This document shows positions 1 to 64,000 of a stretch of DNA of 64,000 nt, one piece after another. Below the pieces are notes generated by a model, which saw nothing but the letters and a program-made list of their open reading frames with translations, ran no database searches and was not told the origin of the DNA. The position numbers and the translations under genes are program-made. Location of the stretch: positions 310,001-374,000 of the forward strand of contig NC_083373.1 in the NCBI RefSeq assembly GCF_029542785.1. The letters are read 5' to 3'. The DNA is from Malassezia japonica. Taxonomy: Eukaryota > Basidiomycota > Malasseziomycetes > Malasseziales > Malasseziaceae. How positions within the stretch are numbered: the first letter of the stretch is position 1; the number at the start of each line of letters is the position of its first letter.

Positions 1-3000
1 AGCGCAGGCAAGACCGTGAAGAAGGCCACCTGCGAGTACCGCTCCTCCGCCACATTTTTGGAGCCCCACCAGTAGGCGAAGCCATAAATAAAGTAGGAAA
101 TGCTCAAGGAAATCGCAAGGAACACGTTGCCAATAACAATGTAGCGCATGCTCTCGTGGTAGGGCTTCTCGAGGGCATGGTGGAAGAGCTGCAGCACGTC
201 TTCTTCGCGACGCAGCGCGGCAACCGTCTGGATCGACGATGCGGCATTCACAGCAATGGCCGTCGACTTGGCATATACCGTCTCGTGCCTGCGCTGAAAT
301 TCGGCCAGAATTTTCAAGCGCAAATAGCCCGAGAGAATTAGGATCGGGACCGTGGCAAGGATAACAATCGCAATACGCCATGCAACGGCGTGTGCGAGCA
401 CAATGCCCGCGATCAAGTTCACAAGGATGCTCGCGATCGTGCCGATGACGGTGCCCGTCAGGCCGCCGAGATTGCTCGTGTCTGCGACAAGGTTCGCGAT
501 GAGCGTCGAGGGCGTCGCATGCCGCGATTCGTACCACGCGAGACGCTGCACAGCAAGCACTTCAACAATACGCCGACGCACACGGAGCAGAAGCGATTCG
601 GCCACTAGACCGAGCGCCGTGCCACTCACAAAGTACGCTACCAATTCAATCAAGGCAAGAATGAAAAAGAAAAGCGCAAACAAATCGGCCTGGGACTTGA
701 CATGGTCCACCGGCTGGCAGGGATTAAGGGCCTGGACGACGTGGCCAAAGAGCACGGCCTCGCCGGAGTACGCACCGCCAATCACAGCGCTCGCGCAGAG
801 GCCAATAATCCACAGCGGCCACGACGGCGCAGTCCATTGCCCGAGACGACGCAGCGTCTTGCTGTGTGACAGCTGAGGAACGAGCGTCTCAGGCTTGACT
901 GCAGGCGCACGGTCCTCTTCGGCCTCGGCCTCGGCGCGGGCGGCGCCAAAGGTTGTCACCGGCATCTCTTTCTCGCCAAGATAGACGCCTTTTTCCGGCA
1001 CCTCGTGTTCCTCGGGCTCGTGGCAGGACGAGGGTTCGCTCGTCGGTTCGTCGAGCTGGGCAGTAGCAAGCGCAGCATAGTGCCCGTCGAGCGCAAGGAG
1101 CTCGGCGTGCGTACCTTGCTCGACGACCTTGCCTTGGGCCATGACAATGATGCGATCGTAATGTTTGATCGTCGCAAGACGGTGTGCGATCGCAATGGTC
1201 GTGCGCGGCTCTTCCATGCCGTCGAGCGCTGCCTGCACGGCGAGTTCGCTGTGCGAGTCGAGTGCGGCGGTCGCCTCGTCAAGCACAAGCACCTTGGGCT
1301 TCTTCACAACAGCGCGCGCTAGGGCGATGCGCTGCTTCTGGCCGCCCGACAGCGTGTTCGCCGCATGGCCGACCGCCGTGCGGTAGGACGCCGGCAGGGT
1401 CTCGATGAACGTATGAGCATGTGCGGCCTTGGCGGCCTCTTCGACCAAGCGCACAACCTCGTTGAGAGCACCCTTGTGCTCCTCTGGGGCGTCTGCCAGC
1501 CAGTTTTCCTTGAGTGGCTCGTGCAGTGCGTGCCGCGAGAGGAAAAGGAGCGCATCTTGGAGGTGGGGATGCCGCGGGCTCTGCAAGAGGCCATGCGCGA
1601 TATTTTCCAGGACCGAGCAGTCAGACAGCACAGCATCCTGGCCGACATAGCCGAGTTGCGAGCGCAGCCACTGAATGTTCAGCTTCTGCAAAGGCGTGCC
1701 ATCGTGCAATGCAATTTCGCCGCTGAGCGGGTCGTAAAACCGGTGCAAGAGGGCAGCGACGGTGCTCTTTCCGCTGCCGCTTGCACCACAAATACCGACG
1801 CGTTCGCCGGGCTGGATGGTGAGTGTAGCGTCGGTGAGGACATGGCTTTCGGGTCGTGCGGGGTATGCGAAAGTAACGTCCTTCAGCGTAAAGCCAAGCA
1901 GCGGCGCGTCGCGCACCTCGCCTTTGCTGCTGCTTGCATCGATCGCAGACGCGTGCTCAATAACGGAAAAGAGCCGCTGGCCCGCGCCGCCTGCGGACGA
2001 AAACGCCTGCAGATAGGGCGCGATCTGTCCGACGACGAATGACGCGTCCAGCAGCAAAAAGATGACGGTGTACACGGATCCGACCGTGTCATCTGCATTG
2101 ACATTGGGGTCGACCATGTTGCCAGCGACCATGCGCGAGCCGCTGTGGAATGCGAGGGCATTTGCGCTGTATGCGACAAAGAAGAGGGCGCCGAGCATCG
2201 TCGCAGCACTCAGTGCGCGGTGGATGCCGCTGACGCGTGCGCGCCGCAGGTAGGCATTGTACACAGTCTGCAGCGGCTTCAAGGCCTCAAACGCCTGGAC
2301 GACACGTAGGTGCGTCATAATCTCGGTCGCGAGGCCCGTCGCCTCGGACAGCTGCTCTGAGGACCGCGCGGTAAACTTGGACCCAAAGTGGGCGCCGATG
2401 AGCGACACGAGGAGCAGTGCCGGCACGAGCGACACGAGCTCTGCGGCGAGCACGGGCAGGAGCCAGAACGACACTGCGTACGAGGTGGCAAAGTAGGCGA
2501 GCGACGCAATGAGAATGCCCACTTTCTCGCTTGTGCCGTTTTGTACCGACAACAGGTCGCCGCTGAGGTGCGTGCTGACCGCGCCTGGCGTGAGGCGGTC
2601 AAAAAACGTCATGTCCTGCGCAAGAAGCGAGCGCACATATGACTCGCGCATGCGCCGCACGATGCGCTCGCCGAGCGCCGACCAGCAGCTCGTATAGATC
2701 CACACAAGAGCAAAGTTGGCGGCTGCGACAGCGACAATGAGAATGACATGCTCTGCGACCAGCTCGAGGAAGTGGCTCGTGTCGTGTGGCATGCCTGCAT
2801 CGCACGATGCCTGGTTGAACTGGTTCAGCATCTTGCCGAACATGACGCCAATTACAGGCAGCGGCACGCCGGCAGCGATCGCGGCGACCGTGCCGACGAG
2901 AAGGTAGGCATAATCGACCTTTCCCATGCCCCGGAAGAGATGGAAATAGTTTCCAGACGATTCTCGGGTCGGCTTATTGTCGGAGCACCATCTCCGGCAT

Positions 3001-3041
3001 CGCTCATACACTGTCATTGTCTCCTTCGCCTCCTCGTCCAT
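1..3041 (-). CDS. ABC-B (MDR/P-glycoprotein type) exporter, C-terminal part beyond the left edge
   Basis: One uninterrupted reading frame runs from the ATG at 3041 off the left edge (1013 codons visible). Residues about 45-350 are the first membrane domain. Walker A (GASGSGKST) is near residue 420, the signature LSGGQKQRIALARA near 564 and Walker B (VLVLDEATAALDS) near 590. A charged Glu-rich linker follows, and a second membrane domain starts near residue 735. The second nucleotide-binding domain lies outside the window. This half-duplicated layout is the fungal full-length ABC-B family, whose members export peptides, drugs or pheromones. The gene is divergent from the NRPS and shares a 239-bp promoter with it, so export of the NRPS product or of a related compound is a reasonable inference, not something the sequence proves. 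A Ste6-type pheromone exporter or Pmd1-type drug pump remains possible. Confidence 0.9.
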   Translation of the reverse strand, partial: MDEEAKETMTVYERCRRWCSDNKPTRESSGNYFHLFRGMGKVDYAYLLVGTVAAIAAGVPLPVIGVMFGKMLNQFNQASCDAGMPHDTSHFLELVAEHVILIVAVAAANFALVWIYTSCWSALGERIVRRMRESYVRSLLAQDMTFFDRLTPGAVSTHLSGDLLSVQNGTSEKVGILIASLAYFATSYAVSFWLLPVLAAELVSLVPALLLVSLIGAHFGSKFTARSSEQLSEATGLATEIMTHLRVVQAFEALKPLQTVYNAYLRRARVSGIHRALSAATMLGALFFVAYSANALAFHSGSRMVAGNMVDPNVNADDTVGSVYTVIFLLLDASFVVGQIAPYLQAFSSAGGAGQRLFSVIEHASAIDASSSKGEVRDAPLLGFTLKDVTFAYPARPESHVLTDATLTIQPGERVGICGASGSGKSTVAALLHRFYDPLSGEIALHDGTPLQKLNIQWLRSQLGYVGQDAVLSDCSVLENIAHGLLQSPRHPHLQDALLFLSRHALHEPLKENWLADAPEEHKGALNEVVRLVEEAAKAAHAHTFIETLPASYRTAVGHAANTLSGGQKQRIALARAVVKKPKVLVLDEATAALDSHSELAVQAALDGMEEPRTTIAIAHRLATIKHYDRIIVMAQGKVVEQGTHAELLALDGHYAALATAQLDEPTSEPSSCHEPEEHEVPEKGVYLGEKEMPVTTFGAARAEAEAEEDRAPAVKPETLVPQLSHSKTLRRLGQWTAPSWPLWIIGLCASAVIGGAYSGEAVLFGHVVQALNPCQPVDHVKSQADLFALFFFILALIELVAYFVSGTALGLVAESLLLRVRRRIVEVLAVQRLAWYESRHATPSTLIANLVADTSNLGGLTGTVIGTIASILVNLIAGIVLAHAVAWRIAIVILATVPILILSGYLRLKILAEFQRRHETVYAKSTAIAVNAASSIQTVAALRREEDVLQLFHHALEKPYHESMRYIVIGNVFLAISLSISYFIYGFAYWWGSKNVAEERYSQVAFFTVLPA

Positions 3042-3280
3042 GCTGGACGAGACGGCAGCAAGAACAATTTTCCCCCACGTGGGTACGCCAAGATTATCAG
3101 ACAAGATCGGCGCCCTGCTCGCTTCACGCGGCCCCGGCGAATCAGCAGATCGGCGAATCGGCGCCCGGCGTGCCGCTCGTCCCTCTGCGTACCCTGTTCG
3201 CCAGTGCACGGTCCTCGGCCGAGGCAGATCGATACGAAAGAAGTCTCAACCTTCGCACGGCGCAGGTCTTGGCAAGCGAC
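3042..3280. promoter_or_regulatory. Shared divergent promoter of the ABC exporter and the NRPS
   Basis: These 239 bp separate the two opposed ATGs (3041 minus, 3281 plus). They contain a GATA element at 3094-3102 and a palindromic CCCACGTGGG at 3074-3083. The open NRPS frame continues upstream across this region to a TTG, but the first in-frame ATG is at 3281, so the upstream stretch is read here as promoter and 5' UTR. Confidence 0.6.
3094..3102 (-). promoter_or_regulatory. GATA-type iron-response element candidate
   Basis: On the minus strand this reads GTCTGATAA, which matches the fungal siderophore-repressor consensus ATCWGATAA (SreA/Urbs1/Sre1 family) at 8 of 9 positions and contains the full core TGATAA. 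It sits between two genes expected to be iron-repressed. A similar element precedes the siderophore transporter at 56686. Confidence 0.55.
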
Positions 3281-6200
3281 ATGGATCGCGCGCCATTCCC
3301 AGACGTCTCGGGCCTGCGCGTACGTGCTAGAGCCCGCGAGGAGTTTGGGCGAGCTCGTAGCCACACGACGCTCGCAGCGCAGGTGCGCTGCAAAGACCTC
3401 GACGCGGCTGAAGCACGATGCGGAGCGCGTCAGGGCAGCCTGCTGTGCGCTGCGTGGGGCTATATCCTGCATGCGTATCTCTTGCACGAGTGCGAGCTGG
3501 TGGCGTTTGACTGGGTGGCCCACCAAAAGGCCAGTATCACTGTAGGCGAGGCCAACACGGCCGACGACGCCATTTCGGCTGTCGCAGCGCAGCTCGACGG
3601 CACGCTCGAGCGCGCAGTTGGGCCGTGTGCTATGGTGTACCGCCCCGACCTCGACGTGGAAGAGGCAGTTGCATACGCCAAGGACCAACTTGACGAATCC
3701 GTGACGATTGCCCTCCTCGCGCACGGACGCGCTGAAAATATAGGCCTGTCGATTCTCGCATCGCCGTCTGTGCACGTCGAGGGATCGGCACAGATGATGC
3801 TCGCCCAGGTGCACGCCGTTGTCCGTGCACTGATCCGCAACGATCCGCTAGAGAACGCGCTCGACTCGCTCACCTACTCGAGCTTGACCAACCCGCATCC
3901 CATTTTACTCGAAACCGACATGGGCAAAGGCGGCGCTGCAGCCGAGCGCCTTGAAGACCAGTTTGCACGCCGCGTCGCATCGATCCCTTCGGCTATTGCA
4001 CTGGCGTGCTGCACGTCGCTGAGCCCCACACACATCGAGGAATGGAGCTACGCGCGGCTGAATGAGCGCGCCGAAGCCATCGCATCGCACCTCTGGACGC
4101 TGGGCGTGGGCTACGCATGCCCAGACGACGAAGACGACGAGATTGTGGCAATGTGCATGCCTAAATCGCTCGACATGTACGCCGCGATCCTCGGTGTGCT
4201 CAAAGCCGGCGCCGCTTGGTGCCCGATCGACGAAGCATGGCCGGCACAGCGCCAAGAGGCGCTCCTGGCCAAGTCGCGTGCCAAGGTCGTGCTTGCGGCA
4301 GGCGACGGTGCCAAGGCCGTCGAGAGCTGTGCGCCACAAGGTATGCGCATTGTCCATATCGATGCGCTGCCGAGCACACGCGCACCAAAGCCGACGCCGA
4401 GTGCGTTCCGCCAGTCGCCTGACCGACTCGCCTACAAGATCTGGACGAGTGGCACGACGGGCCTGCCCAAGGCGGTCGGTATCGAGCACCGCGCAGCTGT
4501 GCAGGGAATGCGTGCGCTCCAGGCAGCTGTCCCGACGACGTTCGACACGCCGCAGCCGGGCCAAGTACGCTTCCTGCAGTTTGCAGCGTACGTCTTTGAC
4601 TTGTCCATCTTTGACATCTTTTACGCGTGGGGCCATGCCGGCACAGTGTGTTTTGCGCCGCTGCACCTCCTCCTCGGCCACCTTGCACCTGTCGCACGCG
4701 CACTCGAGGCGACGCATGCCCTCTTTACGCCGGCAGTCTCTGCGATGGTGCCCCGCCGCGCGATTCCTTCGATGCGCATGGTCATCAACGGCGGCGAAAA
4801 GCTGTCGCAGGCCGTCGCCGAAGAGTGGACACAGGACTGTGGGCTTGTGAATATCTATGGACCTGCCGAGGCAACGCTCTCGCTCACGATGCACACCGTG
4901 ACGCCGGAGGACATGTTCAAAGCGCACAATATCGGCTGGACCTTTGACACGGCGCTCACTGTCATTGTCGACAAGAACGGCCGTGTGGCGCCGCGCGGCG
5001 CGATCGGCGAGCTGCTCCTTGGTGGGCCCCAACTCGCTCGAGGATACATCGGCGACGAGGACAAGACACGCGACAAGTTTGTACAGCACCCCACCTTGGG
5101 GCGTGTCTACCACACTGGCGACCTCGTCCGCTGCTTGTGGGACGGGCAGTATGAGTACCTCGGGCGCAACGACGACCAGGTCAAAATCAACGGTGTGCGT
5201 ATCGAGCTCCTGGAGATCAATGCCGCAGTCAAGGCGGGCGATCAGCGCGTGCGCGACGCGGACACGGTGGCGCTGCCGGCGCCGCAGGACGACGAGCCGC
5301 CGCGCATCGTCAGCTTTGTCGTGTCGCGCGAAGAGCCCACGAGCACCGAGGTCCTGCGCACCGATGCAGGTGCCATTGAGCTCGCCGCGTCCTTGCGCAA
5401 AAATGTGCAGGCGCTCCTGCCGTCGTACATGGTCCCGAATCACTTTATTGTGCTGCATGCGTTTCCCCGGACATCGTCTGCGAAGATTGACCGTGTGGCG
5501 ATTCGCAAGGCATACGACCAGCTCGACCTTGTGGACTGGGAAGCGAAGCAGGCCGGCGGCGGCGATGCAGAGTCCGACGCAGTGGTCATGGCGCATCCTC
5601 TCGCGAATGCCATGCAGGGCCTCATCGTGGACATGTGCGCAGTGCGCCCGGACCAGATCACGGCACATGTGCCGTTCGCCGCGCTGGGCGTCAACTCGGT
5701 CAAGGCGATGGCGATTGCCGCCAAGCTCAGCGAGCGTGGCTACGCCATTGGCGCGGCCGACCTCGTGCGCCACGACAGCATGTCCAAGCTGGTCGAGGCA
5801 TCTGCGCACGCCGAGGCGAACGCGAATGTGCGTGCAACGCAGCTTGCAAGTCGCCGCCGGGCCTTTACCGAAGCCTACGGCCGCGACGGCGCCGAGGTCG
5901 TGCCGATCACATCGCTGCAACAGAGCATGCTGCTCGAGACGCAGGTCAATGCGCAGCAGTACTGGCTGCACCGCGTCGTCGCACTGCGCCAGCCGATTCC
6001 GCTGGATAGCGTGCGCGACGCGTTCCAAAAGGTCACCGACTCTTTCGAGTGCCTGCGTATGGGCTTTGTACCGGTGCGCGGCAGCGATGCGGCGTACGCG
6101 CCACTGTACGTCGGCCTGCTCTATGCCTCGAGCACGCCCGACGTGCGCGAAGTGTCGTTCAGCGGCCTGGCCAAGGACGCCTTGCCGGCGATGCAGCAGA

Positions 6201-9200
6201 CGTACAACCCGAGCGACGCGACACCGCCCGTGCACGCCGTGCTTCTGCACGCCTCGGACGGCGACTTTTTTGTGCTTGTCTTGCACCATGCCGTGTACGA
6301 CGGCGAGACGCTCGATCTCATCCTCGATTCGTTCGACGCCGCGCTCAGCAAGGAGACGATGCAGACCGCGCCGTTCACGTCGGCGCTCGCCGACCTCATT
6401 CCGATCGACGAAACCGAGGAAGAGACGTCGCTCAAGGTGTGGACCGATGCACTGAGCACGTACCCCCGCGGCCACCGTATCGCATTCCCTTCCCTTGCTG
6501 GGCCCGAACCCGGCGATGTGATGCGCCGTACGACGCATGTCGCGCAGCTACCCTTCTCAGCGCTCGAGGCGGCGGCCGTGGCCTTGCAGACATCGGTCCG
6601 CCCCATCGCCCAAGTGGCTTGGGCGCGTGTGCTCAGCGCGTACATGGACACAGACAAGATCCTGCTGGGCGATGCCATGTCGCTGCGCAGTGCTCAGCCG
6701 CACTATGCTACGGTCGGTGGACCGCTCCTTGCGACGCTCGCCGTGCCGGTAGACCTGAATGCGTCGGCCGCGACGTGCATTCAGCAGGTGCACCAGTTCC
6801 AGACGCGCGTGATGGACTATGCACACGTTCCGCTGTCATACGTTCGCAAGCAGCTCCAGGTGCCGAGCGACCGTCCCCTGTTCGAGAGCTTGTTCTTGCT
6901 CGAAGCTGAAGTTGGCGCTCGCCGGTCCTCTGCCCTCGACCGCACGCAAGAGGTGGATCTCGGAATTGCCGTTGAGCACGCGCTTGCGCTGGAAGTGCGT
7001 GTACAGCTCGACGGACAAGTGCATCTCGTGCTCAACTGGCACACGGCACAGCTGTCGGAGGCGTACGCAGACCTGCTCTTGCGTCAGGTCGACGCGATGC
7101 TCGCCGCGTACGTCGCCGAGCCGAACGTACCGGCCATGGCCCTGCCGCAGCTGCCGACAGCGCTTCTTGCCGCGCCTCCGATGCGCGCGGCCGTGGCCTC
7201 GCCGACGCCGTTGGAGCAGCTGGCCTACTATGCTAAGCACACGCCCGGAGCGATTGCCGTTGAGTTTATGCACGACCTCGCCGCCGGCTCGACCCGCACA
7301 ACGTGCACATACGCTAGCCTGTACAAGGAGAGCGTGCGGGTCGCTTCGGCAATTGCCGCACGGACACCGAGTAATGCAGTGGTCGCTGTGGCGCTCGCGC
7401 GCAGCGTCGATACCTATATTGCCTTGCTGGGCATTCTGCTGAGCGGACGCACCTACCTCCCGCTCGACGAGTCGCTGCCGGACGCTAGGCGTGCGCAGCT
7501 CATTGCCGACAGCGGAAGTGCGCTGGTGATTGGCGAGGGAGGTGTTCCTCTTGCAGAGCTCGACGGCGAGGGCGACGTGCCTCGGCCGCACGATGCCGAC
7601 GCCGCCTACCTCTTGTACACGTCCGGAAGCACGGGAAAGCCCAAGGGGTGTCTCTTGAGCCACGCCAACCTCAACGCGGCCATCGCCAACTTCCACGCAC
7701 GCTTCGAGTCGGCTAAGGAGGGCACGCTCCGTCACGCGCGGTTCTTCGCTCGCAGTGCCGAAGCGTTCGACGTGCACCTGCTCGAGGCGCTCCTGCCGTT
7801 GTTGGTCGGCGCGACGATTGTGACGATGCCGCGCATGCTGCTGATGAACGACCTGGGCGCCGCAATGGCCGCGAGCCAAGTGACGCACGCATGTGTCGTC
7901 CCGTCGCTCTTCACTACGCGCGGCCGGCGTGTGCTCCCGTCGGACCTGCCTGCCCTGCGTCTTTTGGTCGTGGGTGGCGAAAAGATTGACGAGGCGATCC
8001 TTACGGCATGGGGCAAGGGGCCGATCCCGGTCCTCAATGCGTATGGCCCGACCGAGGCGACGATCGGTATTTCGTGTGCCAGCGTCACGAGTGCGTCGCT
8101 GACTTCGCAGATCGGTGAAGCGTTCTGGGGCAATCAGTACGTCATTCTTGCGGGTGAGGGACCGCTCGCTGAGCGGCGTGTCGCGATGCGCGGCGAGGCT
8201 GGCGAGCTGGTCATTGTCGGCTCGCACGTCGGTATGGGCTATCTTGGCGTGCCTGATGCGCCCGCCTTCTTTGCGCGTGATGGCCATGCGGCATATGCGA
8301 CGGGCGACCGTGCGCGTATCGGCCCTCATGGCGATGCCGAGTACCTTGGCCGTATCGGCACGTCGCAGGTCAAGGTGCGTGGTGCGCGCGTCGAGCTCGA
8401 CGAAGTCAACGCGGCCGTCGTGCGCCTTGCGCCGCAGTGCAATGCAGGCACCCATGCGACGACGCTCTTGCTGTCGCACCCCACGCACGCCGAGCCGCAT
8501 CTGGTTGCATTTGTTGCGCGTGACGCACTGCCCGAGTCAAACGTCGCTGTCGACGAAAATGGCTACGAGGCGGCACAGCAGCTGCACAATGTGCTGCGTG
8601 CCGAGCTGAGCACGTACATGGTCCCCAACGTGATTGTTCCGCTGCAGCACCTTCCCCTCGCGCGTGTCTCGGGCAAAGTAGACCGTGCCGCGCTCGGTGC
8701 GATGTATGCAAAGCAGTCGCTGGATTCGCTGCAGCAGACGGACGATACCCCGCCGACGACCGAGGCGGAGAAGCGCGTCGCCGAGGCGGCTGTGCAGATC
8801 CTTTCGCTGCGTGAGACTCCTGGTATCCATACGGATCTGTTTGGCCTCGGCCTCGACTCGCTACGCGCTGTGCGCCTGGTTTATATGCTCCAAGAGGGAG
8901 GCAGCGCCGTACCGCTTGCTTCGGTGCTGAGCCGCCCCACGATTGCTGGCATTGCTTCGCTGCTTGGCACGGCTGCAGAAAAATACGCCGTCGCCGATGT
9001 CTCGCAGGAAGCGCGCCGGGCCGTCAAAGAGCGCCATCTCGACACGGAGGATATTTTGCCGTGCGTTCCGCTGCAGACAGCGACGCTTGCACAGTCGCTC
9101 AGCGAGCCGGCCGAGCGTTTGTACGTCAATCACGTTCGCATCCCTGGCGGCTCGCTCGCACAATGGGCCACTGCGCTGCAGCGCCACCCCATCTACCGCA

Positions 9201-12200
9201 CGGTGTTTGTTCCAGTCGACGACGGCTTCGTGCAGGCAGTCCTCAAAGAGGCCAAGTACGGCACGAAATCCAGTGGCCCGTACACCGAGGAGGCGTGCAA
9301 CCGTGTCGCTGATGACATTCTCGCCTCGCTTGGTACGGCACCGCCTGTGCGTCTCACGCAATATGACGACGTGCTGTGTCTGACGATGCACCACGCCGTG
9401 TATGATGCTGCATCGTTTGCGATGCTCTGTGAAGAAGTCACGAGCGGCTCGCCTGGTGAGTCGACCTCCTACGCCTCGTTTGCGCGCCACGCAGCCGCGG
9501 TCGAGCAGCAGGCCACAGAGTACTGGGCGGGAGTGCTGGATGGCATGGTCGTTACGCCATGCCCGATGCTCCAAGGCGAGTACTCCGCAAAGAGCGCCCG
9601 CGCCGCCAGCGTGAGCCGCACGTTGGCGACGCCGCTTTCGCAGCTGCAGGCGAAAGCCAAAGAGACCGGTGTGTCGCTCCATGCGCTCTTCCTCTCGTCG
9701 TTCTGCTCGCTCCTCTCGCAGTACGTCGGCGAGGACGAAGTGACCCTTGGTCTCGTTCTCTCTGGCCGCATGGGCGATGCATCCCATGCGCGCGTCCACG
9801 GACCGTGCACGACCACAGTGCCGTTCCGCTGGCATGCAGGTCACCCCCTGAAAAAGACACACGATGCGCTCTACGAGATGCTGCCGTACCAGTTTGTGCG
9901 CCTCGCATCGGTTGCACGCGCGCTGCATCGCGAAGGCGCACTGTTCGATATCCTCTTTTCGTTCCTCCCTGAGCGCGGCGAGAGCCAGCTCGAGGACACG
10001 ATGGAGACTGGATACCCTCTTGCCCTCGAGGTGCAGACGGATGCTGGACGCGACGCGGTGGATCTGCATGTCGTGTTCGCAGAGAGCCGTCTGCCGAGGA
10101 AGCAAGCCGATCTGCTACTTGGCCAGCTTGGCGATGTGCTTGCACCGGCCAGCGACATGTCGCTGCGCTCTCTCGTGCACCCTGATCCGCTTGTTCCGGA
10201 CGAGGGGCAGTCGTTCCTCGCCATGTTTGCACAGCATGCGCGTGAGATGCCCGACGCCGATGCGATCACGTTTGCGACGTCGTTTGAGCCCTTCGAGGCG
10301 CAGACTCTGTCGTACGCCGAGCTCGACGCAAAGAGCACCGCGTACGCCAAGCACCTCGTGCAGCAGCCCGGCGAGGCCGTATACGTCCACCTCGCGCGTT
10401 CGATTGAAGTGTATGTTGTTCTCTTGGCGGTGTGGAAGGCGCACAAGACGTACGTCCCTCTCGACCCCACGCTCCCCATGGAGCGCCTCGCCTACATGGC
10501 GCAGACCGTCGGGGCCGGCACGCTCTTGTCGGAAGCACGCGACCTGGGTCCACTGAGCGCCTTGCCGAGACTGTCGCTGTCGGATCTGCAAAGTGACAGT
10601 GCCGCGACACTGCCGCCACCCGCGCTGTCTGCACCGGCCTACATTCTCTTTACGAGTGGCAGCACCGGCAAGCCGAAAGGCGTGCAGATTGGCCACAAGG
10701 CACTGGCTGCAGCCATTTTGTCGTGGCGCGATATGCTTCCGCACACGCCGGCGTCGCGCCTCTTGCAGCTCGCGTCGCCCGGCTTCGATGTGAGTCTCTT
10801 TGAGATCTGCCTGCCGCTCGCACTTGGCTTTGCGATCGGTAGTGCGCCCAAGGAGTTGCTCCTTACGGACCTGGAGCGTGCTTTCTGGGCGCTCAACATC
10901 ACTATGGCGGACCTGCCAGCGGCACTTGCCTCGCTCTTGCATCCTAGCCGCCTGCCAAAGCTCGAATGGCTGATGAGCGGTGGCGACGTGATCGACGAGC
11001 GTGTCGTACAGACGTGGGCGACGCCGCCGCAGCGCCTCATCAACGCCTACGGCCCGACCGAAGGCACGATCGGCAACACGCTCGGATTCATGGAGCCGGG
11101 TACGCGCCGCAGCGTCGTGGGCCAGGTGTACCCCGCCACGACGCTGCTGGTGCTTCCTGCGAACGAGTCCACGCCTGTGTACGCCGGCGCGATCGGCGAG
11201 CTGGTCGTCGCTGGACCCCAGGTCGCGGACGAGTATGTCGGCGCGCCGGACCTCACGGCGGCCAAGTTCCCAACGATCGACGGACGCCGCGTGTACCGCA
11301 CCGGTGACCGCGGCCGCCTCCTCTGCGATGGGCGCGTCGAGTGCCTGGGTCGTATGGAGCGTGGCCAAGTCAAAGTGAACGGCCAGCGTGTCGAGCTCGA
11401 AGAGATTGCGCACGAGCTGGCGCTCGAGGGTATCCAGGATGCTAATGTGCAGTACATTCAGCACCCGACGCACCCCAGCAAGCAGCTCGTTGCCTTCCTG
11501 GCGACGTCGGCTGCCGCGGCGCCGAGCGAGCTTGTCCTGCTGCCGGACGGTGCCGAGATCGCTGCAGGTGTTCTCCGCGGTGCCTCGCAGCGCCTGGCGC
11601 CGTACATGCTTCCCGCACAGACGCTAGTGTTGGGCCACGGTCTGCCGCTCACACCGAACAACAAGGTGGACGTCGCGCGGCTTGCGCAGTGGTACTTTGG
11701 CATGAGCGGGTCGGAGCTGCGTGCACTCCGCGGCGCACAGGCGCAGCAGCGCAGCGCTAATGCGCCGCCGACGCTGCCCGATGTGCTTGCGGCACTTGGC
11801 GGTATGCTCGAGGGCATGGACATTGACAGCGACGCGTCGTTTTATACACTCGGCCTCGATTCGCTGTCGGCGATCCGCTTGGTACGCATGCTGCGTGAGC
11901 GCGGCTATACCACGACCGTCGCCGAGCTTCTCCAGTGCGGCACGCCGTACCGCCTCGCCGAGCGCCTGGCCAAAGGCGCAGGCGAAGTGCACGATGTCGC
12001 CGACCTCGCCCTGCCCGACCGGCCCGCCTTTAGGGCTCTGCAGGCCAAGCTTCCTGCCGCGACGCTCGTCCCTGCGACGCCGCTGCAGAGCGGAATGCTT
12101 GCACAGACGGTCGCGAGCGATGGCGCGCTCTACGTGCACAAGCACACGCTGCAACTCGATGCTTCGGCGGATCAGATCAAGGAGGCATGGGCGCGCCTGG

Positions 12201-14812
12201 TCGCCTCGAACACGATCTTGCGTACGTCGTTCCATGCCGTGGACGATGCCGTGGTCCCGTGGGTCCAGGCAGTGCATACGAGCATTGTTCCAGACGTGAC
12301 ACTCGGTCCGAGCGTCACGCCCCCCTGGAACACGACCGAAGCGCTCGCGCAGCCCCTGCACAAGCTGTATCTGCACGGAAACGAGGCGACGTTGTGGATG
12401 CACCACGCCTTGTACGATGCACACGCGCTCGGCGAGATCCTCGACGAGCTGGATGCGCTGCTGCAAGGCCAGACGCCCGAGGTGCGCCCGCCGTATGCGG
12501 CGCTGGTGCCGCACCTCAACGCCGGCGAGCGCCACGCGCCGTTCTGGGCTGAGACACTTACGGGCTACGTTCCCCGTCTGCTTCTCGTGCCCGGCGCGCC
12601 GCATGCAGGCTGCACCGCGAGCGTCGTGCTGCCCACGTCGCTCGCTGATGCACAGGCAGCCTGCCGTAAAATCGGCGTGACGATGCATGCGCTTGCGACG
12701 CTGGCCTTTGCCGAGCTCATGGCGCACTGCACGAGCACGGCCGACGTCTGCTTCGGCCAGGTTCTGTCTCTGCGTGGCGATGTGCCGGATGCCGACCGCA
12801 TCGTCGGCCCTGCACTGAACACGGTGCCGACGCGTGTCCGTCTGCAAGGATCTGTCGCGCAGTGCCTGCAGCGTGTGCAGGCGCAGACCGATGCCGCACG
12901 GCCCCACCGCCATGCGCCGCTGCGTGCGATCCAAAAGGCCGCGCATGCGCACACGGCGCTGGTCGATGCGCTGCTCGACGTGCAAAAGATCGACAGCGAC
13001 GACACGCCGTGGAAGAAGGTGCGCCTGGTGCCGAGTGACGATGCCCACGACGTGCATTATGCGCTGAATGTCGAGTTTGTGCAACGCCCCGATGCGCTTG
13101 AGCTTGTCGGCACGGCGCGGACTGCGTTTGCGGACACCGCGCGTCTCGCAGCGCTCCTCGCCTACATGGGCGAGCGCGTCCAAGACATTGTCGCGGGCAT
13201 CGACGACGGCCGCGCGGTCTGGGAGGGTGAAGAGGGCAGTGTCCCGGCCCTCGACGAGCCCAGCGCCGAGGCGCCGGCAGAGATTGTCGAGGCGCTGCGC
13301 CGTCTCCTGGCCGACTTTGCCGAAGTGCCCCTCGACGAGGTGGCGCCGACGACGCCGCTCCTTGCGCTGGGTCTCGACTCGATTGCGTCGATCCGCCTCG
13401 CGGCGCGCGCGCGTCTGCAAGGCATCGTCCTCCAGTCCAAGGACCTTGCGCAGCCCCATGCCGCAGCGATCGCTGCCTCGTATGCGCAGAAGCGCACGGA
13501 GCACGCCGAGATCCGTGCGCCGGTTTCGGTCGAGGAGGCAGCGCACGCGGTGCGCTGTGCGCCGAACGAGATCGAGACCGTGCTACCGGTCACGTCCGGC
13601 CAGGCGATGCACCTTGCTAACATTGCTCAGCAGGCATACCATGTCGGTGTTTATTCGTTTGCGTATCGTGCCAAGAATCTCGATGCACACGCTATGGGCG
13701 CCGCGTGGGAGGCCCTGCAGCGCCGTCATGCACTCCTGCGTTCCATCTTTACGGCAGGCGGCGTTCAGTGCACGCCGTTCCAGGTGCAGGTTGCGGCGTC
13801 GCGCCCGCTCGGGGTGTACACAGTGCAAAGCAAGTCGGTGCACGACCTTGTGCACGATACGATCCGCCAGCGCCTGACGCCGGCCGGTGTGTTTACGCGT
13901 GCGGTCGCCGACTTGGACCTTGTGCAAGGCACTGATGGCGACGCGGTCGTCATCACGCTCATCCATCCCATGTACGACGCATGGTCGCTGCCGCTGCTTC
14001 TCGACGACCTCGTCAAGTTGTATCATGGCGCGACGCCGACCAGCGCAGTCGGTATCGAGAGCGTGTTGCGTGTGCCGTACGAGGCGGCGGCGCTGCGTAC
14101 GCACTTTGCTCCGTACGCATCTGCGCCGCCGTGCCTGCTGGGCGGCTCTGGCCAGCGGACACGCGATACGTTTGTGCACCGCCCCGATGCCGTGCCGTTG
14201 GAGTCGCTGCGTGCGCTTGCGTCACAGCACGGCGCCTCGCTCCCTGCAGTTCTGCTTGCGGGCGTGGCGCACGTCGTGCAGCAGCACACCAACACGACAC
14301 CGGTCGTGGGTGTGCAGCAAAATGCACGCCTCGCCGACATTCCCGACGTCGAGCGCCTCGCGGCGCCGTGCCTGAATGTCGTGCCGCTCGTGTGCGAGGT
14401 CGGCGCCGAGCTCGGTGCGAGTGCCGCGCACATTCAGGCCACGCTGCAGGCCAGCCGCCCGTATGAGCAAGTGAGTCTCGAGGCGGTGCACCGTGCGCTG
14501 GGCCTTGCGTTCACGCCGCGTTTCAACGTCAGCGTGAATATTCTCGCTATGGAGGAGCTCGCCGCACGCACCGACGGCCCCTGGACGCCGATGCCCGACA
14601 TTGGCCTGGAGCTGCTGAGCAGCCGCGGCGCGTTTGCGTCTGCGAGCCCCTTGGATGCGTGGGACGGCCGCCGTTGCTTTGCCGCGACGCCGATCGCGAT
14701 CGATCTGTGCATCGGCGCCTCGCTGAGTGTCGTGCTGCGCTGCGGCGACGATGTGCTCGATGCGTCGGCCGCCGAGGCCTTGGTGGGTGCGATTACCAAC
14801 GAATTTCAATAG
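3281..14812 (+). CDS. sid2: Ferrichrome-type nonribosomal peptide synthetase (Sid2/SidC family)
   Basis: A single intronless frame of 3843 aa. The order seen is A-T-C-A-T-C-A-T-C-T-C. Adenylation cores are near residues 387 (WTSGTTGLPK), 1446 and 2457 (both TSGSTGKPKG), each with a GPxE motif downstream. Carrier serines are S806, S1860, S2861 and S3367. Condensation motifs are HHAVYDG at 1002, HHAVYDA at 2037, HHALYDA at 3041 and IHPMYDA at 3561. Three complete modules plus an extra T-C unit, with no epimerase or thioesterase, is the architecture of ferrichrome synthetases, and the length is close to that of Ustilago Sid2 (about 3.9 kaa from memory). Such enzymes join glycine, sometimes serine or alanine, and acylated hydroxyornithine into a cyclic hexapeptide iron chelator. 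The start is the first in-frame ATG. The divergent ABC exporter and the siderophore transporter at 56.7 kb fit this role. The substrate of each A domain was not determined. Confidence 0.9.
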   Translation: MDRAPFPDVSGLRVRARAREEFGRARSHTTLAAQVRCKDLDAAEARCGARQGSLLCAAWGYILHAYLLHECELVAFDWVAHQKASITVGEANTADDAISAVAAQLDGTLERAVGPCAMVYRPDLDVEEAVAYAKDQLDESVTIALLAHGRAENIGLSILASPSVHVEGSAQMMLAQVHAVVRALIRNDPLENALDSLTYSSLTNPHPILLETDMGKGGAAAERLEDQFARRVASIPSAIALACCTSLSPTHIEEWSYARLNERAEAIASHLWTLGVGYACPDDEDDEIVAMCMPKSLDMYAAILGVLKAGAAWCPIDEAWPAQRQEALLAKSRAKVVLAAGDGAKAVESCAPQGMRIVHIDALPSTRAPKPTPSAFRQSPDRLAYKIWTSGTTGLPKAVGIEHRAAVQGMRALQAAVPTTFDTPQPGQVRFLQFAAYVFDLSIFDIFYAWGHAGTVCFAPLHLLLGHLAPVARALEATHALFTPAVSAMVPRRAIPSMRMVINGGEKLSQAVAEEWTQDCGLVNIYGPAEATLSLTMHTVTPEDMFKAHNIGWTFDTALTVIVDKNGRVAPRGAIGELLLGGPQLARGYIGDEDKTRDKFVQHPTLGRVYHTGDLVRCLWDGQYEYLGRNDDQVKINGVRIELLEINAAVKAGDQRVRDADTVALPAPQDDEPPRIVSFVVSREEPTSTEVLRTDAGAIELAASLRKNVQALLPSYMVPNHFIVLHAFPRTSSAKIDRVAIRKAYDQLDLVDWEAKQAGGGDAESDAVVMAHPLANAMQGLIVDMCAVRPDQITAHVPFAALGVNSVKAMAIAAKLSERGYAIGAADLVRHDSMSKLVEASAHAEANANVRATQLASRRRAFTEAYGRDGAEVVPITSLQQSMLLETQVNAQQYWLHRVVALRQPIPLDSVRDAFQKVTDSFECLRMGFVPVRGSDAAYAPLYVGLLYASSTPDVREVSFSGLAKDALPAMQQTYNPSDATPPVHAVLLHASDGDFFVLVLHHAVYDGETLDLILDSFDAALSKETMQTAPFTSALADLIPIDETEEETSLKVWTDALSTYPRGHRIAFPSLAGPEPGDVMRRTTHVAQLPFSALEAAAVALQTSVRPIAQVAWARVLSAYMDTDKILLGDAMSLRSAQPHYATVGGPLLATLAVPVDLNASAATCIQQVHQFQTRVMDYAHVPLSYVRKQLQVPSDRPLFESLFLLEAEVGARRSSALDRTQEVDLGIAVEHALALEVRVQLDGQVHLVLNWHTAQLSEAYADLLLRQVDAMLAAYVAEPNVPAMALPQLPTALLAAPPMRAAVASPTPLEQLAYYAKHTPGAIAVEFMHDLAAGSTRTTCTYASLYKESVRVASAIAARTPSNAVVAVALARSVDTYIALLGILLSGRTYLPLDESLPDARRAQLIADSGSALVIGEGGVPLAELDGEGDVPRPHDADAAYLLYTSGSTGKPKGCLLSHANLNAAIANFHARFESAKEGTLRHARFFARSAEAFDVHLLEALLPLLVGATIVTMPRMLLMNDLGAAMAASQVTHACVVPSLFTTRGRRVLPSDLPALRLLVVGGEKIDEAILTAWGKGPIPVLNAYGPTEATIGISCASVTSASLTSQIGEAFWGNQYVILAGEGPLAERRVAMRGEAGELVIVGSHVGMGYLGVPDAPAFFARDGHAAYATGDRARIGPHGDAEYLGRIGTSQVKVRGARVELDEVNAAVVRLAPQCNAGTHATTLLLSHPTHAEPHLVAFVARDALPESNVAVDENGYEAAQQLHNVLRAELSTYMVPNVIVPLQHLPLARVSGKVDRAALGAMYAKQSLDSLQQTDDTPPTTEAEKRVAEAAVQILSLRETPGIHTDLFGLGLDSLRAVRLVYMLQEGGSAVPLASVLSRPTIAGIASLLGTAAEKYAVADVSQEARRAVKERHLDTEDILPCVPLQTATLAQSLSEPAERLYVNHVRIPGGSLAQWATALQRHPIYRTVFVPVDDGFVQAVLKEAKYGTKSSGPYTEEACNRVADDILASLGTAPPVRLTQYDDVLCLTMHHAVYDAASFAMLCEEVTSGSPGESTSYASFARHAAAVEQQATEYWAGVLDGMVVTPCPMLQGEYSAKSARAASVSRTLATPLSQLQAKAKETGVSLHALFLSSFCSLLSQYVGEDEVTLGLVLSGRMGDASHARVHGPCTTTVPFRWHAGHPLKKTHDALYEMLPYQFVRLASVARALHREGALFDILFSFLPERGESQLEDTMETGYPLALEVQTDAGRDAVDLHVVFAESRLPRKQADLLLGQLGDVLAPASDMSLRSLVHPDPLVPDEGQSFLAMFAQHAREMPDADAITFATSFEPFEAQTLSYAELDAKSTAYAKHLVQQPGEAVYVHLARSIEVYVVLLAVWKAHKTYVPLDPTLPMERLAYMAQTVGAGTLLSEARDLGPLSALPRLSLSDLQSDSAATLPPPALSAPAYILFTSGSTGKPKGVQIGHKALAAAILSWRDMLPHTPASRLLQLASPGFDVSLFEICLPLALGFAIGSAPKELLLTDLERAFWALNITMADLPAALASLLHPSRLPKLEWLMSGGDVIDERVVQTWATPPQRLINAYGPTEGTIGNTLGFMEPGTRRSVVGQVYPATTLLVLPANESTPVYAGAIGELVVAGPQVADEYVGAPDLTAAKFPTIDGRRVYRTGDRGRLLCDGRVECLGRMERGQVKVNGQRVELEEIAHELALEGIQDANVQYIQHPTHPSKQLVAFLATSAAAAPSELVLLPDGAEIAAGVLRGASQRLAPYMLPAQTLVLGHGLPLTPNNKVDVARLAQWYFGMSGSELRALRGAQAQQRSANAPPTLPDVLAALGGMLEGMDIDSDASFYTLGLDSLSAIRLVRMLRERGYTTTVAELLQCGTPYRLAERLAKGAGEVHDVADLALPDRPAFRALQAKLPAATLVPATPLQSGMLAQTVASDGALYVHKHTLQLDASADQIKEAWARLVASNTILRTSFHAVDDAVVPWVQAVHTSIVPDVTLGPSVTPPWNTTEALAQPLHKLYLHGNEATLWMHHALYDAHALGEILDELDALLQGQTPEVRPPYAALVPHLNAGERHAPFWAETLTGYVPRLLLVPGAPHAGCTASVVLPTSLADAQAACRKIGVTMHALATLAFAELMAHCTSTADVCFGQVLSLRGDVPDADRIVGPALNTVPTRVRLQGSVAQCLQRVQAQTDAARPHRHAPLRAIQKAAHAHTALVDALLDVQKIDSDDTPWKKVRLVPSDDAHDVHYALNVEFVQRPDALELVGTARTAFADTARLAALLAYMGERVQDIVAGIDDGRAVWEGEEGSVPALDEPSAEAPAEIVEALRRLLADFAEVPLDEVAPTTPLLALGLDSIASIRLAARARLQGIVLQSKDLAQPHAAAIAASYAQKRTEHAEIRAPVSVEEAAHAVRCAPNEIETVLPVTSGQAMHLANIAQQAYHVGVYSFAYRAKNLDAHAMGAAWEALQRRHALLRSIFTAGGVQCTPFQVQVAASRPLGVYTVQSKSVHDLVHDTIRQRLTPAGVFTRAVADLDLVQGTDGDAVVITLIHPMYDAWSLPLLLDDLVKLYHGATPTSAVGIESVLRVPYEAAALRTHFAPYASAPPCLLGGSGQRTRDTFVHRPDAVPLESLRALASQHGASLPAVLLAGVAHVVQQHTNTTPVVGVQQNARLADIPDVERLAAPCLNVVPLVCEVGAELGASAAHIQATLQASRPYEQVSLEAVHRALGLAFTPRFNVSVNILAMEELAARTDGPWTPMPDIGLELLSSRGAFASASPLDAWDGRRCFAATPIAIDLCIGASLSVVLRCGDDVLDASAAEALVGAITNEFQ

Positions 14813-15934
14813 CTACTTGTGTCCAATACTAGCAAACTGATCCATTCGCCCGATATTCACAAAGAGCACGAGAATTGAGATGAAACGCAGGCCACGCCAC
14901 AGACTCTCGTGGCCCTCTTCGGCGACCATCTTTTTCGCCGCGTCGATCGCGCCGGTGTACGGAGCGACGGTCGTGGCGCCATAGTACGACTCCGCCTCGT
15001 TCAGCGGCTCCGTGCACGGGCGCAGCGAAATCACCGGCTCAGACGTCGGCTCGAGCGTGCGCGGCGTAAAGACATCGGGCTCGGCGGCGTCCTCGGCGTG
15101 TAAGGCGCTCGAGGCGGTGCGCTGCGTCGCAAGACGCACAATCAGCACCTGGATCGGAACGGTGAGTGCAACGGTCAGCGCCGAGTACACGACGAGCACC
15201 AGAAAGCGCACCGCAGTGAGCTTCGCCGCAGCTTCCGGAGCGCCCAGCACAAAGTGGACGAAATTCGCGCGGTACGCTTCGAGGACAAAGTTGGGCGTCG
15301 CCTGCAGGCCGGTGGCGACAAGCTGGCGCACAAGGAGAAGGACGAACACGCCAGGGAGAGTGTACAGGCGCCACGGGTTCTTGATCTCGGCCTCGGACAG
15401 GACCGCACGCAGGCAGCGCTTCGGCTCCTTCCAGTTCAGGCGGCGGGGGTAGACCATGGTGCGGTACAGCACGACCTCGAATGGGAGAGAAATGAGCACC
15501 GGGCCGATGATCGAGATGAAAATGTACGCGATAAACAGGTACTTTTCGCCGTGCTTCGGGATCGAGACTTGCGACGTAAGGATCACGATAAAGAGCACAC
15601 CGAGGAGCGAGACGAGTGCGACGAGGTAGTTCATCACAAACGACACGGTTGCGCCTTGGTAGAGACCACGCCAGCCTTCAAGCTGCTTCGTACGGCTGAC
15701 CATGGTCAGGACGCCGTTGACCTGAGGGCCGAGCTTGGGCGGCGGCTCGCTGCTCTCGCTCAGGGCGACACCTTTGGGGCGGTAGTTGGCACAGTGGCGA
15801 ACATAGCCCATCCATGTCCAGAAACTCATGAAGAGAGTAATGAGAACGTTGGCAGCCAGTAACGCTGCGACGAGCAGCGCAAGGCCCACCGCCTTGGCTG
15901 CGCGGATGGCGCTGTACTTGAGACTCCGCATCAT
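14813..15934 (-). CDS. Mitochondrial-carrier-like membrane protein, paralog 1
   Basis: The 373-aa protein from the ATG at 15934 (a second ATG is at 15931) shows degenerate mitochondrial carrier (SLC25) features. These are EGWRGLYQG after repeat 1, LPFEVVLYR at the start of repeat 2, VPIQVLIVRLATQ for repeat 3 (the usual acidic residue replaced by Gln) and EEGHESLWRGL at the end. Several hydrophobic helices are visible. It is clearly related to the genes at 24214 and 25386. The frame stays open to an ATG at 16261, which would add a 109-residue Ser/Thr/Pro-rich extension. I prefer 15934 because it aligns with the paralogs. Its stop codon directly abuts the NRPS stop with no base between them. 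Degenerate PX[DE] motifs also occur in outer-membrane relatives such as Ugo1/SLC25A46, so transport activity is not assured. Confidence 0.7.
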   Translation of the reverse strand: MMRSLKYSAIRAAKAVGLALLVAALLAANVLITLFMSFWTWMGYVRHCANYRPKGVALSESSEPPPKLGPQVNGVLTMVSRTKQLEGWRGLYQGATVSFVMNYLVALVSLLGVLFIVILTSQVSIPKHGEKYLFIAYIFISIIGPVLISLPFEVVLYRTMVYPRRLNWKEPKRCLRAVLSEAEIKNPWRLYTLPGVFVLLLVRQLVATGLQATPNFVLEAYRANFVHFVLGAPEAAAKLTAVRFLVLVVYSALTVALTVPIQVLIVRLATQRTASSALHAEDAAEPDVFTPRTLEPTSEPVISLRPCTEPLNEAESYYGATTVAPYTGAIDAAKKMVAEEGHESLWRGLRFISILVLFVNIGRMDQFASIGHK

Positions 15935-16487
15935 GGTGGATGCAGACACGTGGAGGTTGAGTGGCGTACAGGTACTCGCATGGAGGCCCGAGCGAGGAGG
16001 GTGGGTCGAGGTGGATCGAGACGAGGTGCAAGGTGGTCGTGCAGAAGTAGTATTCGTAGGTAGGTGGGATCGACCACGATCAGGAGTAGAGCCGTTGGAT
16101 CTGACGGGATGGTCCGTGTGCACGGACCACCTGGGCCGGGACGCATCGAGGGCGCTGCCTAGGAGCACAAGGCACCAGTACACTCGTTGAGTCAAGGCTT
16201 TCTTTGCTGCTAGACCGATCTTTTTTGGGCAAAGCCATACTACGAGCTGTGCCTTCATCATGTCCTCCTCTGCTAGCCCCTTTTACCGTCCCTTTTGACG
16301 GGTTCTTTTTGGGTAAGACACTATGTATACCATGTACCTTGTATGTTCCTGCTTTCCTCGTCTCTTTCCGGTAGTAAACGCCACAATTCACCGGATGCAA
16401 CCACCCTCCCCCGCCATACCCTGTTGCGATCCGGATCGGCACGCGTCAACACATCATCACGTGCACTGCCTGGTCCATCGCACCACC
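15935..16487. other. Intergenic region between carrier 1 and PRA1
   Basis: These 553 bp lie between divergent genes. The carrier frame stays open through 16261 but looks non-coding in composition (Ser/Thr/Pro/His-rich, unlike the paralogs). A CACGTG motif lies at 16458-16463, about 25 bp before the PRA1 start. I see no RNA gene or repeat here. Confidence 0.5.
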
Positions 16488-17101
16488 ATGGCGCAGGTTC
16501 TCGAATATGCCATGCAGGGTACGTCGCGTCGCTAATGCAGCTCGGGACCGGCTCAAAGACTTCCGCGAGACGCGTCTTTCGACCGTGCGCCCCCTGAGCG
16601 AGTTCGTCGACTACCACCGCATCAGTCGCCCGCGGGATACCAACGAGGCCGTGCAACGTATCACGTACAACACGCGTCACTTTTCGGGCAATTATGCGGT
16701 GCTCATCGGTGTACTGGCCGTGTACGGAATGTAGGTGTTCGCGCTAACGCAGCATCATGGACCCCATCCTGATTCTCGCTGTCGGCGTGTTGGTCGGTGG
16801 ATTTGCGGCGATCAACCGCTTCGGTATGTCGTGCACCTAACGCAGCTCCGGAGCCCATGCAGGTCGGCAACCACGTCGTGACGCAAAAGAGCTTGTACGC
16901 TGCTCTGCTCGTCGTCGGTACGTGCCGCAACTCACCCAGGCCTCATCCTGCTCTGGTTCGCGAACCCCTTTGCGCTGATCTTTTGGCTGGTCGGCAGCAG
17001 TGCGTTCCTTATTCTGGGCCATGCGGCGTTCATTGAGCCGCCAGTGTCGAGCGAATACGCAGGCGTCGAGGTACGTCGCTTTTCTCACCCAGACGGTCTA
17101 A
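16488..17101 (+). CDS. YIP3: PRA1/Yip3 family prenylated Rab acceptor, six exons
   Basis: Five introns of exactly 22 nt (16519-16540, 16731-16752, 16824-16845, 16918-16939, 17071-17092) join exons of 31, 190, 71, 72, 131 and 9 nt into a 167-aa protein. The segment around LKDFRETRLSTVRPLSEFVD, followed by paired hydrophobic hairpins (near YAVLIGVLAVYG and LYAALLVVGLILLWF), is typical of PRA1 proteins. These are small ER/Golgi membrane proteins that bind prenylated Rab GTPases and help load them on membranes. Without splicing the frame breaks at once, and all five junctions keep phase, so the exon structure is well supported. The last coding exon is only three codons. Retaining the last intron would lengthen the frame into the start of the telomerase gene. 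Confidence 0.88.
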
Positions 17102-17149
17102 GCGCGAGAATGGCACGTGGGCCGTGCATTCAGCGCACCATCGACCTGG

Positions 17150-20100
17150 ATGGCATCCGCCCGGCCGACGGGAGCCGAGGCCACCGTCTACAGGCATGTC
17201 CTGCCACAGTACTACCATAGAGTTGCGACACTCGAGGGTTATTTGAAGCAAGTCGCGCCGGACGCGCTCGGCGCGCCGGGGCCGAGCGAGGAAACGCGTC
17301 TGTTGCGTGGGATTATCGGCGGCGCGTCGTTCGAGGAGTGCGGCACGCCGCCCGAGTGGATGGCGCGCCTCGAGGAGGAGGGCGTGTCGATGGTCACGGT
17401 ATGTTTCGTGTCTCATTCAGCTTGTGCAGCATGCACAACGTGCGATTCTGACGCAGGACGGCCGGCGGCGCGCCGATCTCTTGACGTTGGGCTACCGACG
17501 CGACTCGGTCGAGGCGTGCATCTCCAATACGCACCCGAATACCGTACTTACTAGCATGCTCACGAGCCCGGCATGGCACAGGATCCTGGCGCGTATGGGG
17601 GCGCACCGTTTCTACCACATGCTGCGTACGACGTCGTACTTTGTGCCGCTCGAGAGCGACGATTGCTTTGCGCAGATGTGGGGCGAGCCGCTCACGGATT
17701 TGTCGGTCCTCGCGAAGCGCAAGGCGGCGCCCGTGCCGTGCAAGCGGCGGCGGCGGCGCAAGACGAGCCGCGTCACTGAAACGCCGACAACCCCTGCATC
17801 GTCCCTCTACTTTCGCCGCGGACGCCTATTTTATACACGAGCCATCCAGCGCTACCGGTACGGCATCGTGCTCGGCCTGCCTCCCAGTCATGTGTTGTAT
17901 ACCCAGGGTAGCTTGCGCAGGCGCACCGCGGCCCTCGCTCGCACAATGTACCCCCTGCAGTTCCAGCGAGTGCCGCTTTGGCACGCCAAGCCAAAGTCTA
18001 CGCGGCTGGGACGCTGGCCGAAACGGCTCGGCGCGCTGCGCCCTGTGCTGCGCTCCCTGCTCCGCCGGCACGACCGCTTTCACTATGCGGCGGCCCTCGA
18101 GGCATGCTGTCCATCGATGCTTCCCCGCGGCGCAAAGGTCGCCGACATGGAAGATATCCCCGAGCCTGCGCCCGCACCCGCGCCTGCGAGTACGCAGGCG
18201 TTTGCCGCGCACGACTCGGTACGTGCGCGGCGCATGCAGCAGCAGCTTGCCAAGGTGCGCAGCAAAGGCGAGCCGCGGTTTTACCAGTACGCGACCTCGC
18301 TCGGGCGTGTGTGCTGGTTTGTGCGCGTCGTCCTGCGGCGCGTCGTCCCGCTGTCGCTGTACGGCTCGGCGGAAAACCGAAATGTCGTTCTTGCTTCTGC
18401 GGCGCGGTTTGTATGCGCACGGCGGGGCGAGCGGCTGCATCTGCACGACGTGCTGCAAGGATTCCGCACATCGCACTGCGCATGGCTCGGTACGGGAAAA
18501 GGGCCGGCGTCCGAGCACAAGAAACGCACTGAGCTCGTGCACGAGACGCTGTTCTGGCTCTTTGAGCATTTCCTCCTCCCCCTTTTGCGCACGACTTTTT
18601 ACGTGACCGAGGCAGCGGCATTTCGGCAGCGCGTACTCTACTTTCGGCAGGATCTGTGGCACCGCGTCAGCGCGCCACTTGTTGCGCGGCTGCGCGACCG
18701 GCTCTTTGAGCGTGTCCCGAACGCGGCCGGCGCGCCGGTCGCGCAGGTGCGCCTCCTCCCCAAAGACACGTCCATTCGCCCGATCGTCAATTTGCGGCGG
18801 CGCACGCTCGACGGCGTGTCGGTCAACGCGCAGCTGCAGACGGCCTTTGACGTGCTTGCGCTCGAGGCTGCACGTACGCCGCGCGTCTATGGCGCGGCCG
18901 TGCACGGTGCCAACGGCATTTATACCCGCTTGCGTGCCTATAAGGCGTCGCTCGAAGCGCGTTTCGGCCATGTGCCGATGCTGTACATGGTCCGTGCGGA
19001 TATTCGCGCCGCGTTCGACTCGCTCGATCACGCGCAGCTCGTACGGCTTGTGCGGTCGCTGCTGGCAGGCCAGGGCACGTACGTTGTCCAGCGGTACATG
19101 CAGCTCAAACCTGGGCTCGGGCGTGTAGCGCGCAACGCCGTGCGCCGTGCGTGGGACGACGAAGCGTACCCCTCGTTCCTACAGACGCGTCCGTCGGCGC
19201 GGCATGCCGTGCTGGTCGACAGTGTCGCGTATGCGCTCACGGATAGCGAGCAGGTCCTGCGGCAGGTCGAGGCGCACGTCACACGGAGCCTCGTGCGGTT
19301 TGGCTCGGAGCTGTACCGGCAGAAAACGGGCGTGCCCCAAGGCTCGGTGCTCTCGACGATCTTGTGCAATCTTTTGCTAGGCGATGTCGAGCGCACGATG
19401 GAGGTCGATGGGTGCTTGATGCGGTACACGGACGACTTTCTCCTCCTTACACCGTCGCGCCGCGCCGCCGAGAAATTTTGCGTGGCGTTGCACGAAGGAT
19501 TTCCCACGCATGGCTGCTACATCGCGCCGGAAAAGACGCTGGTCAATTTCGATATGGTGTGCGGCACGACGCTCGTACCGCGCATTGCGGCTCACGACCC
19601 GGTGCCGTGGTGCGGATTTGAAATTAGCCCCACAACGCTGTGTGTGCGCGCAGACCCCCGGCGATACCCCTACCACTTTGGGGACACCCTGACGGTGCAC
19701 GCAGGTGCGCGCCCTGGCGACGCGCTCGTGCACCGAATGTTGCACGCGGTGCGTGCGCGAACGCACGTCCTCTTTACCGATACGGTGCTCAACACCGAGC
19801 ACGGCGCGTACCGGAATCTGCTCGAGGGCTTTGCCGTCGCTGCCGTCAAGCTGCACACGTACTGCCGCGCGATGCGCCCCCGGCGTGCCTCGCCGCAGCT
19901 CTTGCTCCGTGCGATTGAGCAGGCGGTGCGGATGACCTATCCCATGGTCATGTCGCGCATCGAGCTCGCCGCCGCAAGCATGCACCTCGGCGCGGAGACG
20001 TCGGTGCAGCGCATCTCTGTCGAGTGGCTCGGGTACTTTGGCTTTTACCAAGTGCTCGCGCCCCGCGCCGTGTATGCGTGGGTCTCTGCGGCGCTTGCCG

Positions 20101-20204
20101 CGCGTCTGCGCGCCTCACGGTACGGCGCGGCCCGCCGCAGTGTCGGGCGCATGGCGCTTGCACAGTGGCCATTGATCGCAGCCGAGCTCGAAGGTCGGTT
20201 CTAG
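17150..20204 (+). CDS. EST2: Telomerase reverse transcriptase (TERT)
   Basis: Exon 1 (17150-17398), a 22-nt intron (17399-17420) and exon 2 give 1010 aa. The N-terminus has the TERT-like segment VYRHVLPQYYHRVATLEGYL. The T motif FYVTE is at 476-480 and motifs 1/2 (LLPKDTSIRPIVNL) near 528. Motif A has the catalytic D610 (ADIRAAFDSLDH). Motif B' is GVPQGSVLSTILCNLLLG, motif C is RYTDDF with D754 and D755, and motif E is WCGFEI at 813. All catalytic residues are present, so the gene looks functional. A Pro/Ala-rich linker lies between the N-terminal and RNA-binding domains. The ATG is 48 nt after the PRA1 stop and in the same frame as it. The ends of TERT and the convergent Utp13 gene are 6 bp apart. 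Confidence 0.93.
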
Positions 20205-20210
20205 TTCTGT

Positions 20211-22799
20211 CTATTCCTCTGTCGCCTCATCCATTGGCTCCTCGGCGGCCACGCCCAGCACCGAGTCCATAGCATGCAAGGTATACTCGAGCATCGCACT
20301 CTCGACGAGCATGCGGTCGGCACGCGCATAGTGGCGTTCCGTGTACGGCAGGAGCGCATCCAGCAGCGCCGCCAGCGACGCCGGCTTTTCGCCCTTTGCG
20401 TACGCGCCGAGCAGGGTGTCGGCAGAGTGCAGGCGCACGATCGCATGCAGCAAGAGCTGCGCAGTGGGTGCGGTGCGGGCCGAGGTGTTCCAGTCGCGGA
20501 TGTAGCCCAGGAGCTGCACGAGCTGTGCCTGCGGCAGCTTGGCAATGATCTCGTCCACCGCTCCGAGGCCGGTGATGCTTGACGTGCCGGTCTGCTGCGT
20601 GCCGAGCGCGTTGGCCATCAGCTGCTCGATCGACTGGATGGCGTCGCCTTCCGGGCGCGCCGCTGCGACCTGTGCAAAGAGCGCAAGCAGCCGCCGCGGC
20701 TGGTCGAGCTGCAGTGCGAGTGCGATCGCGTTGCGGTAGTCCTTCAACACGACCAGGTTGGCAAACTCCTGCTCGCGCTCGACGGCGTCCTGCGCGGCCG
20801 CCGCCTTCTCCGACTGGACTTGAGCAGTGGTATCTTTCCAGCAAGCGATCGTGCTATCGGCCGCGCCGCTGATGACCTGCAGCGGCTCCTCGTTGCGTAC
20901 GGCCAACGTCCAGATCTTGTCGTTCGCCGCGTCGATGGTCGTCGCGCACTCCTCGTCGCGCACGTTCCACACCTTGACCAGGCCGTCGCTCGCAGAGCTC
21001 GCGAGCTGGGCGCCAGACGGAAGGAAACGCACGCGGAGCACGCTGCCCGTGTGCCCCTCAAAGACACGCACGCACGAAAAGTCCTTGAGGCTCCACAGGC
21101 GCACGGTCTGGTCGCCCGAGCCGGTGGCAAACGCCTGCTCGGCAGGCGAGAATTGGCAGGACCACACGCCGCGCTTGTGGCCGCGGCAGGTGGCGAGCGG
21201 GCGCAGCGTCGCCGACGCGCGCTGCTGATTCCCCTTACTCGGTGCATTGTACTCGAGGCGAAAGACGCGCGCGGTCTTGTCCTGCGACGCGGAGAGGAGC
21301 AGCGCATTGTTCGGCGCAATGTCCACGGCGTTGATATCTTTTTCGTGGATCTTGAGTGTGATGAGCGACGAAGGCTTCACCGGCTCGCTCGCAGCGCTCG
21401 ATACGCTCGACAAGTCCCACAGCTTGATCGTCCGGTCCTGGCTCGCGGTCACCATAAACGGCGGCGCGCTCGCGCCGCGCGAAAAAGCGACGCTGCCGAT
21501 GCTCTCTGCATGACCTTCGCACACAGCGATCGCCGCCCATTCGCGCTCGCCGCGCGGCGCCCAGACGCGCGCGGTGCGGTCCTTGGACGCACTCGCGAGC
21601 CACTTGCCGTCGCCACTCGCATCGACGCTCAGCACCATGTCCGAGTGGCCCGAAAGGAGCGTCACGTCGTGGTCCTCTGCATCCAGTTTATACACGCGAA
21701 TTTGGTTGTTGTTCGAGGCGACGGCGAGGTGCGGCCTTTCGTCGCGCGCCACGACGGTCAGGTCAACAATCTCGTCATTGTAGCCGACGAGCTGGCGCGT
21801 AAGCGCCAGCGACGCAGCGGCAGCGTCGACGTGGATATAGGCCATGTCCTGCGTCGCGGTGACGGCCACAATGGTTTGTGTCGCGGCCGCAAAGCGTGCG
21901 TCGGTCAGGCCGCTCAGTTCATCCTCCTCCTCGGCCTCCTCCTCGAGCGTCGCGGCCTGCGTGGCGAGCGGCGCCTCTTTTTTGACATCCCACAGCCGCA
22001 CGACGCCACGGGCGCCGGCCGTGTAAAAGCGCGTAGGCGATACAAAGCCCAGCGCCTCGACACGCTCGCCGACGATGCGGATCTCTTGGCGCTCCCAGCG
22101 CCCGTCCTTGTCGGCGTAGATGGCGAGCGTCTGGTCGCGGGCGCCGCTGACGAGCGTCTTGCCGTCCGGCGAGATGGCGATGCCACGCACGACACCTGCG
22201 TGGCCGCTGAGGATCGAGATGGGCTTGGCGGAAGCCTTTGAGCCGCCCTGCAGGTCCCATACACGCACCTTGCCGTCGACGCAGCCCGTGCACAGCTGCA
22301 CCGTACGAGCGGCGCTCTTTTTCTGGACGTTCCAGCAGAGTGCGCTGATCACGCCGCCGTGGCCGTGGAAGACGTGCGTCACAAAGCCCTTGGCAATGTC
22401 AAAAACCTTGACACTGCCGTCCGCGCCACCCGTCGCGACGAGGCTCGACGTGGGATCGACGGCCATCAAGGCGACGGGCGAATCGTGCGAGCGTGCAATG
22501 GTGCGCACGAGCTGAAAGTCGGGGAGCGCATAGACGTGCATCGCCATGGAGCGCGAAACTGTAATGAGGTGGGCGTCATTCGGCGTGAGCGCGAGGCTGC
22601 TCAGCTCCGAGCCGTCGCCCGCAAGCTTCGCAACGAGGCGCGCGGTCGCCGCCTCGACGACCATGACTTCTGTGCCGAACGAGGCAGCGATCCACGCGCC
22701 ATCCTGCGTGACGGCGACCGCTCCACCCGTGTAGAACGGCTGGAGGGTATCGCCCTTTTCAAACGACGTGCACAACGCGGGCCGCGAGCCGGACGCCAT
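20211..22799 (-). CDS. UTP13: Utp13/TBL3, WD40 subunit of the U3 snoRNP small-subunit processome
   Basis: The 862-aa protein starts at the ATG at 22799; the frame opens at an upstream TTG. It consists of about a dozen WD40 repeats in two blocks (examples: GGADGSVKVFDI, SASKDRTARVWAP, TASQDRTIKLWDL, GSGDQTVRLWSL, SASDGLVKVWNV). A C-terminal helical Utp13 domain follows, from the REQEFANLVVLKDYRNAIAL region to the end, including a segment EIIAKLPQAQLVQLLGYIRDW. Two WD40 propellers plus this C-terminal domain define Utp13, part of the UTP-B complex that acts in nucleolar 18S rRNA maturation. An acidic loop (EEEAEEEDELSG) separates repeats. No intron is needed. Confidence 0.88.
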   Translation of the reverse strand: MASGSRPALCTSFEKGDTLQPFYTGGAVAVTQDGAWIAASFGTEVMVVEAATARLVAKLAGDGSELSSLALTPNDAHLITVSRSMAMHVYALPDFQLVRTIARSHDSPVALMAVDPTSSLVATGGADGSVKVFDIAKGFVTHVFHGHGGVISALCWNVQKKSAARTVQLCTGCVDGKVRVWDLQGGSKASAKPISILSGHAGVVRGIAISPDGKTLVSGARDQTLAIYADKDGRWERQEIRIVGERVEALGFVSPTRFYTAGARGVVRLWDVKKEAPLATQAATLEEEAEEEDELSGLTDARFAAATQTIVAVTATQDMAYIHVDAAAASLALTRQLVGYNDEIVDLTVVARDERPHLAVASNNNQIRVYKLDAEDHDVTLLSGHSDMVLSVDASGDGKWLASASKDRTARVWAPRGEREWAAIAVCEGHAESIGSVAFSRGASAPPFMVTASQDRTIKLWDLSSVSSAASEPVKPSSLITLKIHEKDINAVDIAPNNALLLSASQDKTARVFRLEYNAPSKGNQQRASATLRPLATCRGHKRGVWSCQFSPAEQAFATGSGDQTVRLWSLKDFSCVRVFEGHTGSVLRVRFLPSGAQLASSASDGLVKVWNVRDEECATTIDAANDKIWTLAVRNEEPLQVISGAADSTIACWKDTTAQVQSEKAAAAQDAVEREQEFANLVVLKDYRNAIALALQLDQPRRLLALFAQVAAARPEGDAIQSIEQLMANALGTQQTGTSSITGLGAVDEIIAKLPQAQLVQLLGYIRDWNTSARTAPTAQLLLHAIVRLHSADTLLGAYAKGEKPASLAALLDALLPYTERHYARADRMLVESAMLEYTLHAMDSVLGVAAEEPMDEATEE

Positions 22800-22940
22800 G
22801 CTGCAGAGCAATGCGTCTGTGCTCGAAAAAAGAAAAAGGTATGGCTTATGTAATACGGGTGGGACGCCGGACAGGACGCCGACGCCGACGCATACGGCGT
22901 GCGGAGAAGAGAACGAGCAATGGCTTCACTAGCTATCGAA

Positions 22941-23479
22941 CTAGACACGCTCGGGGTTGAGCTTGAGGTCCGACATGTCGACCTCGCCGCCCACAGGCAG
23001 GTTGCGGCGGGGGTACTGCTCAAAGATACTGGGTCAGCACAGCGACAACGTACGTAAGGTCCTTTAGGCGGTGGGCCTTGGGCTTCTGGGCGTCCTGCAT
23101 CAGGAGCTGCGACTCGGCCTTCTTCAGGGTCCAGTCGAGGTGCGCCTGGTTGTTCTTGACCGTCTCCTCGGTGGGCGTCGTGAGCGACTCAATGTACTTG
23201 GTCAGCGGCGCAGGCTCCTCCGAGCCGTCCTTCTTCGTCGCAGTAAGACGGTAGGCAGCCGCGCCACCGATCAGGGCAATAAGGCCGAAGCGCCAGAGCG
23301 AAGAGTTGAAACCTGGGTCAGTGAAAATACGCACCCTCCTGGGGATATTGGGCAGACTGCGCAGCAGACGAGGGGGCCTGCTCGCCGCACACCACACGCG
23401 AAGTGTGCAGAGAACGCTTAGCGCCCGCACGGAGCGTGGGGGTAGCCAAAGCACGCGCACGAAGCGCCATAGACACCAT
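22941..23479 (-). CDS. Small mitochondrial inner-membrane protein, probably a fungal complex I accessory subunit (17.8-kDa type)
   Basis: Three exons (23479-23335, 23312-23054, 23028-22941) with introns of 22 nt and 25 nt encode 163 aa. The start MVSMALRARALA, rich in Arg and Ala and continuing to KRSLHTSRVV, is a typical mitochondrial presequence. A single hydrophobic helix (FGLIALIGGAAAYRL) follows. Then comes a soluble tail with TPTEETVKNNQAHLDWTLKK and the end FEQYPRRNLPVGGEVDMSDL. The tail resembles my memory of the Neurospora 17.8-kDa NADH dehydrogenase subunit, but this identification is moderate. A perfect TCACGTGA lies 48 bp upstream, as for other OXPHOS genes in the window. Splicing is required to keep the conserved C-terminus. 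Confidence 0.65.
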
Positions 23480-23526
23480 GGTTGGTCAGCAATGAAGGCC
23501 GCGGCCGGCCGACGACCGCCCCGTCA

Positions 23527-23534
23527 TCACGTGA
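23527..23534. promoter_or_regulatory. TCACGTGA octamer, complex I-like gene promoter
   Basis: A perfect palindromic TCACGTGA lies in the 80-bp space between divergent ATGs at 23479 and 23560. It is a likely Cbf1/bHLH-type binding site. The same octamer recurs at 29492, 30503 and 42007. Confidence 0.5.
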
Positions 23535-23559
23535 TTTCACCGCGCCGCTTCTCCACGTT

Positions 23560-23919
23560 ATGCACTGGCGCTGGGCCGCGGCGGGGATCGCCCTCGCGGT
23601 GGCTGCACAGGGCCACGGCGCGCGGGGCGAGAAGGGCGACGTACTCGACGAAAAGAATCACGCGCATGTGCATGGCGGGATGAAACATGTCCATGCACAC
23701 GGCACACATCATGCGGCTTTTCAAGCAAAGGCCGACCCCAGCCAGGCAGCTGTGCCCATCGCGGTGCAGTACGCCGCCGAAAGTACACGGAAGCACCTGT
23801 CGTCGGGTGCGGTGATTGGCATTTCGATTGCATTGGGCCTCGGTGTCGTTTTTGTTTTTGGCATCATCGCGGTGATGAGCACAGTCTATGCTCCACCGGT
23901 TCCCGTCAAGGTGCAATGA
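23560..23919 (+). CDS. His-rich small secreted or single-pass membrane protein, orphan
   Basis: The 119-aa protein starts at the first ATG of an open frame. Residues 1-20 form a plausible signal peptide (MHWRWAAAGIALAVAAQG). A His-rich stretch follows (HAHVHGG and HVHAHGTHH). A strong transmembrane segment lies near the C-terminus (GAVIGISIALGLGVVFVFG), with a short tail ending PVPVKVQ. I do not recognise a family. The histidine cluster could bind zinc, copper or nickel, but this is only a possibility. It is divergent from the complex I-like gene with an 80-bp spacer. Short length and lack of a family make it the least certain gene call here. Confidence 0.5.
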   Translation: MHWRWAAAGIALAVAAQGHGARGEKGDVLDEKNHAHVHGGMKHVHAHGTHHAAFQAKADPSQAAVPIAVQYAAESTRKHLSSGAVIGISIALGLGVVFVFGIIAVMSTVYAPPVPVKVQ

Positions 23920-24213
23920 TACCCTACGCGCATGTACACACGCGTGATGCGCTTGGCGCAATTGTAGGTTAAAGAGGCTGCGACGGGTGCACAAGCGACG
24001 CACGCGCGTCCACGCCACGTACACCCCGCGACGACGCATCTCGTGCCGCACGACACGGCGTTTGCCCGCTCGAACATTATGTACCCAATTTGTACTCTAC
24101 GCTGTAGCTTTTTGCCATACCCAAGCCCCGCTCGAAAGAGCATGCTACCACGTCCCCACTTCGCACAGCCGAACGCGACGCGGTGCACTATTTTGCCCAC
24201 GTGGCGATGGCCC

Positions 24214-25336
24214 ATGCGGCGTGCGGCGACGATGCCGGAGCGGCCTACGGCCTGGGACGCGGCGGCCGCGGCGCTTCGCGCTTGTGGCTCGCTTACCGAG
24301 ATTATGGTGCACACACTACTTGTTCTTGCGATAGTCATGCCGGCCTATGTCGCGCTTGTGCGGATACGTGCCGACTACGTTCCGAAGTCCGACGACGAGC
24401 CGGTCGAGCCGGTGCCCTGGACGCCCGAGAATGCGCCGTACCGCGTCTATGGCTGGTTCGTTGATCTTCTCCCTGCCTTTGGTGGGGTGATAGTCATGAT
24501 CCGGCGGACAAAAGAGGCGGAAGGATGGCGCGGCCTCTATCGTGGCACGACGCTCGCCTTTGTCCAAATTGTCGTGCAGTCCGTTGTCTCGTTCCTGCTG
24601 CTGTCCGACAGCAGTGGCAGAGAAGAGCAGCCCGGCACGGTATCCGTGCGCCTGCTGCTTGCGCTGGTCGGCGTCGCGCTGGTCGACCTGCCGTTCGAGG
24701 TCCTTTTGCAGCGGTATGTCGTGCGACTCACGCAGAACGGCCGTGCGCCCCAAACGCCTCGCGTGGCTGCTGCCCAAGACGAGTCTGCAAAAGGTGCTGA
24801 CGCCCGCCGAGTACAAGGAGCCGTGGCGGCTCTACCTGCTGCCTGGCCTGCTGCCTGCGATGCTCCTGCGCAAGCTCAGTGCGACGCTCCTGCTCGTCGC
24901 ATTCCAGTGGATCATTAGGCCCCTTTCGCCCTCGACGCTGCACCAAGGCGCCGTGGAAGGCAGCCACGGCCCGAACACCAACCGTGTGTCGTTCAGTTTC
25001 GGGAGCCTGGTCTTTTATCTGGCGTGGAACGTGCTATGTCTCTGCATTACCCTCCCCCTCGACTGCATGATTGTGCGCCTCGCTACGCAGACCACGCAGG
25101 AGACCGAACGTGTCCAGGAACCGCACAGCAACGCACCCGATGCGCTGAGTGCGCCGCCGCCGCAACACATCATCACCCTGCGCTCGACCGCGCCCGACAC
25201 ACCCGCGCCCTACCGCGGGCTTGTCGACTGCTACCGCAAGATGGCCGCCGAGGAAGGCACCGCGAGCCTCGTGCGCGGCGCCTCGCTCGCCTTCCTCACG
25301 CTGCTCGTGATGCACACCGGCGCTGCCCGTTCATAG
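24214..25336 (+). CDS. Mitochondrial-carrier-like membrane protein, paralog 2
   Basis: Exons 24214-24713 and 24736-25336, joined over a 22-nt intron, give 366 aa. Motifs in order: EGWRGLYRG at the end of repeat 1, LPFEVLLQR at repeat 2, EPWRLYLLPGLLPAMLLRK, LPLDCMIVRLATQ at repeat 3 (canonical PX[DE] form) and EEGTASLVRGAS at the end. The intron splits an Arg codon after its second base, exactly as in paralog 3. ATGs at 24142 and 24232 are alternatives; 24214 gives a first exon of 500 nt, the same as paralog 3. It is tandem with paralog 3. The substrate is unknown, and the first repeat is degenerate. Confidence 0.72.
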
Positions 25337-25385
25337 CACGTGGCTCCACGTGGCTTATCCGTGCGCACGTACCTCTTCCCACGAT

Positions 25386-26832
25386 ATGTCGAGTGAGGCG
25401 GTGGTGATCGTCGTGGCTGTCGTGGCGTCTTTCGCGGCAGGCGCGATTGCTCTGCTAGTCATGATGCCATTCTTTGTCTCCCTTACGCGTCTGCGGGCCA
25501 ACTATCTGCCCAAGGCCGTGTCGCTGAACAATGTGCTGAACGACGGGGAAGAAGAGGCGATGGAGCGCCGTTCCTTCTTCCACTCGGTGACGATGCGCAC
25601 GCGCCGTGCGACGGCCAAGATCGGCCCGGTGGTCGACGGTGTGATCCCAATGATCCGCCGGACCAAGCGGCTCGAGGGCTGGCGCGGGCTCTACCAGGGC
25701 ACGACTATTGTCGCGACGGGGGCGTCTGTGGCGTACGTCTTTGGCTTTATCTTTTCCTACATTATGTTTTCCAAGACGATCACGAGCGATGGTGACGTGG
25801 ATACCAATATGCCCATTTTTTGGGTGCTCGCGATGGAGGTCATCGAGGCATTTATTGTCCTGCCATTCGATGTCGTCCTGAAGCGGTACGTACATTTGCT
25901 AATGCAGAACCATGGTCCATCCTCGCCGCCTCAACTGGTTCGCGCCGCGCGAGAGCCTGCAAGAGGTGCTGTCCGCGTCAGAATACAAGCAGCCGTGGCG
26001 CCTGTACAGGCTGCCGGGCCTGCTCCCCGTGATGCTGCTCCGCGTCGCGCTTGTCTCGTCGATCTACGCGGTGACGAACGACATGCTCCTGCCTTCGATG
26101 GGGCTCGTGCCGATCGAGCCTGCCGACCCGAACCAGGACGAGTACGAGGGGCCGTCGTCGGTGTCGATCAAGCGTGCCGTTTTCGCCTTTGCCGCGTACC
26201 TCATTATTCTGCTCGCCGTGCAGCTGATTGCCGTGCCGCTCGAGTGCATGGTCGTCCGCCTCTCGACGCAGCGCCCGGTGACGCAGCAGCCGCTGCACGT
26301 CGCGTATGCGGACAACGCTCCGGCACAGGGGCCGGCGTCGCACAACCACCAGGCGACCGTCCCCGAGACGGTCGCCCCGAGCGAGGCGCCGGCGGATGCC
26401 GAGGATGCCCAAGACGCTCAAGACGCGGACGTCGAGGCCGCGCCGAAACCCGCAAATGCGCCGAGTGCGTCGGTCGACGACGACGCCGAGCTCGCGGACG
26501 ACGACGCCGAGCTCGCGGACGACGACGATCTCCCGATGCTGAGCGCGCCCGCGCCCCGCCGCAGTACGCTGCCGCCGCGCACCAAGTCGCCGACGAGCGA
26601 GCCGGTGATTGCCCTGCGTCCGTGCGACGAGGCGCTCGACGAGATCGACTCGTACTACGGTGCGGCGCCAGTCGAGCGCTACCTGACGCTCGGCGACTGC
26701 TTCCGCAAGATGGTCGCCGAGGAGGGCTACGAGAGTCTGTTCCGCGGCCTGCCCTTCTCGATGGGCCTCATGTTCCTCGGCGCGCTGGGCATGGTCCCTG
26801 CGCTGATCGATGTACTTTCGCTCTTTTCATGA
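25386..26832 (+). CDS. Mitochondrial-carrier-like membrane protein, paralog 3
   Basis: Exons 25386-25885 and 25908-26832 around a 22-nt intron give 474 aa. Motifs: a hydrophobic N-terminus with MPFFVSLTRLRANYLPK, TKRLEGWRGLYQGTT, LPFDVVLKR, then after splicing TMVHPRRLNW, PWRLYRLPGLLPVMLLR, VPLECMVVRLSTQ and EEGYESLFRGL. Relative to paralogs 1 and 2 it has a long acidic insert before the last repeat, including a direct 21-nt tandem duplication at 26476-26517 that encodes the repeated DDDAELA unit. Only 49 bp separate it from paralog 2, in the same direction, which suggests tandem duplication. Its stop overlaps the convergent SR140-like gene by 6 nt. Confidence 0.72.
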
Positions 26833-28247
26833 TAGACTGTCTTGCGCGAGCAGCTCGCGCAGCTCCTGTATCATAGAAGGGGGGTAAACAAGCCACGTAT
26901 CCCAGCAGTCGAGCACCGCGAGAAACTGGCGCTGGACCGCCTCGGCCTTGATGCGGCCGGCATACGCGTGCACCACCGCGGACAGGTGCGAAAAGACGCG
27001 GTAGAGATGGGGAAGGAATGCATCGCGGAAGCGCCACGCATTCGGCACAGACGCCGCGCTGTTGTGCAGGATGTCGGAAACGACATACAGGCGCGCGACT
27101 TTGCGGGGTATCGGCGTCGAGGGGACGAGCAGCGAGTCGACCAGCACCGCCGCCACCGCCTCGGCGGCGTGGGCGTTGGCGAGCGCAAGGGCCATGCACC
27201 GCGCGATGCGCTCGCGGCGGGGCGTGAGTGAGCGCAGCATCGAAAAGAGGCGGCGGCGCGCCAGGGGACCGAGCGTCGCTTGGCGCGTGCGCCGCGACGC
27301 CTCCGTCTCTTGGGCCTCTTCCGAGTCGGTCGAGTAGAGCGACGCGTATCCCTGCGTGAGAAGAGCGACGTACCTCGTCGTGGAACTCGGCGCTGTCTTC
27401 AAAGTGCGGCCGCGCACTCCGGGGACGCACCGGCGTCGGCGACGTCGGCGCACGGCGCACCTCGGCACGCTGGGGGTATAACGGCTCCAAAGGGAGCGTC
27501 ACGGGCTTGCTCCACGCTACACGGAGCGGCGCCGCGTCCCACACAAGGCCGTCGGCGCCGGCGAGCGCGGACTCGGCCTCGGCGCGCGTCATGTACGCGA
27601 CAAACCCCGTCGGGCCTCGGCGTGCGTCGCGGGGGGGGAGGACCTTGGTCGTACCGACGTCGCCCCAGCGCGCAAAGTAGCGCCCTAGAGCCGCCTCGGT
27701 CACGCTCTCAGAAAGGCCCTGGACGCACAGATTCGTCGAATCGGTGTACAGAGGACCAGGGCGCTCGGCACGCGCCGCTTGGTCGCTGGGTGAGCCGCGC
27801 GACGTACCGCTGGATCTCGCTCAAGAGGTCGGTCAAGGCGCCTTTTCTCGCCGCCTTGGGGGGCGGGTCGGGCGTCGGCACACGCGCCGGCGCGCGCTTC
27901 GCAGGCACCTGTGCCTCGGAGCGGGTTGCCCGCGCCGGCACGTACGCCTCGCCGCCCTTTTTTACAAACTGCTGTGTGCCGAGCACGCCCTTCTTCTTGT
28001 CGCCCGTCTCGAGGTCGTGGAGGAGCTCTTTGTACGCCTCGCGGCTCTCTTCCTCGTCGCGTTTCCTACGCGCCTCGTTGGCCTCACGCTGCACGTCGAA
28101 GCGTGTTTTCGGGACCGGCCCGCTCTTGAGCCGCTCCAAGCGCTCGATACGGTCCTCTTCGCATGTATTCTGTGACGCTAGAAACTTTTGCACGTCTTCG
28201 TCCTGGAACGCGCCCTGGAGCGGCCGACCAGGCGGCCGATCCGCCAT
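26827..28247 (-). CDS. SR140/U2SURP-like U2 snRNP-associated factor (RRM plus CID)
   Basis: Three exons (28247-27808, 27785-27374, 27351-26827) with two 22-nt introns give 458 aa. The N-terminal part is charged, with Asp/Glu/Arg/Lys-rich helices (RREANEARRKRDEEESREAY-like). An RRM begins near residue 164 (TNLCVQGLSESVTEAALGRY) and carries TKVLPPRD and TGFVAYMT. The C-terminal third is a CID-like helical domain, with RRERIARCMALALANAHAAE and IPRKVARLYVVSDILHNSA closely resembling SR140. The protein acts with the U2 snRNP in branch-site recognition. It is less than half the length of the human protein, and I saw no SURP motif. The splice junctions restore the RRM frame, which confirms both introns. 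Confidence 0.8.
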
Positions 28248-28481
28248 GCGGGGCAAGTGGAGGCAACGTTCCTCTAGTCAGGCGAAGTTGGAGCGGTCGC
28301 GTATTCGGCGTGCACTGGCATACATTCAAGCCACTATGTCACTATACGATCGAGTGGCAGGCAATGCTCGGAATTTGGGGCTCTGACGCATCTCCCGCCA
28401 GTGGGAGATTCTCCGTAAGGAGCCGAACGCCAGAGGCCAGACAACGCAATTTTGCTTTTGGAGTGAGACACGCGTCCGCAC

Positions 28482-29217
28482 TTAGTCCCAGCTCGAGTTG
28501 GCCGGGGCGGCACCGCCCGTAGCAGCCGGGGCCGGCGCAGCGCCATCCCAGCTCGCACCAGTGTCCGCGGCCCAGTCCTGGGCAGCGTCGGCGCTCCAGT
28601 CAACCTGCTCACCGCCCGCAGGGAGGTTGGCAGCGATCGAGGGGTTCACACCACCCGCACCGGCGCCCTCAATGTTGAAGTCGTTGACGGTCTCCGCACC
28701 GGGCTCGGTGTTGGCAGCAATGGCGGCCTGCTTGGCGAGGGCAGCCTCCTGCTGCTCACGCTCGACCTCCTCGGGGTCGCGGTAGAAGAACATGTCGACC
28801 ATGACGTTCCAGCCGTTGGGGGTGCGGGGAACAATGCCGCGGAGACGGAGGAACTCGCGGCAGAGGAGCCACCAGAGGAGACCGATCGAGTGACGGCCCT
28901 TGTTGTTGCCCGGGATAGCAATGTCGACGTGGCGCAGGGGAGCGTCGGTGTCGCAAAGCGCAATGACGGGGATGTTGACGTAGGCCGACTCGCGGATGGC
29001 CTGGTGGTCGACACGCGGGTCAGTCACGACGATCACGCGGGGCTCCTTGAAGGAGCGGGTGATGTAGTTGGTGAACGAACCCGGGGTGAAGCGGCCGGCG
29101 ATGGCAGTCGCGCCGGTGTTGGCGGCGAACTTGAGCACGGCACGGTGGCCGTAGGTGCGGCTCGAGATGACCACAATGTCGGCCGGGTTCTCGACAGCGG
29201 CGAGAACACGGGCGGCG

Positions 29218-29252
<35 letters not shown>

Positions 29253-29396
29253 GATGTTAATGCCATCAGCGCGGCGCTTGTAGACGTAGGGGAGCATGGC
29301 CTTCTCGCAGTTCTTGGTGCCGATGTGGGTCTGGGCAGCCAGGAGGAGGCTCATGTCCTCCGGCGTGGGGTTCAAACAAGACGGGTGCTTCGACAT
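28482..29396 (-). CDS. RPS0: 40S ribosomal protein uS2 (S0/SA)
   Basis: 304 aa from the ATG at 29396; an open stretch upstream lacks an ATG. Family features are [19 protein letters not shown], the conserved [68 protein letters not shown] and [15 protein letters not shown]. The C-terminal tail is Ala/Trp/Asp-rich (repeated WSAD/WAAD/SWDGA), as in eukaryotic SA proteins. The protein sits at the head-body junction of the small subunit. It is divergent from uS5 with a 221-bp shared promoter that holds a TCACGTGA octamer. I see no intron, although highly expressed neighbours have them. Confidence 0.95.
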
Positions 29397-29491
29397 GCTG
29401 GCGTAAGGTCTCTCAGCAAAGCTCCAGAAGGTGCGTGTGAAGAAGCGCGGTGCGTCCGCTGGGGGCTTCGGCCGGCCAAAACTAAAATCCG

Positions 29492-29499
29492 TCACGTGA
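29492..29499. promoter_or_regulatory. TCACGTGA octamer, shared ribosomal-protein promoter
   Basis: A perfect TCACGTGA lies between the divergent uS2 (29396) and uS5 (29618) genes, 96 bp and 119 bp from the two starts. In other yeasts Cbf1-type factors bind this sequence at ribosomal and respiratory genes; the factor here is inferred. Confidence 0.5.
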
Positions 29500-29617
29500 T
29501 TTTGAAACTATAGCGTGCCACGCGCGCGCCGAAGAACCTCTTTGCAGCGCGGCGCCGTTCGCTCTCGACTACATACGACAAGGTACGAAAGAACCTTGGA
29601 AACTAACCATTAGCAAT

Positions 29618-30396
29618 ATGGCTGAGCGTGGACGTGGTGGATTTGGACGTGACCGCGGTCGTGGCCGCGGCCGCCGTGGACCTCGGAAGGACGAGAAGGA
29701 AGAGTGGGGTACGTTTTGATTCGCATTAACCCAGTGCCCGTCACCTCGCTCGGTCGCCTCGTCAAGGACGGCAAGATCAAGTCGATGGAGGAGATCTACC
29801 TCTTCTCGCTCCCCATCAAGGAGTACCAGGTTGTGGACCTTCTGCTCCCCAAGCTCACTGACGAGGTGATGAAGATCACCCCCGTCCAGAAGCAGACCCG
29901 TGCCGGTCAGCGCACCCGCTTCAAGGCCTTTGTTGCCATCGGTGACTCGGACGGCCACCTCGGTCTCGGTGTCAAGTGCGCCAAGGAGGTTGCTACCGCC
30001 ATCCGCGGTGCCATTGTCATGGCCAAGCTGTCGGTCATCCCCGTCCGCCGCGGCTACTGGGGCTCTGCCCTCGGTAAGCCCCACACCGTCCCCTCGAAGG
30101 TCTCGGGCAAGACTGCCTCGGTTATGTGCCGTCTTGTCCCCGCCCCTCGCGGTACCGGTATCGTCGCCTCGCCCGCGCCCAAGCGCCTGCTCCAGCTCGC
30201 TGGTATCGAGGACGTCTACACGCAGTCCAAGGGTCAGACCGCGACCATGGGTAACTTCCTGAAGGCCACCTTTGCGGCCGTGTCGAAGACCTACGCGGTG
30301 CTCACCCCCAACCTGTGGCCCGAGAACCCGGTTCCGGCCACCCCATACGTGGAGCATGCCACGCACCTTTCTCGCGCCGGCAAGAAGCTGCGCTAA
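29618..30396 (+). CDS. RPS2: 40S ribosomal protein uS5 (S2)
   Basis: Exon 1 (29618-29708) encodes the Arg/Gly-rich start [18 protein letters not shown] and continues [13 protein letters not shown] 26-nt intron (29709-29734) precedes exon 2, giving 250 aa. The S5 domain is clear: [84 protein letters not shown] and [16 protein letters not shown]. It lies near the ribosomal decoding region and mRNA entry site. A possible 5' UTR intron of 31 nt (29583-29613; GTACGA start, CTAAC then TTAG end) lies just before the ATG. The start codon is only 5 nt after that putative acceptor. Confidence 0.95.
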
Positions 30397-30502
30397 GTGC
30401 ATGACCCGTAGCGTAGCTACCAAAAATACTGCCGTGATGCTTCACTATACTCGCTCCTGCCCCGCATCGTACAGACCGAGAAAAGCGGCAGCTCGTCGTA
30501 AA

Positions 30503-30510
30503 TCACGTGA
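30503..30510. promoter_or_regulatory. TCACGTGA octamer upstream of ATP synthase f
   Basis: A perfect TCACGTGA lies 68 bp before the ATG at 30578, in the spacer after uS5. It matches the octamers at 23527, 29492 and 42007. Confidence 0.5.
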
Positions 30511-30577
30511 CTTCCGGCTTGACCCGTTCGGCCGCCAGCGCGGCGTTCCGCTCTGCCCGAGACCGTTGACGTCGATC

Positions 30578-30953
30578 ATGATTGCCCGTGCCTTTTCGCA
30601 GACGACCCCTGCCGCCCGCGCGATGCGCGTGGCTGGCCAGCAGGTGCGCCACTCGTCGGGTCTTCCCATCCCCCCGAAGATCGCGACCCCGAAGAGCGTC
30701 GGCGGCTCCGGCGCGTCGAACACCGACGCTGTCGTGAGCTTCTACAAGGCCCTCCCCAAGGGCCCTGAGCCCGAGAAGCGCTCGATGGGCATCAAGGCGA
30801 ACTACTTCGATGGCAAGAACGCCAGCGGCAAGCCCCTGGTCGCCACCATCGCCGTGCTCATGCTCATCGGCTACACGATCGAGTACAACGGCCACCTCAG
30901 TATGTTGACTGTCTATGCTGACCACAGAGCACCACAAGAACGCGCACCACTAG
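30578..30953 (+). CDS. ATP17: Mitochondrial ATP synthase subunit f
   Basis: Exon 1 (30578-30899), a 28-nt intron (30900-30927) and a 26-nt exon 2 encode 115 aa. The N-terminus (MIARAFSQTTPAARAMRVAG, then RHSSG) is a mitochondrial presequence. Subunit f features are VVSFYKALPKGP, the conserved NYFDGKNASGKPL, one membrane helix (VATIAVLMLIGYTIEY) and the end NGHLKHHKNAHH, whose last residues depend on splicing. It belongs to the membrane Fo sector. The intron is the longest I found in a coding region. A stop is reached soon after if the intron is retained, or the C-terminus is altered. Confidence 0.9.
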
Positions 30954-31271
30954 GTGTTGATTATCTAGCGAATGCAAGCGTTTTGACTGCAGAAATGCGC
31001 GAGGGGAGAAGGATGCCGGAGGACAAGGGCCGGGAAAATGGGCTGGTGGTGATGGTGCGATTCGTGCTGCAATGGTGCTGCATTGCTGTGCGACGCGGCT
31101 GTGCGATGCTGCTGTGCGATGCTGCGCGTTGTTGTTCGATGCTGCTGTGATTTGCTGCCGTGCTACGCTGCCGTGCGCTGGGCTCAATGTTGCCATGCGA
31201 TACCAAATCGGCCTCTCCAACCAGTCCCATTCCCATGCCCGTATCCCCCCTGCGTTCCGATAACGGCGATC
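30954..31271 (+). repeat. Intergenic region with a degenerate TGCTGTGCGATGC-type repeat
   Basis: These 318 bp separate ATP17 from the PalC-like gene. About 31050-31190 is built from imperfect copies of a GCTGTGCGATGCTGC-like unit, best preserved around 31097-31126, decaying into TGTTGTTCGATGCTGCTGTG and CCGTGC copies. The PalC frame is open through it, but its translation is Cys/Ala/Met/Leu repeats with no similarity to the family, so I treat it as non-coding. It may be a recently expanded minisatellite in a promoter or 5' UTR. Confidence 0.6.
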
Positions 31272-32777
31272 ATGTCAGATCAATACCATCGTCGCACTCG
31301 ATCCATTCATAGTCTGCCCGCTCCGACGCCCGCGTCTGGGCACCGGACTCCGCTCCGCCCACCACGTGGAATGTATACCTATGCATGGCCGTCGACGAGC
31401 GCCGTGTCGTTCACCGACGCGCTCACGACGGACACGCTGCACGCAGAAGTAGCGCATGCGACGCAGCTGCGTGCCTCACTCGAGCATATGCTGCGCGACG
31501 CGAGCGGCGCACGGCCCGACTCGATCCGCATCACGCAAGCCGTGACCGAGTACCTCCCTGTGCTCCTGGGCCTGTACAATAGCGTGCTGATCGATGCGAT
31601 TGTCGTGAAGCACGAGCCATCGTTTACCTGGCGCTCCGCTCTCCTGACGCGCAGTAGCAAGTCGGCGATGCCCGGCCTGCACGCCGAGCTTTGTGCGGTG
31701 CTCATGCTGCTGGGCATGGCGCTGAGCAACGAGGCCGTGGGCGCCGTCGACGCGCTCGGCATGTACGAGCTCGACACGTCGGTCGACGCTGCGACGCGGC
31801 GCGCCAACGACGACCGCCTCAAGGTCGCAGCCGATATGTTGTGCCGCGCAAGCGGCCTCTTTTCGTATGTCGCGACCGAGCTCCTGCCCCGGCTCGACGT
31901 GTCGCCGCACCCGCCCGAGCTGTCGCGCGACGTGGCGATGGCCCTGTCGCGCTTTTCACTGGCCGAGGCGCACCGCCTCGCGCTCCGCAAGCTGCAGTCG
32001 CCTGCGCTCGCGCTCGCGACCGATACCCTGACGCCCGGCCCCCCACTTCCGTCCGGGCACCCGTCGGCGGCGCTGCTGGCGAAGCTGCACCTGCACACCG
32101 CCTCGCTGTATGAGCAGGCCCTCTCGCTGATCCGCACGCACGAGAAGCACACGCCGTTCGCGGCCGAGCCGGACGCCGATGTGCCCCGTGCGCAGCGCTC
32201 GATGCACAAGCTCAAGAGCACGCTGCAAAATATCAAGATCGCGCCCGAGGCGCGTGTCGGTGCAACGCTCGTCAGGTATGCGGAGCACGAGGTGCAGTGG
32301 CACCGCGCGCTCGCGCACAAGTGGCTCGGCATCGACGCCGGCGAGCAGGCCAAGAGCACCGGCACCGGCGTTGCGCACCTCGCTGCCGCGCGCGACCAGC
32401 TCCTGCAGATCGTGCCGAAAGGGCTTGAGGGCGCGGAGAAAGCGCGTGTGCCGCTCTGGGAGCAGCGGCGTGCGGCCAAGTTCCACGGCGACCTCGGCCT
32501 GTGGTGGATGGGCGTCGAGGCGGCGAGCGTCGCGCGCTGGCTCGACGTGTACAAGCGCCTGAACGATACCGTGAGCTTCCAGCGTGTGCCGCAGCTTTCC
32601 GAGCTGCAGTACGCCTCGGAAGGGCGCGCGGCGGTCGTCGCGAAGCCGTACGAGCCGCCGGCGCCGGCGTTTGGGCCACGGACCCAGGACCAGGTGCTCG
32701 ATCCCTCGCTGTGCGTCGGCGTGCGCGAGCGGAGCGAGGCGCGGCGCGAGTATGCGGGCGCGGGTGCGTATTACTAG
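31272..32777 (+). CDS. palC: BRO1-domain protein, probably PalC of the ambient-pH (Rim/Pal) pathway
   Basis: 501 aa from the ATG at 31272. The frame opens further upstream across a repeat that I exclude. A helical BRO1-like body spans most of the length, with TRSSKSAMPGLHAELCAVLMLLGMAL, LCRASGLFSYVATELLP and a central HEVQWHRALAHKWLGIDAGE. The segment EKARVPLWEQRRAAKFHGDL followed by YKRLNDTVSFQRVP and the proline-rich YEPPAPAFGP near the end is typical of PalC. PalC binds ESCRT-III at the plasma membrane and helps activate the PacC/Rim101 transcription factor at alkaline pH. Alix/Bro1-type proteins are an alternative, but they are longer. Its stop directly abuts the stop of polymerase kappa. 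Confidence 0.65.
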   Translation: MSDQYHRRTRSIHSLPAPTPASGHRTPLRPPRGMYTYAWPSTSAVSFTDALTTDTLHAEVAHATQLRASLEHMLRDASGARPDSIRITQAVTEYLPVLLGLYNSVLIDAIVVKHEPSFTWRSALLTRSSKSAMPGLHAELCAVLMLLGMALSNEAVGAVDALGMYELDTSVDAATRRANDDRLKVAADMLCRASGLFSYVATELLPRLDVSPHPPELSRDVAMALSRFSLAEAHRLALRKLQSPALALATDTLTPGPPLPSGHPSAALLAKLHLHTASLYEQALSLIRTHEKHTPFAAEPDADVPRAQRSMHKLKSTLQNIKIAPEARVGATLVRYAEHEVQWHRALAHKWLGIDAGEQAKSTGTGVAHLAAARDQLLQIVPKGLEGAEKARVPLWEQRRAAKFHGDLGLWWMGVEAASVARWLDVYKRLNDTVSFQRVPQLSELQYASEGRAAVVAKPYEPPAPAFGPRTQDQVLDPSLCVGVRERSEARREYAGAGAYY

Positions 32778-34410
32778 CTACTGTACATTAGAGGTCGAAA
32801 AATAGGCATCGAGCGTGCGTGGGCGCTTGGCCGGCTTCGTCGGCGACGCCTCGCGCGACGGCGTGCGCTCCGGCGCGAGGCCGAGGCAGTGGTCAATGTG
32901 CCGGTTGACGATGGCGCTGGTCTGTACGTCTGGCGTGCCGCTCGGGACGTGGATCGCCTTGGCGCACACCGGGCACGTGTGTACGATGCCTTCTTGGAGC
33001 CACTGCTGGAGCTGCGACGACTCGGCGCGCAGGTCGACGAGCGCTGTGCCGCGGATGCCGAGCAGGCGCAGCGCGAGGCGTCCGCCCGCCGCCGCCCTCT
33101 CCTGCGCGAGGAGCGCATGGCCGATGGCGTACAGCTCGTCGGCAGTCGCGATGCCGTGCGGCGCCGCGCTCTGGCCGCGCGAGAAGCGCTCAAACGTGTC
33201 GCGCTTGCCGATCAGCGTCACGGTGCGCACGCGGAAGCCGAGCTCGACGAGGTCCTCGGCGAGCTGCTCGCAGGCGTGCCGCAGCTTGGCGTCGAGCGCC
33301 TTGGCGTCTGCCGTGGGTGCAAACGTATTTTCGCGCCCGATCGACTTGCGCTCCTCGCGCGCCTGGGGCTGCACCCTGCTCGAGCTGATGCCCATCGCTG
33401 CCGAGAGCAGGAAGGAAAAATTGTCCATGCACACGCTGAGCATCACGCGCTCCTCCCATAGCGCGCCGCACGTCTGGATGCCGAACGCGTCGAGGATGCG
33501 CTCGGTGACGTGTCCAATGCCCGGGACCTTGCGCACCGGCAGCGACGCCATAAAGTCCATGATGCCCTGGCGCTCGAACGGCACGGCAAACTGCCCGTTG
33601 GGTTTGCGGCGGTCCGAGGCGATTTTCGCGAGGAGCATGTTGGCCGCGATGCCGACCGACACGGTGAGCTGCGTCGTACTCCTGACGTCCTCGCGCAGCT
33701 GCGTCGCGACGTCTTCGGCGCTGAGCTGGTGCGCTTCGCAGTACGGCGTAACGTCGAGGTACGCCTCGTCCAGGCTGCGCTGCACCATGCTGCCGTCGTA
33801 TTTTCTCAAGACGCCCATAATCACCTCGGAGCTCTCCTGGTATCGGTCAAAGTGCGCCGGAACGACCTTCAGCTCGGGGCACACGGCGCGCGCCACAAAC
33901 TCGGCCATGCCCGAGCGGACGCCGCGGCGGCGCGCCTCGTAGCTCGCGGTGAGCAGCACGCCTTTGCTTACAGCAAAGCACGTCCCTTGCAGCGATGGAT
34001 CGCGCTGCAGCTCGACTGCCGCGTAGAACATGTCCATGTCGCAGTGCAGGATGCGGCGGGTGAGGCTGCGCTGCGCTTCGAGCGACGCGGCGAGCTGGTC
34101 GACGCGCGCCGCGGCGTGCTTGTGCGCCGCCTCAGAGATCGTCCCGAGCGCCTCGTCCCGCCGCGCACGCACGCGCTCAATCTTGGCTGTGACCGCGTCG
34201 TGCTTCGCGCGCTGGTTCGCGTAAAACTTGGAGCCTTTCGACGCCTCGTGGATCAGCTGGCTGATGCGCGCGTCGTCGCTCGCGACGGCCGCTTTGTGGC
34301 TGGATGCTGCGTCAGTTGGTGCACGTACGCCCAGCCATGCGCTTGTAAAAGCTCGCCAGGTCCTCGTCCTCCCACGCCTCCTCGTCCCCCCGCTGCGACC
34401 GTTCCGCCAT
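32778..34410 (-). CDS. POLK: DNA polymerase kappa (Y-family translesion polymerase)
   Basis: Exon 1 (34410-34329; MAERSQRGDEEAWEDEDL, then ASFYKRMAG) is joined over a 22-nt intron (34328-34307) to exon 2, giving 536 aa. An N-clasp helix region (GSKFYANQRAKHDAVTAKIE) precedes the palm, with D117 in CDMDMFYAAVE and D207/E208 in RSLDEAYLD. SVGIAANMLLAKIASDRRKP and a little-finger domain follow. A zinc finger of the UBZ4 form uses C472, C475, H497 and C501. The last residues, TLDAYF, resemble a PCNA-binding motif. The enzyme bypasses minor-groove lesions in DNA. The protein is shorter than the human enzyme and has one zinc finger instead of two. Only 34 bp separate its ATG from that of Atg4. Confidence 0.92.
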
Positions 34411-34444
34411 CGGACAACCTCCACATCTCGTCGCTACCCCATAC
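34411..34444. promoter_or_regulatory. 34-bp divergent intergenic region between Pol kappa and Atg4
   Basis: The two opposed ATGs are only 34 bp apart, so transcription start sites or promoter elements very probably lie inside one of the coding regions, unless Atg4 starts at a later Met (for example 34601). I see no TATA box or CACGTG here. Confidence 0.5.
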
Positions 34445-36943
34445 ATGTCAGGGCGGGCCGAGGAGGAGAGTGCGTCGAGCGAGGCGCACACGACCCCCAC
34501 GCGGGCCTCCTCGCGCAAGGATAAGCGGCGCATCAACAAGATCCGTGATCTGCCGCGGCGCCTATCGCTCTCGCGCGAGTCGCGGCCGAGCCCGCACGCG
34601 ATGAGCCCCATGGAAAGCAGCTCGCCTGTCCGCTCCGAGACGCTCAGCGAGAGTGCGGCGGTCAGTGCGGGGATGGGCCACCGGCACACGGTGTCGGAAG
34701 ACGTCCGCGCGGACGAGCCGGGGAGCGAGGCGGCAATTCCCCGCCGTATCGTCCAGTGGATTAACCGCGTGGCGAACAGCAGCGAAGAGAGCGCCGTCGT
34801 GGAGAGCGAGGAGACGCCGTTATCGATACCCACAGGGCCCGAGACCAACAAGCATGTGCAGCGGCGACGGCACCACCGCATTACGCGCCCCGTCACGACC
34901 GATACGTCGAACGGAGTGCTATCTCGCCTGGGCGACCGCCTCGCCCAGGGCCGTGTCCCGTCGCTCCTGTGGCAGATGACGACCGAGAGCTTGCGGCCGC
35001 GTGCGCAGGGCTCAGACCAAGGCGTATGGCTCCTGGGAATGTACCATGGGCCGACCGAGACGCGCCCGGCGCCCGAGAGTACAGAGACGTCCAGCACGAG
35101 CACCGAGTCGGGCAAGGAGCCGAGCGAGGGAAGCTCGGATACGAGCGAGGTGCGCCGCCGGCGGGCATGGCGTGCCGCGCTCGAACACGATGTGTCGAGC
35201 GTCGTTTGGTGCACGTATCGCTCCAATTTTCCGCCGATCGCCCACGACGGCTACATTGGCGCCGACGAGGAGGCGGCCGCCGCCGCGGTCTCGGCAGCGA
35301 CCGAGGAGCTGTGCTCTGCGCCGCCCGAAGAAGAGGCGCCACCGGCGTCGCCGCAAGAGTCGACTACGCAGACGCTCACGCGCGTCCTGCTGCACCCCGG
35401 CGAGGTGCTGTACAGCTCCGCGGCCACGCGCGACTGGCTGTTGCAGCAGCTCGAGAGCCGCGGCTGGCAGCTCCCCGGCCTCTTGGCGCAGCTCCCGGTC
35501 GCGACCGGCGTGCAGTCGCGGCAGGAGCACGCGACGCCGGCTGTCGTTGCATCGAGCCTGCGTGCGATCCTCGGTGCGGTCGAGCACGACGTGCTGTTTG
35601 CGGTGCGTCCGCTGGCGGCGAGCGTGCCGATCGCGCGCCTGCGCGACTCGCTCGTGTCGCATCTCGGTGGCCAGTCGGGCCTGCCTGGCCTCTGGTGCTT
35701 TGTGAGTGCGCTGTACGAGTCGGTCTCGTCCATCACGCGGCCGTCGGGCCTCACGACCGATGCGGGCTGGGGCTGTATGCTGCGTACGGCCCAGAGCATG
35801 CTGGCGAATGCGTTGCTGCGTGTGCACTTTGGGCGTGCGTGGCGCATGCCGCCGATGGCGGACGGCAAGGTCCAGTGGCGCAGTGCGGACGAGCATGCAA
35901 AGTACGCGCGTATGTTGTCCTTCTTTCTGGACGACCCCAGCGGTGCGTGCCCGTTTGGGATTCACCGCCTTGCGGCAGAAGGCAAGCGGCTCGGCGTGGA
36001 TGTCGGGGCGTGGTTCGGCCCGAGCACGGCCGCATCCGTGCTGAGGAACCTTGCGGAAGGCGTGCAATGTGGCCTCGCGATTGTCGCGACAAACGACGGC
36101 ATGGTGTACCTCGACGAGGTGCGCCACGCCGCCGAGCACGACGGCGTGTGGGCGCGCCCGGTGCTGATCCTTGTGGCGCAGCGCCTTGGCCTGGATGCAG
36201 TGCCGGCGCAGTACCGCGCTGCGCTCAAGCATACCTTTACCTTTCCCCAGTCGATGGGCGTTGCCGGCGGGCGACCGGGATCGTCGTTGTACTTTATTGG
36301 ATGCCAGCGCGACCAGCTGCTGTATTTGGATCCCCACACGTCGCGGCCTGCGATCCCCTTTCGGCACCCCCCGCCGTCGCTGCGGGGCGTGGACGTGCTG
36401 CCTGCGTGTAAGCCGCAAGAAAAAGCGCTGTTGCGAGGATCGAGCGAAGAGGGGCGGCGTAAGGGCGGCACTGCAAGAGACGGTGTGAATGAAGAGGGTG
36501 TGAATGCGAATGGTGCGATGGACAGTGCCAAGCACGGCACGACCAACGGCACGACGGCCGGTGCAAAGGAAAGTGCCACGGACGGCACGACCGACGGCGC
36601 GGCGGCCAGTGCAGACAAGGAGGATGCAGCGCGTGCTGTGCGCGCCAACGAGGTGGCAAAACCCGCCGGCCCCCCCTCGGCGGCCGAATTGCTTACATCG
36701 TGGTACTGCCATGCCTATTCTACGAATGAGCTCGCGACCTACCACTGCCCCAATACCCACCTGATGTCGCTGAGCATGGTCGACCCCAGCATGCTCTTTG
36801 GCTTCCTGGTGCGCAGTGAGAGCGAGCTGGGCGACTTTGTCGAGCGCGTGCAGCGCCTGTCTGCCCCCCTCTTTGGCGTGGCCGAGACGCGCCCCACGTA
36901 CGACGACGTAGAGAGCGAGCCCGAGTGGGCCGATGCTGTATAA
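34445..36943 (+). CDS. ATG4: Atg4 cysteine protease (autophagy)
   Basis: 832 aa. A Ser/Arg-rich, probably disordered N-terminus (about 180 residues) precedes the peptidase C54 fold: GVWLLGMYHG, VWCTYRSNFPPI, then the catalytic C444 in GWGCMLRTAQS and the Asp/His pair D629 and H631 in YLDPHTSRP. AKYARMLSFFLDDPSG, CPFGIHRLAAEGK and GRPGSSLYFIG also match. The enzyme cleaves Atg8 after its C-terminal glycine and later removes it from lipid. Between about residues 660 and 740 there is a low-complexity insert (repeated NGTTAG, TDGTTDG, ASADKED) before the C-terminal TYHCPNTHLMSLSMVDPSML segment. The protein is long for Atg4 because of the N-terminal extension and this insert. The start is uncertain within the extension. 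Confidence 0.93.
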   Translation: MSGRAEEESASSEAHTTPTRASSRKDKRRINKIRDLPRRLSLSRESRPSPHAMSPMESSSPVRSETLSESAAVSAGMGHRHTVSEDVRADEPGSEAAIPRRIVQWINRVANSSEESAVVESEETPLSIPTGPETNKHVQRRRHHRITRPVTTDTSNGVLSRLGDRLAQGRVPSLLWQMTTESLRPRAQGSDQGVWLLGMYHGPTETRPAPESTETSSTSTESGKEPSEGSSDTSEVRRRRAWRAALEHDVSSVVWCTYRSNFPPIAHDGYIGADEEAAAAAVSAATEELCSAPPEEEAPPASPQESTTQTLTRVLLHPGEVLYSSAATRDWLLQQLESRGWQLPGLLAQLPVATGVQSRQEHATPAVVASSLRAILGAVEHDVLFAVRPLAASVPIARLRDSLVSHLGGQSGLPGLWCFVSALYESVSSITRPSGLTTDAGWGCMLRTAQSMLANALLRVHFGRAWRMPPMADGKVQWRSADEHAKYARMLSFFLDDPSGACPFGIHRLAAEGKRLGVDVGAWFGPSTAASVLRNLAEGVQCGLAIVATNDGMVYLDEVRHAAEHDGVWARPVLILVAQRLGLDAVPAQYRAALKHTFTFPQSMGVAGGRPGSSLYFIGCQRDQLLYLDPHTSRPAIPFRHPPPSLRGVDVLPACKPQEKALLRGSSEEGRRKGGTARDGVNEEGVNANGAMDSAKHGTTNGTTAGAKESATDGTTDGAAASADKEDAARAVRANEVAKPAGPPSAAELLTSWYCHAYSTNELATYHCPNTHLMSLSMVDPSMLFGFLVRSESELGDFVERVQRLSAPLFGVAETRPTYDDVESEPEWADAV

Positions 36944-36963
36944 AACGAGAAACGATTGCCTGT

Positions 36964-38286
36964 CTACTGCTGCTTGCATTCCTGCGGGTCCTGGCCACGC
37001 GCACCACCGCGCGGTGCGTCGTCCTCGTCGTCGTCCTCGTCATCATCGAAGTCCTCGTCGCCGTACTCGTCGTCGTCCCACTCCTCCGGGTTCTCGTAGT
37101 GGAGGGCCTTGCCGGTGAAGAAGTCGACGGCGTGCGGGATGATGCGGTCCTTGAGATCCTCGCCGATCTGGTAGTCGAGCTCGAGGCGCTCCTCGAGCGC
37201 ATCGAGCTCCTCCTCGTCCTCCTCCTCCTCGTCCGTCGGGGGCTTGGGCGGCGAGAAGAAGTTGAAGAAGGACTCGGTCGGGACTAACCGCTTGACGGTA
37301 CGCGTCTCGTTCGTGTTCTTGTTGCGCTGCTTCTTGGTCTCGACACGGTGCATGAGGTTCGCCTCGGGCGACTTCCAGTCGATCGTCGTGCCCTCCGCGT
37401 GGTCGTACACGAGATCGCCAGAGAAGCCGACCTGGTCGGAGTAGAAGTAGGTCTTGGTCAGGACCTCGTTCGAGAAGTTCTCATTCTTGGCCGCATCAAA
37501 GACAAAGTCCAGCTGGAAGCCCTGCAGCGACTGCTCGGGCGCCGCGTTCGCGGGCACATCGAGGTAGCGCAGCCGGATGTCGGTGAGGTGGCGCAGCGCC
37601 TCCTCGTCGCGCTCGGTGATCACCTCCGACAGCGCCACGTGGTTCTTGAGCGCGGTGAGCCAAAATTCGGGGATGCCCTTTGGCGCGTCGGTCTTGATCG
37701 AGATGTTGGCGAGGGAGCGGGGCGTCTCCTTCTCGTCGTCCTCCTCATCATCGTCCTCGTCCTCGTCCTCGTCCTCGTCGTCCTCACGGTCGACCGTCTC
37801 GCCCGACTCGACCTCAGCGGCGGTCGGCTCGACCTTGCCGAGGATGATCTCCTTGCGGCGGTCGTACAGCGGAGCATAGCGCTGCGCAAACTTCTTCTCG
37901 AGCGCAAGGATCTCGCGCTGGAACTCGGCCTCGATCTTTTGATGGTCGATGTTGAGGCCCTTGAGGCCCTCGACGCGGCGGCGCACCTCGTCGGGGAGCG
38001 ACTCGATGTAGCCCGACGAGCGGCCGACAAGGCCGTTGAGCTTGTCCTGGATCATGCTCTGGATCGCGGCATTAGGGAGGCCCGCGGCAGCAGCATCCTC
38101 GTCGTCATCGTCGTCATCGTCGTCCTCCTCGCCAATGGTCGTCACCGTGGGGCGCGACAGCGGCTCGCGCTGGATCGGAGCATTGCTCAGAGGCGTGTTC
38201 TGCGGCGTGGGCGCCGTCAGGTCCGTGTTCTTGTTTCTGTGTGAGTCAAACCCCACGTACTTTCCAATTTCCACCGTGTTTGCCAT
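36964..38286 (-). CDS. NAP1: Nucleosome assembly protein 1 (NAP1)
   Basis: The continuous frame gives 440 aa. An intron-like 24-nt segment (38237-38260; GTACGT start, CTCAC then ACAG end) lies nine codons after the ATG, and its removal would leave 432 aa with the frame intact. NAP family features are VEGLKGLNIDHQKIEAEFQR with the long dimerisation helix, YAPLYDRRKEII, GIPEFWLTALKNH, LVYDHAEGTTIDWK, TESFFNFFSPP and an acidic C-terminus. The histone chaperone moves H2A-H2B between cytoplasm and chromatin. Very long Asp/Glu runs are present at two places. The coordinates cover the unspliced reading. It is convergent with Atg4 (20 bp apart). Confidence 0.93.
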   Translation of the reverse strand: MANTVEIGKYVGFDSHRNKNTDLTAPTPQNTPLSNAPIQREPLSRPTVTTIGEEDDDDDDDDEDAAAAGLPNAAIQSMIQDKLNGLVGRSSGYIESLPDEVRRRVEGLKGLNIDHQKIEAEFQREILALEKKFAQRYAPLYDRRKEIILGKVEPTAAEVESGETVDREDDEDEDEDEDDDEEDDEKETPRSLANISIKTDAPKGIPEFWLTALKNHVALSEVITERDEEALRHLTDIRLRYLDVPANAAPEQSLQGFQLDFVFDAAKNENFSNEVLTKTYFYSDQVGFSGDLVYDHAEGTTIDWKSPEANLMHRVETKKQRNKNTNETRTVKRLVPTESFFNFFSPPKPPTDEEEEDEEELDALEERLELDYQIGEDLKDRIIPHAVDFFTGKALHYENPEEWDDDEYGDEDFDDDEDDDEDDAPRGGARGQDPQECKQQ

Positions 38287-38400
38287 CGTGGAGTCGCACG
38301 GAACCGACGCGGACCGGGCGCACCCATAGGCTTTTCACGCGTCTTTGTCAGCAGCGGGTGGCGTTGGGGCACGCCACGTTGGGCCACGTGCCTAACCATC

Positions 38401-40794
38401 ATGGACGGGGCGCCGCGCGTGGCCGCGGAGGTCGACGCGCAGCTCGCGCTAGCGCCCGGACGCGCGCCGGACGCGGCGGACGTCGAGCGGGCGCTGGCAT
38501 CCGTGCATGCAAAGCTTGCGGAGAACCGCAGCGCGGCCGCGGCGCTGCAAAAGAGGGTCGCGTCGGGCGGCGCTCTCCACGATACCCAGCAGCGCGATGC
38601 GCGGCTCGAGACGCTCCTTGCGACGCTCGGGCGCCTCGAGGAGCATGCGACCCGCGCGGAAGGAAGCGTCGGCGAAATTACCGCCGAAATCCGGTGGCTC
38701 GATATGGCGAAACGCAACGTAGGCCAGAGCATCGTCACACTCAAGCGCCTACAGATGCTCGTCAGCTCGACCTTCCATCTCGAGCAGCTGCTCTCTGCGG
38801 AGCAGTACAAGGAGGCGGCGTCCACGCTGCAGGCGGTGCAGGCGCTCCTCGAGTTCTTTGCGCCGTACGGCGACGTGGAGTACATTGCACAGCAGCGCCG
38901 CCAGGTCCAGGGACTGCGCGAGCAGCTCAAGGGCATGGTGCTCAAGGAATACGAGACCGCCTTTCAGCAGGCGCGTGCGCGCTGGGATGCGAGCGAGTCG
39001 GTCCTGCCGGACGCGGCGCTCGCGGTCGAAGCGCTGGGACACGAAACGCGCACGACGCTCATCGACTGGTACTGCGCGCGCCAGCTGCGCGAGTACCGCC
39101 GCGTGTTTCGCGCAGTGGACGAGGCGGGGCAGCTCGACAATGTCGCACGGCGGTACGCGTGGATCCGGCGCGTGCTGCGCACGTTTGCCGAAGAACACGG
39201 CGCGGCGTTCCTCAAGGAGTGGCACGTCGACCAGCGCCTCCTCTCGCTCTTTGCCGAGATCACGCGCGACGACCTGCGCAGCGTGCTCGTGCGCCAGCAG
39301 CCGCGCCTCGATGCGGACCTGCTCCTCGCCGCGCTGAACGCCACGAACGAGTTCGAGGGGCAAGTCGCACGGCAGTACGCCAAGCCGTTTGCGGACGTCG
39401 TTGGCGCACACCGCACCGCCGCAGCATCTGGCGCGCTGACCATCACCTCGGCCTTTGCGCCGTACCTCGGCGTGTTTGTCGAGTCGCAGGAGAAGCGCCT
39501 GAACGACATGCTCGCCGAGTTTGCCCAGGCGCCGGGCACCGCACGCGAGGCGGGCGCGGGCTCGTTCGAGGCCCAGGTCGCGAACCACGCCGAGGAGCCG
39601 ATGAAGGTCTTGCTCTCGTCCACCGAGCTCTTTTGGTTCTACCGCCAGACGCTCGAACGGTGCGCACAGCTCGGCGACCAGGCGCCGTTCAAGGAATTAG
39701 GTGCCATGTACCAGCGCGGCCTTCGGCGGTACGTCGCCGAGGTCTTGCAGCCGGCGCTGAGCGCGCGCTCGCCGGAGCTCGAGGCGCAGGTGCGTGGCTA
39801 CGCCCTGGCCTTGAACACAGCCGACTACTGCGCGACGACCTGCACGCAGCTCGAGCAGAAGCTTGCCGAGAAGCTCAAGACGGACGCGGGGGACGTCTCG
39901 CTCGAGGGCGAGCGCGAGGCGTTCTTTGGCGTGATGGCCGCTGCGCTGCAGCACCTGTCGCGCGCTTTGTATACTAGTACCGACGCACCGTTCCAGCAGA
40001 TGCTCCGCCCCGAGTCGCCCTGGGCGCAGCACGAGCACCTCGGCGAAAAGTCGGCGTACGTCGACGGCCTCGCGAGCGGCATGGAGCAGGTCGGCGTGAT
40101 TGTGCGCCACGAGGTCGAGAACAAGCGGTTCCTGCGCAGCTGGTGCGACAAGGCCGCCACGACGATCCTCACGCGCTTTATCCAGACCGCGCTGCGCCTG
40201 CGCCCGATGCGCCAAAACGTCGCGGCGCAGCTCGAGACGGACCTGGGGCAGATCGCCAGTCTCCTGCGCGAATTGCCGCACTTTGGCGCACACGGCGCGT
40301 GGGCGGGCGTGCCGAATACCGCGTCGATCCAGAGCGCGTACGAGCGGCACATTGACAAGGGCGCCGCGCGCATCGCGCCGCTCCTTGCGGTCCTCGCCTC
40401 GACTCCGGACGAGGCCCCGCCGATCCCGCGGCTCGTGCAGACCTATCGCACCCAAGTCAAGGATCAGTCGCTCGCCAACTTCCAAAAGGTGCTCGACCTG
40501 AAGGGCATCCGGCGCCTCGACCAGAACCCGTTCGTGGAAGAGTTCCTTGCGGCAATCGACCGCGAGCCAGAGCCGCTGCCGACAACCTCGCCGCTGTCGT
40601 CGCTCCCTCTTGACCCCAACGCGGAGGCGTATGCGCCGCCGGATACGCCGGGCGAGCGCCGGCCGCGCGACGAGGCAGAGGAGTTCGCACTCCCTTCGAC
40701 AGGGCCCGCGACGCCGACCAACGCGCGCCTCCCGGACTGGAAACGGTTCGGCAGCATGCTAGGCGCGGCACTCGGCCGCGAATGGCGTCCATAG
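38401..40794 (+). CDS. VPS53: Vps53, GARP tethering complex subunit
   Basis: 797 aa without introns. The N-terminal half is a coiled coil. The family signature EIRWLDMAKRNVGQSIVTLK with RLQMLVSS is near residue 100, followed by QYKEAASTLQAVQALLEFFA, LIDWYCARQLREYRRVFRAV and AWIRRVLRTFAEEHGAAFL. Later matches include WFYRQTLERCAQLG and KRFLRSWCDKAATTIL, and the C-terminus has a helical rod plus a Pro/Glu-rich tail. GARP tethers endosome-derived vesicles at the trans-Golgi. A CACGTG at 38385-38390 lies 10 bp before the ATG. It shares a 114-bp divergent spacer with NAP1 and ends 8 bp from the convergent Rrp40 gene. Confidence 0.9.
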   Translation: MDGAPRVAAEVDAQLALAPGRAPDAADVERALASVHAKLAENRSAAAALQKRVASGGALHDTQQRDARLETLLATLGRLEEHATRAEGSVGEITAEIRWLDMAKRNVGQSIVTLKRLQMLVSSTFHLEQLLSAEQYKEAASTLQAVQALLEFFAPYGDVEYIAQQRRQVQGLREQLKGMVLKEYETAFQQARARWDASESVLPDAALAVEALGHETRTTLIDWYCARQLREYRRVFRAVDEAGQLDNVARRYAWIRRVLRTFAEEHGAAFLKEWHVDQRLLSLFAEITRDDLRSVLVRQQPRLDADLLLAALNATNEFEGQVARQYAKPFADVVGAHRTAAASGALTITSAFAPYLGVFVESQEKRLNDMLAEFAQAPGTAREAGAGSFEAQVANHAEEPMKVLLSSTELFWFYRQTLERCAQLGDQAPFKELGAMYQRGLRRYVAEVLQPALSARSPELEAQVRGYALALNTADYCATTCTQLEQKLAEKLKTDAGDVSLEGEREAFFGVMAAALQHLSRALYTSTDAPFQQMLRPESPWAQHEHLGEKSAYVDGLASGMEQVGVIVRHEVENKRFLRSWCDKAATTILTRFIQTALRLRPMRQNVAAQLETDLGQIASLLRELPHFGAHGAWAGVPNTASIQSAYERHIDKGAARIAPLLAVLASTPDEAPPIPRLVQTYRTQVKDQSLANFQKVLDLKGIRRLDQNPFVEEFLAAIDREPEPLPTTSPLSSLPLDPNAEAYAPPDTPGERRPRDEAEEFALPSTGPATPTNARLPDWKRFGSMLGAALGREWRP

Positions 40795-40802
40795 TCTACA
40801 TG

Positions 40803-41621
40803 CTACTGAGGAATCAGCGCCGCAATCTCCTCGGCGCTCAGCTCGCCGCGGGTGCTCGCGCGCTGCGCGAGCGTCGACGCCTCGTCGGCCGGCGCGCGCT
40901 CCTCGTCCATCGCCTCGGCACCGCGCACCGCATCGGCCGCACGCAGAATCGCGCCGAGGGCAATCGCATGCTGCGGCGTCGCCGTGCGCACCCACACGAG
41001 GCCGTTCAGGCCGATGGCCGCCTCAAAGGGAAAGTGCGCGGCCACCTGCGACAGCAGACTATGTTTGGGGCGGTTCAGCGCGTGCGCCAGGCCCAGGCTC
41101 ACCGGCCAGAGCATCGTCGTGCCGTTCTCGTCGCTCTTGAGCTCGCCCATACCTTCCGCCTTGCCGGTCACGGCATCGATGCAGCTGATCTCGGGCTCGG
41201 CCCACGGCTCGGCGCTCACGACACGTGCATAGACCAGGCCGCCGACCTCGAGGTTGGGGCGGTTGCGTCGTGTCGCGCCTTCAAACGCCAGCACAGGAAG
41301 ACTGGCGCTGTGTGCGGAAAAGAGCGTGACCGAGTACGACTCGACGCCACGGTTCGTCACCTGGCCAATGACCAGGTCGTCGGCCACAGGCACGTACCGC
41401 CGGCTCTCGCCGTCGACCCACCAGCCGTGCAGGGTGGCGCTCTCTTTTTTCGCCTTGCCGCGCGCGGCCGTCTCGACGTGTCCGAGGTCGCCGCCACGGA
41501 TGGCCGTCAGCGAGGTCTCTTTATCGTTTCCGGGTGTAATGAGCACACCGGGGCCCAGCTTGAGGTCGCTGGCCGACGCGCCGGGCTGGGGTATCACGTC
41601 GCCGGGGAGCACGACGACCAT
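40803..41621 (-). CDS. RRP40: Rrp40 (EXOSC3), exosome cap subunit
   Basis: 272 aa from the ATG at 41621; codons upstream lack family similarity. It begins VVVLPGDVIPQPG, as Rrp40 and Rrp4 proteins do. An N-terminal domain leads into an S1 domain (DLVIGQVTNRGVESYSVTLF), then a KH domain with HFPFEAAIGLNGLVWV and TPQHAIALGAILRAAD. The segment GGLVYARVVSAEPWAEPEISC is the conserved S1-KH linker. The subunit binds RNA at the exosome cap in 3'-to-5' RNA processing and decay. The C-terminus is Ala/Glu-rich. Divergent from NDUFS4. Confidence 0.9.
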   Translation of the reverse strand: MVVVLPGDVIPQPGASASDLKLGPGVLITPGNDKETSLTAIRGGDLGHVETAARGKAKKESATLHGWWVDGESRRYVPVADDLVIGQVTNRGVESYSVTLFSAHSASLPVLAFEGATRRNRPNLEVGGLVYARVVSAEPWAEPEISCIDAVTGKAEGMGELKSDENGTTMLWPVSLGLAHALNRPKHSLLSQVAAHFPFEAAIGLNGLVWVRTATPQHAIALGAILRAADAVRGAEAMDEERAPADEASTLAQRASTRGELSAEEIAALIPQ

Positions 41622-42077
41622 GGTTTGTGGAGTGCGAAATCGCGCATTTCGACTAATCGGGCTTTTTTTTCGCTGACACATCTTCTCCGTCTCACACCAC
41701 CGCGACGAGTACGTGTCGGGGAATTTCGAGTAGAGGATGGATCATCAATACAATCTTATCCACATTATCCGAGCCTACGGGCATACGAAGAACAACCTGC
41801 TCTGATTCCCCCTTTTACGAACAGGCTAACCTTAGTTGACACGAATGTATCCTAAATAGAAAGTAGCGCTACGTCCCACGATACCAGGTTCCGAGCACAT
41901 ACACGCGCGCCCGCACGTACAAATACCTCCCTTGCAACACAGTCGCGCCCAGGCGGCGTGCTCCTCGACGCTCTCGCCGCCGCGTAGCGTAGGCAGCCGG
42001 GCAGCGTCACGTGACAGAAAAGAGCCAATGCAACCGAGCCCGTTCGTAAGCAGCCGAGCGACCTCTCCTCTGTCGAC
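41622..42077. other. Intergenic region between Rrp40 and NDUFS4
   Basis: These 456 bp lie between divergent starts. The stretch 41730-41870 is noticeably AT-richer than its surroundings and carries two GGATAA words on the minus strand (41756 and 41765 areas). A T8 run lies near 41665-41672, close to the Rrp40 start. The TCACGTGA octamer is at 42007-42014. I cannot recognise a tRNA, snoRNA or repeat. Confidence 0.5.
42007..42014. promoter_or_regulatory. TCACGTGA octamer upstream of NDUFS4
   Basis: A perfect TCACGTGA lies 64 bp before the NDUFS4 ATG at 42078, similar to the distance seen for ATP17 (68 bp) and the complex I-like gene (48 bp). Confidence 0.5.
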
Positions 42078-42685
42078 ATGCAGTTCACGAGTGCGATTGT
42101 GCGCCGTAATGTCGCGGCGGTGCGGCCATCCATGGCCCGCACGCTCACCGCCTCGGCCCGTGTGATGAAGAGCAACCCCAACTACGAGGCGGGTGTCCCG
42201 ATCCCGACCGGCGACTCTGCCTCGGGACAGCGTGATCTGGTCGGCGAGCAGGTCAACCGTATCGGCGAGCCTGCGCCGATGTCGCTTGTCAGTGACGCTC
42301 CGAGTACGTACAAAGCGCACTAACATAGACTCGCTCCACCAGCGCATGGTGCGTGTGTTCCAGCCGGCCAAGTCCGCCACGACTTCCGGCAAGGCGGGCA
42401 CGCGTGACTGGCGCGTGGACTTTGACGTTCTCCAGGGCTCCGGCCGCTGGGAGAGCCCTCTGATGGGCTGGGCTAGCACGTACGTGATATGGCTAACGTA
42501 GTGCGGACTCGCAGCAGGCGCTCAGCATGAAGTTCGACACGAAGGAGGACGCGATCCACTTCTGCCAGAAGCAGGGCTGGGACTACCTTGTCCAGGAGCC
42601 CCACAAGGCGCGCATTCCGCCCAAGACTTACGCGGACAACTACAAATACGTCCCGGGCAAGCTCCGTATCCACCACACCAAGTAG
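42078..42685 (+). CDS. Complex I subunit NDUFS4 (18-21 kDa, NUYM type)
   Basis: Exons 42078-42303, 42329-42479 and 42502-42685 with introns of 25 and 22 nt encode 186 aa. The N-terminus (MQFTSAIVRRNVAAVRPSMA, then RTLTASARV) is a mitochondrial presequence. The family body is RMVRVFQPAKSATTSGKAGT, then RDWRVDFDVLQGSGRWESPL, MGWAS, KFDTKEDAIHFCQKQGWDY and the conserved end KTYADNYKYVPGKLRIHHTK. The subunit belongs to the peripheral arm of NADH dehydrogenase, near the N module. The second intron lies just inside the conserved MGWAST segment, and splicing restores it. Confidence 0.93.
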
Positions 42686-42871
42686 ATGCGATATATGTGT
42701 GATGTGCACGAGATGAAAGACGCGGTTTTCGTGCTCGTCTGCGCCTCGGCGGCGCTGTACGACGACGCTACATACATAGACCCTGGTGACGAGGATGCGA
42801 CGGGGACGCTGCAAGGACGATCGAGCTCATCGAGCGGCGCTTCTGCCAGTGGAGGTGTGCCTCTCTGCACG

Positions 42872-43779
42872 ATGGTCCAGTATGGCCAACTTGTCGTACG
42901 TCGCGCGTCTGACGCAGATCGGCCCCCCCGGCTCGGGAAAGACGACATACTGGTACGTTTCCATGTTAACGCAGCCATGGAATGTACCAAGTACGCCGCC
43001 GACCTAACGCAGTTTCTCACGGCCGTTGAGCGCCCCGTGCAGATCGTGAATCTGGACCCTGCGAACGACACGGTCCCCTACCCCTGTGCGGTTTCGCTCT
43101 CTGAGCTCATCTCTGTGCGCGACGTGATGGCTGAGCTGGATCTCGGCCCCAACGTACGTTTCTTTCCTGACGCAGGGCGCCATGCTGTACTGTATGGAAT
43201 ACCTCGAACACAACCTCGACTGGCTCGAGAGCCGGCTTGCGGTGCTGGACAGCGACTATGTCATCTTTGATCTCCCCGGCCAAGTCGAGCTCTCTACGAA
43301 CCACCCCAGTCTAAAGCGTATCCTGGAGCGGCTGCAGAAGCAGCAAGACTGGCGGGTACGTCTAGGCACTAATGCAGCTCGTCGCCGTGCACCTTGCAGA
43401 TGCAAGCAACATTTCCGACCCTGCGCGCTATGTCTCCCTTCTGATTCTCGCGCTGCGTGCGATGCTCATGCTCGAGCTCCCCCACGTAAATGTGCTGAGC
43501 AAGATGGATTTGCTGGACGACGAGCAGCGCGACGCGCTCCTTTTTTCGCTCGACTACTATACAGAGGTGCAGGACCTGTCCTATCTAAGCGACCACCTCG
43601 CCGAGTCCCAGCCGCGCCTCGCGGCGATGAGCCGTGTACTGTGCGAGGTGGTAGAAGACTTTGGCCTGGTCTCCTTCGAGACGCTCGCCGTGGAGGACAA
43701 GGCTTCCATGCTGCACCTTGTCCAAGTATTAGACCGTGCGATTGGCTACGTAGCTGCCGGGGGCGCCCACAGTGCATAA
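42872..43779 (+). CDS. GPN2: GPN-loop GTPase 2, six exons with a 16-nt micro-exon
   Basis: Five introns of exactly 22 nt (42896-42917, 42953-42974, 42991-43012, 43154-43175, 43356-43377) separate exons of 24, 35, 16, 141, 180 and 402 nt, giving 265 aa. The P-loop GPPGSGKTTYCHG is assembled from exons 2 and 3. The defining GPN motif is the last three codons of exon 4, and GAMLYCMEYLEHNL begins exon 5. DYVIFDLPGQVELST (G3), VAVHLADASN and NVLSKMDLL (G4) are all present. GPN GTPases help assemble and import RNA polymerase II. The start MVQYGQLV fits short GPN2 N-termini. The only frame that joins all these motifs is the spliced one. Confidence 0.92.
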
Positions 43780-43846
43780 TTATGCATCGGCATGCAGATA
43801 GGAAAAGGTGACCAAGGCGTGGGGGAGAGGAGCGCCTCTTCCCTTG

Positions 43847-44776
43847 ATGCGGCTCCTGGCGCTCCTCGCAAGTGTCTTGCCGCTAGGCGTCTTTGCGGCG
43901 GGCACGCCGTCGGCAATCAATGCGACGAGTCTGATTCCCGATGATATCTCGGACACCTGCTACACGCTGCTGACGCGGCTGAACGAAGACAGCGTCTTCC
44001 AAAAGTGCACCGAGCCGCTGATCGAGGCGACGGACATTTACTCGAACCTCTCGTCAACGTCGAACACGTCGAGCGACTCGCTGAGCAAGTCGCTCGACTC
44101 GCTGTGTAACCACGACTATGGCTGCGACAGGACCGTGGTGCGCCAGTACATTGCCTACTTCTGGGACCAGTGCTCGGACGAGCTCGAGGCGCAGAACGAC
44201 CAGGTGATGCAGCTGTACGACTACATGTACATCTTCAACCCCTTCCGCGATGCGATCTGCTCCAAGGACAACAAGAACAACTACTGCCTGCAGACCCTCG
44301 CGCCGTTCATGCAGCCCTCGGCGGATCTCCAGATGCTCCAGCTGAATGCCATGGTGCCCGACGCGGGCGACGTGTACAGCGATGCGTACTGGTCGCACGT
44401 CATGGCCACGATGCCTTCCTCGAACTCGAGCTCGAGCTCGAGCGAGGCGCTGGCGCCGGAGCAGGTCTTCCTTTTCCTCTCGGGCTCCACCGACAAAGAC
44501 ACGCTGTGCTCCGAGTGCACCCGCAATGTCCTTGCGGCGTACATCGGCTTTGAGATGGGCACGCCGTACGCACTCGGCACCGAGCGCTCGGCCGTGCTCA
44601 AGCCGCAGCAGACGATCTATGACAATGCGCGGAAGCAGTGCGGCGCCGACTTTGTGCACAGCATCAACCAGCAGGCCGGCGTGCAGCAGTTTGCCGACGC
44701 AAGTGGCGCAGCGGCGCTGCGCGTGTCGGCGTGGGCATTCGTAGTGGTAGTGGGTGCGGCGCTGGCGCTGCTGTAG
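43847..44776 (+). CDS. Cys-rich GPI-anchored surface protein of a fungal family of unknown function
   Basis: 309 aa from the ATG at 43847; the frame opens at a GTG upstream. A signal peptide (MRLLALLASVLPLGVFAAG) is followed by a domain with paired cysteines (DTCYTLLTRLNEDSVFQKC, SLCNHDYGC, QCSDEL, AICSKDNKNNYCLQTL, TLCSECTRNVLAAYIGFEMG, QCGADFV). A Ser-rich run (SSNSSSSSSEA) lies in the middle. The C-terminus is a small-residue region followed by a hydrophobic tail (VSAWAFVVVVGAALALL), as in GPI-anchored proteins. Several N-glycosylation sequons are visible near residues 25-70. I recognise the type of fungal cell-surface protein but not a function. Confidence 0.75.
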   Translation: MRLLALLASVLPLGVFAAGTPSAINATSLIPDDISDTCYTLLTRLNEDSVFQKCTEPLIEATDIYSNLSSTSNTSSDSLSKSLDSLCNHDYGCDRTVVRQYIAYFWDQCSDELEAQNDQVMQLYDYMYIFNPFRDAICSKDNKNNYCLQTLAPFMQPSADLQMLQLNAMVPDAGDVYSDAYWSHVMATMPSSNSSSSSSEALAPEQVFLFLSGSTDKDTLCSECTRNVLAAYIGFEMGTPYALGTERSAVLKPQQTIYDNARKQCGADFVHSINQQAGVQQFADASGAAALRVSAWAFVVVVGAALALL

Positions 44777-44787
44777 TATAGTCTATG

Positions 44788-47700
44788 TTACCGTTCTTGA
44801 CCATGTGGCGACGGCGGGGGACGCGGCGGCGTCCCCAGCGTCTGCGGCACATTGTGCGCGAGGTTCAGGGGGTGCTGCTGCAGCCCCTGCGGCGTGTTCT
44901 GCGCCATGGGGACGTACCGCGGCACGCCCGCCTGGAACGGCGCCTGGCCGTCGGGCGCCGGGGGCCGCTGCTGCTGCTGCGCCTGCTTGTACAGCTGCAC
45001 CGCGAGCGAGTTGATCTGCTCCTGGCTCAGGTGCGACGCGGCGAGCGTGATGGCCAGCTGCTGCTGCAGCGCGTGCAGATTTGGCGGCGCACCCGGGGTA
45101 TTCGGCAGCCCCGGGCTCGCGCTCTGGCGCACTGCGACGGGCGGCGTCGGGGCCTGCCCGCCGAGCGAGTTGAGCGGGAGGCCGTTGTACGTCTGCCCCT
45201 GGTTCTCCATCCCGTAGTTCATCGGGCGGACGTGCGGCGCGCCGGGGTTGCGCGCGCGCAGCGCCGCCTGCTGCTGCGCCGGGCTCGAGGCGGCAATGAC
45301 GATCGGCTGGCGCTGCGCCTGCGCGGCCGGCGTGCCGCTCGGCGCGACGGGCGACGGCTTCTTGTCCATCGCAAAGTGCTGCTGGAGCTGCGCCTGTGTC
45401 GCGCCGGGCGAGCGCACCGCGAGCACCGGCGACGAGGTCTGGTACGACTGCTGGTTGTGGGGATCCAGGCCAAAGTAGGGCTGCGTCGCGTTGCGCACAA
45501 ACGGCACCTGGTTGTTTTGCGCGAGGAGCATCGCGGGCTTGTTCTGGTTCGGCACCGTGGCCATGTACGGCGCGTTCGGCGGACGCGGCGTGCTCTGGCT
45601 CGGCTGGCTCGGCGTGGGGGCGGGCGCCTCCTGCTTGCCCGGCGACGGGGGTTGGTCCGGCGTGCCGGTCTGCGCCTGGGCCTGGGCCTGGGCCATCTGC
45701 AGGCGCTGCTGCTGCTGCTGCTGGTAGGCGAGCTGAGCAGCGCGCTGCTGCTCAAAGAACTGGCGGATGGCCGCCTGGTCGCGCTCCGCCTTGAGCATGC
45801 TCAGCGCCTGCGGAGTCGGCGTCGAGATCGACTTGACCTGCGTATGCGTGTCGTGCGTGCTCAGATTCACGCGCCGCGCCGCGCCGGAGCTCGCGGCGGC
45901 AGCCGACTGGCGCTGCGCCTGCTCGCGCCGCCTGGCGCACTTGCGCATCACCTCGAGCAGGTGGCTCCGGTGCTGCTTCTTGCGCGCGCCTTCGGGCTTC
46001 GGCGCCGGGCGCTTGCCGCGCAGCGCGTCGTCGGTGCTGGACACGTCCGCTTCGGCCTGCAGCCACTTGCAGCGGTCGTAGCAGTCCCACGGCGTGCGCC
46101 GCTCGGTCGCGAGCGTGAGGCGCGCCGAGTTGAACAGGTCGGCAATCAGCGGCCAGTTGTCCTGGTACTGCTTGGCGAGCGCCGCGAGGAACACGTCGTC
46201 CTCGCTCGTCCACGAGAGCTGCGCGGCACGCGCCTCGGGGGCGGCGGGCGGGGTGGGCACCACGGCCGTATGCAGCGCATAGTCGCGGCTCACCTTGCCG
46301 GCGCGGCGCGCAAAGAGCAGCGAGCCGGGCTGCGCCGCCCACGGCTGCGCGTCGGGCGCGTCGGGCGCACTGTGCTCGTCGAGGTCGCGCCACTCGCCGT
46401 GCACACGCTTCGTCGCGGGGTTCAGCGTGCTCACCAGCGCGGGACGCGCATCGAGGAGGCGTGTGACGTGCGCAATACGGGCGGGGTGCGTCGTCGAGCC
46501 CTCTTCGCGGCGCTTCTCGCCATGCTTGGAGTCGTCGTGGGGGACGAGGGGACCGTACTGCGGAAGCTCGGGGAAGAGCTTCGCCAGGTCCAGCTGTTCG
46601 GGCTCGAGCATGTTGAGTGCCTCGAGCGCCGTCCTCTCGTCGACCTGCAGGAGCGCAGCAGCAGCGGCAGGGTCGAGGTTGTGCAGCAGCGACCACGGCG
46701 AGACGCTCGTCGCAGTGGCGTCCAGACCAAAGATCGGCGCACGGATCGCGGTGACGAGCGCCAGGGGGAGCTTGTCGCTGAGCGTCGCGTCTTTGTCGGC
46801 ACCGGCACGCATCGGTGCGTCGGTGGCGTCGGTGGCGTCGGTGGGGGGCGCATCCAGCGAAACCGTTGGGCCGGGGCCGGCACGCTTGTCGTGGGGGACA
46901 TCGTCCTCGCCCTCGGCATCCTTGTCGCTCTCCTCGGCATCGGCGTGCGTGGGCTCGGCGGCAGGCGAGCCGTCGGCGTCCACGTCGGTGTGCTCGTCGG
47001 CCTTGGCATCCGCGGCGGGCTTGGGCTTGTGGGGGCTCGTGTCGACGTCCATCGCCTCGGGCTCCGCCTCGCCGTCCGCTTCAGTCTCGGCTTCAGGCTC
47101 GTCCTTGGCCTCGGGCTCGACGCTCGCCTCGGGTTCGACGCTCGCCTCGGGCTCGACCTCTGCCTCCTTGGCCTCCTCTGCCTCGCCCTCCTCGCCCTCC
47201 ATCTCCTTCTCGGACAGACGCACGTACCGCACACACAGCGCCGCACGCTCTTCCGGCGTCTTGGCCTTGTGCCACCGTACTGCCTGGTGTGCGAGCTCGT
47301 AGGCTACTGCGAGCTTCCACTTGCGCTCCTCGCGGAAATCAGTCTGGAGCCAGCGCATCTCGTCGAGCAGATAGTCGCGGTGCGTCTTGCGCTCGACCGG
47401 CCCCTTGATGCGCTTCGGCTGCCGGAAACTCCAGTGCCCCTGGCTCTTGAGCTGGTCGATGCGCGCCATGGCCTTGACAAACTTTTGCTCGGTAAACGCG
47501 ACTTTCCAGTCGCGAGTCAAGAGGCACTTGCTCGCCTTGCGCACAAGACCCGCACTTGGACTCGCGCGCGCGCGCACGCTCCATTTCCAGAGGTCGGTGT
47601 GCGCCTGTCCCCCCTTTCCTTTGCCGCTGGGGAGGCGCGCGCCCGCCTTGCGTGCGCTGCGCTGGTGCACCGAGCCGCCGCTCTGGCCGATGGTCATTAC

Positions 47701-48331
47701 GCGGCGGCTGGGGTCCGTCTGCAACGGGCGCAGCGACGACGCATACGTCACCGACAGTGGATTCGGTGCGAGCTCCTGGAGCGTCAGCGGCGGCGGCGTG
47801 CCCGACGACGGCTGCTCCTGCTCCGGCGGGGCGACGAGGAGCGTCGGCGACGGCGGCAGGCGCAGTGCGGTGTGTGCGCTGCGCCGCGCACCGTCGATGC
47901 GCCGCGGGTCGACTACCGGGGCCGGGGCTGGTGCCGCGGCCGGGGCCGGCGTCTTTTCCTTTGTGCCCGGCTCGCGCAGCCAGTGCTGGGCGCGCTCCGT
48001 GAGTGTGTTGACGGCGTTTTCGACGCGAGTCTGGAAAGCCGGCGCGCTCTCCGACTCGAGGGTGTACTTGGCCATGGAATCATCCGTGTCATCCATGAGC
48101 GCCTCGGGCAGCGAGCCTGCGTCGTCTGCCTTGGTCTCGGCAGTGCTGAGCATCGCATAGAGGCGCTGGATATCGCTGCGTCGCGATGCCGTGAGGTTGC
48201 TGGGTCAGTCGGGCTACGTACGCAATCTCTGTGTGGCATTCTGCAATGCGTCCGCTGCGCAGCTCTTCCAGCGTTACACGACTGCTCGAGGCCTGCGTCG
48301 CGGCGCCTGCGCCGGCCATCCTCGTCTCCAT
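44788..48331 (-). CDS. EAF1: Eaf1/Vid21, scaffold of the NuA4 histone acetyltransferase complex (HSA + SANT)
   Basis: Exon 1 (48331-48222) and exon 2 (48199-44788) around a 22-nt intron encode 1173 aa; an alternative ATG is at 48319. An HSA domain near residue 290 (HWSFRQPKRIKGPVERKTHR, then DYLLDEMRWLQTDFREERKW) binds actin-related proteins. A Glu/Ala/Pro-rich acidic region of short repeats (EPEASVEPEASVEPEAKDEP) follows. A SANT/Myb domain lies near residue 697 (SWTSEDDVFLAALAKQYQDN, then WPLIADLF). The C-terminal third is Gln/Pro/Ala-rich with poly-Gln runs. This order is that of Eaf1. Splicing extends the N-terminus by about 50 residues. The catalytic partner Esa1 is at the right edge of the window. 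Confidence 0.88.
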
Positions 48332-48394
48332 GCCCCGGGGCGATGGCGGAGAAAAAATGGTACAAGGGCCTATTAGGTACAGATAGATCGGGCG

Positions 48395-49804
48395 CTAATC
48401 GGGCAACTCGAGCGCCCAGCCGGGCGCGTCCAGCGGCTCGTTCACCGCAACCACAGCGGTGAGGACGGTGATGTCGTCGTTCTTGCCGCCGACGTAGTAG
48501 ATACCCTCCTCGTTTGCGTGCTGCTGGAATGGACTCGTGAGGACGCGGGGGTCCTCGCTCGTCGCCTTGGCCATGTTGCACAGCGACTCGGAGATCATAT
48601 AGGGCAGGTCGACTTTGCTCTCGGGCGCGTTGGACGCTTTCGTCCGGAAGTGTGCGAGGATATCCTGTACACGTTCGATGATATCCTCGTCAAATATATT
48701 GTCAAGCAGCCCGTCCGACGCCATAATCACCACGTCCCCGTCCTGCACCTGGAGCGTCCAGTGCCCGGCGTCCTCTTTGGGCGAGTCCCAGTGGGTCTTG
48801 TCCGTAACGCCGTCGTAGGTATGGATCACGGTGCTCAGGCGCTCGTTCACATCGGGCAGCTCGTCATCCATCGCGCCGTCGGGGATCATCCCGTCGCGGT
48901 GCATGCACAGCGCCGACGCCAGACTCACACTCTCCACTGTCGAGTCCATCATGCCGAGCTGGACGGGGAAGTTGAACGAGTGCTGCTGCTCGGCACTTCG
49001 GAAGATCATGGTATTTTCGCGGATGAGCATCAGCACGCAGTCGCCCATGTTGGCAATACGCAGCTCGTCGCCCCGCAGCATCGCAATTAGCGCCGTAGAA
49101 CTGCCCATGATGCCTTCGCGCTTCGACGCGCGCACGCACCGCTCCCACGCAGTCTGCAGGATCTCGACGGGGTCGCTGTTGTTCCAGCGTGCCACGGAGT
49201 CGTCCACCTCGCCCTCGTCCGTGAGCTGCATGCAGGCACGGTCCAGATTGCTCAGCTCGGCATGGCAAAAGTGCATCAGCAGCCGCGAAAAGAGCGCTGG
49301 GTCCGCCCGCGCAGCAGATGCCCAGCCGCCGACTCCGTCGGCAATGCCCAGCGCATCTTCTTTCAAAAAGTATGCATCCTCGCCAACCTGCTGGCTCTGC
49401 AGGCGCGTCTGCACGATCCGCCCATTGTATCGGATGGCCGAGTGCAGTCCTTTTCCGTGCAGGTAATCGACCGAACTCGGGAGCTCGGGCTCGTCCGGCT
49501 CATCGTCCTCGATGGGCTGACGCTGCGCCTCGCCGCCGCCGATCAGAAAGTCGGCAATCGGACCAAACATACTCTGGCTCTTTTCCGGCGCTTTGCCTTG
49601 CTTCTGTGGCCGCAGCTTCGGGATGCCGTATGCGGCAGAGTGAAAGACATAAAGAGCGGTCGCAAGACCGCAGTTCTCACCGTGAAAGGCACGGCGTCCA
49701 CTGGGTATATGGCTGGTACTTGCAAGCGAGACGGTGCATCGCCGTGCGATCGGGCCACCGAGGGGCGCCCGCGCACACACAAACCCTCGCGCGGATAGTA
49801 ACAT
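48395..49804 (-). CDS. PTC7: Mitochondrial PP2C-type phosphatase (Ptc7-like)
   Basis: 469 aa from the ATG at 49804 (the frame opens at a TTG four codons earlier). The N-terminus (MLLSARGFVCARAPLGGPIA, then RRCTVSLAS) looks like a mitochondrial presequence. The phosphatase core has VGEDAYFLKEDALGIADGVG (metal ligands D and G) followed by GWAS, GSSTALIAMLRGDELRIANM with GDCVLM, VQDGDVVIMASDGLLDNIFD and GKNDDITVLTAVV near the end. This SpoIIE/PP2C variant with a GWAS motif is typical of Ptc7. In yeast that protein dephosphorylates Coq7 and other mitochondrial proteins. The 38-codon Glu/Pro-rich insert after the presequence is not part of the fold. Confidence 0.88.
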   Translation of the reverse strand: MLLSARGFVCARAPLGGPIARRCTVSLASTSHIPSGRRAFHGENCGLATALYVFHSAAYGIPKLRPQKQGKAPEKSQSMFGPIADFLIGGGEAQRQPIEDDEPDEPELPSSVDYLHGKGLHSAIRYNGRIVQTRLQSQQVGEDAYFLKEDALGIADGVGGWASAARADPALFSRLLMHFCHAELSNLDRACMQLTDEGEVDDSVARWNNSDPVEILQTAWERCVRASKREGIMGSSTALIAMLRGDELRIANMGDCVLMLIRENTMIFRSAEQQHSFNFPVQLGMMDSTVESVSLASALCMHRDGMIPDGAMDDELPDVNERLSTVIHTYDGVTDKTHWDSPKEDAGHWTLQVQDGDVVIMASDGLLDNIFDEDIIERVQDILAHFRTKASNAPESKVDLPYMISESLCNMAKATSEDPRVLTSPFQQHANEEGIYYVGGKNDDITVLTAVVAVNEPLDAPGWALELPD

Positions 49805-49994
49805 GGGGCTATACAAGGGCCACTGCAGCCTACTAAGGCTGCTCCGGTGTGCCCTGCTCGCGTACGTGGGGAAAGGACGCCACTCGGCAATGGTGCGCCG
49901 TGAAAAATTGGGGCGGTCCTTTTCGGTGATGCACGTCCCTTTCCCGATCTCGAACTGTTCAAATGACTATCGCTGGCTAGTTTGCCAAGGTACG

Positions 49995-50103
49995 GGCGAG
50001 GTGCCGGAGTGGTTATCGGGAACGCCTAGAATTTCATTCTACACCGATTTAGGTGGCAAGCGTTTGGTCTCTGACCGCACAGGTTCGAATCCTGTTCTCG
50101 TCG
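49995..50103 (+). tRNA. tRNA-Ser(AGA) with a 27-nt intron
   Basis: The acceptor stem pairs GGCGAGG with TCTCGTC (two G-U pairs), with discriminator G at 50103. The D arm is CCG...CGG. The anticodon stem is AACGC/GCGTT and the loop starts CTAGAA, so the anticodon is AGA (Ser). An intron of 27 nt (50032-50058) begins one base after the anticodon, the canonical position. The variable arm is GGTC TCT GACC and the T arm ACAGG TTCGAAT CCTGT. A long variable arm and G73 fit serine tRNA. Confidence 0.93.
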
Positions 50104-50106
50104 TTC

Positions 50107-50114
50107 TTTTTTTT
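50107..50114 (+). terminator. RNA polymerase III terminator of tRNA-Ser
   Basis: A run of eight T begins 4 nt after the tRNA end. Confidence 0.85.
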
Positions 50115-50166
50115 GGGCAGCCCGGACGCTCAACCTCCACTTCCTGGAGGAACTAGCGCCTCTTGG

Positions 50167-50895
50167 ATGCCACCCGCGATGCCCAAGGGGGGGGCGGCGC
50201 TGCTGGTGGTCGACTGCCAGCATGATTTTTTGCAAGGTTCTTGTATGTATACACAGGAAGCTTATACAGTGGCTGTACCGGGTGCATTGAAAATACTTCC
50301 TGATATTGTACGCATCATTCAAGAGCACAAGTGGGATTTAGTCGTTGCAACGCAGGATTACCACCCTCCAAACCATATTTCGTTCGCGTCGCGGCATGGC
50401 GTCGAACCTTTTCAGCTTTGCGAAGTGCCTCATCCTTTTTTTCCCGATTCCGTGAAAGTTTCGCAGATGATGTGGCCGGTGCACTGCGTCCAGGAGACGC
50501 ACGGCGCCGAGCTCGACAGCACGGTGCGCGCGGCGCTCGACGCAAAAGAGGCGAGCGGCACGCCTGTGCACTATGTGAAGAAGGGCGAAGATTCTAATTT
50601 TGACAGTTATTCGGCTTTTGCTTCGAACGAGTACATTCTCTTTACGGAACTGACCAGTCTGCTTTTTGGCGCACAGCCCCACGCAATCAGCACCGTGGTC
50701 GTCGTGGGCCTCGCGACGGACTACTGTGTAATGTCGACCGCTGTCGATGCGGCCAAGTTTGGGCTGCGCACGCTCGTGCCCAAGGACTGCGTGCGCGGTG
50801 TCGAATCGACCACCACCGAGCAGGCCATCGAAAAGATGCAGGTGTACGGCTGCGAAATATTTGAGACACGCGAGGCTTTGTTGGCAGCTATTTAG
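50167..50895 (+). CDS. PNC1: Nicotinamidase (Pnc1)
   Basis: 242 aa; an alternative Met is four codons in. The isochorismatase-type fold has D16 (LLVVDCQHDF), metal ligands D64, H66 and H70 (QDYHPPNH), a catalytic Lys at 138 or 139 (YVKKGEDS) and the nucleophile C187 (GLATDYCVMST). The enzyme converts nicotinamide to nicotinate in NAD salvage and so affects sirtuins. Parts of the gene (50220-50460 and 50588-50670) use clearly more A/T-ending codons than its neighbours, while the middle is GC-rich. The stop TAG at 50893-50895 overlaps the TAA stop of the convergent TRP-like channel gene. Confidence 0.93.
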   Translation: MPPAMPKGGAALLVVDCQHDFLQGSCMYTQEAYTVAVPGALKILPDIVRIIQEHKWDLVVATQDYHPPNHISFASRHGVEPFQLCEVPHPFFPDSVKVSQMMWPVHCVQETHGAELDSTVRAALDAKEASGTPVHYVKKGEDSNFDSYSAFASNEYILFTELTSLLFGAQPHAISTVVVVGLATDYCVMSTAVDAAKFGLRTLVPKDCVRGVESTTTEQAIEKMQVYGCEIFETREALLAAI

Positions 50896-53438
50896 CTAGA
50901 ATAGAGGTTTGCCCCTGCTCCAACAATAGGCGGCTGTGCACGAGGGAGTGTAGGCAAGCCATCCTCGGTGTTGAGTACAGATTGTGCATGGTCTGAAGTT
51001 GGCTGGGACTGTACAGGGAGGGCATCGTTCCGACCGTTGCCCGCGAGGACGTGTGCGTCGGCGCTGCTCTCTTGCGGCTCGTTGCCGACGTGTGCCTCTT
51101 GCGGCTCGTTGCCGACGTGCGTCTCTTCGCGCTCGTGGGCATCGTGGCCGTCTGCTGGCTCGTGGCTCGGCTCGTGCGCCTCACGACCGTCTGCTGGCTC
51201 GTGGCTCGGTTCGTGGGCATCGCGATCGTCCTCGGGTTCATGGCGCTCGTGGGCATCGTGCTCGCGTTCGCCCGAGTATCCCTGCGCCTCATAAGCCTCC
51301 GTCGGGCGATCGCTGTACGGCGCGCCGTGCATGTGTTCGACCATCTGGACATGTTTCCCGTAGCGCCCCGTCCAACGTTGCTGCCGCGAAAAGAGCGCTG
51401 CGATAATGTCCCAGAGGAAGACAAAAAAGATGAACACGACCGCGAGGCCAACGGCGGCGAAAAGAACGAATCCGATCACGGCCCGCGGAATGCCCCAGAT
51501 GTTCGCTTCGGTCGTAAGCACCACACACAGTGCCCAGCACACGATGCGGAAGAGTGCGAGGATATACTGGACAAAGTCTGTCCACTTGTCCCTGCCCGGG
51601 CGGAGGATGACGAGCAGGAGAAAGAGGATCACATCCACGGTCAAGAGACCGACTGTCTGGCGCATCGCCAGGTCGTTGCGCTGCGGCAGAGCGATAAAGC
51701 ACGCACGCAAAAAGTGGCACACGAGGTGCACGGTGGCGAACCAGTAGTACTTGGGCCGGTACGGCTCGGCCATCGTGCCGACGCGTGTCGCCGACCCATA
51801 CGTGTCCCATGGGGATTGGTACTCGTCGAAGTAGAGCGAGTGAGCGTCGCGTGTCTTGGCGACGTGCATAAACATCGGCCCCAGCATCGCGACCCAGACA
51901 AGGACGAGCGCAGCGAGGATAAAGGCTGCCGATACGTGCGACGGCCATCCCGTGGCGTGGGCGAACTGGAAGAGGATAAAGACGAGCAGCGGCGGCGTCG
52001 CAGCTTCCACGACGCGGAACAGGATCGGGCGCACGTAAAAGAAGGTAAATTTGAGGAACGGCATGACGGCGCGTCCCATGCGCGAGCCCGCGAGACCCGT
52101 TGCGGCCGCGGGCGCTTCGAGGAGCGGCTCGCCGCCGAGCGTGTGGCCCTCGTGGCGTTCTTCGGTGAGGACGCGCGACTCTTCGACGGCCGTGTCGTCC
52201 GCGAGGGGCTGCTTTTCCGGTGCGCCCTGCTCGACGCGGCGTCCCTGGGCGATGCTGTGGACGAGCGTGGCGACGAGGCCGACCAACAGCAAGACCACCA
52301 CAGCGATGCACAAGACAAAGAGCCAGTTGACGAGCACCGTGAGGAAGGCCGAGTTGGGCGAGATGTCGAGCGACTCGGAGTAGTAGTAGATGCCCGTCTG
52401 CGAGAAGCCGATATTGTCACTGGCGAGTACGACCGACTGCGACGAGCCGCCCGAGTCCATCTCGCCGCCCGGCCCCGTATTCGGCGCGTAGAGCGCGCGC
52501 TTTCCCAGTGCCGAGCCAAAGACGTCGCCCAGCGAGTTGGACGACCCCGTGAAGACGGCCGGGGAGCCTGGGTTCAGCGACGCGGCCGGGTAGAGGTTGG
52601 CGAGGCGCGAGTAGTACGCCTTCATCAGCGCCGAGTAGAGAATCCCGTCGTCGTTTGTGTGCGCGTCCAGGCGTGTTTTGTAGATCGCATTCTGGACCGG
52701 GCGGATAAAGATCAGGCCGACCGACCATGCGAACGACAGCGAGAACTGGTGGTAGACGAGCGGGATGATGAGCGTGAGCATCGATGCAAAAGCGACCGTG
52801 TGCAATGTGCTCACCACGTCCACGACACGCCAGCGCAGTGACGAGAGCGAGTCACGGTACAGCGTCGCGCACACCATCGCGACAGCCGCGGCGATGGTAA
52901 AGCCCATCGTCGCCCACACGACCCGTTCTGAGCGGGCGGTGAGGCCGTTGGACAGCGTGACTTGCATGCACCCCACGGTGTTGTTGGTGCCCTGTTCGAT
53001 GAGGCGCATCACGCCCAGTGCCTCAATATCCGGCACGCTATACACAATGTCTGGCACGCGCGACGCGTATTCTTCCGGGACGTTGAAAATGCCGTTCCCT
53101 GAAAAGTTGTACTGGGGCACCGGGCAGAGCGACCCCCCCCCAATCTGGCACAGATCGATGCTCATATTAAACATGTCGCGTCCGTATGCGAAGAGGTTCA
53201 GGTCTGCCGACATGCTCACGTTGCTCGGGCGTGCCGACGCCGTCAGCTGAAACTCGAGTGAAGAATTGTGGCGGAAAAATTGGACATCCATCGACGAGAT
53301 CAGGATCTCATCCGGGTTCGAGCAGTACGCCGCTGTCGACGTATACAGCCTCTGCCGTTCGACCGAGAGCTTCTCAGCGACTGCGCTGGCGTGCGCCAGC
53401 GGCAGCGCGAGCAGCCACGCCAGCCGATGGAGGCGCAT
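50892..53438 (-). CDS. TRP-like ion channel / Flc family membrane protein
   Basis: 848 aa. A signal peptide (MRLHRLAWLLALPLAHASA) precedes an extracellular ML-like domain with paired cysteines (YCSNPDEILISS, DLCQIGGGSLCPV, VGCMQVTLSNG). About nine membrane helices follow, including the region RVVWATMGFTIAAAVAMVCA and the conserved LYFDEYQSPWDTYGSATRVG motif typical of fungal TRP/Flc proteins, then ILALFRIVCWALCVVL. The cytosolic tail (last 150 residues) is a degenerate repeat of HEPSHEPADG, ERHEPEDDRDAHE and VGNEPQEAH units. The family includes Flc FAD/heme transporters and calcium-linked channels; ion or substrate specificity cannot be read here. Confidence 0.85.
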   Translation of the reverse strand: MRLHRLAWLLALPLAHASAVAEKLSVERQRLYTSTAAYCSNPDEILISSMDVQFFRHNSSLEFQLTASARPSNVSMSADLNLFAYGRDMFNMSIDLCQIGGGSLCPVPQYNFSGNGIFNVPEEYASRVPDIVYSVPDIEALGVMRLIEQGTNNTVGCMQVTLSNGLTARSERVVWATMGFTIAAAVAMVCATLYRDSLSSLRWRVVDVVSTLHTVAFASMLTLIIPLVYHQFSLSFAWSVGLIFIRPVQNAIYKTRLDAHTNDDGILYSALMKAYYSRLANLYPAASLNPGSPAVFTGSSNSLGDVFGSALGKRALYAPNTGPGGEMDSGGSSQSVVLASDNIGFSQTGIYYYSESLDISPNSAFLTVLVNWLFVLCIAVVVLLLVGLVATLVHSIAQGRRVEQGAPEKQPLADDTAVEESRVLTEERHEGHTLGGEPLLEAPAAATGLAGSRMGRAVMPFLKFTFFYVRPILFRVVEAATPPLLVFILFQFAHATGWPSHVSAAFILAALVLVWVAMLGPMFMHVAKTRDAHSLYFDEYQSPWDTYGSATRVGTMAEPYRPKYYWFATVHLVCHFLRACFIALPQRNDLAMRQTVGLLTVDVILFLLLVILRPGRDKWTDFVQYILALFRIVCWALCVVLTTEANIWGIPRAVIGFVLFAAVGLAVVFIFFVFLWDIIAALFSRQQRWTGRYGKHVQMVEHMHGAPYSDRPTEAYEAQGYSGEREHDAHERHEPEDDRDAHEPSHEPADGREAHEPSHEPADGHDAHEREETHVGNEPQEAHVGNEPQESSADAHVLAGNGRNDALPVQSQPTSDHAQSVLNTEDGLPTLPRAQPPIVGAGANLYSS

Positions 53439-53511
53439 GGTGCACTACCTGATGACTAAGCACACGTGTTGCTGGCACCGAGCCGCGAGGAACCGAGCGA
53501 CCCACTTCGGT

Positions 53512-56500
53512 ATGGCAATCGAGGGAGCACCCGAGCAAGGTCTGCGCGACGGCGCGCCGATGGCCGATCCCTTCCCGAGCCTCAGCGGCGAGTCTTATGC
53601 GGCACCGAGCGGCACGCGCGAGAAGAAAGCAAGCAGCGGCCGCCCCGACGTTGCTTCGCAGGACGCGTTCCCGTCGCTGGGCGGCAGCGCTCCGGCCGCG
53701 CGCCCCGCCGGTTCGGCGTGGGTGAGCAAGGTGCCGGTGATCCAGCGCGTGACGCACCAGGCGTCGGTGTCGCTGCGTCTCGCGGACGACCAGCTGCCCC
53801 GCCTGAGCCACCTGCTAAACAAGGTGCAGCAGACGTGCGCGAATGTGCGCATCGAGGCGAGCACGACGCGCAAGACGAACCTCACCACGTTCATCATCAA
53901 AGGCCCGAGCGAGGCAAGCGTGCAGCAGGCCAAGAAGGAGCTTACTGTGCTCCTTGCGCGCCGCGTGACGCTCCCTGTGCTGATTCCGGCGTCGCTGCGT
54001 GCGTTTGTCATCGGCCAGGGCGGCAAGAACATCAAGGCGATCACCGAAGAGACCGGTGTGCGCATCCAGATTCCCCCGCGCACCGGCAACGAGCAGGAGA
54101 ACGAGGACCCGCTGCTCGACGAGCAGGTCGAGGTCACGATCGAGGGTGACGAAATCAATGCGCAGCAGGCGCAGGCCAAAATTCAGGCTTTGGTCGCGGA
54201 GCGCACCTCCAAGATCACGCAGCGCCTCACGCACATTGACCACACCTACTATCCGTTTATTGCGGGCGCGCGCAATGCCCATGCCGCGCAGCTCGCCGAG
54301 ACGACCGGCCGCGGCGAGGTGAGCGTGCACGTCCCCCCGCGCGGCGCGCTGGTCGCACGCGATGCGCCCGACAACCGCAACCGCGATCTGTCGATCATTG
54401 TGAGCGGCGAGCGCGACGCGGTCGCTGCCGTCGTCGCTGCGATCGACGCCGAGGTCCAGGACATGAAGACCAAGTTCCGGACCCTGTCGATGAACATCCC
54501 TAAGCGCCAGCACGCGTTCCTCACCGGCGACAGCGCCGCGGATATCCTCGAAAAGACGCAGTGCACCGTCGAGCTTCCGCCGCAGGCCGACGTCTCGGAC
54601 ACGGTCACGATCCGCGGCCCCCAGGCGCAGCTCCCCCACGCGCTCACCGCCGCGCTCGAAAAGGCGAATGCGGTGAGCGTGCAGAGCGTCGACCTCGGCG
54701 TGCTGCACACGCCCGGCGAGCATGTGCGCCACCTTGCGCAGTGGCTCGCCCACCGCGTGCCCCGCCAGCAAGGCGTGCAGGTGTACTTCCCCAAGAAGGA
54801 CGCCTCGGCGGTCGAGGTTGTCGGCGCGGACGCTGCTGCCGTCGGCCATCTCACGGGCGAGATCGAGGCGCTGGCGAAGCCGATTACGCCTGCGCTCGTG
54901 CGCACTGTCGAGCTCGATCCGCTGGCGCACGGCCTGGTGATTGGCAAGAAAGGCCAGGGTCTCAAGGCGTACGAGGCGCGCGGCGTCGATGTCCTCGTCC
55001 CCCCCGAGAACTCGGGTCGCGGCGATGTGCTTCTTGTGCTCGGTCGCCCCGCTGCGCTGCAGAGCCTGCCGAGCGGCGCGGAGCGTGACGCGGCCGCCGC
55101 CTCGGTCCTGGACGGGATTGCTGCGGAGCTCGCGCAGTACGGTGCCGATGCCGCCAACATGCGCACCGAGCAGCTCGAGGTCCCCAGCAAGTACCACGGC
55201 GCGATTGTCGGCCCCGAAGGTACGGTGCTGAACGCGATTATCGGCGAGGACCGCCTGCTGATTGCGGTCGGCGCCGCCCGCGACGCGCGTGCGAAGCAGT
55301 ACGCTTCTTCGCCGCTTACGGACGACTCGATCGTGATTCGTGGCGCGTCCGACGCGGTGGAGCGTGCTGCTGCCAAGATTCGCGCGATTGCTGCCGACGC
55401 GGAGCAGGATGCGATCGTGAACGGCCACGTGGAAGAGCTGTCGGTGGCTCCTCAGCACGTTCCGCACCTCATTGGCCGCGGCGGCGCTGGCGTGACCAAG
55501 CTGCGCGAGGAGCTCGGCGTGAAGATTGATATCGGCGAGCCGGACGCCAAGCGCCCGGTCAAGATTGTGCTGACCGGCCGCAAAGAGTGCGTCGCCGAGG
55601 CCAAGGCGCGTCTTGCTTCGCAGGCGCAGCGCCTCGCGGACGAGCAGACTGCGACACTTGCCGTGCCGTCCGAGCTCTTTGGCTCGATCATCGGCCAGGG
55701 CGGCAAGTACGTGACGCGTCTGCAAGAAAAGTACGACGTGCGGATCAACTTCCCCCAGGACCGCAAGGCGGCCAAGGGCGAGGTCTCGATCCGCGGCACG
55801 AAAAAGGGCGTCGAGGCCGCCAAGGCCGAGATCCTCGAGCTGATTGCGTACGAGCAAGAGAACGGGCACGTGGAGACGTTCGAGGTCCCGTCCAAGGCCG
55901 TGCCGCGCATCCTGGGCAAGAGCGGCGCGATGATCAACCAGATCCGTATCGACACCGGTGCCGAGGTCGACCTCGAGCGCGACGGCCAAAAAGCCGCGCT
56001 GCGCCTGCGCGGCAGTAAGGACGCGGTGGCGCAGGCACGCGCGGCGATCTCCGAGATTGTCGAGCGCGTCGAGTCCGAGGCGTCGCACACGCTCCAGGTT
56101 CCCGCGCGCTTCCACGGCGCGCTGATCGGCAGCGGCGGCGCCAACCTGCGCGAGATCATCACGCGTGCGGGCGCCCCTGAAGAGGCCAAGTCGCACGCGC
56201 AGTACGTCAAGTTCCCGCGCGCCTCGGAGCCCTCCGACCAGGTCACGGTGCGTGGGCCCAAGGCGCTCGCCCAGCAGATCGCCGACGAGCTCGAGAAGGA
56301 GGCCAAGCGCCTCGCGGACCGCGTCGTGTACGGCGCCGCGGCGCCCCCGTCCATGCACCGCCAGCTCATCTCGCGGGGCGGCACGCGCCAGAGCGACTGG
56401 CAGACGCGCCACCAGGTGAGCGTCGTCGTGCCCAACTGGCGCGAGTACCCGGAGCTCGGCACGCCGGCCAACGCCGCGGAGCTCGAGGGTGTGGACGCGG

Positions 56501-56631
56501 CGTCGATTGTCAAGGTCGTCGGACCCCCCGAGGCCATCCAGACTGTCTTGGCCGAGATCGCGCAGCTGCGCGACGCGGACGCGGCGCGCCGCGCCCGCTC
56601 CGCCAAGGCCCGGATCGACCAGGACCCGTAG
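53512..56631 (+). CDS. SCP160: Scp160/vigilin, multi-KH RNA-binding protein
   Basis: 1039 aa from the ATG at 53512; the frame opens earlier but overlaps the start of the TRP gene. About ten KH repeats are visible. Well-formed GxxG loops include VIGQGGKNIKAI, VIGKKGQGLKAY, IVGPEGTVLNAI, LIGRGGAGVTKL, IIGQGGKYVTRL, ILGKSGAMINQI and LIGSGGANLREI, separated by variant copies that lack the loop (such as FIAGARNAHAAQLAE and FLTGDSAADILE). The N-terminus has a short DPFPSLSG element repeated as DAFPSLGG. Scp160/vigilin binds mRNAs and polysomes at the ER. No intron is needed. Confidence 0.9.
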   Translation: MAIEGAPEQGLRDGAPMADPFPSLSGESYAAPSGTREKKASSGRPDVASQDAFPSLGGSAPAARPAGSAWVSKVPVIQRVTHQASVSLRLADDQLPRLSHLLNKVQQTCANVRIEASTTRKTNLTTFIIKGPSEASVQQAKKELTVLLARRVTLPVLIPASLRAFVIGQGGKNIKAITEETGVRIQIPPRTGNEQENEDPLLDEQVEVTIEGDEINAQQAQAKIQALVAERTSKITQRLTHIDHTYYPFIAGARNAHAAQLAETTGRGEVSVHVPPRGALVARDAPDNRNRDLSIIVSGERDAVAAVVAAIDAEVQDMKTKFRTLSMNIPKRQHAFLTGDSAADILEKTQCTVELPPQADVSDTVTIRGPQAQLPHALTAALEKANAVSVQSVDLGVLHTPGEHVRHLAQWLAHRVPRQQGVQVYFPKKDASAVEVVGADAAAVGHLTGEIEALAKPITPALVRTVELDPLAHGLVIGKKGQGLKAYEARGVDVLVPPENSGRGDVLLVLGRPAALQSLPSGAERDAAAASVLDGIAAELAQYGADAANMRTEQLEVPSKYHGAIVGPEGTVLNAIIGEDRLLIAVGAARDARAKQYASSPLTDDSIVIRGASDAVERAAAKIRAIAADAEQDAIVNGHVEELSVAPQHVPHLIGRGGAGVTKLREELGVKIDIGEPDAKRPVKIVLTGRKECVAEAKARLASQAQRLADEQTATLAVPSELFGSIIGQGGKYVTRLQEKYDVRINFPQDRKAAKGEVSIRGTKKGVEAAKAEILELIAYEQENGHVETFEVPSKAVPRILGKSGAMINQIRIDTGAEVDLERDGQKAALRLRGSKDAVAQARAAISEIVERVESEASHTLQVPARFHGALIGSGGANLREIITRAGAPEEAKSHAQYVKFPRASEPSDQVTVRGPKALAQQIADELEKEAKRLADRVVYGAAAPPSMHRQLISRGGTRQSDWQTRHQVSVVVPNWREYPELGTPANAAELEGVDAASIVKVVGPPEAIQTVLAEIAQLRDADAARRARSAKARIDQDP

Positions 56632-56685
56632 CCCGATAAGCCCGATTCTATCAGATATACGGTCGAGATTGCGCTTCCGTCGCGG
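56632..56685 (+). promoter_or_regulatory. 54-bp promoter of the siderophore transporter with two GATA elements
   Basis: Between the Scp160 stop (56629-56631) and the transporter ATG (56686) lie CGATAA at 56634-56639 and ATCAGATAT at 56650-56658. The latter matches the iron-repressor consensus ATCWGATAA at 8 of 9 positions; its reverse strand reads TGATAG. Two GATA words in 54 bp is well above chance for this GC-rich DNA. Confidence 0.55.
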
Positions 56686-58611
56686 ATGGAGCCGGCTATG
56701 CTCGCCGCACCACCCGAGACTGGGGGAGTGGATGCAGCTGTATATGCTGCAGAGCGCAATGCACAGGAGCATGGGCCGAATAAGCGTACCGACGGACGCG
56801 GCAAGGTGCCGCGGCACGGCCGGCGGAGCACCGAGCCGCCGCTCGACGCGCAAGTCGCGCCCCGTGCTGATATGATGAGCTGGAGCACGCACATTGATGC
56901 GGTCGCAGAAGAGACGCCGCTCGTCTCGCTGCGTGCGGGACCGAGCCACGAGCGGAGGCGCACGCTGTCGCTCCTCGCGCTGTACGCATCCATATTTACC
57001 ATGGCGATGGCCATGTCGCTCGACGCGATGTCGTTCAATCTCTACTTGAACTATGCGTGCTCCGAGTTTAACGCACTCTCGTCGATGGGCACTGTGATGA
57101 TTGTGCAGCAGCTTGTGCGTGCGATCGCCAAGCCGCCCGTCGCGAAACTGTCGGACGTGGTGGGGCGCATCGGCACGCTCCTCTTGGTTCTCGGGCTGTA
57201 CGCCGGAGGCTACGCGATCATGGCCTCTGCGACATCGTTCATGATGCTGCTCGGGGGCACGATCGTGCAGTCGCTCGGCGCGACCGGCGTCCAAGTGCTG
57301 CAGTCGGTGATCATCGCCGATACGACTTCGGTGCAGTGGCGTGGCCTGTTGATCGGCACGGTCAACGTGCCGTACCTGGTCAACTTTGCGCTCGCGGGGC
57401 CGCTCGTCGACTTTGCGCTGCGCACGCACGGCTGGCGCTTTGGATTCGGGATCTGGGTGCTCGCCGTGCCGCTCTCGGCCGCGCCGCTCTTGGTCACGCT
57501 CCTGGTCGGCTACCGCCGGGCGCGCCGCCGCGCGCAGCGCAGCGCGCCGCCGCCCACGCCGAGCGTCTGGCGCGAGATGGACTTGCTGGGCATGGGCCTC
57601 TTTTCCAGCGGCCTCACCCTCGTCCTCCTCCCGCTTTCCCTCGGGGGCTTTTCTGCCGTGGCCGAAGGCTGGACGAGCGAGAGCCAGCAGCTCGTCGCCG
57701 GTTTCCTCCTGCTTGGCGCTTTTGCGCTCTGGCAGGCACGCACCGCGACGCCGTTTCTTCCGTACTCGGCGCTGTCCAACTTTACCGTGATGGCCGTCTG
57801 CACGATTGGCGCCTTGGACTTTGCTGGGTTCTACTTGTCGTGGACGTACCTCGCGCCGTTCATCATGATCCTCAAGGACTGGGACCAGGTGCGCACGGCC
57901 TACTTTGTTTCTGCACAAAACGTCACGTCGACCATCACCGGCATCATTGTAGGGATGCTGATGGCCTATACGCGGCGCCTAAAAGGCTTCCTTACGTACG
58001 GCTACATTGTGCGCGTGCTTGGCATTGCGCTCATGATCCACTTCCGGTCGCTTGGGCACACGGCCGTGACGCTGGTCCTGTGCCAGGTCCTCCAAGGCAT
58101 CGGTGGCGGGTCGGTCGCGCTCACGATGCAGGTCGCCGTGCAGGTCGCCGTGCCGCCGACGCGCGTCGCAGTCGTGACGGCGTTTGAGCTGCTCACCACC
58201 GAGGTCGGCGCGGCGGTCGGCAGCGCGCTCGCGAGCGCGCTCTTTACGTCGCTCCTGCGCCCGGCGCTCGACACGCACCTGCCCTATCTTCCGCACACCG
58301 AGCTCGATCGCATCCAGGGCAACCTCGGCGCGGTACTCGAGTACCCGGTCGGCTCGCTCGAGCGCATCGGCATTACACAAGCATGGGTCGACGTGATGCG
58401 CACGCTGTGCATCACCTCGCTGCTTGTGCAGGTGCCGGCGCTGGCCATGACCTTTTTCATCCCGGAAATGAACTTGCACGATAGCCACACGCACCGCCAC
58501 CGTGCCGCGGACCCCGAGCGGGACGAGCCGCATGGCACGCCGCTGGAATCGCCCGCGCGCTTCCAGTCGCCGCCATGGAGCCGCGACCGCCGGCCTGCGC
58601 CAGGAAAATAG
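56686..58611 (+). CDS. MFS siderophore-iron transporter (Arn/Sit/Mir family)
   Basis: 641 aa with a long cytosolic N-terminus; MMSWSTHIDA at residue 63 is a possible later start. Family features are SLDAMSFNLYLNYACSEFNA, then SSMGTVMIVQQLVRAIAKPP and VAKLSDVVGR in the first helices, a region of about 14 hydrophobic helices, and TSESQQLVAGFLLLGAFALW around a central loop. Such proteins are proton symporters that import ferric siderophores. The end of the last loop (HLPYLPHTELDRIQGNLGAV, then LEYPVGS) is long and exoplasmic, as in this family. Its promoter has iron-type GATA sites, matching the NRPS. The substrate could be ferrichrome, made by the NRPS 42 kb away, or a foreign siderophore. Confidence 0.85.
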   Translation: MEPAMLAAPPETGGVDAAVYAAERNAQEHGPNKRTDGRGKVPRHGRRSTEPPLDAQVAPRADMMSWSTHIDAVAEETPLVSLRAGPSHERRRTLSLLALYASIFTMAMAMSLDAMSFNLYLNYACSEFNALSSMGTVMIVQQLVRAIAKPPVAKLSDVVGRIGTLLLVLGLYAGGYAIMASATSFMMLLGGTIVQSLGATGVQVLQSVIIADTTSVQWRGLLIGTVNVPYLVNFALAGPLVDFALRTHGWRFGFGIWVLAVPLSAAPLLVTLLVGYRRARRRAQRSAPPPTPSVWREMDLLGMGLFSSGLTLVLLPLSLGGFSAVAEGWTSESQQLVAGFLLLGAFALWQARTATPFLPYSALSNFTVMAVCTIGALDFAGFYLSWTYLAPFIMILKDWDQVRTAYFVSAQNVTSTITGIIVGMLMAYTRRLKGFLTYGYIVRVLGIALMIHFRSLGHTAVTLVLCQVLQGIGGGSVALTMQVAVQVAVPPTRVAVVTAFELLTTEVGAAVGSALASALFTSLLRPALDTHLPYLPHTELDRIQGNLGAVLEYPVGSLERIGITQAWVDVMRTLCITSLLVQVPALAMTFFIPEMNLHDSHTHRHRAADPERDEPHGTPLESPARFQSPPWSRDRRPAPGK

Positions 58612-58618
58612 ATACCCA

Positions 58619-59818
58619 TTACACAGCTGCCGTACAATTCTCTGCATACCGCGCATACTCCCCGGCGCCGACCGCGACGACGCCGCCGCGCGCGGGACGC
58701 AGCGCGTCGACGGGGTCCGCGTCCCAGCCCGCGTACTCGACGAGGACCTGCGGCGCGAGCGACGCACGAAACGGCAGGCCGTCGGACGTGCTCACAAGCA
58801 GCTCGGCGCCGGCCCAATGCACGTCGGTCACCTCGGCCGTGTTTCGCCAAAAGGTCGCGACGGCCGCGAGGTCGCGGGTATCATACACGGCACACACGCC
58901 GCTGCTCGTGCCGAGCGCAAGGCGGTGGGCAGCAAGGTCGACGGCCAGCGCCTGCACGCGCCCGGCCTCCCCGCCGGGCGCCGCAGGGACAGGCACGAGG
59001 CGCGGCGCGCCGCCGCTCAGCGCCCACACGGCGAGCTGCCCGCTGGCGAGGCCGCCGTATGCATGCTCCTCGTCGACGTCCAGTGCAAGCACGGCGGCGT
59101 GGTCGGGCGCCGTGAGCGTCGTCTTGGTCGTCGCTTGGCCGACGTCCCAAACCCGGACGGTGCCGTCGGCGCTCCCGGTGAGCACTTCGCGCCCGCGCCC
59201 GAGGATCGCGCTGCAGTACACCGCGCGCGTGTGCCCTGCGAGTGTGCGTGGATTCGATCCGTCGATCGCCGAGTAGATCTTGGCGCGCATGTCGAGCGAC
59301 GTCGTGAGCACCACTTCGCCACTTGGAAAGAAGCGCACGCTCGTAATGTCGCTTGCGTGGCCCGCAAGGGGAATCGGCGTGCGAAAGGGGTCAGTGCTGT
59401 TGGCCCACTCGCCGACGTGCAGCGCACCGCTGGGGCCGCCCGCGCACCAGCGCTCCATGCCCGAGGCCGACACGCTGAGCGCAAAGCGCCATGCGCCGCG
59501 CGGCCCGTCGGCGAACGGAATCCCCCCTTTCTCTTCCGCAATGCACACGTCTACCCACGGCGTCTTGACGGTGGACTGTGACTGGACCGCGACGCACCGT
59601 GCGCTCTTGGCCTCGACGGGAAAGGCAGGCGAGGAGGAGGTGATTTCCACGCCGTGCGCTCCTTTTTTGATCTGCACGCTGGTTTCGGCCGTGCACCGCT
59701 CCGGCGCGGCTATGTACGCATTGACCCACACGCTCTCCTGGTCGACCGCCCCGCCCTGCACTTCGTCCAGGACCTCGGCGACGCACGGCGCGACCGCGAC
59801 ATAGGGAAGGACGTGCAT
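58619..59818 (-). CDS. RPN14: WD40 protein Rpn14/PAAF1 (26S proteasome assembly chaperone)
   Basis: 399 aa. An N-terminal segment with VQIKKGAHGVEITSSSPAFP is followed by WD40 repeats: LAGHASDITSVRFFPSGEVV, TSLDMRAKIYS, LAGHTRAVYCSAILGRGREV then LTGSADGTVRVWDVG, and more degenerate C-terminal blades. The LAGHTRAVYCSAILGRGR segment is the feature I associate with PAAF1/Rpn14, which binds the Rpt6 ATPase and chaperones the proteasome base. The second half has several weak repeats (GTSSGVCAVYDTRDL). Other small WD40 proteins cannot be fully ruled out. Confidence 0.75.
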   Translation of the reverse strand: MHVLPYVAVAPCVAEVLDEVQGGAVDQESVWVNAYIAAPERCTAETSVQIKKGAHGVEITSSSPAFPVEAKSARCVAVQSQSTVKTPWVDVCIAEEKGGIPFADGPRGAWRFALSVSASGMERWCAGGPSGALHVGEWANSTDPFRTPIPLAGHASDITSVRFFPSGEVVLTTSLDMRAKIYSAIDGSNPRTLAGHTRAVYCSAILGRGREVLTGSADGTVRVWDVGQATTKTTLTAPDHAAVLALDVDEEHAYGGLASGQLAVWALSGGAPRLVPVPAAPGGEAGRVQALAVDLAAHRLALGTSSGVCAVYDTRDLAAVATFWRNTAEVTDVHWAGAELLVSTSDGLPFRASLAPQVLVEYAGWDADPVDALRPARGGVVAVGAGEYARYAENCTAAV

Positions 59819-59839
59819 CGTCGCTATGATTACGTCATA

Positions 59840-62800
59840 TTACAAGAACACGCCGAGGTCGTGGCGCGTGTAGTCGTTGCGCTCCGTGTTGAACGCGTCG
59901 AACCGGGGGTAGTACGGCACGAGGGCGTCCTGCGCGCCGAGGTAGTTGGTGTTGTACGTGCGCACGTAGATCTCGCGCACCTTGCGCGCAGGGTGGAAGA
60001 GACCCTGGAGCGCATGGTAGAGCAGGACGCCCGGCCCCAGCGTGACGCGCATCGCCTCCACCGCGTCCATCACCGAGTTGATGACGTGCGGCGAGGTCTC
60101 AAAGATGTTGGGCCACACGAGGTTGAGCAGGTGCTGCATGCTGTCCTCGTGCCCGAGGCCGGCGGTGCCGAGCGCGAGGTGCTTGACGATGCTCGCAGCC
60201 GACTGGCGGTGCACCGTGTCGCGGTCGGTGAGCGCGTCGTCGAGGAGGGTCACGACGCTGTGCACATAGTCCTTGCTCATCTCGCCGATGTACTCAAACA
60301 CCCAGCCGAGCGCCTTGAGGCACCCGTGCTGCACGTTGGCCTCGGGCGTGCGGTACTCGTTCAGGATCGCCGGCAGACAGGTAAATGGACCGCAGGTCTC
60401 GGCGACAATCGCGATCGCCACCGTCGAGCACACACGGCTCTGGCGCTCCTGCACGCGCAGGTTGGTGAGCAGCACCTGCAGCACGTCCTGCGGGCCGATC
60501 GCCTTGGCGATGTAGCCAAAGCTGTTGACGGCCGCGCGGCGAATGCTCTTGCGCTGCGCCTTGAGCAGGTCGAGCAGCTCGAAACAGATACGCATCCACT
60601 CGCGCGCGCTTACAAACTCGGCGCCGCGGTCGGCGATGCTGCCGATCAAGTTGATGCTCGCCTCCTGCACGCGCTCGTGGCGGTTGCGCAGGATCGGCGT
60701 CATGCGGGGCAGGAGATCCTTGACCGGGGGATTCATGTGCGTCATGCCGACCACGTTCGCGATCGCATTCTCCGCCTGGATGATCGAGGCGAGCGACTCG
60801 GGGAACTCTTCGCCGAGCTGCTCAAAGAGCACGACACCGAGGTTGGAGAGGAGCGCGTCCTCGCCGCACTGCTTGATGACCATCGCGAGCTTCGTGGTGA
60901 GGTCCGCGGCCTGCTGACGCGTCTGCGCGTTCTTGTTGTTGAGGCGCCACAGGATCGTCGAGACGATCTGCGTCAGGTAGGGCTTGGTGCGCATGCCAAG
61001 CGCGCCGGCGACAACGCCGAGGCCATCGAGCATGACCTTGTCCTCCATCGACTGCTCCTGGAACGCAAAGATCATGCCGTCGATCAGTAGGACCTCGAGG
61101 CGCTCGTCGACATCGGCCGTGCCGAGCTGGCCGACGACGTCCTTGATCGCGTCCATCGCCATGCGCCGGAACGGCTCGCTCTCGTCCTTGAGGATGTGCA
61201 CGAGGCGGCCCACGATCTCGCTCACGCCGACCTTGTGCGCGAGCTCGACGGTGGTCGCGACCACCTCGCGGTAGTTGCGGCGGTCGAGCGCCATGCGGCG
61301 CACCCAAAAGTGCTTCACATAGTCGGGCAGCATCTCCTCGCGGAGGAACGCGCCGGTGACGCCGTCGGTGGCCGCGCACTGCTTCACGACCTTGAGCACA
61401 ATGCGGCGCATCTCGTCGTCCGCCGACTGGAACTCGCGGATGAGCGTGGGCGTGACCTCTTTGACAAAGTACAGCGTCGAGTCCGCATCCATCAGGGGGA
61501 TGATGAAGCCGACCGCCTTGAGGAACGCCGCGAGGCCTTTGCCGCGGTGCTGCCGGATGCCCATCCAGAGCGGCTTGAGCACGTTTTCAAAACTCTCGAT
61601 ACCATACGGCGCCGAGGCCTCGGCGAGCGCCGAGAGCGCGAGCGCGGTCATGGTCTTGACCTTTTGCTGCTCGTCCTCGAGCCCTTTCTCGATACAGTCG
61701 ACCAGCGCGCGCAGATGGGGCAGCACACCACAGCCCATCGAGATCGCAATCTGCTGCACGACACGGATCGCCGTGTGCCGCGCCTGCCAGCTCTTTTTCG
61801 AGCGGCAGACGGCGCGCAGGAACGGGAGGATCGCAGGCACACCGAGCGACGTGCCGACGACGGCGAGCGCACGCGCAGTCGTATTGCGCACGTACTCGTC
61901 CGCATGGTCAATGTCGGGGCGCATCGTCGAGATCATGTGCGCGAGGCCCGCGGCCTTGGCGAGGTTGCTAATAATTTCGCGGCCCTCGACACGCACAAAG
62001 TAGTCCTCGTCGATGAGCAGCGGCTCGATCACGACCAGGATACGGTGCACATACGGGCGCACGAGGTCGTCGAGGCGGTACAGCACACGGTCAATCACCT
62101 TGACAAGCAGGTGGCGCTCCTGGTCCTCGAGCGTGCGCTCCATCAACAGTGGCAAAATCTTGTCAAAGAGCGGCCCCGCGCCAAAGACGCGCGCGCTCTC
62201 GGTGAGCTGCTTGAGCGCCTGCTTGCGCAGCTGCGGCGTGCCGTTTTTGATTTTCAAGAGGAGCTGCAGGATGAGGCGCTCGCGGCGCTCCTCTTTCGGC
62301 AGGCGCTGCTCGCCTTCTTCGACCAGTGCCTTTTTGAAGTACACCTGGTCCTCGGGCTTCATAAACGCGAGCTCGCCAATGCCCGGCACGTCGGTCGGCA
62401 GGTCGGCGCCCATCTCGCCGACACCGCCCGCGCCGGCATCGTCGCGCACCTCTTGCATGGTAAAGCCCGCGTCAGCGTTCGGCGCATCCATCAGCTTTTG
62501 GCCCGGCGCACGGATCGGCTCGTAGCCCGGCGGCGGCTCGACGATCTTGTAGCCTTCTTTCGGCAGCAGCGAGTCGAGCTCCTGGTCCGAGAGGTAGCGC
62601 GAGCGGCGCTGCGGCTCGCGCGCCGGCGTCTCGTCCCAGCGCGAGCGCTTCGGCTCTTCGGCCGGCGTCTCGTCCCAGCGCGAGCGGCGGCGCTTGGTCT
62701 CCTCCGGCTCCTCTGGCGCAACGTCCCAGCGGCGCTTGCGCTCGACGCGCGGCGTCGCGTCCGGCGCCACCTTTTCCTTCTCCTCCGGCTCGTCGACGCG

Positions 62801-63139
62801 CTTCTCCTTGTCCTCGATAAAGCGGCGCACGCGCTCTTCTTCGCGCTCAATGTTCGCGCGGCGCATCGCGTCCGCATAGTTCTCATCCGCACCGTCGCGC
62901 GGACCGGGGTCGCGGTTGAAGCGGCGCTTCTGGTAGTCCGACTGGCGCGACTGAATCTGGTGTGACTCGGCGCGCTCCGCCATCGGGTCGTATGAGTCGT
63001 CCGCATACTCGTTCAACAGCTCCGCCGGCGCAGTAAACTGGTCCAGCGGGTTCACACGCGGCTCATCGTCCACAGGCGCTGGCTCGTACCCGCGCGAGGG
63101 ACCCGCCTCGCGCCTCCGCTCCATCCCTGGATCCGACAT
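59840..63139 (-). CDS. HSH155: Splicing factor SF3B1 (Hsh155), U2 snRNP branch-site subunit
   Basis: 1099 aa from the ATG at 63139, much of it closely like human SF3B1. The N-terminus has three U2AF-ligand type motifs with W138, W155 and W168 ([15 protein letters not shown] twice). HEAT repeats fill the C-terminal 800 residues, with [59 protein letters not shown] and [16 protein letters not shown]. The lysine in DEQQKV (K493), equivalent to the human hotspot K700, is conserved. SF3B1 holds the branch-site helix in the U2 snRNP. No change stands out that would explain the unusual introns. Divergent from Esa1 with 39 bp between ATGs. Confidence 0.95.
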
Positions 63140-63178
63140 GGAAGCGGCTCGACAGTCACGTGCTTTTTGCCACTGACG
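63140..63178. promoter_or_regulatory. 39-bp divergent promoter between SF3B1 and Esa1, with CACGTG
   Basis: The opposed ATGs are 39 bp apart. CACGTG lies at 63157-63162, in a TCACGTGC context, nearly midway between the two starts. Confidence 0.5.
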
Positions 63179-64000
63179 ATGGCGCCGCGCAACGGAGGGA
63201 GTGGCAAGCAGGCCGCGCCGGCGGTGACGAGCGCGGGTGGGACGTATGCGCTGGGTGATATCGTTGTCGGCTCGAAGCTCTATGTAGAAAAGACGAACCC
63301 CGACAGTGGCGAGACCGAGCAGCGCCAGGCGGAGGTGCTGTCCATTCGCGAGAAGCGCCAAAACAAGCTGCACATGCTCCAGGCGGCGCAGGAAAGCGGC
63401 AAGAGCGTCGAGGAGGAGAAGCCGGAGACCGACTTTTACGTGCACTACTGCGAGTTCAACAAGCGCCTCGACGAGTGGGTGCCCTCGACGAAGCTCGTGC
63501 TGAGCCGCGAGATCGAGTGGCCGAAGCCAGCTGAGCCGTCCACGGCCACGAAGCAGACCAAGCGCAAGGTCGTGCACGGCGTGCGCGCGACCGGCGCGTC
63601 CGAGTCGCCCGCGCCTGAGAGCGAAAAGTCGGCGGACGGCGAGGAGGACAAGAAAGAGGAGGTGTTTTCGAAAGAAAAAGAGGTCGAAAAGCTCCGCACG
63701 TCGGGCTCCATGACGCAGTGCGCCTCAGAGGTGTCGCGCGTCAAGAACCTCAACACGATCCAGATGGGCAAGCACCAGATCGAGGCGTGGTACTTTAGCC
63801 CGTACCCGGTCGAGTACTCGCACATCGACTGCCTGTATTTGTGCGAGATGTGCCTGTCCTATTTCCCTTCCGAGCAGCTTCTGACGCGGCACCGCAAAAA
63901 GTGCACGCTTCTGCATCCCCCGGGCAACGAGATCTACCGCAGCGAGGACATTTCCTTCTTTGAGATCGACGGCCGCCGCCAAAAGACGTGGTGCCGCAAC
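63179..64000 (+). CDS. ESA1: MYST histone acetyltransferase Esa1 (N-terminal part, cut by the right edge)
   Basis: 274 codons visible without a stop. A chromo-like tudor barrel ([40 protein letters not shown]) precedes a charged linker. The MYST zinc finger follows ([12 protein letters not shown]...RHRKKC) with [20 protein letters not shown], typical of Esa1 and Tip60. The acetyl-CoA site and catalytic residues are outside the window. Esa1 acetylates histones H4 and H2A within NuA4; its scaffold Eaf1 is encoded at 44.8-48.3 kb. Confidence 0.93.

Follow-up and report, generated by a model that had tools for sequence, protein, structure and literature searches.

Coding sequences in this Malassezia genome are interrupted by an abundant class of predicted 22-nt introns arranged as GTACGT-N7-CTNAY-NYAG: the donor is of the GTACGT type, the branch motif is CTNAY and the acceptor YAG. 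Judged from sequence, these are very probably ordinary GT-AG spliceosomal introns of the U2 type, reduced in length to the minimum that the Malassezia spliceosome tolerates, with a floor of 16 nt between donor and branch A. GT-AG ends, a conserved donor hexamer, a CTNAY branch and the restoration of proteins upon removal are all found, as would be predicted for members of the U2 type. The extension to the whole genome, which an earlier, sequence-only reading had raised as a condition, is borne out by the count of GTACGT-type 22-nt matches: the 8.43-Mb genome has 2208, whereas the reversed control yields 7.

Introns of the 64-kb window

In the window, that is, the whole 64-kb stretch of DNA that was analysed, all 19 of the 22-nt introns proposed by that reading were located (18 by regular expression, GPN2 intron 3 separately), and with five others of 24, 25, 25, 26 and 28 nt called by a motif-aware gene finder the total comes to 24, the number of coding introns it had counted. 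They are given below with the evidence for each; homologue alignments of PRA1 intron 1 and of both NDUFS4 introns are gap-free at the junction.

16519..16540, + strand: PRA1 intron 1, 22 nt; pattern match, motif-aware finder, homologue alignment
16731..16752, + strand: PRA1 intron 2, 22 nt, GTAGGT; pattern, motif-aware finder, homologue alignment
16824..16845, + strand: PRA1 intron 3, 22 nt, GTATGT; pattern, motif-aware finder, homologue alignment
16918..16939, + strand: PRA1 intron 4, 22 nt; pattern, motif-free finder, homologue alignment
17071..17092, + strand: PRA1 intron 5, 22 nt, followed by a 9-nt final coding exon with the stop codon; pattern, homologues
17399..17420, + strand: 22-nt intron, gene tentatively labelled TERT (model 17150-20204); pattern, motif-free finder, frame continuity only
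23029..23053, - strand: 25-nt intron, same tentative complex I-like gene as the next; motif-aware finder
23313..23334, - strand: 22-nt intron, GTGCGT, gene tentatively labelled complex I-like; pattern, motif-aware finder, frame continuity only
24714..24735, + strand: 22-nt intron, GTATGT, first gene tentatively labelled carrier; pattern, motif-free finder, frame continuity only
25886..25907, + strand: 22-nt intron, second carrier gene (Pfam Mito_carr); pattern, motif-free finder, Pfam
27352..27373, - strand: 22-nt intron, SR140-like gene, RRM and CID domains flanking the junction; pattern, motif-free finder, Pfam
27786..27807, - strand: 22-nt intron, SR140-like gene; pattern, motif-free finder, Pfam
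29709..29734, + strand: 26-nt intron, A at 21, A-to-G 5; motif-aware finder
30900..30927, + strand: 28-nt intron, A at 22, A-to-G 6; motif-free and motif-aware finders
34307..34328, - strand: 22-nt intron, DNA polymerase kappa gene, near the N terminus; pattern, motif-aware finder
38237..38260, - strand: 24-nt intron, A at 19, A-to-G 5; motif-aware finder
42304..42328, + strand: 25-nt intron, NDUFS4; motif-aware finder, homologue alignment
42480..42501, + strand: 22-nt intron, NDUFS4; pattern, motif-free finder, homologue alignment
42896..42917, + strand: GPN2 intron 1, 22 nt; pattern, homologues; missed by the gene finder
42953..42974, + strand: GPN2 intron 2, 22 nt, branch TTAAC, 3' of the 35-nt P-loop exon; pattern, homologues; missed by the gene finder
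42991..43012, + strand: GPN2 intron 3, 22 nt, GTACGC, 3' of a 16-nt exon; homologues; missed by the gene finder
43154..43175, + strand: GPN2 intron 4, 22 nt; pattern, motif-free finder, homologues
43356..43377, + strand: GPN2 intron 5, 22 nt; pattern, motif-free finder, homologues
48200..48221, - strand: 22-nt intron, gene tentatively labelled Eaf1; pattern, motif-aware finder, frame continuity only

The window contains 17 matches to the pattern GTNNGTN7CTNAYNYAG, against a mean of 0.05 and a maximum of 1 in 100 dinucleotide shuffles, and 19 matches to a looser form (shuffle mean 2.45, maximum 7). A GTNNGT start, claimed for the whole class, is found in 18 of the 19 introns and fails in GPN2 intron 3; the donor hexamers are GTACGT (13), GTATGT (3), and GTAGGT, GTGCGT and GTACGC (one each). 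The claim of an invariant branch position fared better, since YTNA with its A at position 17 is present in 19/19. In the window the motif-aware finder called 27 introns, seven of them discounted as long or loosely spaced, and recovered 15 of the 19 exactly; the four that it missed (17071, 42896, 42953 and 42991) are supported by the reading frame and homologues. At 17071..17092 it called instead a longer, false intron. A finder that uses no motifs called 9/19 exactly.

Homologues confirm 12 junctions in PRA1, GPN2 and NDUFS4, 11 of them of 22-nt introns. The remaining eight of the 19 show continuity of the frame only. For polymerase kappa the protein identity was matched and the junction lies approximately at the edge of the aligned part, so that it was not counted as confirmed; Pfam and PDB searches with the tentative complex I-like gene gave no match. 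Removal of the five 22-nt segments from PRA1 yields a protein of 167 aa, gap-free at every junction in 10 of 11 relatives, including M. brasiliensis (86%) and M. furfur (85%). No DNA of relatives was found in viral contigs. In GPN2 the same operation restores the P-loop GPPGSGKTT, which is encoded on tiny exons between 22-nt introns. This P-loop is missing from four of eight aligned public GPN2 entries of Malassezia or Malassezia-like origin (M. pachydermatis, M. equina, M. yamatoensis and one further relative), and in two Malassezia-like GPN2 proteins apparent translated introns, 24 and 36 nt long, occupy two of the five intron positions of the window gene. Given these faults, Malassezia gene catalogues probably hold further annotation errors of the same kind.

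Length distribution and branch-point spacing

The length peak was examined in a local sample of 264 kb, consisting of the window with a further 200 kb from contig C1. With a flat length prior of 15-200 nt and no branch-site prior, the motif-free finder placed 48 of its 149 intron calls at 22 nt, none at 21 nt and 8 at 23 nt; under a stricter penalty 38 of 108 calls were of 22 nt, and five other dinucleotide pairs used as controls gave only 2-9 calls at that length. At one setting of this finder, 41/43 of the 22-nt calls contained CTNA with A at 17, although no such motif had been asked for. None of 103 strict 22-mers lay within a coding sequence predicted on the other strand, where 40% of random 22-nt places fall. 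Genome-wide, a slightly stricter pattern (GTACGT...CTNAYNYAG) spaced for 15-21 nt showed no excess (7 matches against 6 in the control); locally the standard and stricter patterns are comparable, with 78 and 75 matches at 22 nt.

The motif-aware finder made 179 calls in the same sample, of which 43 (long, very short or loosely spaced) were dropped to leave 136 filtered short introns, 98 of them of 22 nt and 15 of 23 nt. GTACGT is the donor in 99/136, G occupies +5 in 172 of the 179 calls and A at +4 is nearly absent (2/136). Two further properties claimed from the window also held: the length breaks the frame in 131 of the 136, and the branch A lies 5 nt from the last G in 115, this distance being 6 nt in 15 and 4 nt in 3. 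The acceptor is thus joined to the branch site, since 5 nt leaves no space for a pyrimidine tract.

The position of the branch A is constrained on one side. In the filtered set it is at 17 in 105 introns, earlier in none and at 18-41 in 31; in seven of the 43 dropped calls the best branch motif falls short of position 17, and these were regarded as false calls or as errors in picking the branch. A motif table of the 264 kb agrees: with A at 17, distances of 4, 5 and 6 nt to the last G gave 2, 103 and 7 matches (112 together) against 0, 1 and 0 in the control, whereas A at 12-16 gave a total of 3 matches, the control giving 5. In both of the 21-nt introns the A is still at 17, at a distance of 4 nt from the last G. 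A limit on total length in place of one on donor-to-A spacing is disfavoured by these two introns, a small number. The absence of any A before 17, the 31/136 later ones and the 21-nt introns together suggest a one-sided limit and not a two-sided ruler: donor-to-A spacing looks to have a hard minimum of 16 nt, at which most introns lie, and no hard maximum. The fixed ruler between U1 and U2 suggested by the sequence-only reading thus survives for the distance from A to the 3' splice site, which is ruler-like, but not for the donor side.

A true two-sided ruler, with splicing best at exactly 16 nt from donor to branch and longer introns poorly spliced or specially controlled, is the strongest of the alternatives, though we regard it as unlikely. 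It would account for A at exactly 17 in 77% of the filtered introns and for the tenfold fall from 105 at position 17 to 10 at position 18, and passages of PMC5014332 report that nucleomorph introns of 21-27 nt are spliced worse than those of 18-20 nt; however, the introns with a later A have the same branch and acceptor motifs and occur in conserved genes, as in the 25-nt NDUFS4 intron. The fall from position 17 to 18 is also steeper than a simple pile-up predicts, and could reflect an optimum rather than a mere floor.

Splicing factors and the origin of the segments

Slu7 is present (307.9 bits), as is Prp18, matched in two stretches (69.6 and 37.6 bits) that jointly cover positions 51-142 of 143 and are interrupted by motif-perfect introns, one of 22 and one of 23 nt; the second stretch contains one TAA. 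Loss of second-step factors, the Stentor pattern, was therefore rejected as the cause of the short branch-to-AG distance. A U2AF65-like (large-subunit-like) gene scored 224 bits, below the model's full-length cut-off of 310, and U6 snRNA was found. With these components present, U1 excepted, compaction appears to have taken place without loss of second-step factors. The Rfam model of U1 gave no match even at E 10, nor did sequence patterns disclose one: none of 17 matches to ATACNTACCTG and 13 to ATACTTACC was scored as U1 by Rfam, six of the former read as antisense donors of intron-like stretches, several of the latter as intron 3' ends, and one match to the U1 loop pattern sits in apparent coding sequence. 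A U1 gene whose altered base would let it pair with the +4 C was not recovered by the Rfam model or by these patterns. Since Parker et al. likewise failed to find U1 in Cryptococcus neoformans (passages of PMC10581693), the miss may reflect a limit of the search models. Loss of METTL16 as the cause of the scarce +4 A is not supported, a Methyltransf_10 gene being present (142 bits); its matched stretch holds one TGA, and a motif-perfect 22-nt intron lies at the locus, outside that stretch.

A recent, introner-like spread of a single 22-nt unit in many copies would explain uniform length by common origin, and similar pairs at positions 7-13 are indeed somewhat more frequent than in column shuffles (4753 pairs; 7/7 identity in 6 against 1.2, 6/7 in 37 against 20.5 and 5/7 in 190 against 138.9). 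The excess is small, and dissimilar pairs exceed the shuffles as well (0/7 in 406 against 335.7), which is what unequal base composition would give; positions 7-13 are nearly column-independent and not those of mutual copies, intron phases are even (35/32/31), and the apparent 24- and 36-nt introns of Malassezia-like GPN2 proteins stand at positions that hold 22-nt introns in the window, so we consider this origin very improbable. Least credible of all, to the point of being negligible, is that the segments are eliminated from DNA, are assembly errors or are sites of translational bypass: short, uniform, frame-breaking inserts do have a counterpart in the internal eliminated sequences of ciliates, but such elimination is not known from fungi, the donor, branch and acceptor motifs occur in gene sense only (0/103 antisense against 40% expected), and U6 snRNA and splicing factors are present.

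If, as we favour, the segments are ordinary introns pressed against a donor-to-A floor, intron definition would act on one compact unit, the first AG past the branch would be chosen without scanning, and the floor may correspond to the closest approach of the donor-bound and branch-bound snRNPs. Genome streamlining could push introns up against this floor, and, 22 not being divisible by three, a retained copy would usually be caught as a frameshift. The span of 16 nt is about one third of the minimum donor-to-branch distance of about 50 nt in human extracts, and the roughly 15 nm that separate the two intron helices of the human B complex translate into a donor-to-branch minimum estimated at 52 nt (both in passages of PMC6692369); by that measure Malassezia would require a different assembly geometry. 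We put forward only tentatively, and with rather more doubt than conviction, that a largely conventional spliceosome processes thousands of introns with a 16-nt donor-to-A span and a hard wall by means of such a geometry. Were this true, the donor might be handed over to U6 only once the branch helix has moved, the donor-U6 helix might be shortened, or assembly might proceed across tiny exons, and the position of the wall, A17, would directly report how tightly the complex can be packed.

Comparison with known systems and implications

Chlorarachniophyte nucleomorphs are relict endosymbiont nuclei, unlike the nucleus of a free-living fungus. They resemble Malassezia in having length-constrained mini-introns, with the poorer splicing at 21-27 nt mentioned above. 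The present introns are among the shortest in print, as had been supposed, yet those of Stentor (15-16 nt; PMC9505925), of nucleomorphs (mostly 18-20 nt; PMC5014332) and of Paramecium bursaria (15-100 nt, median 24; PMC12862383) go shorter, according to passages of these papers. Stentor coeruleus shares near-uniform length and a fixed branch A (10th position in 90.9%), but its branch consensus is weak where that of Malassezia is a strong CTNAY, and passages of PMC9505925 list Slu7 and Prp18 as not found there; neither a 15-16 nt length nor undetectable Slu7 and Prp18 is seen in Malassezia. Paramecium introns are similar in size (about 24-25 nt) and likewise disfavour lengths divisible by three (passages of PMC5014332 and PMC12862383), although in this ciliate the spread is wider. 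In Yarrowia lipolytica the branch motif lies 2 nt before the terminal AG, as in CTNAY-NY-AG, and a 3' pyrimidine tract is lacking, as here, but its introns are rather long and the species is intron-poor (passages of PMC2483917), whereas Malassezia is compact at both ends with many introns; the constant branch-to-AG distance of such an anchored branch is thus found, the intron-poor genome is not. Encephalitozoon cuniculi also has strict donor and branch motifs and introns among the shortest in nature, but only 37 of them and a strongly reduced spliceosome (passages of PMC3629993), as opposed to thousands in Malassezia with all sought factors except U1.

Very short introns of Malassezia were known already: passages of PMC7426719, PMC9241646 and PMC4634964 describe 'very short introns' in the genus, with a median of 30 and a mean of 37.2 in M. 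restricta, in contrast to an average of 76-79 nt in M. globosa, and state neither a 22-nt class nor a fixed branch position. We found no earlier description of the 22-nt form with its fixed signals in the open-licence papers searched. The donor-to-branch minimum is an old question, and in this yeast 16 nt is the commonest value. Published transformation tools exist for the genus (abstract of PMC5654937), and with a 16-nt span and two second-step factors not found in Stentor, the lower size limit becomes testable by reporter introns. Malassezia would thus be a tractable fungus for determining the smallest intron that ordinary splicing machinery can process, and structures of its spliceosome would reveal how the problem of the donor-branch distance is solved.

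Introns of the window and their junctions

All 19 segments of 22 nt that had been proposed as introns from sequence alone were recovered in the window. A motif search retrieved 18 of them, and the nineteenth (42991–43012), which starts with GTACGC, was found through the GPN2 reading frame. A gene finder given donor, branch and acceptor motifs placed 27 introns in the window, of which 15 coincided exactly with proposed segments, five were further short introns (24, 25, 25, 26 and 28 nt) and seven, being long or loosely spaced, were discounted. The four segments on which this motif-aware finder failed (17071, 42896, 42953 and 42991) all adjoin very short exons. The claimed total of 24 introns therefore stands, as 19 of 22 nt and five of 24–28 nt. 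Matches to the strict motif numbered 17 in the window, against a mean of 0.05 in dinucleotide shuffles. Three further places in the window are described here:

17071–17101, end of PRA1: last intron followed by a final coding exon of just 9 nt, stop codon included
24079–26832, + strand: two neighbouring genes, possibly a tandem pair, each with one 22-nt phase 2 intron; mitochondrial carrier domain in the second
3281–14812, + strand: unbroken reading frame of ~11.5 kb, called without introns

The sequence-only reading also held that all junctions keep the frame and restore known motifs, and homologues bear this out at 11 of the 19 22-nt junctions and one of the other five. With its five 22-nt segments removed, PRA1 aligned gap-free at every junction to 10 of 11 relatives, the nearest being those of M. 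brasiliensis (86%) and M. furfur (85%), a closeness by which the source is assigned to Malassezia. The M. yamatoensis protein (P0015) is the exception: it lacks 19 residues from the position of our intron 3 on (16824–16917), a pattern as if the annotation program had taken a longer intron. Removal of the five GPN2 segments restored the P-loop and left the junctions gap-free both against solved GPN3, where small gaps lie a few residues off, and against P0121–P0123, the three GPN2 relatives without insertions or missing exons at those junctions. The NDUFS4 alignment spans one 22-nt and one 25-nt junction, SR140-like domains flank a junction on both sides, and the polymerase kappa junction falls about at the edge of the aligned region. 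Frame continuity supports the junctions in the two carriers, in the genes putatively labelled TERT and Eaf1, and in the complex I-like gene, whose protein had no match in Pfam or PDB.

The 22-nt peak and its extent

A second, motif-free finder relied only on codon usage, on start and stop codons and on GT...AG ends, with lengths of 15–200 nt equally likely, and was run on 264 kb (the window plus 200 kb of another contig). At one penalty it called 149 introns, 48 of 22 nt, none of 21 nt and eight of 23 nt; at a stricter penalty 22 nt accounted for 38 of 108 calls. Control ends (TG-GA, GA-TG, AG-GT, CT-AC and GT-GA) yielded only 2–9 calls at 22 nt. Total calls with these wrong dinucleotides (89–157) were similar to the GT-AG total, so that many of the motif-free calls of other lengths are probably false, the long ones most of all; the specific part of the result is the 22-nt peak. 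Among the 43 calls of 22 nt listed at the middle penalty, 41 show the branch motif, which this finder was not given, with its A at intron position 17.

Strict 22-mers with any GT[AG]NGT donor numbered 103 in the 264 kb, and none lay within predicted coding sequence of the opposite strand, against 40% of random 22-nt places; they run in the sense of the gene. Exact calls covered 43 of them and longer called introns 22, while 23 were uncalled in same-strand coding sequence, nine lay outside genes and six spanned gene edges. Across the whole genome (8.43 Mb, 9 contigs), GTACGTN8TNANNYAG matched 2208 times, compared with seven for the reversed pattern. A slightly stricter combination, GTACGT with CTNAYNYAG, spaced for introns of 15–21 nt gave seven matches genome-wide against six in the control. 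As GTACGTN8TNANNYAG accounts for 78 matches in the 264 kb, where all GT[AG]NGT donors give 103, scaling the 2208 by this proportion suggests some 2900 such 22-nt introns in the genome.

An anchored 3′ side, a 5′ floor and the splicing machinery

The motif-aware finder made 179 calls in all, and we kept the 136 with lengths of 20–60 nt and no more than 8 nt from branch A to last G; in seven of the 43 dropped, the best branch motif lay before position 17. Lengths of 22, 23 and 21 nt were found in 98, 15 and two introns, respectively, the shortening in both 21-nt introns falling on the 3′ side. The proposed distance of 5 nt from branch A to last G held in 115 of the 136, the others having 6 (15), 4 (3), 7 (2) or 8 nt (1). 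The branch A, claimed to lie always at position 17 in the 22-nt class, was never earlier and lay there in 105 of the 136, with ten introns having it at 18 and 21 still later. A motif table made without a gene finder gave three matches with the A at 12–16 (control, five) and, with the A at 17, 2, 103 and 7 matches for distances of 4, 5 and 6 nt. Together these distributions point to an anchored 3′ side and a 5′ side with a floor; the fixed ruler of the sequence-only reading thus survives on the 3′ side, whereas 31 of 136 introns exceed it on the 5′ side.

Donor position +4 was C in 108 of the 136 and A in just two, a scarcity that coexists with a matched METTL16-family gene in the genome. The main branch motifs were CTGAC (41), CTCAC (33), CTAAC (19), CTTAC (17) and CTAAT (12). 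Just four of the 98 22-nt introns had A at position 8, whereas 82 had C or T at position 9 and 79 a purine at position 13.

U6 was found with its ACAGAGA box intact, and a U2AF large-subunit-like gene was matched with a score under the full-length cut-off. Neither the Rfam model nor 5′-end patterns found a U1 snRNA in the assembly, where the canonical U1 5′ end, ATACTTACCTG, had zero matches. In Stentor, the text available from PMC9505925 lists Slu7 and Prp18 as undetected, and a similar loss had been expected here; this Malassezia, in contrast, keeps both, genes for each being matched, which rules out a Stentor-like loss. The Prp18 match begins and ends at that gene's own motif-perfect 22-nt and 23-nt introns. 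Around the matched exons of this gene (L049:1353–1669), motif-perfect introns measure 34, 22 and 23 nt.

According to the portion of PMC6692369 available, human splicing needs ~50 nt from donor to branch, and two helices of the human B complex lie ~15 nm apart. Since 16 nt cannot span ~15 nm, either donor and branch sites would never be held at that spacing simultaneously, or the complex may be more compact than the human one. The floor itself is read from the intron sequences; its cause we infer.

The genus and the place of the 22-nt class

Four of eight GPN2 proteins from Malassezia or Malassezia-like sources (P0121–P0127 and P0130) lack the P-loop segment, which corresponds to the tiny exons between 22-nt introns at 42872–43012. 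P0130 carries an extra VRSPCAFPFLTQ at our intron 5, consistent with a 36-nt GTACGT...CTNACNCAG translated in frame, and P0124 an extra WYDATHSPS at our intron 2, which would fit a retained intron of 24 nt. With the M. yamatoensis PRA1 gap, these inserts suggest that some intron positions, judged from the relatives' proteins only, look common to the genus while lengths differ.

In the parts of the literature available, Malassezia is credited with 'very short introns' (PMC7426719), M. restricta introns have a median of 30 and a mean of 37.2 nt (PMC9241646) and those of M. globosa average 76–79 nt (PMC4634964); those parts mention neither a class of 22 nt nor a branch site at a constant position. 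Nor was a variant of the present form found in the partial open-licence literature searched. Overall, the 22-nt pattern is a real and strong sequence feature across this genome. It would belong to a known kind, the ultra-short spliceosomal introns, of which it seems to represent a variant with the 3′ side anchored at 5 nt and a hard 16-nt 5′ floor, in a fungus (Basidiomycota, Ustilaginomycotina) that has Slu7 and Prp18.
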